Assembly: GCA_937930555.1 (NCBI GenBank)
Contig: CALHCH010000037.1
Location: 1-42,785, forward strand
DNA: 42,785 nt
Source of the DNA: Candidatus Absconditabacterales bacterium
GTDB taxonomy: Bacteria; Patescibacteriota; Gracilibacteria; Absconditabacterales; Absconditicoccaceae
Reading direction: 5' to 3'
Positions 1-42,785 of the stretch are shown in pieces (the stretch's first letter is position 1; each line of letters starts with the position of its first letter). The notes under the pieces were generated by a model. It saw only the letters and a program-made list of their open reading frames with translations, did no database searches and was not told where the DNA came from. Made by a program: the position numbers and the translations under genes.

Positions 1-1
1 C

Positions 2-2434
2 GATGGAGTCTGTGATAGTGATGATATCTGCAATGAAAATACTTACCCTGTAGCAAGTGGTGCGAATACATCTGATATTTTAGATTTTGATGATGATCTC
101 GTACCTGATGCATGTGATATCTGTCCAAACTCATACCGAGATGATACTGATGGTGATGGTGTGTGTGATGATATAGATATCTGTATGTGAGATACTGTGC
201 TCACAGGTAGCGGAAATGATACGATAGATAGCGACAATGATGGTATACCAAACGACTGTGACATCTGTCCTAATGATTCAGAAAACGATGCTGATGGCGA
301 TGGAGTCTGTGGAGATGTAGATATCTGTGAGTGAGCAGATGACAATCTAGATACTGATCTAGATGGCACACCAAACTGCAAAGACATCTGCCCTGATGAT
401 GCTACAGACGACTCAGACGGAGACGGAGTATGTGATAGTGCTGACATCTGTCCTGATGACGCTACTGATGATAGTGACTCAGACGGCATATGTGATAGCG
501 ATGATATCTGTAATGGTACAGCAGTACTTCAAGGAAATGGAAATGATAATATGGACGGAGACGGAGATCTTGTACCAGATAGTTGTGATGTATGTCCTAT
601 GGATTATTTCAACGACTCAGACGGAGATGGAAGTTGTGATAGCGATGATATCTGTGAGGCTGGAGATGACACCGTAGACACTGATGATGACGGCATACCA
701 GATGCTTGTGATCCTTGTCCTCTGGGGGATGTAGACGGAGATGGTATCTGTGATGGTGCTGATGTGTGCCCAGATGGTGATGATACTATAGATACAGACA
801 ATGACGGAGTACCAAATGCATGTGATGAGTGTCAACTATGAGAAGATAATATAGATACTGATGGTGATGGTGTAGCTGATGACTGTGATATCTGCCCTCG
901 TGACGCCAACAATGATAGTGATGGAGATCTTGTATGCGACTCTATAGATGTATGTGACGGTGGTAATGATACTATAGATCAAGATAGCGATGGTATACCA
1001 GATGCTTGTGATACATGTCCATTGGGTCTAGATACAGATCTAGATGGAGTGTGTGACAATGTAGATAACTGTCCTGCAGTGCCAAATCCAAATCAAGAAG
1101 ATAATGACGGATTTGGTGACGGATTTGGTCCAGGTGATGCGTGTGAGGCTGATGTGTGTGATGGTATAGACAATGACGGTAACGGTATAGTGGATGATGA
1201 TCATATAGATACAGATCTAGATGGTATAGCTGACTGTGTGGACACTACTCCAAACGCTTGAAGCTGTGTACTAGCAGCTAGCTGTGATGATGGAGATGCT
1301 CTTACATTGTATGATGCATATGACCTGAGTTGTGCATGTGTAGGTGAGACATACACGCTCGAGATAGTGGATCCATACGAGTGTGCGTCAGATATTACAT
1401 GACAAGTCACTATTTCTGCAAATATTGATCTAGATTATGTAGAGGTCAAATTGGTCAAAAATAGTAGTGCGGACTATACGTTTGTCCTATCAGGTAGTGA
1501 TATAGCGAGTGATGGTAGCTATACTATCCCTGTAGAATACACCGATACAGCCTCTCCAAACTATATAGCTGATGCGATCTATACGCTAGAATATATGGTA
1601 TATACTACACAGTGACCGACTGCGTGATGATCATACGAAACACGTATTACCAATAACTGTGATGCAGAAGTATGCGATGGTGTGGACAATGATCTCAATG
1701 GTATCAAGGATGATGGATTTACCCACAGTGATACTGATGGCTATGGTGATAGCTGTGATATCTGTCCTGAGATAGATGATGATCAGACAGATACTGATGG
1801 TGATGGGCTAGGTGATGCTTGTGATACCTGTCCAAACGTGGATGAATCACTATACACTGAAGACTATGATGGTGTATGTCCTGATATAGACAACTGTCTC
1901 ACGGTGCATAATGCAGACCAAACAGATAGTAACAATGACGGAGTATGAGATGCTTGTCCTCGAGAGATCACCACCACCGGTGGTTGATCTACTACAGGAG
2001 GCAATACTGGAGGCTCTAGCTCGGGTTGAAGCACTACTTGAGGTTCTAGTGATGGAGGATCTAGTTCTGGAGGTAGCAGTAGCTGATGAAGCAGTTCTGG
2101 TTCTAGATCAAATAGAAGCAGTAGTAGAGGGTCAAGCTCTGGAGGCGGAAGTTCTGGCGGATCTAGCAATGGATCTAGAGGCTCCAACTCAAGCAGCAAT
2201 GATGGATCTACTATATTTGGGTATACACCTACTACTGAGACTGTAGTGCCAGTACAGGCAGAAGAAGAGATTGAGCTAGTGCTAGATGAAGAGACTATCA
2301 AGATCATAGAAGTAATCCAAACTCAAAAAGAAGAAGTAGAGGCTATATTTAGCTCTGCTCCAACCAATGTGAGTGGTATACAACCTACAGAACTGCCAAG
2401 TATATTGCCGCAGACGTGAGTATCTGTATACTAG
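2..2434 (+). CDS. Secreted/surface thrombospondin type-3 (calcium-binding) repeat protein, 5' truncated by window; Ser/Gly-rich linker; C-terminus ...ELPSILPQTGVSVY*
   Basis: Frame 2 read with TGA=Gly: many DxDxDGxxDxxDxCP repeats (e.g. DTDGDGVCDDIDIC), then a GSSSGGSSS-type linker, ending in LPQTGVSVY and TAG at 2432-2434. Standard-code ORFs 551-841, 1022-1261 and 1682-1948 are fragments of it. Confidence 0.85.
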
Positions 2435-2454
2435 TCGCGACAATTGACGTACCA

Positions 2455-2486
2455 AAACCAGCCTCACGAGAGTGAGCTGGTTTTTT
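2455..2486 (+). terminator. Rho-independent terminator
   Basis: aaaaccagcctcacgagagtgagctggtttttt: GC-rich stem followed by T-run just after the TAG at 2434. Confidence 0.75.
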
Positions 2487-2535
2487 GATTGTTTTTTGAT
2501 ACACTCATCAGCATTTATTACTAAACAATGTATTA

Positions 2536-4089
2536 GTGAAATTTCATATTATCATCTATGGATGTCAGATGAATTATTCTGACTCGGCTCGTATCAAGGC
2601 AGTACTACACAACTGCTGATGGGAGTATGTAGAGACCAAATCAGAGGCAGATGTAGTGATCCTGGACACCTGCAGTGTCCGCCAAAAATCAGAGGATAAA
2701 GTGCGATGAGAGCTCAAAGAACTCCGCAATCTAGATCATCCACCCAAGGTACGACTCACAGGATGTATGATACAGCACAACCTCAATCTCAAAAAAACTC
2801 GTACTACCAAATCCAAAAAGTATCAGTTGGGCAATTTTGTGTGAAATGTGGAGACTCAGGAGCCGATATTGGTCTGACTCGAGGATGTAGAGCAGGACAA
2901 AAAACTCAAAGACATCGTGCGTGATCGAGTGCAATGAACCCAAGACGATGTAGATAAGTTGCTGTATATTAATCATGCCTTCAATCCATTGTTTAAGCAG
3001 ATGCAAAATGAGTTTGGTGATGTGGAGCTGTTTTTTCGTATCAATGATGTGGGTATGCTGCCATATATCATCGCTGAGCTATGATACCAAGGCATACGCG
3101 AAGCAGATATCGAGATCATCAATGAATACCAATCTATCATACCGCACAATGCCAATCAGATATTTGCAGAAAATACAAAAACAGCCTATGTCCCGATCAG
3201 TTCGTGATGTAGTCAGTTTTGTGCGTATTGTATCGTGCCATATGCCCGTGGACTAGAAAAAAACAGACCTGTAGATGAGATCATCACTGAGGTCACATAT
3301 CATCTGAGTCAGTGAGTGGAGGAGATAGTGCTGCTATGACAGATAGTAAACAAGCATCCAGACTTTTATGAAATACTCAAGATGACATGTGAGTTACCAT
3401 GAGTGAGGCGAGTCAGGTACACATCGCCATACCCGACATACTATGACAGTAGGATATTTGAGCTACACGACAAGGTAGACAACTTGTGTCCACATATACA
3501 TATGCCATTGCAGTCAGGGTCCACTTCTGTCCTCAAGAAGATGTTTCGCTGATATACAGCTGATGAGTATAGAGAGTTTGTAGATCAGATCAGATCTCTG
3601 AGTAGACCTATCTCACTCACGAGTGATATCATAGTGTGATTTACCGATGAGACGGAGGAGGACTTCCTAGCATCTATGGAGATGGCGGAGTATGCGAGAT
3701 TTGATATGATATATATCGGTATCTATAGTCCGCGTCCTGGGACCTATGGTGCCAGGAAGTATGAAGACAATATCCCTCAAAAGATCAAGAAAGAACGTCA
3801 CCATAGATTAAACGAATTGCTCAGAGGCATCTCAGCACAAAATAACTTGGCAGAAATATGAACACATACAGAGATGATCGTGCGTGAGGTGCAAGATGAT
3901 CTCATCGTGGGATATACAGAAAACATGAAGAATGTAGCAATTAGAAAGAATTCAGAATCTAGAATTCAGAATGCAGATGTATCTACCTCCATGGGGATGA
4001 TTGATTCGGTGCAGCCAGGACAGTTTCTTAATATACAGATTACTGATACATGACCATTCAATTTGTTGGGAGAGATAGTGGATGGATAG
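2536..4089 (+). CDS. miaB: tRNA-2-methylthio-N6-dimethylallyladenosine synthase (MiaB-type radical SAM methylthiotransferase)
   Basis: Frame 1, TGA=Gly: [20 protein letters not shown]-terminal domain, [18 protein letters not shown] radical-SAM motif (first G is TGA), [20 protein letters not shown]-terminal TRAM-like region. GTG start inferred. Confidence 0.93.
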
Positions 4090-4157
4090 AGTTTGTTATC
4101 ACTGGTATTTGACAAGTATATAGATATAGTAGTGGTATTTATATTGTATAAGTTTGC

Positions 4158-4883
4158 ATGCCTACACTATCTAAGGTTGTTTGATGAGCGTTATTATTGT
4201 CATGAGCTTTGGATACTCAAGCTCAAGATAAAAAGATAGATGATTTAAAGATCAATATTGCTGATTCAACTATTAGTATTTTGAGAAACTTAGAATCTTG
4301 AGATTTAAATAATATTAACGATGTTGTCGATATAGTAGATAACACTTGGGAAAATTTTTTACAGTTACAAAATGTGGCATACTCAAATTTTGAGGAGTTC
4401 ATGAATATTCCATACATTATAGATGATGATCTAAATCCTAATAGAATTGATTTTGATCGACATCCTTGGAGTGCACAGATGATAGATTCAATACAACACA
4501 GATTGTTAGAATGTGATCTAGACGTTTGATGAATACAGATTGACTCTGAATTTTTATGATACTGGGATCTTGATACCAAAAGAAAACATCTACATATTCA
4601 TCTTGATACTTTAGCTACTGATACTGTTAGATATAGTATGCATCTACCTCGATGATCAAGTCTTAAGAGTTTAGAGCGTTGAGAGGATAAAAATACTTGA
4701 GATGCTACAATTATATTTAATTGAACATATTTTTTAGTGCCGTGAAGTTTCCCTTTTACTATTGATGAGCTCTCTTATGAAATAATGAAATTTTTGGTTT
4801 GTATAAAATCTTGAAGATATAAAAATATGCCATTAAATATTTCTAAAATTAATTTTGAATTGCAAGGCAATAATTTAAAATAA
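4158..4883 (+). CDS. Hypothetical secreted protein with signal-peptide-like N-terminus (MPTLSKVVWGALLLSGALDTQAQ)
   Basis: Continuous frame with TGA=Gly to TAA at 4881-4883; hydrophobic N-terminus; no family recognised. Confidence 0.65.
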
Positions 4884-4901
4884 TTATATCTAAATATTTT
4901 T

Positions 4902-5855
4902 ATGCTAGACTCACAATTTGAAACAATACTCACGAGATGTCAGCAATTTGCTGCTACCAATCCAAAAGGTATCATCATGATATGGTGAGCGACTGCTACT
5001 GGCAAGACCTCTCTAAGTCTCAGACTCTCTGAGCATCTGCATAGTGAGATCATCTCAGCTGACTCTCGTCAGATCTACAGATATATGGATATCGGCACGG
5101 ACAAGATCTCGCTAGCTGAGAGATGAGATACACCTCACCATATGATAGATATCGTGGATCCTGATGAGACATATACCGCAGGTCAGCGAAAAGAGCAGAC
5201 CATCCAGCATATATCCCACATACATAGTCGCGACCATATACCGCTGGTGGTATGAGGTACTGGCCTATATATGGATATGCTGTACAAAAATTTTGCTATG
5301 CCGGATGTGGCTCCCGATCAGGAGTGGAGAGATCAGATGATGGAGCAGGAGACCGATTCTCCAGGATTTTTGTTTGATCAATTGACCCAAGTAGATCCAG
5401 AGGAAGCAATGAAGCATCATCCAAATAGTCTGAGATATGTACTGCGTGCACTCGAGATACATCACAAAACATGACAAAAAAAATCTGACCTCGCGAAGGA
5501 GTTGCCAGTCCAGCGACCGATACTGATGATCGGGCTGTGGAGAGACAAAGAAGACACCAACAAACGTATCAACAAACGCATCAAGCAGATGCTAGCAGAT
5601 GGGGCGTTGGTACAAGAAAACAAGAAGCTGCTGGATATGTGATATGACACTAGCCATACAGCGATGAACGGTATATGATACAAGGAAGTGGTGTGATATA
5701 TCCAGTGAGCGTATGGGCTGGATCGTTGCGAGGAACTCATGAAAAGAAACACGCACCGCTACGCCAAACGTCAAAGAAGTCGATTTCGTCGCTATATCAT
5801 GGATAGCAAAGCAAGACCCAAGGAACATGTGGAGTATATGGTAGTGGAGCTATAG
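4902..5855 (+). CDS. miaA: tRNA dimethylallyltransferase (MiaA)
   Basis: TGA=Gly: [19 protein letters not shown] (Walker A), [79 protein letters not shown]. Close downstream of miaB. Confidence 0.95.
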
Positions 5856-5863
5856 GAGTTGAG

Positions 5864-6388
5864 CTATAGGAGTGCTTTACCTAATTCTATGCCGTATATC
5901 ACGGGTATATAGTTGAGTAATTTGCCTATCACCGTACTAATAAAAAATCAAACAACGTGCACCTTTTTTTGGACGTGCATGATCACGACTAGGTCAGGGA
6001 TGGGAAGCGTACAATTGATCACAATGATGCTATATAGTATCATTGGCTTGTCTACAATATGCATTTTTTGGTGCAGGAGGTGAGCCTTTCTTTTGAGCCA
6101 GGATTTTTTCTTACTCATTTTTTTGTCTATTTTCTTATCATTTTTTCGTTCTTTACCGATCTTGACGTATTTTTTTATTTTGGGTCAGAGTCGGATATAG
6201 CCATATCGCAGGAGCATCGTACCCGCTACAGAGCCACTCACCGTGAGTAGGAGTATCAGATGTGGATTGACTCCTTGTATCTGCAATCACAAAATAGCCG
6301 CATAGGTCAGTGGCACCATCCAGGGGAGAAATGAGGTGGTGGCTGACATAAAAAAAAGTCGTGAATATTGCATTAGTGACTGGATCAT
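5864..6388 (-). CDS. Small multi-pass membrane protein of unknown function
   Basis: Minus strand, TGA=Gly: MIQSLMQYSRLFFMSATTSFLPWMVPLTYAAIL..., several hydrophobic segments, ...VIGKLLNYIPVIYGIELGKALL*; convergent with miaA. Confidence 0.6.
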
Positions 6389-6414
6389 AGTGATACATAT
6401 CTAAATTTTTTTCC

Positions 6415-7449
6415 CTATTTCACAAATTCACTAATTAGCTCCACTATCTCCTCAGCCTTCTCTTCTTGCACAAAATGCGCAGCATCATCTAGGATATGTA
6501 TATCTTGCTCCTGCACCTTGAGTGCTTGTGCTAGGGTAGGTATCTGATCCGCACCCACCAGTATCTTGTCGTGTGCTCATCGGATGATGGTAGTAGGGAT
6601 ATCTAGATCCACAAATTTTTGTTGATACACTGGCAATGCTTGCTGTATATCGTCAAAATGTGTGATAAAATCATAGTAGGTATTGTTCATATTATTTAGC
6701 AATGGAAACAGGTAGCCATTTATCATAGTCATCGTGGCTTGACTAGTGTCTTGGAGTCATCAGATCATCGCACCATACGCAAACACTCTCCCCAACAACT
6801 TAGATCACATCGCTCGACCAGTAAATTTTGTCCCAATATTTGCCGTACCAAAACCTGCTGGAGGATGAAATCAGTCTCGATAACCTATACTATTGAATAC
6901 CACCAGATGTGATATCCTCTCTGGGATCTGCGTGATCGTCTCCCATACCCACAATGATCACTGATCATGTCCTGCGATAGCAAACTCCTGTATCTCTAGA
7001 TGATCCATCAGTGCCACGAGTCTCTGTGATTGTTTTGGTATGGTGAGCTGTGCGTGATCATCAGATTTTTGACTTGCACCAAAACCAAATTGATCTGGAG
7101 CGATAACTCTATATCCTGAAGCCACAAGTCCTGGGATCATTTTTCTCCAGAGTCGTGAGTTGGTCGGAGTGCCGTGCACGAGCAGGAGTGGCGTCCCGTC
7201 GCGATCTCAGCGATCTAGATACCTTATTTTTTGTCATTGGATATTAAACGTCTCTAGATATCATAGATGAGACATCCAGTCAGTGACAGCGTATTCGGTC
7301 TTTGGAGCGTCTAGCGTGGTGCCCACCGACTCTTCGTAGTCCAAAAACTGATGCTTGCTTTCATACACAAACAATCATAACAACAAAAGTATCGCTACTC
7401 ATAGAATGGTCCCGATACCTGCGAAAATTCTTTTTTTCATCGACTTCAT
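6415..7449 (-). CDS. Alpha/beta hydrolase (haloalkane dehalogenase/epoxide hydrolase-like) with N-terminal membrane anchor
   Basis: Minus strand, TGA=Gly: LLLVHGTPTNSRLWRKMIPGL, VIAPDQFGFGASQK, AIAGHDQGS (Asp nucleophile elbow), C-terminal ...ILDDAAHFVQEEKAEEIVELISEFVK*. Confidence 0.85.
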
Positions 7450-7495
7450 TGTGTGTAGTAAGGGATAAATATTTATCTACAGTATACTGATCTAT

Positions 7496-8368
7496 ATGCA
7501 TATTATCAAATATCTAGGGTATACAGTACTTTGAGTAGTATTGCTCGCATTGATTCTTGTGCGATGACTTTTTTTGTATCAGTGGTTTGCTCATACAGAT
7601 GCCAAGATAGTATCGACATATGAGCAGTATTTTGGGCGTGTAGAGCTATGATATATGATGATACAGGAGAGGGAGGTGCGCTATCTAGATGTATGAGACA
7701 TCTCTAGACCATTGATACTTGTCGTGCACTGAGCGCCAGGAGATCTCACTGGTGCTAGCAGGGTGATTACTGATCCTAGGATACGCGATAGGTATAGATT
7801 TATATTGGTAGATCGTGTGGGGTATGGTAGGTCAGAGATAGGCAGATCCCTGGAGAGTATACAGCAGCATAGCGATATATACATGCAGTTGTTGAGTAGT
7901 ATTGCAGATCCCGATCAGGATCTACCATTGGTGGTCTGACACTCCTATGGTGCTACCATAGCTATGAAGATGATCATGGACCATAGCGATCAGCTCGCTG
8001 GTGCTATCGTGGTATCTGGAGCACTAGACCCTTCATTAGAAAAAGTGTTTGCCATATCTCATCTGATCAAATACCAGCCATTTAAGTTTCTGTCTGGACC
8101 GATGTTTTGGGTGACAAACGATGAAAAACTCTCTCATGTACAGAGTCTGGAGACAGAAGTCCAAAACTATCAAGATATACAAAAACCCGTCACCGTGATA
8201 CATGGCACGCATGACTCTATCGTCCCATATGGCAATTTTGCATATATGCAGGAGAGAGTGCCGACACCATACTTCAACGGTGTGACGCTCACCTGAGCAA
8301 ATCATGCCTTGCACATGTCGGATCCCAAAGTGTTTGGAGATGCTATAGTTGATTTTTATCGTGATTAG
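7496..8368 (+). CDS. Alpha/beta hydrolase with N-terminal membrane anchor
   Basis: TGA=Gly: PLILVVHGAPGDLTGASRVI, FILVDRVGYGRSE, LVVGHSYGATIAMKM (nucleophile elbow GxSxG), VIHGTHDSIVPY, GANHALHMSDP. Confidence 0.85.
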
Positions 8369-8390
8369 CAATTTATTTATTCACTACCTT

Positions 8391-9437
8391 ATGTTCAAAC
8401 ATCTATTTTGACCTTACAATAAATATCTTCGTCCAGAGTTTTTTCCGATACGATTGACCTATATGAGCGTCAAATGTTTTGCTTTTTGGAAATGAATTTT
8501 TGCAAAAAACTTTTTGTGGTTTACGGCCACCAATCCTTGATTTCCCCTAGGCGGATTGTATCCTAGCAGCAAACGGGAGATACTAGAACAGCTACCAGCA
8601 AAATATGTGCCAGACGCAGTGTTTATAGATCAGGATTCATTTGATCTAGATACTATACAACAAAAAATACTTGCTAGCACGCTCAGCTATCCACTGATCA
8701 TCAAGCCCGACAATGGACTCAGAGGTCTGGGAATTACTATCTTTCATGATCAAGACGAATTTAATCAAAAAATGCCAATCTATCTCAAGCAAGAAGCTAG
8801 GCGATGATCTCGAGTGATACAAAAATTTATTGATGAGCCTTTCGAGATATGAGTGTTTTATGTCCGCAAGCCAGGAGAGGAGAAGGGAAGAATTACTGGC
8901 ATGGTACACAAAGAATTTTTGAGTATTGTTGGTAATGGAAATGATACTTTCCAGGATTTGGTGCACAAACATCCTAGAGCAAAATATCATTTTCCACTCT
9001 TGCAACAAACATTTGCTGATCAGCGAGATCATATTGTCTCAGAGTGACAATCAATAGAAATCGTAGAAATCGGTACTCACTCGAGGTGATCTACTTTTGT
9101 AGATGCTAGCTCTCGTGTGACGCCAGAGCTGACTGAGCTGTTTGATGAGCTCGCACATACGGTAGATGGATTTTATTATGGACGTTTTGATGTGAGAGCG
9201 AGAGATTTGGATGCGGTACTTGCTGGAGAGTTTAAGATCATGGAGATCAATCCGACCTATGGAGAGCCTACCTGGATGTATGATCCGTGATACACATTTG
9301 TCCAACAACAAAAAATCCTCCTCGCTCATCGATCTGATATGTATGATATAGCAATCCACAATCACTCTACCTGAACTCAGTATGCAACCTTAGGACAATG
9401 GTGGCAAACAAAGAAGGAATTTAATATAGTGGTGTAA
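8391..9437 (+). CDS. ATP-grasp family protein (D-Ala-D-Ala ligase-like/carboxylate-amine ligase)
   Basis: TGA=Gly: YPLIIKPDNGLRGLGITIF, VIQKFIDEPFEIGVFYVRKPGEEKGRITGMVHKEFL, FYYGRFDVRARDLDAVLAGEFKIMEINPTYGEPTWMYDPGY (Mg-binding end of ATP-grasp fold). Confidence 0.7.
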
Positions 9438-9493
9438 TTTTTATAGATAATTTTTTATACCGTAAAGAGTTTTTTAGCAATCTACCAATATAG

Positions 9494-10975
9494 ATGAGCA
9501 AGCATAGTACACAAGATATGTTGAAACTCCTGCAAGGCACTACAGATATGATAGCTTCTTATATGCATAGTATAGATGCTAGAGATCGCAAGGTGATCGA
9601 TTTTTATCAGCCTGACGATTTGAGGGATATTTTTGATTTTGCTATATCTGGAGAGTGATCGAGCGATGATCAGATATTTGCTGCACTGCAAGATGTGCTA
9701 GACAAGAGTGTAGCGACGATGCATCCTAGATTTTTCAATCAATTGTACGCTGGAGCCAATATATACTCTATCATAGCAGAGCATATCACAGCTGTACTCA
9801 ATACCTCTATGTATACCTACGAAGTTGGCCCTTTGTTTACGCTGATGGAGGAGTACGTGTTTGGGCGTATAGCACAGATGGTATGATGGGCAGGTCCACA
9901 TGATGGGCTGATGCTACCAGGCGGCTCCAACTCCAATCTCTATGCACTGCAGATGGCAAGATATGCCCTAGATCCATCTATCAATACCACCTGACTCTAC
10001 AATCACCAAAAACTCGTCATACTCACCTCGGATGAGTCTCACTATAGTCTGACCAAATCAGCTATGCTGACGTGACTAGGCAAGGATGCGATCATCAAGA
10101 TAGAGACTGACGATGCTGGTAAGATGATACCATCAGCACTACAAGCAAAAATACTGGAAGTACGCGAGAGTGGTGCTGAGGTATGTATGATCAATGCCAC
10201 GAGTGGTACGACAGTGATGTGAGCATACGATCCACTCTCCCAGATTGCTGCTATCGCCAAGCAGCACAATATCCGACTCCATGTGGATATGATACGATGA
10301 GGGACAGTGATGTTTGATGATGAGCTCAAAAATAAGATAGAGGGTATAGAGTTAGTTGATTCGTTTGCTTGGAATCCTCACAAGATGATGTGAGCGAGTA
10401 TGCAGTGTAGTGTATGGATGACTCAGAGACCTGATGTCACAGCCCAGTGCAATGTACTCAAGACGCAATACTTGTTTCAGGATGATAAGTGATATGATAT
10501 ATGATGTGATACTGGTGATAAGTATACCCAATGTGGGAGGAGGGTAGATGTGCTCAAACTCCGACTCATGCGAAAAGCACTCTGAGATCAATGAGTAGCG
10601 AGCAATGTACGCAAAGCATTTGATGATGCGAGATATCTCACTGAGCAGGTCGCGTGAGCAGATCAGCTATATATGTATCATCAGCCCGAGTGTACCAATA
10701 TCAATTTTTGGTATATACCTAGTGATCTGACACTGCCAGGCACTAGCCACGCCGACAATCTGACATATATCAAAACCCACTATGACCGTATACATCCACT
10801 CACTGCACAGATCAAGGATCGTATGCTAGAGCGTGGTGAGATGATGACCTGATACGCTCATACCAAATGATATCCAAACTTTTTTCGTATGATCACGATA
10901 TCACCCAAGGTGACAAAAGAAGATCTAGATTTTGTGGTGAGCCATATACAGGAGCTGGGGAGAGAGCTGGAGTAG
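9494..10975 (+). CDS. PLP-dependent group II decarboxylase (glutamate/aromatic amino-acid decarboxylase family)
   Basis: TGA=Gly: MHPRFFNQLYAGANIYSIIAEHITAVLNTSMYTYEVGPLFTLMEE, GLMLPGGSNSNLYALQMAR, ATSGTTVMGAYDPL, DSFAWNPHKMMGASMQCSV (PLP lysine). Confidence 0.85.
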
Positions 10976-10995
10976 AAGTTGATTGATAGACTGAT

Positions 10996-11256
10996 CTACT
11001 TCTTGTTTTTCATCAGCCAGTTGTTGACTCCTGTGGTGCCTAGGAGGATGAGGAGGAGTCATATAGCGATATCAGCAAGCATGATCAGTCCTATGACTAT
11101 CGCGATAGCTCACACTACGAGATAAAACGTGTCAGCTAGTGATCATCCTTTGAGCTGATCCACCCAAACACCAAATCAAAATGACGCCTGCGATCTACCA
11201 TCTGGACCTATGACTTCTTGTTCTAGGTTTTTCGTTTTCTTGGATTTTTTTGCCAT
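10996..11256 (-). CDS. Small two-TM membrane protein (AtpZ/AtpI-like topology)
   Basis: Minus strand, TGA=Gly: MAKKSKKTKNLEQEVIGPDGRSQASFGFGVWVDQLKGGSLADTFYLVVGAIAIVIGLIMLADIAIGLLLILLGTTGVNNWLMKNKK*. Confidence 0.6.
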
Positions 11257-11325
11257 TTTGGTGTATGTGATTGCTAAAAAGTTGACACAATCATACTCAA
11301 CTTGATAAGTGCTTGCAATGTTTTT

Positions 11326-11354
11326 TTGACAGATATGATCAGTTTGTTTATACT
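11326..11354 (+). promoter_or_regulatory. Sigma70-type promoter (TTGACA-N17-TATACT)
   Basis: ttgaca at 11326-11331, 17-nt spacer, tatact at 11349-11354, upstream of the CDS starting 11377/11392. Confidence 0.65.
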
Positions 11355-11376
11355 TATTTTTTTTGTAAACAAAATC

Positions 11377-11817
11377 ATGTGAAATGACGATATGAGCGAT
11401 AGCTTTGTGCATGAAAATTGATTTTACTTAGATGACATTGGTTCATTTTATTTTGACAATGCTTTTTATAGATCTATTGGGACCAAGAAGCAGTTGACCG
11501 AGTGTCTAACTAATAATGATGTAGAATCTCTTGATAGAGCAATTTCCCAAAAAAGATTACACGACTGTATAGCAGATGTCTTATTGGACAATGGCTTATT
11601 GAATAGTAATTCTCACCTAACTATTGAGATCTTAATCAACAAATTGATGAATATGCAAGAGTCTGGGGAGTTGCTCTTGTACACACTGACATATCATTTG
11701 ATTGATGAATTTGAACCATTGATTTGATATCAATGAATTGATGATTTTGCTGATGCGGTAGTAACAAGATTAGGTCGATCTGATATGCTTAGAGATGTTG
11801 AGATCTCTATACATTAA
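11377..11817 (+). CDS. Hypothetical protein
   Basis: TGA=Gly frame: MGNDDMSDSFVHENGFYLDDIGSFYFDNAFYRSIGTKKQLTECL... to TAA 11815-11817; start may be 11392. Confidence 0.55.
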
Positions 11818-11855
11818 CTCCTTGTATACCGCCTCTGAATCCATATTTTGTAACT

Positions 11856-13679
11856 ATGTCACTGCGTGATGATGTGCTGGATCGTACCGATATAGTAGAT
11901 CTAGTCTCCAAATATGTAGATATCAAAAAAGCTGGCAAAAACCGACTTGGTCTTTGTCCTTTTCACAAAGAAAAAAGCCCTTCGTTTACGGTAGCAGAGG
12001 ACAAGCAGATATTCAAATGCTTCTGATGTGGTAAGGGTGGCAATGCGATTACGTTTCATATGGAGGTAGAGAGGATTGATTTTTGGGACAGTCTCAAAAG
12101 TCTGGCTGAGTCTGCAAGTATCGACGTCTCTAGCTACCAAAAAGACCCAGAAAAACAAGCCGCAGACAAATCAGTTAAAGAAAAGCAAAAGCTGATGAAT
12201 AAGCGTACACAGCAATTTTTCCAACAACATTTCCCAGGATCTGTCGCACAATCATACGCCCTAGACCAGAGAGGATTGTCTGAGGCGACGATAGGGACTT
12301 TTGGTCTTGGCTATGCTCCAGATAGCTATCACGATCAGATAGTAGCCTTGCGTGCCAAGTGATTTGATGACAATGATCTCATCCAGGCCTGACTCGCCAA
12401 AACCGGCAAAAACTCTGGCGAGACCTATGCTTTTTTTCGCCATAGATTGACGTTTCCGATACACGATCATATAGGCAATATCGTCTGATTTGGTGCTAGA
12501 GCATTGGATGCCGACCAAAACCCAAAATACCTCAATACCACCGAGACAGCCATATACAACAAATCTAAGATACTGTTTGGTCTAGATAAAGCCAAAAATA
12601 ACATAAAATCGTACGAATCGCTGATCATCGTAGAGTGATATATGGATGTGATCGCTCTGCATCAGCACGGACTACCTATAGGTATCGCTACTTGTGGGAC
12701 GGCTCTTACCACCGCACATACCAAGCTCATCTCCAGGCATACACCACACCTGATCTTTGCATTTGACAATGATAGTGCTGGATTTGAGGCGACGATCAGA
12801 TGACTCAAGGTAGCCTACGAGCAGGACCTATATCCCAAGGTGCTGATATTTCCTGCTGAGTATAAGGATGTGGATGATTGGCTATCTGCTACGCAGAAGA
12901 ATACAGAAACAAGAAATCAGAAACAAGAAGTTATGGAAACAGACCGTCATCCAGAGGGAGGGACGACCGAAGGATCCAGTCAGGATCAAGCAACTCAAGA
13001 CAATGAAGAAGTCTGGAAGGAAAAATTGAAAGAGATTTCTGTGGATGGATTTGGTTGGGTGATAGGGCAGTATCAGATCAGATACGATCTAGACAATCCC
13101 GTCGAGAGAAAAAAGGTCGTACAAAATCTGTTTGAACTCCTATCCAAGATAGAGGACTATAGTATCCTGCAGATGTATTTTACCAAAGTAGCCAAGGAGC
13201 TCTCGATGAACGAAGAGCAGCTGTGGAAACAGTTTCGCCAATGGATAAAAAAATCTAGCGTCCGCAATAGTACCTATCGCGAAGAAGAGGAGACCAGACC
13301 AGATAGCTCATCCAAGATCGCCGAAAAATACCTCCTATGAGCACTCGTACACCAGTGATTTGCTCTCAAACTATGAGCTGACAATGCGATATATACCAAG
13401 TATGAAGTAGTCCTCAAGCAACTCGCTCAGTACTTCCCGACTACCGTATTGGCAGAGGTATATAGCGGGTCATTATCGCCCTCTACTCAGGAGAGCCTGG
13501 TAGAGGCGGAGATGTTTTGGGAGTTGCAGGTAGCGGATACCGAGTCAGACAAGATCACCTCAGTAGTACAACAATTTCTCCATCAGCAGATCTACAAACT
13601 CCAGAGAGTAGTAATGAAAAGCAAAAAACTCGACCATACACAGAAGCAAGAGTTGTTGGCGAAGATTAGGGGATTGTAG
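11856..13679 (+). CDS. dnaG: DNA primase
   Basis: TGA=Gly: [40 protein letters not shown] (CHC2 zinc finger), IVEGYMDVIALHQHG, FAFDNDSAGFEA (TOPRIM). Confidence 0.96.
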
Positions 13680-13744
13680 ACTAAAACTGTTCTAGTAATA
13701 ACACAATTTATAGTTCTAAAGCACCTGAGAAACTTTTAAATGTT

Positions 13745-14296
13745 TTATCACGCACTGCCACCAATAAGTTTCTCTACATACTCCATAACCTCTTCCAAAT
13801 CAGTCTCTGATCATTCAAGTACTTTCCCTTGTGGTAGGTATATGCTACCATTTTTTGCAAATGATATTTCTATACTCTTACCATTTGGGAGTGTGATACG
13901 ATAGAAAGTGAAAGTCAGAGTAGCGTGATTATTAAAATTTGTGCTTTGCTGTACGTGTAGCGTATTAAATTTCTTTTGTGTATTGTAGGCGATATAATGC
14001 TCTTTGGGTATGTGCTGTAAGTAGTCAAATCGCAGCTCGCTTTCGTCCAATGGTCTCCCATAGGTAGGATCTGTGATTCGTGAGATATATTCTGCTTGCG
14101 CTGTAGTTAGCTGCTCTGCTTGTATGAGTGGTGCTGCTATAGTATACAATTTTTTTTGGATCATTTTTTCCACTCATAGGCTTTTGCTGGCTATACTTCC
14201 AAGCAAAAATAATAGCGCTATCTTGTGCTTCTTGATGCGATACTTTCGTTTTTTCTTATCTGTTCGTACTATTTCGTTTTGCTTTTCCATATCCAT
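13745..14296 (-). CDS. Hypothetical protein with N-terminal hydrophobic segment
   Basis: Minus strand: MDMEKQNEIVRTDKKKRKYRIKKHKIALLLLLGSIASKS..., ending ...EKLIGGSAG* (TGA then TAA). Confidence 0.6.
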
Positions 14297-14410
14297 TAGT
14301 AACATTTATTCCCCAAAAAGTCAATCCAATCCTCACGATTTTTTTGACTATTTTTGCCATTTTGGGTATGCGTGAGTAGTATATGGTATATAGATTTATT
14401 TGTAGATAGT

Positions 14411-15079
14411 ATGATGCCATTGATCGATATACAACATCTCACTCGAGGATACACCAAGCAGCAACCATTGTTCAATGACTTTAGTTTTCAGCTAGAGGAG
14501 AAGGACTTTTGTTTTGTGATGGGGAGGTCTGGTGTAGGCAAGACGACCTTGGTCAAGTTCCTGATGAGGCAGTTAGTACCACCTCTTAGGACGGTGTTTC
14601 ATGGCAAGGATGATATCGCGAGATATAGTGATACAGAAGTACAAAAATACAGAAGAAGAATCGGTGTAGTGTTTCAGGATTTTAAGCTTGTGGACTGGAA
14701 AAACGTGGAGCAAAATCTGAGCTACCCTCTCCAGATCAGCGATCCAGGCAGAGGTAAGACTTGATGATCGATCAAAGATCGCGTCACCAAGATGATGCAT
14801 CTCCTATGACTAGAAGCCCATAGCAAACAATCTGCTCCAGCTCTGAGCTGATGAGAAAAACAAAGAGTCGCTATCGGGAGAGCATTGATCAATGAACCAG
14901 AGTTTGTGATAGCAGACGAGCCAACAGGCAATCTCGATCGAGATAGCTCCAAAAACATAGCCGATATCTTGATAGAGTCCAACAAGCTCTGAAATACGAT
15001 TGTGTTTATCACACATGATCAGCAGCTGGTGGACTATGTGAGCGCCAAGCACCCCGTCAAGGTTGTGCAGATAGATTAG
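14411..15079 (+). CDS. ftsE: ABC transporter ATP-binding protein, FtsE-like
   Basis: TGA=Gly: [93 protein letters not shown]; both Gly of LSGGE are TGA. No adjacent ftsX identified. Confidence 0.85.
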
Positions 15080-15169
15080 ATTTTGAGATTATTAGATTTG
15101 TAGATTTTGAGACGAGATATATGTATTAGTTGTGATGAAATATGCTTTTTATAAAAAAACAAAAATACA

Positions 15170-15634
15170 ATGCTATCAGAACAAAAATTATCGAATAGGC
15201 TCAGAATAGAAATCATCGAGCAGGTCGCAGAAATCGATCTTCCGTGATTTTTATTTCTCGAGATAGATGCAGCTCTCACGATGCTCAATTATTTTAAACT
15301 TTCCAATCTTCAGAGAAATCTAAAAGACTATCTTAGCTTTTTGGTAGAGTTGGCAGATGAGTACAATGCGGGTATAGAGCAGCTCGCTGCAAATCCTGCG
15401 TTTCATAGATATAGCCAGTGAGAGACGGCGTGATTTCTCACCGATCACCTCATCACCAAGGGCGTGCACATCAAGGCATCACAACAAACTCTGGTGGGTA
15501 TAGAATCAGTATATCGCGTCAAATGCTTACTGAGGATGAAAGAGTTTATCAATAGGAGGATATACAACAATACGATGTGAAAAACTGCGATACAAAAGAG
15601 ACTGGAGAATAGGCAGAAGAAGAATGAGGAGTAG
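15170..15634 (+). CDS. Hypothetical helical protein
   Basis: TGA=Gly frame: MLSEQKLSNRLRIEIIEQVAEIDLPGFLFLEIDAALTMLNYFKLSNLQRNL... to TAG 15632-15634. Confidence 0.6.
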
Positions 15635-15635
15635 A

Positions 15636-15690
15636 AAGGAGTTAGGAGTAAGGAGAAAGGAGTAAGGAGAAAGGAGTAAGGAAAAAAGGA
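15636..15690. repeat. Imperfect purine-rich tandem repeat (ggagtaaggagaaa...)
   Basis: aggagttaggagtaaggagaaaggagtaaggagaaaggagtaaggaaaaaaggag directly after a stop codon; similar tract at about 16625-16650. Confidence 0.65.
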
Positions 15691-15708
15691 GTGAGGGAGA
15701 GTAACAAG

Positions 15709-15745
15709 AGGTATGTCATCCTGAGCTTGTCGAAGGGTGCGACTC
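15709..15745 (+). repeat. Dispersed extragenic repeat (TGTCATCCTGAGCTTGTCGAAGG...)
   Basis: tgtcatcctgagcttgtcgaagggtgcgactcaac; inverted near-identical copy at about 18219-18253. Confidence 0.75.
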
Positions 15746-15912
15746 AACTTCACTACACTCGCATACTTCGATTCCGTTTTACTTCACTCAGTATGACAGA
15801 CTCATGTGTAGATATGTTAGGTCTTTGATTATATCTGCACAGATCTCTCCACTTCATTCATCACTCCGTTCTTTATTGCGGTCGAGATGACAATATAGAG
15901 AAACATCAAACC

Positions 15913-15938
15913 AAACCGATTCTTTCGGTTTTTTTTGT
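15913..15938 (+). terminator. Rho-independent terminator-like hairpin
   Basis: aaccgattctttcggtttttttt: stem-loop plus T-run. Confidence 0.55.
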
Positions 15939-16005
15939 TTATTTTTGGATAGATAACAATATATAGGGGGTAGTAAAATATATTTAGTATATATCGACCC
16001 ATATA

Positions 16006-16620
16006 ATGTCTGTAAACCCGCAACTAATCGTAGAAAAATATCACGATATCATCGCTGAGGAGGTGAATGTAAAGAAGGTGAGTCTGCTGTGATGAGATCA
16101 GCAGGTGACTGTCCAGTATGTCCCGCTAGGCAATACACTGTGAGCGCAGTTTGGCAAAGACACGGGTCGTATCATCGGTAGTGCCAAACAATGAAAAGCA
16201 AAAATACAGGATGATGGGAGTCTCCTGGTAGAAGATGGCAGTGATAGCTGGATGCTCTCGAGCGATCAGTATGAGCTGAGGTATAGCGGATTTGATGGAC
16301 CAAATCAGATCGTGGAGGACGGAGCGATGATCGAGCTAGATCTTACGCTCACGGATGAGTTGATCGCAGAGTGAGTGGCTCGCGAGATCTCTAGATTTCT
16401 CAATCAGATGAGAAAAGATGCTGACTACGATGTGAGTGATAGGATACAGGTAGGATACCAGACAGATCACGCACCATATGCTGCACTGATCGTAGCACAT
16501 CAGGAGTATCTCCAGACTGAGGCACTAGTCGCATCATTTGTGGCTGATCAGATCGAGAGTGACCATAGTGCGACATTTGAGCTAGATGGACATGAGGTGA
16601 TGTTTTATGTGAAGAGGTAG
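16006..16620 (+). CDS. Free-standing isoleucyl-tRNA synthetase C-terminal-domain-like protein
   Basis: TGA=Gly: LIVEKYHDIIAEEVNVKKVSLLGG..., LDLTLTDELIAEGVAREISRFLNQMRKDADYDVSDRIQVGY resembles the C-terminal tail of long IleRS (LTPELIAEGLARELVRxIQxxRKxAGxxVxDRI). No synthetase catalytic core upstream. Confidence 0.7.
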
Positions 16621-16624
16621 GTGG

Positions 16625-16845
16625 AGGAAAAAGGAGTAAGGAGTAAGGAATGTAGGGACGCTGGCTTGCCGCGTCCTGACTTCCGTTGCAAATCCTCCCC
16701 AGCCCTCCTTTATCAAGGAGGGAGTACGTAAGTATATATCTAAAAAGCTGCGATAGCCACTTATGTTCCTCCCTTGATTATCATCCTCTTCCTGTTGAGA
16801 AAAAGGGAGGTAGGAGGGATTTGCGATAGCCATTACCATATAAAA
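16625..16845. repeat. Intergenic mosaic repeat with inverted ends (gcaaatcctcccc ... aggagggatttgc)
   Basis: gcaaatcctccccagccctcctttatcaaggaggga at about 16689-16725 and gggaggtaggagggatttgcgatagcc at about 16803-16830 in opposite orientation; gcgatagcca occurs twice. Confidence 0.65.
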
Positions 16846-16874
16846 TACAATAAATTTACCATATACCACTACAT

Positions 16875-17366
16875 ATGAAATTTCTCGTACAAAGAGTCTC
16901 GCAGGCGAGTGTATATATCGCTGACGCTGATCATACCAATAGTATTGGTCAATGATTGTTGATATATGTAGGAATACACAAGGACGACGTGACAGACAAT
17001 CGAAAAGAGAAGGTCGATAAATTTGTCAGGAGAGTGGACAAGCTCGAACTTTTTTCTGTTGGAGAGTTGCCCTCACCCCCAGCCCCTCTCCCAAAAGGAG
17101 AGGGGAGAAAGAAGTCTGTGGGGCTACGTGATATAGACGGAGAGCTGCTCGTGATCTCCAATTTTACCCTCTACGGGAGAAACAAAAAAGCCGGGAGTAT
17201 AGATTTTACTCATGCGGCATCATATGATCTCGCTGAGCCAATATATGATTATCTCATACAAGAGCTCCGTAACAAATGAATCACTACGCAGACTGGCCAA
17301 TTTGGTGCGATGATGCAGGTGACTAGCGTGCTAGATGGTCCGGTGAATGTGATATTGGAGTGGTAG
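16875..17366 (+). CDS. dtd: D-aminoacyl-tRNA deacylase (DTD) carrying an in-frame palindromic insertion
   Basis: MKFLVQRVSQASVYI..., GELLVISNFTLYG, TTQTGQFGAMMQVTSVLDGPVNVILEW*; internal PSPPAPLPKGEG segment encoded by a palindromic repeat. Confidence 0.9.
17069..17108 (+). repeat. Palindromic repeat (CCCTCACCCCCAGCCCCTCTCCCAAAAGGAGAGGGG) inserted in frame within dtd
   Basis: Perfect 9-bp stem cccctctcc (17083-17091)/ggagagggg (17097-17105) with a 5-nt loop; the C-rich stretch is compositionally unlike the surrounding gene. Confidence 0.85.
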
Positions 17367-17391
17367 GATATTTTTTTATAATAATTTTGTT

Positions 17392-18186
17392 ATGCAAATA
17401 ACTTATTTTGGGACCTGAGCAGCATTGAACCCAAATGTGGATACAACACATTTTGAAATTTCTGATTGAAAGAATCTTTTATATGTGGATGCATGAGCTT
17501 GAGCGAATCTCACACAAAAAGTATTGAGATGAGAAATTGATATGCCAAGTTATATTTTTATGACACACTGCCACTCAGATCATCTACTCTGATTAGCACA
17601 TCTTATTAGAATTATCAGAGATAAATCTATGAAAATAATTTGCTCGACATCTCTAAAAGAGAAAATATTTCAATTAATGTATCTGATTTGAAAATGAGAA
17701 CGATTTGATAAAAAAGTTGCGATGTGAAATATTGAATTTATCAATGTTATTGATTGAGAAGCTATTGAAATATATGATTGGGTTATGATTCCAATAGATA
17801 TTAATTCTGAAAAGACGGAGCAATTTTGATTTGAATTAAAAATTAAAGATAAACATATTGTATTCTTTTGAGATGAAGCAATAAATGCCCTTGATAGGAA
17901 TGATCTTATAAAGTATGAATGATGTGATTGGCTGCTATGTGAAACATTTTGCGCTGAAAATCAAAAAGAAGTCATGAGACCTTATCAGAAAGCTCATATT
18001 ACAGCATATGATGCCTGAAAAATATGATCTAGATTGAGGGCAAGTAATATGGTGTTATCTCACATAGCTGAGACGCAATGATTGCCGAGAAATCAACAGT
18101 TAATGGATATCAAGTGAGAGGCAGAATCAATCTTTGAATGAAAAGTGTACACACCTATTGATGGTGAATCGATAACGATTGACTAG
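17392..18186 (+). CDS. Metallo-beta-lactamase-fold hydrolase (RNase Z-like)
   Basis: TGA=Gly: MQITYFGTGAALNPNVDTTHFEI..., FMTHCHSDHLLGLAHLIRIIR (HxHxDH), later VLSHIAET. By eye very rich in TGA codons. Confidence 0.72.
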
Positions 18187-18218
18187 ATTTTTCTTTTTTG
18201 AAATTTTATATAGTACGT

Positions 18219-18253
18219 TGACTCGCATCCTTCGACAAGCTCAGGATGACAGA
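18219..18253 (-). repeat. Inverted copy of the dispersed extragenic repeat at 15709-15745
   Basis: gttgactcgcatccttcgacaagctcaggatgaca is the near-exact reverse complement of the copy at 15709. Confidence 0.75.
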
Positions 18254-18341
18254 CTCACGTTTTTTTTTCTTTAAGTATGTATACATTGTGTCATATTTCT
18301 TGATGCGATTTAAGTATACTTAAAACTCCTGTGTATTTTCT

Positions 18342-19880
18342 CTACATCCCCACCTTCTTCTTTACTTCTTCCCATATCCTGACCATAGCTCGCGTGTCTT
18401 GCTTGCAGTACTGGAGGAGGTCGGCTCTGACACTGTCGGCCTGGTCTCCGAGCAGGCCCTGTGCGAGCTGTGCTAGATAGTCTGCCGCGATCGCACCATT
18501 TGGTACTGCCAGACCGTCGTAGGAGATGTCCGTGAGGACGGGGAGGACTTTTTTTATAGAACACGACCCGCCAAATCTACGATCAAAGTATAGCTGATCT
18601 TTGAATATGTCCATAAGGTCAAAAGTATTGGTATTCACCTTGGCGAATATCTCCTCATACTCTGGATACATCACTGCAGTTTCATTGTTTCTCGAGTTTT
18701 CAAATCACTTGTACCACACGATATAGCTCCCATCTCCAGATCAGAAGTCGTGTACGAGCTGATCGATGAGAGGTTTGTTGTCGGTCTGTCCGTGCTGGAT
18801 GAGTCACTCGGTGTGAGTGATGCTCCCATCCTCATCTATACGATGCATCGAGTACTGAGATATCACCTGCTGTCGCGAGTGTGTCTGCTCAAACACCGGG
18901 ATAGGCACTGATATCGTCTCATAATCATAAAAGTATAATGGATACTGGAGTGAGTCTAGTCTATTTTTGATGGATTTGGTATCTATGACTGTCTCTCACT
19001 GATCTCGCAGATCGAGATAGCGCATCAGTGCAGTCTCCTCTCACTTACTATTGCAAAACGATTCGCGATCCATCGCATCCAGATCGGTTATCATATGCTT
19101 GCCTGCGTGGTATAGAGGCGCTGATTTGACACCGATACGTGGGAGCTTTCGGATACTTTGCTTGGCCGGCAAGGTGCCAAAATAGCTCATATGGTCCTGC
19201 CCCTCATATGGATACAGAGCATCCAGCTCGTCCTTGGTAAGTGGTATATGCTGCTGGATATTAGATATTATATGGTCCATAAGTGCTGGCTCCATCAGCT
19301 CGTCTGATACATCCTCACGTGAGAGTAGTTGATCGAGATCGATGTCTCAATCTTTTTTGTATTCTTTATTTAGATGGACGATGTATATATTGCCTGAGTA
19401 CATCATCCCGAGTGCCCCACGCAGCACCTTGTCCTGAAACGAGACATCAGCGATCAGATCGTCTAGGAGAGGAGCGGCCTTGGATTTTTTGCGGATACCA
19501 TTTTTTGCTTTTACTTCTCGGAGATCATAGGTACCAGACTCGTTCTGGACTAGCATATCACACTTGCAAAATAATCCGTCATGCACAAATCCTGGCTGGT
19601 ATATCACCTCAGCCTGGCTTGCCATCGCCTCCTGGGTACGTGTGTGATAGGTCGCATGTCGCTGAGTATATCAGAGACTGGTGGTGTCTACATGTGCTAT
19701 ATGGCGATCTGTGAGTGATGCTAGGACCGCATCTTCCACTGCCTGGCCGACCTTGGCACCATCTATCCCAGCGTATCTAATCTGATTGATGAGCTTGTAA
19801 GTATCTTTATCGTTTTTGGACCACCAAGCGAGTTGGGGCATATTGATATATTCTTTAAATAGTGATTTGGATATGATCAT
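18342..19880 (-). CDS. DUF2779 domain-containing protein (RecB/PD-(D/E)XK-like nuclease family)
   Basis: Minus strand, TGA=Gly: MIISKSLFKEYINMPQLAWWSKND, FVHDGLFCKCDMLV...YDLREVKAKNG, YPLYFYDYETISVPIPVF, FGGSCSIKKVLPVLTDISYDGLAVPNGAIAADYLAQL, LLQYCKQDTRAMVRIWEEV. Confidence 0.82.
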
Positions 19881-19946
19881 ATATAGTATATGGTTAGTGA
19901 TGAATGGTTGTGTATACAAACCCCTACCCTAAAGGATCCCTTCCCC

Positions 19947-20066
19947 TTATCAGGGGACAACGCGTATGAGATCAGTATAAGGGAGGTGGTCTCGACGAGG
20001 TACGAGTTATCAGGGGACAACGCGTATGAGATCAGTATAAGGGAGGTGGTCTCGACGAGGTACGAG
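19947..20066. repeat. Two exact tandem copies of a 60-bp unit
   Basis: ttatcaggggacaacgcgtatgagatcagtataagggaggtggtctcgacgaggtacgag at 19947-20006 and 20007-20066; preceded by ccccttatcagggg palindrome. Confidence 0.95.
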
Positions 20067-20140
20067 GAGAGGTCGGAGGGTTTGAAAAACGTTGATTTTA
20101 CTATACTATTCGTTTTTGGATATACAATGCTTAGACAACA

Positions 20141-20169
20141 AAAAAATCCCAATTGCTTGGGATTTTTTT
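20141..20169. terminator. Bidirectional-looking terminator downstream of the cold-shock gene
   Basis: aaaaaatcccaattgcttgggatttttt. Confidence 0.8.
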
Positions 20170-20188
20170 ACAGTTTTTAGGAATTTGA

Positions 20189-20458
20189 TTATTCTTGTTC
20201 CTGTTGCTGTTCTTCTTGTTCTTCATCGTCACCGTCGTCTCCAGTAGATCCTCCTGAGTTTCCAGTAGGTACTACTTCCTGAGCAGCTGATCTTCCATCT
20301 CTTCCTTCACCTACTACGAATTCTACTTCGTCGTTTTCTTGTGGTTCGTATCCTTCAGTTGCCTGAGTGATATGGAAGAATAGATCGTCGCTACCATCCT
20401 CTGGTACGATAAATCCAAAACCTTTGTCTGCGTTGTAAAATTTAACAACTCCTAACAT
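20189..20458 (-). CDS. Cold-shock domain protein with acidic/Gln-rich C-terminal tail
   Basis: MLGVVKFYNADKGFGFIVPEDGSDDLFFHITQATEGYEPQENDEVEFVVGEGRDGRSAAQEV...DDGDDEEQEEQQQEQE*; RNP1/RNP2 motifs. Confidence 0.95.
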   Translation of the reverse strand: MLGVVKFYNADKGFGFIVPEDGSDDLFFHITQATEGYEPQENDEVEFVVGEGRDGRSAAQEVVPTGNSGGSTGDDGDDEEQEEQQQEQE

Positions 20459-20796
20459 GATGTGTGTAATAATAATTTAAAAGCGCCTATCTATAAAAAT
20501 AAGATAGTCCGCCAATTCCAATGTAACCAACTCCTTACGCGTAGTAATGAATATGATAGTGGTAATTGACTTCGTGCATAGTGTGGGCTAAGCCACAGTC
20601 GGAATATACTCATAGAATCCCAAAATGCAAGCATATATGCACTAATACGGCATGACATATATTAGAACACAAAAGTAAAGAAAAATCGATTTTCTTGCTA
20701 TTTTTGTGATTTTTGTTTGAAAATGAGGGAGAGATGAGTATGTTACTTTACGTTTCAAACTACCTTATGAGATCTTATTGCTTGCTAAGAAAATAT

Positions 20797-20873
20797 GGCG
20801 ATCGTAGCTCAGTTGGTAGAGCCCTGGTTTGTGGTACCAGTTGTCGCGGGTTCGAGCCCCGTCGATCGCCCCA
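20797..20873 (+). tRNA. tRNA-His (GTG anticodon) with encoded CCA and G-1
   Basis: GGCGATCG-TA-GCTC-AGTTGGTA-GAGC-C-CTGGT-TTGTGGT-ACCAG-TTGTC-GCGGG-TTCGAGC-CCCGT-CGATCGC-C-CCA; full cloverleaf with G-1:C73 pair. Confidence 0.95.
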
Positions 20874-20909
20874 CGATTGTATAGATAGTTTGCAAACATA
20901 TAACACACA

Positions 20910-20940
20910 AAAAACTCTCAACTTGTTTTGAGAGTTTTTT
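20910..20940. terminator. Terminator after tRNA-His
   Basis: aaaactctcaacttgttttgagagtttttt. Confidence 0.75.
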
Positions 20941-20955
20941 GATTGTGGAATGAAA

Positions 20956-21354
20956 TTAAAGTTTTCAACATATATCAAAAGTATCTTTATATTCCTTTTT
21001 GACTATATCTTTCCGTCGTTTGGTTTCTCATTTGTTTTTGGGTATATGTGTTTTCATATAGATCAAAAGAACATCAAATTTACTCGTCTTTTTGTCTCGG
21101 TGTATAATTGCTCTGTTTCAAGATGCATGTGGAGAAATTTTGGATCAAGCAATACTAAATTCAATTTTTAGTATAGAAGAGTCGTCATATGAAATTATTT
21201 CTTCAATCAATGTTGTTTTTAGAAATTTATCAACACGTTCTATCATAAGAGATATGGCATTGTAGGTTTTATGTCGAGCGGTTTTATACTTCTTTTTAAA
21301 ACTTTTTAAGAAATGGCGTTCGGCATATTTCTGTATGAGTATACTAGTAGACAT
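20956..21354 (-). CDS. Putative RelE/ParE-like toxin of a Panacea-type TA pair
   Basis: Minus strand, TGA=Gly: MSTSILIQKYAERHFLKSFKKKYKTARHKTYNAISLMIERVDKFLKTTLIEEIISYDDSSILKIEFSIAGSKISPHASGNRAIIHRDKKTSKFDVLLIYMKTHIPKNKGETKRRKDIVKKEYKDTFDICGKL*. ATG overlaps the 3' end of the upstream antitoxin gene (11 nt). Confidence 0.6.
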
Positions 21355-22033
21355 TTGCAGGGTCTTCTTGAGTGATAAAATCATAAGATATCAGCTCTTT
21401 GTCATCACACATCATCCATGGGAGTTGATTGTGGGTAAATGTGACAATATCATTTGTGTTTTTTCTTTGTCGTTTTTTTGAAATTTCCATCAATAATTCT
21501 TTTTCTTCATTGCTGAGCAAAGTATCTTGAGTATCAGTGATATTGGAAATCATATGAGCGGATCATTTTATTTCCAAAAGAATAGACTCATCTGCGGTAA
21601 GCTCCTCGATAGTGGTAAAGTATATGTCTGGTACAGGTCATTGCTTGATTCTTCTATATTTGAGTCCAGTGATTGGGGTGAGATGATTGTAATATCGAGC
21701 AAAGTCCAATAGGTAGCAAAGTTTTGCTAATTTTGTTTTTGTAATCTTGAGATCATGTTCTGCTCATCAATATTTAATAAAGTTTTTGATTATTTGCTTG
21801 TACTTTTCTCGATCAAAAGTGTTCTCATCATGTATTATTGCTCATGTTTTTTGATCAACAAAATCTGAAACATTGCACTCATACAAATTTGCCAATTTAA
21901 CCGCTTGTCATAGAGTCAAATCACTTTTTCATTGTTCGATGCGACTATATGTCTGACGAGAAACACAAAGTAATTCAGCTATTTCTTGCTGATTCAATCA
22001 CCTGTCTCTACGTAGTTCTTGAATATTGATCAT
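21344..22033 (-). CDS. Xre-family HTH fused to Panacea (DUF4065/SocA-like) antitoxin domain
   Basis: Minus strand, TGA=Gly: MINIQELRRDRGLNQQEIAELLCVSRQTYSRIEQGKSDLTLGQAVKLANLYECNVSDFV (HTH), then ITKTKLAKLCYLLDFARYYNHLTPITGLKYRRIKQGPVPDIYF (Panacea). Confidence 0.78.
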
Positions 22034-22123
22034 TAGCTGTATTATCAATAAATGGTAAAATTATAAACATTATTCTTTTAATTACAAGAAAATGTTATAT
22101 TATTTAACATATAGTGTTCGAAA

Positions 22124-22335
22124 AATCTTCGAAGAAGATTGCCAAGAAACTCGCTTCGTGTAAATAAAGATCATAGCGATCTTTGTGTGAGAATAGTCTA
22201 AACGTCTTCGAACGTGACCGCAAGAAGTGTTCTGAAGTAAAACGAATTCTTATCAGAATTTGTTTTATTCGCGTTCGATTTGAGTATCACTCAGATATCT
22301 CTATAGTGAGAGTAATACACTTTTGCTCTCACTAT
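22124..22335 (+). other. Hairpin-rich leader/intergenic region between the TA pair and the RM gene
   Basis: Four stem-loops: aatcttc-gaa-gaagatt (22124-22140), aaagatc-atagc-gatcttt (22166-22184), aaaacgaattct-tatc-agaatttgtttt (22239-22266), atagtgagag...ctctcactat (22303-22335). Confidence 0.7.
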
Positions 22336-22340
22336 ATACT

Positions 22341-25300
22341 ATGGCACAGCTGTTTTCCAAGACGACCATACAGGATCAGATACAGATATATGATGGCGTA
22401 GATATGTCAGATGCTATCCAGATCGTCACAGACCTATATGCAGATCAAAAAAACTGACTCACCAAGGATGAGACGAGATACGAGCAGCGTTTCAATGGAT
22501 TGTTTTTTGGTGAATTGTTGTGATATGAAGAAAACAAAAATAGACACCCCAAAGCGAGTACGCCAGTGTGAGGAAAGATAGCTGATCTCGGACTGGGTAT
22601 ATACTCGGATGGCAAGTATAGCTATGAGTGAGTACGTGTGATAGTAGAGCTCAAATGATCTACTGCCTCACTAGACAAAAAACAAGCATCCTATGGTGGG
22701 CAGACACCCGTAGACCAATGATTTGGATATAAGACATCGTTTACCCAAGATCCACGACTGGTGGTGAGCAATTTTGGTAGTATCAGGCTATATAGGGACA
22801 ACAAGCAGGACTATGAGGTGTGGACACTAGAGGAGCTAGCCAGTGGAGACAATGACTGGTATGAACTCAAAAAACTCCTCCTCCTGATGCAAAAGAAAAA
22901 CCTCATCGCTGCAAGCGGTGAGTCATATACCCAAAAACTCCTCACCAAGTTTCGTTATGATCAAGAGCATATCAGCAAGAAGTTTTATACTGAATACAAG
23001 GCGTTGAGACTGGAGCTGATCAATGATATCAGATCTCGCAATGACTGAGTGACGATCGATCTCGTCGTAGAAAAAGCACAAAAACTTATAGATCGCGTGA
23101 TTTTTGTTCATTTTTGTGAAGACAAGGGATTGTTGCCTGCGGATAAACTCAAGGAGGTGATCGAGTTTGGAGAAAAAGCGATGAGTCCGACGTTTCAGAC
23201 GCTGACCAACTTTTTTGAGGCGGTAAATAGCGGGAGTCCCAAGCTGGAGATACCTAATGGATATAATGGATGATTGTTTCATAAGGATCCTGAGCTGGAT
23301 GCGTTGCAGGTAGGGGATGAGATATGTCGCAAGTTTGTGGCGTTGTGATTGTATGATTTTGATGGGGAGCTCTCGGTCAATATACTGGGGCATATTTTTG
23401 AACAATCGATCTCTGATCTGGAGCAGCTCAAGATAGATCTGCTGGGCACCGAGACACAGACCGATGATCTCGTGGAGACCAAAACCTCCAAACGCAAAAA
23501 GGATGGGATTTTTTATACGCCTGAGTACATCGTGGACTATATCATCCAGCACTCGCTGATGACACGACTAGAGGAGCAAGAGGCTGCCTGTATGGCCAAG
23601 ATCGGTAAAAAAAAATGATATAAGGATGAGCTAGAGGCGACGATGGCATATCAGGCGATCTTGCAGTGAGTCAAGGTGCTAGATCCTGCCTGTGGGTCTG
23701 GTGCGTTTTTGGTCAAGGTATTTGACTACCTGTATGCAGAAAACAAGCGTGTGGGTGCTATCGTGGGGTCGTTGTTTGATGATGATGCACTGTACAAAAA
23801 CATCCTGAGCCAAAACATCTACGGAGTCGATCTCAATGCCGAATCTGTAGAGATCACCAAGCTCTCACTCTGGCTCAAATCAGCTCAAAAATGAAAGAAA
23901 CTCAATAACCTAGATAAAAATATCAAGTGCGGAAATTCTTTGATCGATGATCCTGAGGTGGCAGGAGATAAGGCGTTTGACTGGCATATAGAATTTAAGG
24001 ATATAATGAATGAATGAGGGTTTGATGTGGTGGTGGGGAATCCGCCTTATGTTTCATTTCAAAATATTCAGAAGAAAATTAAGAGACATATGAGTGTCAT
24101 ATACCAATCTGCTACTTGAAAATATGATTTATATGTGTTGTTTGTGGAATTAGCGATCAACACACTAAAGCATTGATGAAAATTTTCATATATTATTCCG
24201 AATAAATTCATTCTCTCAGAGTATTGAAATTGAATGAAGGGAGTAGTTTTAGAAAACTCTATAGTTTGATTACTTGATTTACAAGAAATCAATGTTTTTG
24301 AGGATGCTTCTACATATCCTTGTATTCTAACTGTTTCGAAACAGAGCATTAAAAATAATTCATTTCAGTATGTTTATGTAACAGATCAGGAGCTGAATTG
24401 AAAGAAGCAAATGATCAAGCAAGACTGATTGTGAGTTAGTTGACGATCTTTGGCGAGTGAATTAACTTGAGATATTCTTCTTAAAATTGAAAAATGAAAC
24501 ACTTCCCTCAAGGAATTGGCTAATGAGATAACGCAAGGCCTTAGAACTTGAAAATTAGATGTTTTTTGCACAGATTTAAATGTTGAATTTATTGAGGATA
24601 GATGATTCAGTAAAAATTTGATACACAGAGTTTACACCTGAAGTAATGTTAAAAGATATCAATTTAATTTTGATGAAAATTATATTTGTTATCCATACAC
24701 AGCAGATTGAAGTATTATTGATATTGATAATTTTCCAAATTGGAGAAAATATTTTCTTGAAAATAAAGAACTTCTAATGAAAAGAAAAGATAGTTGAAAA
24801 ATATTTTCTGACACTGCAAAAAAATATTATGAATATCGAGATAAAAAACAGGTGGTCTTCAATAAGCCAAAAATAGTTTTTCCAGATATTTCAAAGCAAA
24901 ATAATTTCTTCTTAGATCTCGAATGAATACCATACATTAATAGTTGTTATTGAATTTTTTTAAAAGATGTTTCTTTGTATAAATTTGTAACTTTAATATT
25001 AAACTCTAAAATCTTTTGATTTTATATTAAAAATGTGTCTCCATCAGTAAGATGATGATACTTTAGATATAAAACATGATATTTGCAAAAATTTCATATC
25101 CCAATAATTGATAAGATTCAAATTGATGGATATGATGCGATATATGAAAAAATATCCCAATGCCATACAAAGTATTATACAACACTCCAGCAGACACTCG
25201 ATCTCCTGCAGAGTGAGTACTGACTCGACAAGATCCCCAAAAAGCTCCAGAAATTTACGGAGCTTGATTTTGAGACATTTGTAAAAACGCTCAAGCTCAA

Positions 25301-25472
25301 GAAACTCTCCCTGGATCAGAAAGAAGAACTGATGGCATACTTCAACAAAAAGCACAAGCTCCTCTCCGACCTCCAGTCTCAGATCGACACGCTCGATAGC
25401 GAGATAGACGAGATGGTGTTTGATCTATATGGGTTGAGCGAGGAGGAGAGAAGGATTGTGTTGGGAGGGTAG
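22341..25472 (+). CDS. Type IIG restriction-modification enzyme / N6-adenine DNA methyltransferase (Eco57I-like)
   Basis: TGA=Gly: KKDGIFYTPEYIVDYIIQHSL, VLDPACGSGAFLVKVFDYL (motif I), NIYGVDLNAESVEITKLSLWLKSA, GGFDVVVGNPPYVSFQ (motif IV), AT-rich TRD-like region, C-terminal coiled coil ...LSEEERRIVLGG*. Confidence 0.9.
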
Positions 25473-25493
25473 ATTTATTTACAAAAACTTGTA

Positions 25494-26033
25494 ATGAAAG
25501 ACTTAATGAATGATAAGGTTACTATAATTAAACCTGATTGACTGACTAGTGAATTAGAGTGTAGTTTTCAGTCGAAAGCAATCTATGTTGATTGAACATA
25601 TGATCTAGCTGACGAATGAGATAGGGTAATTAGAAAAATAACTGATACAAAGTCAGAGGAGTATGTAATTGATTGAATTGAGTACTTTGCTATTTGAGAT
25701 AGACTTATGGCTCATACTAAAATCACATACTCTAAAAGTAATAAACCACAGAAGAATCATCCTGCAAATATATCTATATGAACAGTAAATCAATATTGAG
25801 GAAATTTTACAGCAGTAAATAATTGAAATGTCATTGTTCAAGACACAGATATTGACAGTATAATTAAGCTAATAAACTCTCAGGACTACAAAAATAAAGA
25901 GGAATTAAAATCAATCTTAGAGGAGTATAAATTATCCAAAGATGAATCTAAAATTCGTAAATTCTTTTCTTTATTTTCAGATGTTGCTAGTTTATCACAA
26001 TTGATTGCCTGGATCTTGTCATTAACTTGATAA
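25494..26033 (+). CDS. Hypothetical protein immediately downstream of the RM gene
   Basis: TGA=Gly frame: MKDLMNDKVTIIKPDGLTSELECSFQSKAIYVDGTYDLADEGDRVIRKITDTKSEEYVIDGIEYFAIGDRLMAHTKITYSKSNKPQKNHPANISIGTVNQYGGNFTAVNNGNVIVQDTDIDSII... hydrophobic C-terminus LIAGILSLTG*. Confidence 0.65.
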
Positions 26034-26090
26034 GACTCTTTCTTAATTTTTTCTATTTCAAGCATGCTCAACTTTACCCTAACAAACACC

Positions 26091-27110
26091 ATGATACGCG
26101 AGATAGAACAAATCTATCGTGTTTGGTGAGTGATCGAAAACGCTCCCATCGTACCAGAACGAGAACAAAAACTCAAACATATAGCCAGACTACGTAGCTG
26201 AGTCTACAGCACCAAGATAGAATGAAACCGTATCTCCTATGATGATGCAGAAAAAATGCTTCGTGGAGAAAAAATCGAAGCTAGACCAAGAGATCAACAA
26301 GAACTAAACAATTATATGAATGTCTTGGATTATATTGAACAACAAGAATCCACCAAAGAAATCACAGATAAGCATATCTTCAAAATACATCAACTGACGA
26401 CCAAAAAAATCCTAGATTCATGATATCATAACAAGCGAAGAAATGAGGCAAATGCAGTGTATAACGAATGATGATGAATCGTGTATCTTCCACCAGAATG
26501 GAAAGAAGTACCAAAGCTTATGGATGACTTACTACATTATATCAATACGCAAGATGAAGTATCCGTAATTATTAGAGCTGCATTGTTGCATCATTGATTT
26601 GTAATCATACATCCATTCATAGATGGGAACTGAAGAACAGCCAGAGCGTTGACTCAATTATTTTTGTATCAACAATGATTCAATACCAAAAAATATTTCT
26701 CTCTAGAAGAATACTACGATAATGATCTCACTAATTACTATGAAGCTATCTTTATAGGAAACGATTTCTATCAAGCACAAAAAGAGTGAATAGATAGTGT
26801 AAAGTTTATAGAGTATTTTCTTGCCTGACTAGCTCATGAACTAAACTACCTTAAAAAGAAAGTATCATCAATCTCACAAGACAGCAAGCGAGAAGAAAAG
26901 TTAAAAAAAGCATGACTGAGCAATAGACAAATACATATAGCAACAACGATCAAAGAAAAATGAATAGTAAGCTCTTCAGACTTGCTCGCTATCTACAATG
27001 TGAGTAGTGCAACTATCAAAAGAGATCTCAAGAAACTCTCTGATGCCTGACTTATCATTGCTCAATGAGATACTAAAGCAAGAAAGTATCTTCCAATTAT
27101 GAGCGAATAA
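26091..27110 (+). CDS. Fic family protein with intact HPFxDGNGR motif and C-terminal winged helix
   Basis: TGA=Gly: VYSTKIEGNRIS (inhibitory SxxxEGN), ALLHHGFVIIHPFIDGNGRTARALTQLFL, C-terminal VSSATIKRDLKKLSDAGLIIAQG. Confidence 0.92.
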
Positions 27111-27325
27111 TGATCGAAAAGTGAGCGAAATATTTATTTCCCAAATTTTTTCATCTAGCTTGCAAAGCTTTAATTGTTATGACAGTGATTGTAATTTTTT
27201 AATCATTTTTTGTAAAACACAAACATGTCAGTATTTGAGCTATTCTTAGAGGATACGCATGGATAGTATAGCTTTTCCACGATTGTACTAGGTAGTTTCA
27301 AACATAGTAACAATCAAAAAGTATC

Positions 27326-27355
27326 AAAAAACTCTCAAAATCGTTGAGAGTTTTT
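27326..27355. terminator. Bidirectional-looking terminator
   Basis: aaaaactctcaaaatcgttgagagttttt. Confidence 0.75.
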
Positions 27356-27379
27356 GTCTAGTATGGGGCAAAAAATGAT

Positions 27380-28147
27380 TTACTCACTTGCATTGAGCTC
27401 TACCCACAACTCATTTCTCCTATTTTTTGAAGCAACCCAAGGTCCGTCATACAGTGAGAGGGTAGGGAGTCCATATCGTACGATACCTACTTTGCTTAGT
27501 TGCTGCTGAAACTCAGCTCGCTGTGCATCCACCACACTCTCAGACGTCCAACCTGAGAATCTTTTTACTGCTTTTAGCGATCCTGGGACTTGCTTGAGTA
27601 TGATCCTATCGGTGTTTGGCTGTGGGAGTGTCTGCATAGTCCACTGACTCGGCATGATAAATGCTGTCTCATATGAGTCAGTATCTAGCGGTATCCTCAT
27701 CACAGGCGAGGTCATAGCGATCTCAGCCCTATCACTATTGTTGCCAAATATATACGACGAAAGATACTCAAAAGCGTCATCATTGTTTTGGCCGAGTGGT
27801 CAGTCATTGCGTACTATAGCTAGTATCTGATCTGGGAGCTGCACGATCTCAAATCCATCATACGACTCAGCAAAATCTTCGCGAGTCAGCTGTTTTTTTG
27901 CATTTTTTTGTATTCACGTTAAGAGGTAGTTTACTATATATGTCGCCTTGTCTGTAGATACTTGCTTGGATATTGTATCTAGTGCTGCTATCACCTTCTC
28001 ACGAAACGGTTTTCATTGTCTGATGATGAGTATCTCTAGCTCTGTGATCTTGGTGTCTAGGAGAGAGGTGAGCTCGTCGCTGGGAGTATATGCGTAGGCG
28101 CTAGTGGAGCATAGTAGGAGAGCGAGGATGCTAAGGATGTATTTCAT
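27380..28147 (-). CDS. SOUL family heme-binding-like protein with signal peptide
   Basis: Minus strand: MKYILSILALLLCSTSAYA signal; AMTSPVMRIPLDTDSYETAFIMPSQWTMQTLPQPNTDRIILKQVPGSLKAVKRFSGWTSE...YGLPTLSLYDGPWVASKNRRNELWVEL. Confidence 0.75.
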
Positions 28148-28172
28148 GACAAAATATAGAGGCTAAAACTCC

Positions 28173-29720
28173 TTACTCATCAAACTTAAATGAAATCCTT
28201 GATTTGACGGTAGGAATAGTGGAGTATCGACGAGGGGAGATAGATATTTTTGCTGCATCGATTTCTGGATATGAGAGGATGATTTTCTTGGCTTCTTCGG
28301 CATCTAGACCTATAATTCTATCTTTGATTTCGTTGATGACTCAGAGTGCGTCTTCATTTATATTGTACATCTTGATCACGGGGACCTTAGTGGGTATGAT
28401 ATAATGAAACGGCAACTTCTCATTGGCTTCGACATGGATCTTGTCATACATTGTGATACCATTGCGGTCATACTGGTGTACATATATACTATCTTGGGCT
28501 CTTTGGGTGAGGTATTGTTCTACTACATTTTTTAGATCTGGTCGGTATATATATGGGTAGTAGAGATTGGTTTCTATTTTTCATTCCACAAATGATGTTT
28601 TTTCTCCTACTTCAGACGTAGTGATCAGCTCATTGAGTTCATAGTTGTATAGATCTTCGTAGGGCAGCACAATAATATCTGGATCTCACTCGATATTTGT
28701 TTTCAAAAAATTTGACTTACCACTCTCCATATTGTTTACGATATCTTGTTCGATTTGTTTGACGTCTTCTTCGATCACTGTACCCGTCTCTATCGTCTCT
28801 CCACCCGCAAAATCTCTCACCGCCGCCGCCCGTACTGTGGGCTGATCATCAGACTCATCTTGTAGATTTTTGAAGTATAGCATCTTACCTTTTGGTATAT
28901 TTCACAGCTCTCAGATCATCTGACCATTTTCAAAATTGCTTTCTGCTACCACCTTGACTCTAGCTGTACCAGGATCTTCAGGTGTTCAGGCAGGTACATC
29001 TATTCTTTTTTGGGTTTTGTATAGCACTCACTCATCAGTGATCAGAGTAGAATTATCCAACAACGAATACGTAAAATCATTGGTGTTTTTGATCTCTACA
29101 GTACCAGATGCTGGTTTTTGACTATACTTGATATTTTGCACATTGAGGTTCATAGTGTATTTGTATGGTAGGCTGCCTATATGATAGGGCAGCGAGAGGT
29201 ACGACTGAAACTGATGTACCTGTTTGTCCTGCACAGGAAAATAACGAAAATTGTACACCACATGTTCTATCTGATATGCGGGATTGATCTTGATGGTCGT
29301 ATTGGGTGATATCAGCGTCCAAAAAACGTATAGCAAGGTAATCAATACTCACAACTCAGCAAGTAATACAAATGCAGAAAAGTAACTCTTTTTGATAAGT
29401 AGATTTTTGTGAAAACTTGTCGCGGTACCTAGATATTTTTTATAGCTTTTGATTTTTGACCACCAGTTTTGTAGTTGTTCGTCTACGTACACGAGGTTTG
29501 ATGATTGGAGGTATCTCTTGGTTTTGATGGTGCGTGATACAAATGTGACATCTAGATGGAGCTCTTGTATGAGATTTTCTAGGTAGTTGCTTCGTCGTTT
29601 ATGCTGAAAAATACGATGATCCGGATGTATATCCAAAACAACTTTTTTGTAGTTTGGTACTTTCTTGAGTGCTTGCACGATCTTGTATATGCTATCGTGC
29701 TCTCCAAATTGTATTTTCAT
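28173..29720 (-). CDS. Hypothetical membrane-anchored protein
   Basis: Minus strand, TGA=Gly: MKIQFGEHDSIYKIVQALKKVPNYKKVVLDIHPDHRIFQ..., TM segment around SAFVLLAELGVLITLLYVFWTLI, long extracytoplasmic-type domain to ...SRISFKFDE*. Confidence 0.65.
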
Positions 29721-29786
29721 CAGCTACTCTAATGTAAACGATTTTTTTAAGCGTATTTTTACTCTAAAATAATTTTTGTGGGATTT

Positions 29787-29915
29787 GTAGTAAATAGACT
29801 TTAAATTTAGGTGTATTTACTACGTAGTATATCGACGTAATTATAAGATATGACCTACTGTTTGACGATCTCGTGAGGTACAATAAATAGTTCAATTTTA
29901 TAATCGATATACTAT
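29787..29915 (+). repeat. Left copy of about 125-bp inverted repeat pair
   Basis: taaatagactttaaatttaggtgtatttactacgtagtatatcgacgtaattataag...ctcgtgaggtacaataaatagttcaattttataatcgatatacta; reverse-complement partner at 35022-35153. Confidence 0.92.
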
Positions 29916-29955
29916 ATGATACTTTGAGTTTGTAAAGCAAAAAGAGCTATATGTT

Positions 29956-30768
29956 TTATTGTCTTTGATCTGTATGCAAACGTAAATTGGTATAAAAATG
30001 ATACACGCGAAAGTATTTCCATACGATGACTCACACTGCTCACAAGAGGGCGATATTTTTGATATCTCGAGTTTTGATCAATGAAAATACGAGATGTCTA
30101 GGATATGCCTGAAATAAGATCAAAAGGCACACCATACACAAAAATACTACCCATCACACAAAGCCATATCCTCTCATCTGCGGTCTACGTGCACGCAGGA
30201 TCTTGGTGATCAGCAGGAGTACCAGTGCGATGCACGATAGATACAATCCTAGTGGCATCACCGTATCATATCTAGCCACATTGGACTCAGGATGAAACGC
30301 TGATATAGATAGGTAGCCATCACTAGGCTCTCAAATAAAATTGTCTCATAATAACAGAAAAAATCCTAAGGGTATACATGCTCGCATCATACTCAAAAAT
30401 CGAGTATCTATCCATCTCACATGTGTATGTGGATCAGCTATGCTGGACAAAAAATGTCTGACACATCATCAGATCGCTATCACAATACCTACTAGATGAA
30501 ACGTATAGTCAGCTGGGGATATATATGATAGGAGCTGGTGTCGCGTGCTAGGTATGATCACAAAGTCACCTATGAGATACCATACATACTGCGAGACAAA
30601 ATATATTACTATCAAATAGGCTGGGACTCTTTTTCCAAACTCAGATCGATCGATATCGTAAAATCTTGCATATCTTTTGGTGGCTCGCAAAAACGTGAGT
30701 ATGCATATAATGATACCTATCCCTGTCATATGTAGCTGCGTCCCAAAAATATCTAAGAAAGGATACAT
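29956..30768 (-). CDS. Polytopic membrane protein, Lgt-like (prolipoprotein diacylglyceryl transferase family)
   Basis: Minus strand, TGA=Gly: MYPFLDIFGTQLHMTGIGIIICILTFLRATKRYARFYDID..., IPLGFFLLLGDNFIGEPSDGYLSISAFHPESNVARYDTVMPLGLYL; order and length resemble divergent Lgt. Confidence 0.5.
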
Positions 30769-30814
30769 AGTAAATAAAGTTTAAATTTTAAAATTTAAAT
30801 TTTAAACTTTAATT

Positions 30815-32329
30815 CTATCTCAAAAAGTGCGTTAATTTCTTTTCTCTGATACCTACGATTCTGATGGTACCAGGGTAGTCGAGTTGTTCCTCTATTTTTG
30901 CTCAGATTTCACCTGTGAGCTCTTCCATTTTTTTGTCATCGATCGTACTAGGATTAAAAAACGCCATAATCTCTCTCCCAGCCGACATAATATATGCTTT
31001 TTCTACTCCATCTACACTCGTGATAAGGTTTTCTAGTGTACCCATTCTTTCTATAAAGATGTCTTTGGTGTCTGATCTCGCTCAGAGTCTAGATGCGGAT
31101 ATAGCATCTGCTGCTGCTACCACAAACGCCTCTGGATACAACATAGGCACGTCAAAATGATGCCCCTCAGCAGTATTTACAATCACATCATGCATCTTAT
31201 GTTTTCTGAGAAACTCTGCACCTGTCCTAGTATGGGCTTCTCCATTTCCTGATTCTATCTTACCGATATCATGCAGGAGCCCAGCTTTTTTGGCTAGATC
31301 AGCATTGAGTCAGAGTTCGTTGGCGAGGAGTTCTGAGAGTTTGGCTACTTCGATACTATGGAGTCGCAAGTTTTGACCATAGCTGTATCTCAAGAAAAAT
31401 TTACCAATCGTTTCCACCACTTCTGGCTTCATCATCGGGAGATTGAGGATCGTGAGTGCCTCCTTCCCTTTTTTCATAAATCTTTCTGGCATGCCTTTTA
31501 GGACCTCTTCATACATCTTTTCGATAAACACTGGATTGATCCTTCCGTCCTTGACGAGCTTATCCATTGTCGCTTTGGCGACAAATCTTTTTTCTGGATC
31601 AAAACTTGAGATCTTGATGGTCATAGGCGTATCGTCGATAGTGACCTCCACACCAGTTGCTTTTTCAAATGCATTAATATTTCTCCCTTCTCTACCGATG
31701 ATCTTCCCTTTCATATCTTCGCTTGGGAGGTCGATGAGACTCACTACATGCTCGTTGAGTCATTCTTGTGCCACTCTTGGGAGTACCTTGGCGATGATTT
31801 GTGCAGCCTCATCTTTTGCTTCTTCTTCCTTGATGCTCTTCCATTTATTCACAAATCTCTTGATCTCCTCTTTGTTTTCTGTCTCGATCTGCTCAAACAA
31901 TTGTTTTTTGGCGTCTTCTGGAGACATACCGCTCAGATCAGACAATATCGTTTTTTCTTTTTCTAACGTTGCGTCTAGTTCTTTTTCTTTTTCCAGGATT
32001 TCTTCTTTTTTCTGGTCTAGTTTTTCTATTCTTTGTTCGAGTTTTTCTTCTTTTTGTCACAGTTTTTCTTCATATTGATCTATCTTTTTTTGTTTATGTT
32101 CTGCTTCTTTTTCTGATTTTGTGACTATCTCCTCAGCTTTTTGGACGATATGGGATGACTTTTTTTCTGCATCGGAGATGATTGTTCTCGCTTCTTGCTC
32201 GAGCTTTCTGATCTCTCACATCAGACCATCTTTTTTGTTTTGCACGTTTTTTTCTGTAGTATTTTTGCCTCCTCGTCGACCTGCACCTGCTCACAGCAGC
32301 AGTCAGATGATGATACTTATGATATCCAT
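30815..32329 (-). CDS. rny: Ribonuclease Y
   Basis: Minus strand: N-terminal TM, long coiled coil, VSLIDLPSEDMKGKIIGREGRNINAFEKATGVEVTIDDTP (KH), KAGLLHDIGK...GHHFDVPMLYPEAFVVAAADAISASRLGARSDT (HD). Confidence 0.96.
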
Positions 32330-32604
32330 TGATGATAATTAATGATTAAAAATTGATAAGTAATAATGTATTAGCAATATGTGTTTTGAAATACTAGATA
32401 AACAAAAGTTTCTATACTCTCGTATAGACAATAAAAAACGACAAAAATTCGCCAACCTACTAGTTGGCTATGAGTGTATGTAAATGCAGGCAACTCCTTG
32501 TATATATGTAACTCATAAGGTCGTGATTATTATCTATGTACTGGCAGTGTAGGGATGTGATGTGGGTATGCAAGTGGTGAGGTATATAGAATAGTCTATG
32601 AGTT

Positions 32605-32633
32605 TTGACAAATAATAATCTAGTGTATATACT
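32605..32633 (+). promoter_or_regulatory. Sigma70-type promoter (TTGACA-N17-TATACT)
   Basis: ttgaca 32605-32610, 17-nt spacer, tatact 32628-32633; 36 nt upstream of ATG at 32669. Confidence 0.75.
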
Positions 32634-32700
32634 TATATTGTATTGTGATTTTATATATGACTCATTATATGAAGTTTTTTGAAAAGCTCAGATCATTGTG

Positions 32701-35004
32701 ATGATCAGAAGTCTCACGCCTCCCCCCCCATATCTATATACACAACTAAATCTTCAAAATGCACTGGAGGATAGTTTGCAATCACTAGAAGATCTCGAGA
32801 TAGTGGATGCTATACGAGATATGAGAGCACTAGTACAGATAGAACAAGATCAGATGAGACTATGAGATAGACTATCTCAAATCAAAGAGTATATCTTGAG
32901 TAAACTTGTTGCTGTTATGGCTACTTTTGTCATTAATCAGGATCAAGAGGGTATTGATTTTATTCTAAAAAAGTTTGGGTACGATACAGACAACAATACA
33001 TTGAATAAAAGTATCTATGATATCTATGAGTCTCTTACAAGTCTAGAATGAGAAAATTATACACAAGATGCTATATATGAGGAGATTAGAAAAAAACTCA
33101 AAGAAGATGAGATATTGGGCAAAAAAGAGATACTAGAACAGCAGATACAGGAACAAGTGCAAAAATACGGTAGATCATTGGAGCAATATCGCCTACTAGC
33201 CAAAAATCTAGATACATGCATGACGCCAGCACAGTACGCACAAGATCTCAAAGAATCCCTCAAGTCAACAAAATGAGATATGAACACATGACAACAATTG
33301 TTGGCTATGGATGTACAAGATAAGATACTTGAGTATCAAAACACTCGAGAGCAAAAGAAAGAAAAATTGAATGTATTGCGTACTGAATTACTCCAATGAC
33401 GAAAATCTTTGGAAAAGATAAAATTTGCCGAACAAGAAGAAAAAGCTCAAGAGATGCTGGTGGATTTGCAGTCCAAGAGTTTAGATACACTACATCCATT
33501 GACCAACGAAGATTGCCTGGAAGTTATACAATATCTCGAACAACGAGCAAAAGATATAGTCTGACTCAGACAACAATTGAAAATCAATTCATCTCTCAGT
33601 GTAGATCTCAGTGCTCCCAAGGAGGCCTGAAAGATGTCTCGACCATATATGATACAGGCATATGAGATACACGCAGATATGCTTACAAAGCAAGAACATC
33701 GTACCCTATGAGTCGATGTAAAATATGTAAGTGATCTAACTCCTTATCTAGATCAAGAGATCCAAAAACTAGGTGATGATATTAAGATATTTGATGATCT
33801 ACTGGAAAGAGAAAAGCATCACTTTTTTGATGCATGATACGCTCACCCAAAACAAGTAGAAATTGTTTTTTTGGTACACAAACATAAGGAAACACTGGAA
33901 AAGATAAGAATACTCAATAGGTGTATGCAGCATGATAAACGTAAATTGGCACATATACATATACTAATGGATGAGTATGCTGGCAAAAAAAGCCCTCTGA
34001 GTAGATTTTGTTTACTACATAGTGCTGATTATATTTTTGATCTAGAAGAGCAAAAAACTGTAGTGGTAAAGTGAGATAAATTTTATGAATTGCAGTGACA
34101 GATGCCTCATGTAGATCACAATCTCAATGCGGTAGGACTCTACAATAAATATATCGACATACGTCTCATCCCAATCACTCAAGATCATATACTGTATCAA
34201 GATCTACGAAACCCAAACTCCAAGCTTACTCATATGGTGCAACAAAGTCAGAAGGATAAGAAGTATAATGATAAGCTATCTATCGAACAACAATATGATA
34301 TCCTGCTACAAGATAGCCTATATCTCTATAGCACCCAAAGTCATGAGATACAAAAAACGTCTCAACATCCTAGTTGACACATCCTATCAAATAAATTGCT
34401 GTCATATGGTTGAGATAGATATCTCACTTCTACATGAGAAGATGTCTTTGAAAAATCTTTTGTATTTGCATGAAAATTTGACGGATCTATAGCTAAGGTG
34501 AAAGATGAATGACAGTACTTGATGGATAGAGATGGTCTCAATATGCTTGAAGGCGAGTATACAGACATGGGTGAGTATGTAGAATGATATCTCGCTGTAC
34601 AATGACCTGAAGGTCGACATTTTCTAGATGAAACAGGTAAAAGAAGCTTTGATGATAGAAATTTTAATGAAATTATGGAAAAGAAATTTTCGGAGTGATT
34701 TGCAGCTGTCAAAAAAAGAAAGAAGTGGTTTTATATCAACTATCGCTGAGAAAATGCATTTGTAGACAAAGGATGAGAGAATAAGATCTATGATTATGCA
34801 TATCCTTTTTCGGAATGACTAGCTGTGGTGAAAAAATGAGATACATACATTATCATCGACAGACAATGAAAACAGATGTTTGGTAAAACCTTTTTTAGCA
34901 TTGAACATCCTTATCAATTTGTGGATTGAAAACTAAGAGTGCAATCCAAGAAAGGTAGAGATCGGAGAGAGGTAGATACCAAAGGAAATTTGATTGATGT
35001 CTAG
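32701..35004 (+). CDS. Coiled-coil protein with C-terminal WG-repeat-like region; 5' end ambiguous because of a C8 tract
   Basis: Frame 1, TGA=Gly: long helical region, then FAGKFDGSIAKVKDEGQYLMDRDG, GYLAVQGPEGRHFLDETGK, FSEGFAAVKKRKKWFYINYRGENAFVDKG, FSEGLAVVKKGDTYIIIDRQGKQMFG. ATG 32669 is in another frame before CCCCCCCC (32722-32729). Confidence 0.75.
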
Positions 35005-35021
35005 TCATAGAGAGTTTCTAT

Positions 35022-35153
35022 TACAGTATATCGATTATAAAATTGAACTATATATTGTACCTCACGAGACTGTGAAACAGTAGTTTATATGATATAATTA
35101 CGTTTATATACTACGTAGTAAATATATCTACATTTAAAGTCTATTTACTATAC
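35022..35153 (-). repeat. Right copy of about 125-bp inverted repeat pair
   Basis: Reverse complement (taaatagactttaaatgtagatatatttactacgtagtatataaacgtaattatatc...ctcgtgaggtacaatatatagttcaattttataatcgatatactg) matches 29787-29915 with about 14 mismatches over about 124 bases by eye. Confidence 0.92.
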
Positions 35154-35293
35154 TTGCATCATCACATTCACTCACTGCAAGTAATCATCATATATCGTAC
35201 CACATCTCTGTATATGTACTATATAAGCTGTATATGATAACGTGCATTACTTGCACTACTACTTGCATTGGTGATATATCGCTATCTTGATCA

Positions 35294-36304
35294 CTATATC
35301 GTGGGTGTGTATCTATGCATATTTAGGAGATAGTTTTGGACATATAGCTCAGCCATCAGTGATGGATCGTTGAGTTCGTATATGGCTAGGATTGCGTTGA
35401 TATATGGCCTTTTTTCTGCCTGCAAAAACGATATGAGTGGGAGCGCATGTTTGACCAAAGGAAGGTTGCAAGATAGTCTGGATGTCCTTTTGTTGACGTC
35501 CATAAATAGTTGAAAATATGACAAAAACACAAGCATAAATAAGCTTTGCTCAAAAGGATTTTGAATTTCTTTAAATTTGATCCAAAAAAGCTCCAATTCT
35601 TGTTGGAGTTGATGAGCATTGTCTAGTGGTGTATACGTGGATCATCCTATCTGTACAGGACTGTTTCTAATTATTCAGACATATTGTTGTTGGAGTAGTC
35701 ATGTGGCTAGGAGTGTATGTATTTCTTGGATGGTTTTGTCGGTATATGGTATATCGTTTTTGTGATGCAGTATGTAGTTGATTGTTTTTTTGTGATTGAG
35801 GATCATTGTGGTTTCCTCTTTAGATTTTCATTTTGCTGATTCGTTGTACTTGATGAGCACTTCGGTATCGAGATAACTATAGGTGTTTCACTCTAGTCAG
35901 CTGGATGCATAGCTGATATCTATCAGTATATTTTCAATTATTCTTTGATTTTTTTCGAGATAGGTTGTGTCTAGTGTTATAGATTGTGTTGCTTCATCCA
36001 GCATATGTATATGCTCTGTATGCAAAAATCTATTTTTGGGTCAGTATGACCTAAGAAAATCAAAATTGTATACAGCGGCTTTTCTCTCAAAAAAAGGTGT
36101 ATTGATATACATCAATGGATCTAGGGTCAGGGTATATATTCATTTTCTTATTTCTACGATTTTTTCTCTTTGGATCAGCGTCTCTAGATCTCTCCAGAGA
36201 GTAGTCCTACTCACCACAAAAGTATCTCTGATTGTAGCCAGAGAGCTTTCTCATTTTTCTTTGAGTAGTGCAAGTATTTGTTCATGCCTTTCAGTTTTAT
36301 TCAT
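35294..36304 (-). CDS. Fic family protein with N-terminal DeoR-like HTH and substituted Fic motif (QLFMDVNKR)
   Basis: Minus strand, TGA=Gly: MNKTERHEQILALLKEKGESSLATIRDTFVVSRTTLWRDLETLIQREKIVEI (HTH), SYASSGLEGNTYSYLDTE (inhibitory SxxxEGN), FMLVFLSYFQLFMDVNKRTSRL. Confidence 0.78.
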
Positions 36305-36319
36305 ATTTGAATATTATAT

Positions 36320-36406
36320 GATAAATTGTTTCATAAATTATACAAATTGTTTCATATTTTGCAACATATATTGTGTATATATGATATATTTGAAACAAAT
36401 TGTTCG
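36320..36406. promoter_or_regulatory. Cluster of ATTGTTTCA / TGAAACAA(A)T operator-like repeats upstream of the HTH-Fic gene
   Basis: aaattgtttcata, caaattgtttcata and tgaaacaaattgttc occur within about 85 bp. Confidence 0.6.
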
Positions 36407-36792
36407 AAAAAATATCTAATAGATCTGATTTTCCTACTTTATGGCTTTTTGGATTATAGAAAAAATCACTAAGTCAATACCAATCCTTCTCCTCAACTTG
36501 AAAGTATGGGTCAAGTCAATACTGTAATTACTTGCGAGAAATTCAAGAATTAAATAATTTTTGATCTACAAACTCCATTAGATAGATTCTAGGAATTTGT
36601 GTAAAAACAGCGCTAATAAATCATTTCTCAATCTTGCGTGATATTATTTATATATATGTATAGTAAGACCATACGAGAAAATCAGACTTGACCGTGAATA
36701 ATTTATTAGTAAGCTCATAATATTGTATTTTTGAAGTTTTTGTGACAACCGATCACTTTATACCTCAAACTTTAGACCTTATACCTCATATT

Positions 36793-39318
36793 ATGCCAAA
36801 AAAGAAAAAACAAGTAGCAGCTGCAGACCAGGCAGCAACCGCTGATTTTACCAATGAAGAGCTGATCCTGAGACCAGTGGAGGAGGAGATCACGCAGTCG
36901 TATATCGACTATGCGATGTCTGTGATCGTGTCTCGCGCACTCCCAGATGTGAGAGATGGACTCAAGCCAGTGATCAGACGTATCCTGGTGACGATGAACG
37001 ATATGAACCTCACCGCAGGGTCCAAGTACAAAAAATCTATGGGTGTGGTAGGTCAGGCACTTAGAGATTATCATCCACATGGTGATACATCTGTGTATGA
37101 TGCTATGGTGAGACTGGCACAGCCGTTTTCTATGAGATATCCATTGGTGGATGGGCAGGGTAACTTCTGATCTGTAGATGGAGATGGAGCTGCTGCAGCT
37201 AGATATACTGAGGCTAGGATGACCAAACTCGCTGAGGAGATGCTCCAGGATATCAAGCAAGATACCGTAGACTGGAGACCCAACTACGACCAATCGCGTG
37301 AAGAGCCAATCTCTCTCCCGACCAAATTCCCAGCTAGTCTGTGCAATGGGACGATGGGTATTGCTGTAGGTATGGCGACCAATATGCCACCTCATAACCT
37401 CACGGAGGTGATAGATGCATGTCTAGAGTATATCGACGATCTAGAAGTATCGTTGGATGATATTATGAAACATATCAAAGGACCAGATTTTCCTACTGGA
37501 GGGATCATCTATGATTCTGCAAATATCAGAGAAGTATATGCCAAGGGTCGTGGTGGTATCACTATGCGTGGAGTAGTGAGTTTTGAGCAAAATGCAAAAA
37601 AACAGGATGTGATCGTACTATCAGAACTCCCGTATCAAGTAAACAAAGCGAATCTCGTAGCCAAAATCGGAGAACTAGCAAACGAAAAAAAGATAGATGG
37701 TATCGTCGATATCACTGATGAGTCATCCAACAATGAGATGAGAGTGACTATCACCCTCAAAAAATGAATAGACAAAGACAATATCCTCATCAGACTCTAC
37801 AAATACACCGACCTCCAGTGCAACTTCAATGTAAACAATGTCGCATTGATAGAAAAAGGTAAACAACCAAAAGCACTCAATATCAGAGATATGATTATTG
37901 AGTTTGTGGATTATAGAAGAGAGGTGGTGACGAGGAGATCACAGTTTCAGCTGGACAAGGCTGAGAGTAGACTCCATATACTCGAATGACTAAAAAAAGC
38001 TACCGATATCCTAGATGAAGTAATCGCTACGATCAGAGCTTCTGAGACCAGAGAAGAAGCCAAACAAGCACTGATGAAGTCGTTTGATTTTTCTGATGAG
38101 CAGGCAGAGTATATATTGATGCTTAGACTCCAGACGCTGGTAGGTCTAGAAATCAAAAAGATCCTAGACGAAATAGCTGACAAAGAAGCTGAGATAGCAT
38201 ATCTAGAATGACTCCTCAAAGACAGCAAAAAACTAGATGGTGTCGTGATCGATGAGCTCAACTATATGAAAGACACCTATGGTGATGAGAGAAGAACCAA
38301 GCTTTCCAATAATATCGAGGAGATCTACTCACTCAACGCAAGTATGAAAAACTTGAAGAAACTAGACGAACTCATCCAAGAGCCAGTATTGGTATGGATC
38401 GGATCTGACTATATGATGAAGGTATTGTATCAGTCTAGAGTGATGAATCTCCCAGATGATACGTGGACATTTACTAGTACGCACAACCAAGACAAGGTGA
38501 TCGTGATCTCTAGTCAGGGTGAACTCGTGGTAGAGAGACTCAAGGATCTAGGTAAATTTACCACCCAAAGCGATCCTATGGATCCTGCTAAGCACTACAA
38601 ACTCAAGGGAGATCTAGTCTTTTCGGAGACAGCCGCATTCGATTTTGATCATCTTTTGATATTGTCCAACCAAAACAACGTCAAGAAAGTAAGCAAAGAA
38701 CTCTTATTTAAGATGAAGAAGTTTCCTACGACCTGTATGGGTCTGGGAGATGGTGAGCAGGTGATCAAGGTGCTCCCTGTCAAAGAAGACGACAAGATCG
38801 GTGTGATATCTGAGCAAGGTCAGATCCTTCTATACGAATCATCTCAGGTCAGAGCAATGGGCAAGACTGCCAACTGAGTGAAGGCTATCGATCTAGAGGA
38901 CGGTGATATCGTCTCTGATGTGTTTGTGTATCGTGATGAGCCGTTTATATTTATGCACTCTGAGTCCCAAGGCAAGCTCGTAGCTGTAGAAGACATCAAC
39001 GAGCTCCGTAGAGGTAAGATGAAAAGAGGTCAGTCAGGTAGACAAGTCGCTACACTCAAAAAATGACAAAAAATATCTGGTGCGATCGCTATCACCGAGT
39101 GAGGCGTCAATATCAAGCTCGCGTCAGGCAGGATAGACAAATTTGACTCAGAAAAAATGGATCTCAAGATGCCAGATGATGGACTAACCAAGCTCACCAA
39201 CTGATCTATCATCAAGATGTGGAGATGACGAGAAGAAAAAGAAGAGAGAAAAGATGGAGAGGTGAAGTTGGATAATACTGACAAGAAGTTTAAGAATAAG
39301 GGTAAGAAGAAAGAGTAG
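36793..39318 (+). CDS. gyrA: DNA gyrase subunit A
   Basis: TGA=Gly: [114 protein letters not shown], beta-pinwheel C-terminal domain. Confidence 0.97.
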
Positions 39319-39338
39319 TATAGTGATTTGGAGTATAT

Positions 39339-39372
39339 AAAAACCTCTCAGCTGTGAGCTGGGAGGTTTTTT
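39339..39372 (+). terminator. Rho-independent terminator after gyrA
   Basis: aaaacctctcagctgtgagctgggaggtttttt. Confidence 0.85.
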
Positions 39373-39379
39373 GTTAAAT

Positions 39380-42300
39380 TTAATCGTTAATTCATTTCTT
39401 TTTATTGAAAGGATTTATTTTTTTGATAACTTCTCCAACTTTCCTCTTCTCTCCCACTTCTTCTATTGATGTAGGTATTAAAAAATTGTCTATCGTGTAT
39501 CATTCTTTTACAGATATTCATAATTCGTCCGCCTCCTTGATCTGCTCTTCAGTCCACTTTCAAGTCAATAATCCTTCGTAGTTTTTTTCCATAAATACTG
39601 TTGCATCCAATTCTTCAGTTGAACCTTCTGTCTCCATTAGCCCTCTCCTTCTATCAAATTCCTCAAAGAGTTTTGGCATCTTGTTTACTACGTTTGTAAT
39701 ATCTACTTCATCAGATTCTGTATCAAGACTTATCATATAGCTTGTTTTTTCTCATCTATTAAGATCAAACTCTACGAGCTTATTTGTTTCATCGTAATTA
39801 TATCATATCTCAAAAGTTCTAATTTTATCTTCACCACTATCTGGCAGTATTCTTATCTCATTGTTACCATCTGGATAGTGTATAAGTATATTATTGATTC
39901 GATCTAATTGTGTTTTTTGATTTAGCCCTTTCTCATCTAATCAAAGTTTTTGCATCCATAGGGTGTGTCAATCAATATCTAAATTATCTTTTTGTTTTTC
40001 TTCATCTACTCATTTGAGTTTGGCGATTTCGTCATCAGAATAATATAGTGTATTTCCATCTCAAAATCTAACTTTGTATACAGGTAGACCTTCTTCTACC
40101 TCACTCATGTCCAACATACCGTTTTTTACAGATATGGTGTTTTTTTGGTTATCTCACATTATTTCTTCTAATTGTTCATTTATTTCAGTTGATGTTCATA
40201 TTCACTTATCAGTACCCTGTACTCTTGATGTTAATACTCACTTTAGTAGTGATCTTATTTTATCTTTGGAAGTTACTCATTTTGGATCATCCTCTCTGAG
40301 GATATCCATTGTATTTTCCAAAGATCAGTCTTTTAGATCTTGCACCAACTTTAGTTGCTCGGTATCATCTCATTTTGTGAGTATGTTGCGATATTTTCCT
40401 GCAAAACTAAGATGTTTATTATTATCAATTTCATTTCAAAGACTAGTAATAGATAGAGCGTCGATCTTTCACTTGTTGATATTATCTTTAAGTATTTCAG
40501 ATTTATTTGGATTTATTTTTCCATCTTTTAGATAAATTTCGTCTATATTTTTGATAAGTATAATTTCATCTATTTTATTTCAATCTTTGTCTTGTGAGGG
40601 TATCGTATAGCTAGGGTATTCATTTAGTATTGTGTCTAGTCTAGAGGTGAGGCTATCCATACTATCTATGCCAGTTAATGCCTCAGCGCTTCTGGTATTT
40701 GCATCTATATCCTCATCAAATTGTGCAGTTTCCTGAATCTTTTTTAGACCATCTTCAAGATTTATATCTGGATTTTGCAGAGTAGTTATTAGTAGATTAT
40801 TTATTGAGTTAGGATTTTTGTCTATATATGTTTTGAGTGCGTCTTTGTCTCATATGGCGCTAGTGAGTCATGGTATTAGTTCTCCAGTTTCTAGTAGATT
40901 GCTAGCTGTCTGGTCCAATACATCGATCAGCCATGTCGAGATATCTTCTTTATTTTCATTGATAAATTTCATTACTGTTTGCTTATCTCATGTATTCTCT
41001 TTTATTGTTTTCAATAGTGATTTAGCAACATCTGGAGCATCTTGATGATTTGGACTCAATTTATTGTTTTTATCTACAAATATCTTATTCACTCACTTTT
41101 GCACGCTACTAAATCTATTGCTTATAGAATCTATGCTTTCACTACCTCTGATCTGAGTGATTTCATCGGTAGTGAGTGATGCGATTTGTCCAAATATTTT
41201 TGGATCTATAAGATCTCCTGCTTTGTAGTCTTTGATGCCAAATTTTTCTCATATTGTTATCTCTTTTGTTTTTTTGTCTTCTTTGACGGTTATTTTCTTG
41301 GAAAGAAGTATATTGAGTCACGTAGAGATATCATTCCCGTTCATTTCTCACTCTTTTTTGGTCATTGCCTTGAGTACATAGAGATTATTCATCATCAGGT
41401 CTGTTGCTTTCGCAAATTTTATTCATTTTTTGTCATTGTTTGCTTTTGCTGTCTCCGCATCTGCTCCAGTCACAAACTTAAATTCTTCTCATTGTTCAAA
41501 ATTTAGAGCCTTGAAGCTTTCATTATTTTTTTTGGTGATTTTTTTGACTTCATTTGCTGTGACAGTATTTAGCTTTTTGACCTGCTCTTTGCTCAATTTT
41601 CCAAAATTGAATAATCACTCAATTCCAAATAGCTTCATCATATCTTCTACTAAGTTTATTATTTTTTGGTACATCTCAGATCCTAGAAGTTTTTTGACAA
41701 CTCACAATTTTTCGTCATCCACAAGTCATCAGAGTAGTTGTTTTGCGAGCTCATCAGTTTGTGTATTACTTTTTGCTTTCTCTAGGGTTTGTTTTTCTTG
41801 AGTGAGTGTGTTTAGTTCATCAGTTGTTTTTTTTATGAGTTCTTCTTGTTTTATTATTTCTCACTCTTTATTTGCTATTTTAGTTTTGATTACATCGATA
41901 CTGGTAGCATCAGTAGTCTCATCCAGACCCTCCAATTTTTTATTTAGATCCTCAAGATCTTTTTCCATTGTTTCTAAATCTATTTTAGTCTCTTCGAGAT
42001 TTCCTTTCTTTGTTGATATCTCACCTTCTTTTTCAGCTATTTGTTTTTCCAACTTTTCAGTCGCTGTTGAAGCTTCTATTTTTTTTGATTCACTTTCGGG
42101 TTTTGTTGCATTAGGGGTTTTATTAGGTGTTTCAGTTTTTGTCGGAGTTGGTGTCTGTGTTTCTTCGTCTTGACCCATTTCTTTTAGAGACAATGCACCA
42201 TCTTCACCGACCTCTACTTTTAGTTTTCAGTTTTTTACATTATCTTCTGTAGCTATGATTTGATTATTTTCGGCTTCAGTTCATTTGTCTACTACTGTGG

Positions 42301-42785
42301 TTGTTATTATGCCTTTTTTCTCATCTCGACTGACAATTATATCTTTATTTGTTAGATCTCATATTACTTCTACTTCTCTCTCTTCTGTACTTCATTCCTC
42401 GCTATTTTCGGCTACTTCAGAGTCTTTAGCTGCCACCTCAGCAGTTTTTTTTGCTTTTGTAAGATTTTCTTCAGCAACTTTTAGGTTTTCATTAGCTTTT
42501 TTATCAGCTTCCTGAGCTGCCTTCAATTCTGCTTCTGCTTTGATGATATTATCTTCCAGCTTCGTTTTTTTGGCTGCTTTAGCATTAGCTTCAGCTGCTT
42601 TTAGTTCTGATTCTGCTTTTTCAAATTTTGCTTTTGCTTCTTCTAGAGCAGACTCTTCAGGCAGTTTTCATTTATCAGAAGTCTCTTCACTATCATCAGA
42701 AGTCTCTTCACTATCATCAGAAGTCTCTTCACTATCATCAGAAGTCTCTTCACTATCATCAGAAGTCTCTTCACTATCATCAGAA
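39380..42785 (-). CDS. Very large coiled-coil/low-complexity protein, N-terminus outside window
   Basis: Minus strand continuous with TGA=Gly from window edge to TAA at 39380-39382: (SDDSEET)n, ALEEAKAKFEKAESELKAAEANAKAAKK..., TPTPTKTETPNKTPNATKP linker, long mixed alpha region. Confidence 0.85.
42674..42785. repeat. 21-bp tandem repeat encoding SDDSEET, running off the window end
   Basis: atcagaagtctcttcactatc repeated with period 21 from 42674 to the last base (at least 5 copies). Confidence 0.95.

Follow-up and report, generated by a model that had tools for sequence, protein, structure and literature searches.

The closest described genetic code is that of the Absconditabacteria (SR1), in which UGA encodes glycine (an assignment that Shulgina and Eddy 2021, PMC8629427, credit to work of 2013) and CGA and CGG encode tryptophan, as those authors themselves reported in 2021 and as PMC13092985 repeats for the Absconditabacterales. 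That code combines the three reassignments with a tRNA with anticodon GCG for the arginine codons CGU and CGC, tRNAs with anticodons UCG and CCG that have tryptophan identity bases, no RF2, and low-to-moderate GC content (PMC8629427). UGA is also a glycine codon in BD1-5/SN-2 and Gracilibacteria, a related group from another order; the available portions of that article (Hanke et al. 2014, PMC4032931) do not report CGA as tryptophan, unlike what was found in the genome studied here. Vampirococcus lugosii, which belongs to the same phylum-level group (Absconditabacteria, PMC8080830), likewise reads UGA as glycine, the likeness being one of description. NCBI table 25, which covers SR1 and Gracilibacteria, has the same UGA glycine codon and the same UAA and UAG stops. 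We take the three-codon code of the Absconditabacteria to be NCBI table 37; a literature search on that table returned nothing relevant.

The window, by which we mean the whole stretch of DNA analyzed (42,785 nt), is almost certainly chromosomal DNA of an uncultured Candidatus Absconditabacterales (SR1) bacterium in which, judging from sequence comparison, UGA would stand for glycine, CGA and CGG (together CGR) for tryptophan, and UAA and UAG for stop. Because CGA/CGG as tryptophan was published in 2021 (PMC8629427) and repeated since (PMC13092985), this three-codon code is already known; the preliminary description missed both the CGR change and the lineage. It had left the lineage between Gracilibacteria and SR1, which can be narrowed to Candidatus Absconditabacterales, the nearest named records being three metagenome-assembled genomes of that group with GyrA 79–86% identical. 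Placement in the Gracilibacteria sensu stricto (BD1-5) is very unlikely: glycine at UGA is common to BD1-5 and Absconditabacterales, which form one class (PMC13092985), and CGG may also be tryptophan in some Gracilibacteria (PMC8629427), but the GyrA identities and the use of CGA as well as CGG for tryptophan, as reported for Absconditabacteria (PMC8629427), both point to the Absconditabacterales.

Open frames and glycine sites in the window

Under the standard code, the longest stop-to-stop frame in the whole window was 231 codons. The longest frames grew to 1134, 1091, 865, 810, and 804 codons once TGA was taken as sense; reading TAG as sense instead gave a longest frame of 441 codons, and reading TAA as sense gave 236. 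In 100 dinucleotide-preserving shuffles, no frame open with respect to TAA and TAG was longer than 348 codons; frames of at least 300 codons, of which 17 were observed in the window, occurred at a mean of 0.02 per shuffle. Reading TGA as sense thus turns the window into normally coding DNA, which it does not do for the shuffles. The standard-code ORFs of the window are fragments, as the preliminary description had stated of its ORF track, and all 31 curated frames end in TAA or TAG (TAG, n = 20; TAA, n = 11), also as it had proposed. Their domain content was ordinary. The coding content of the window is as follows.

1..42785, no strand assigned: 31 curated protein frames, open only if TGA is sense (340 in-frame TGA, no internal TAA or TAG)
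20798..20873, + strand: tRNA-His(GTG), the sole tRNA gene in the window

The preliminary description had named six motifs in which TGA occupies a conserved glycine, and all six were found with TGA at the glycine.

37168..37170, + strand: TGA of GNF(TGA)S in GyrA (motif 37159–37173, gene 36796–39315); glycine in 30 of 30 standard-code GyrAs of the phylum
14849..14854, + strand: two TGAs of LS(TGA)(TGA)E in an FtsE-like ABC ATPase, glycines of its LSGGE signature (motif 14843–14857, gene 14411–15076)
3205..3207, + strand: TGA of S(TGA)CSQFCAYC in a MiaB/RimO-family protein (motif 3202–3231, gene 2464–4086)
12024..12026, + strand: TGA of CF(TGA)CGKGG in DnaG, zinc motif CFGCG (motif 12018–12041, gene 11856–13676); masked residue X on glycine of the solved primase 2au3
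4986..4988, + strand: TGA of W(TGA)ATATGKT in MiaA, P-loop glycine (motif 4983–5009, gene 4902–5852)
26631..26633, + strand: TGA of DGN(TGA)R in a Fic protein, glycine of DGNGR (motif 26622–26636, gene 26064–27107)

When DnaG was aligned to solved primases with TGA masked as X, X fell on primase glycines at the zinc motif, the xFGxR motif, and VEGYMD. Profile scores preferred glycine over the tryptophan of table 4 in DnaG (394 vs. 373 bits), the MiaB/RimO family (344 vs. 307 bits), and GyrA (741 vs. 726 bits). Only three of the nine TGA columns of GyrA were glycine in all 30 standard-code GyrAs of the phylum, the other six being variable or occupied by other residues, so that not every TGA falls on an invariant glycine.

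Codon meanings from alignment

In a code-blind test, approximately 400 kb of the source genome was compared with approximately 760 kb of G106, a genome from the same class that uses the standard code. Each of 62 codons was masked together with TGA, CGA, and CGG, the sequences were re-aligned, and the aligned residues were scored by BLOSUM62. In this leave-one-codon-out comparison, 59 of the 62 codons kept their standard meaning, and exactly three moved, namely TGA, CGA, and CGG. TGA was assigned to glycine with 654 bits (next residue, 5 bits) over 519 columns, 281 of which were glycine; this result and the same-genus exchanges described below bear out the earlier claim that UGA encodes glycine. 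CGA scored 30 bits for tryptophan and −56 bits for arginine over 82 columns, which were noisier than the TGG columns. For CGG, with 5 columns in all, two of them tryptophan, the scores were 6 bits for tryptophan and −6 bits for arginine.

A second, code-free test paired codons with codons of same-genus genomes, with one frame kept per place. CGA in the source genome was opposite TGG 40 times, opposite CGA or CGG 40 times, and opposite an arginine codon once; CGG (n = 9) was opposite TGG four times, CGA or CGG three times, and never opposite an arginine codon. CGT, in turn, was opposite arginine codons 80 times and never opposite TGG. GGA was opposite TGA 111 times, exchanges between TGA and GGN recurred across independent assemblies, and TGG was not found opposite TGA in any same-genus pair. 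Against the more distant G124, CGA was opposite TGG 33 times and opposite arginine codons 0 times. An apparent excess of TGG–TGA exchanges (10 of 137), which had hinted that tRNA-Gly(UCA) misreads UGG, was caused by antisense shadow frames and was gone when one frame was kept per place (0 of 104).

Within the window, several CGA and CGG codons were opposite TGG in relatives, and no aligned CGA or CGG was opposite CGT, CGC, AGA, or AGG. Three examples are given.

24444..24446, + strand: CGA, codon 702 of an Eco57I-type enzyme; tryptophan column in standard-code G106
28830..28832, − strand: CGG, codon 297 of the protein at 28176–29720; TGG in relative L031
30400..30402, − strand: CGA, codon 123 of the protein at 29959–30768; TGG in relatives L031 and L033

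On this alignment evidence, table 25, which the preliminary description had adopted, is incomplete: its UGA assignment stands, and CGA and CGG are tryptophan rather than arginine codons. TGG was indeed kept for tryptophan, but it supplies only about half of the tryptophan codons (72 TGG vs. 84 CGA and 4 CGG in the curated window frames, a CGR count of 88 that hypothetical frames may inflate). Per 10,000 codons in aligned stretches, there were 37 CGA, 1.4 CGG, and 46 TGG; CGR is approximately as frequent as UGG, which is close to the top of the range given in PMC8629427. With CGR at this level, the genome offers an example of sense-codon reassignment at a late stage. The share of TGA among glycine codons ranged from 14–16% (Dtd, a TSP3-repeat protein, and GyrA) to approximately 90% in AT-rich accessory genes and was negatively correlated with GC content (Spearman −0.73, 31 frames).

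Gene calling with table 11 shatters the source genome, and calling with table 25 places arginine at approximately half of its tryptophan positions, including about half of the tryptophan codons of the window. The three-codon code is needed for the right protein sequences as well as for predicting folds and searching for homologs.

Release factor, tRNAs, and alternative codes

In the mechanism that we propose, UGA would be read by a tRNA-Gly with anticodon UCA, and RF2, which would terminate at UGA, would have been lost, leaving RF1 alone to terminate genes at UAA and UAG. CGA and CGG would be decoded by a UCG and a CCG tRNA, both carrying tryptophan and not arginine; AGA, AGG, CGU, and CGC would then be the remaining arginine codons. 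The charging of the UCG, CCG, and UCA tRNAs is predicted.

The source genome (85.5% complete) had a single class-I release factor, with an RF1-type PxT motif, and prfB (RF2) was not found in it, in agreement with the absence of RF2 that had been anticipated. Where a family member had a full-length release factor, it had a single one, usually with an in-frame TGA; most outgroups from the class had at least two release-factor matches and no TGA. The catalytic GGQ of RF1, encoded here as GGA TGA CAA, was considered as a self-lock on the code and rejected, because the GGQ glycine codons vary freely between TGA and GGN across the family.

We recognized 28 tRNAs in the draft. With identity positions read by eye from ARAGORN folds, the UCG and CCG tRNAs had A1:U72, G73, and no A20, the same as tRNA-Trp(CCA), whereas tRNA-Arg(GCG) and the UCG and CCG tRNAs of G106 had A73 and A20. 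G73 and the lack of A20 are the criteria for a tryptophan-type tRNA with these anticodons in PMC8629427.

A tRNA-Gly(UCA) gene was not found in the 85.5%-complete draft, an absence that the preliminary description had listed as counting against UGA as glycine in a complete genome. The gene was present in 14 of the 15 family relatives searched, including all four congeners, in each of which it adjoins the genes for tRNA-Tyr, tRNA-Ala, and tRNA-Arg, with a gap of approximately 265 to 606 bases between the UCA and Tyr genes. In the source genome, 125 bases of contig C76 follow the Tyr-Ala-Arg-Glu tRNA cluster; the contig ends where the congeners carry the gene, and the absence is most simply explained as an assembly gap. 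We infer that the source strain has the gene. The tRNA-Gly(UCA) of the relatives is an ordinary 74-base tRNA with glycine-type end bases (G1:C72, C2:G71, U73).

Three other codes were weighed against this reading. A code in which UGA alone has changed and CGA and CGG remain arginine, as in plain table 25, is highly improbable. The GyrA profile score barely moved with CGR as tryptophan, and one MiaB-related model favored arginine; set against these were the CGA scores (−56 bits for arginine vs. +30 for tryptophan), the exchange of CGA with TGG and almost never with arginine codons, the tryptophan-like UCG and CCG tRNAs, and a gain of 6 bits in the DnaG profile with CGA as tryptophan. UGA as tryptophan in the style of mycoplasmas (table 4) would open the same frames, and nothing further speaks for it; with glycine at 281 of the 519 TGA columns, TGG and TGA never opposite each other within the genus, and lower profile scores, its probability is minute.

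A true stop at UGA, passed by programmed readthrough or selenocysteine insertion or produced by sequencing error or gene decay, has a probability that is practically nil. Such causes could produce single in-frame TGAs, and ARAGORN labels the UCA tRNA of the relatives "SeC." However, the 31 curated frames hold 340 TGA and no TAA or TAG, TGA/GGN exchanges recur in independent assemblies, and the UCA tRNA is of the ordinary glycine type described. A tRNA-Sec model gave no match above the cut-off in the genus, where the sub-threshold matches were like those in control genomes.

Isoleucyl-tRNA synthetase genes

A free-standing gene for a DUF5915 domain was observed at 16006–16617 of the window. Its product matches the C-terminal domain of isoleucyl-tRNA synthetase (IleRS) in solved structures, and the sole IleRS body found in the source genome, on a different contig (C22), ends at the DUF5915 border. 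Between its synthetase segments, this body carries a NUDIX domain and a weak match to a histidine phosphatase. The body and DUF5915 shared one frame in five family genomes (G124, G129, G130, G131, and G138) and were apart in others, e.g., on one contig with approximately 26 kb between them in G134. The IleRS of standard-code G106 has histidine-phosphatase insertions and a fused C-terminal domain.

It is somewhat probable that the IleRS of this clade, with NUDIX by the editing region and flanked by class-I synthetase segments, one or two histidine-phosphatase domains, and DUF5915 often in a separate gene, is an undescribed architecture. The literature searched, of which coverage was partial, held no description of it, and this negative therefore does not show that the architecture is new. 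As read from sequence, the synthetase would be a two-gene enzyme with embedded phosphohydrolases. As a guess at function, tRNA may be bound in trans by the free DUF5915 domain, and removal of dinucleotide or adenylate by-products may fall to the NUDIX domain. For research on synthetases, the split IleRS may offer a starting point.

Release factor and apparent UGA recoding outside the family

UGA recoding is known for Gracilibacteria. The only class-I release factor found in G000, the genome to which the window belongs, was located on a separate DNA stretch.

L001, 865-1947: RF1

The GGQ codons of RF1 were GGA TGA CAA, with TGA encoding the second Gly of the catalytic motif, and the residues preceding GGQ were SSS, whereas those of the outgroups were SGA. 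When codons were compared among family members, TGA at this position was not conserved. In-frame TGA was likewise present in two members of the class that lie outside the family: G148 in both its sole release factor and DUF5915 (stretches L077 and L279), and G146 in DUF5915 (L267); a release factor was looked for in G146 and none was found. Judged from these codons, recoding of UGA is apparently not confined to the window's family but reaches further within the class, in line with what is known for Gracilibacteria.

Split isoleucyl-tRNA synthetase

Window 16006-16617, + strand: free-standing DUF5915 gene (IleRS C-terminal domain)
L283, 1501-4962 (G000 contig C22): IleRS body

The IleRS body of G000 was located away from the DUF5915 gene and terminated at the DUF5915 border. 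It contained a histidine-phosphatase-like insertion as well as a NUDIX domain whose Nudix box looked intact. The arrangement was mixed among family members, being fused in some and split in others.

Glycine codons and accessory genes

The TGA share of Gly codons was strongly uneven across all window frames, from approximately 15–45% in housekeeping genes to approximately 85–93% in AT-rich accessory genes (both Fic genes, HTH-SocA, MBL-fold and small hypotheticals). Higher GC content was associated with a lower TGA share (Spearman −0.73). Genes recently acquired from relatives of low GC, or expression level, may account for this trend. Some of the window's genes formed an island-like run.

Within window 21347-27107 (island-like run):
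HTH + SocA/Panacea antitoxin-like protein
Eco57I-type restriction-modification enzyme with TaqI-like specificity domain
hypothetical protein
Fic protein
Window 35297-36304:
second Fic protein, Fic-HTH

Repeat protein at the window start

Window 2-2434, + strand: D-rich repeat protein (thrombospondin type 3 match)

This protein combined numerous calcium-type D-rich repeats with a Gly/Ser-rich stretch. LPQTG was present near its C-terminus, and because the stop lay five residues downstream, an anchor of the sortase type would either lack a part or carry a frameshift.
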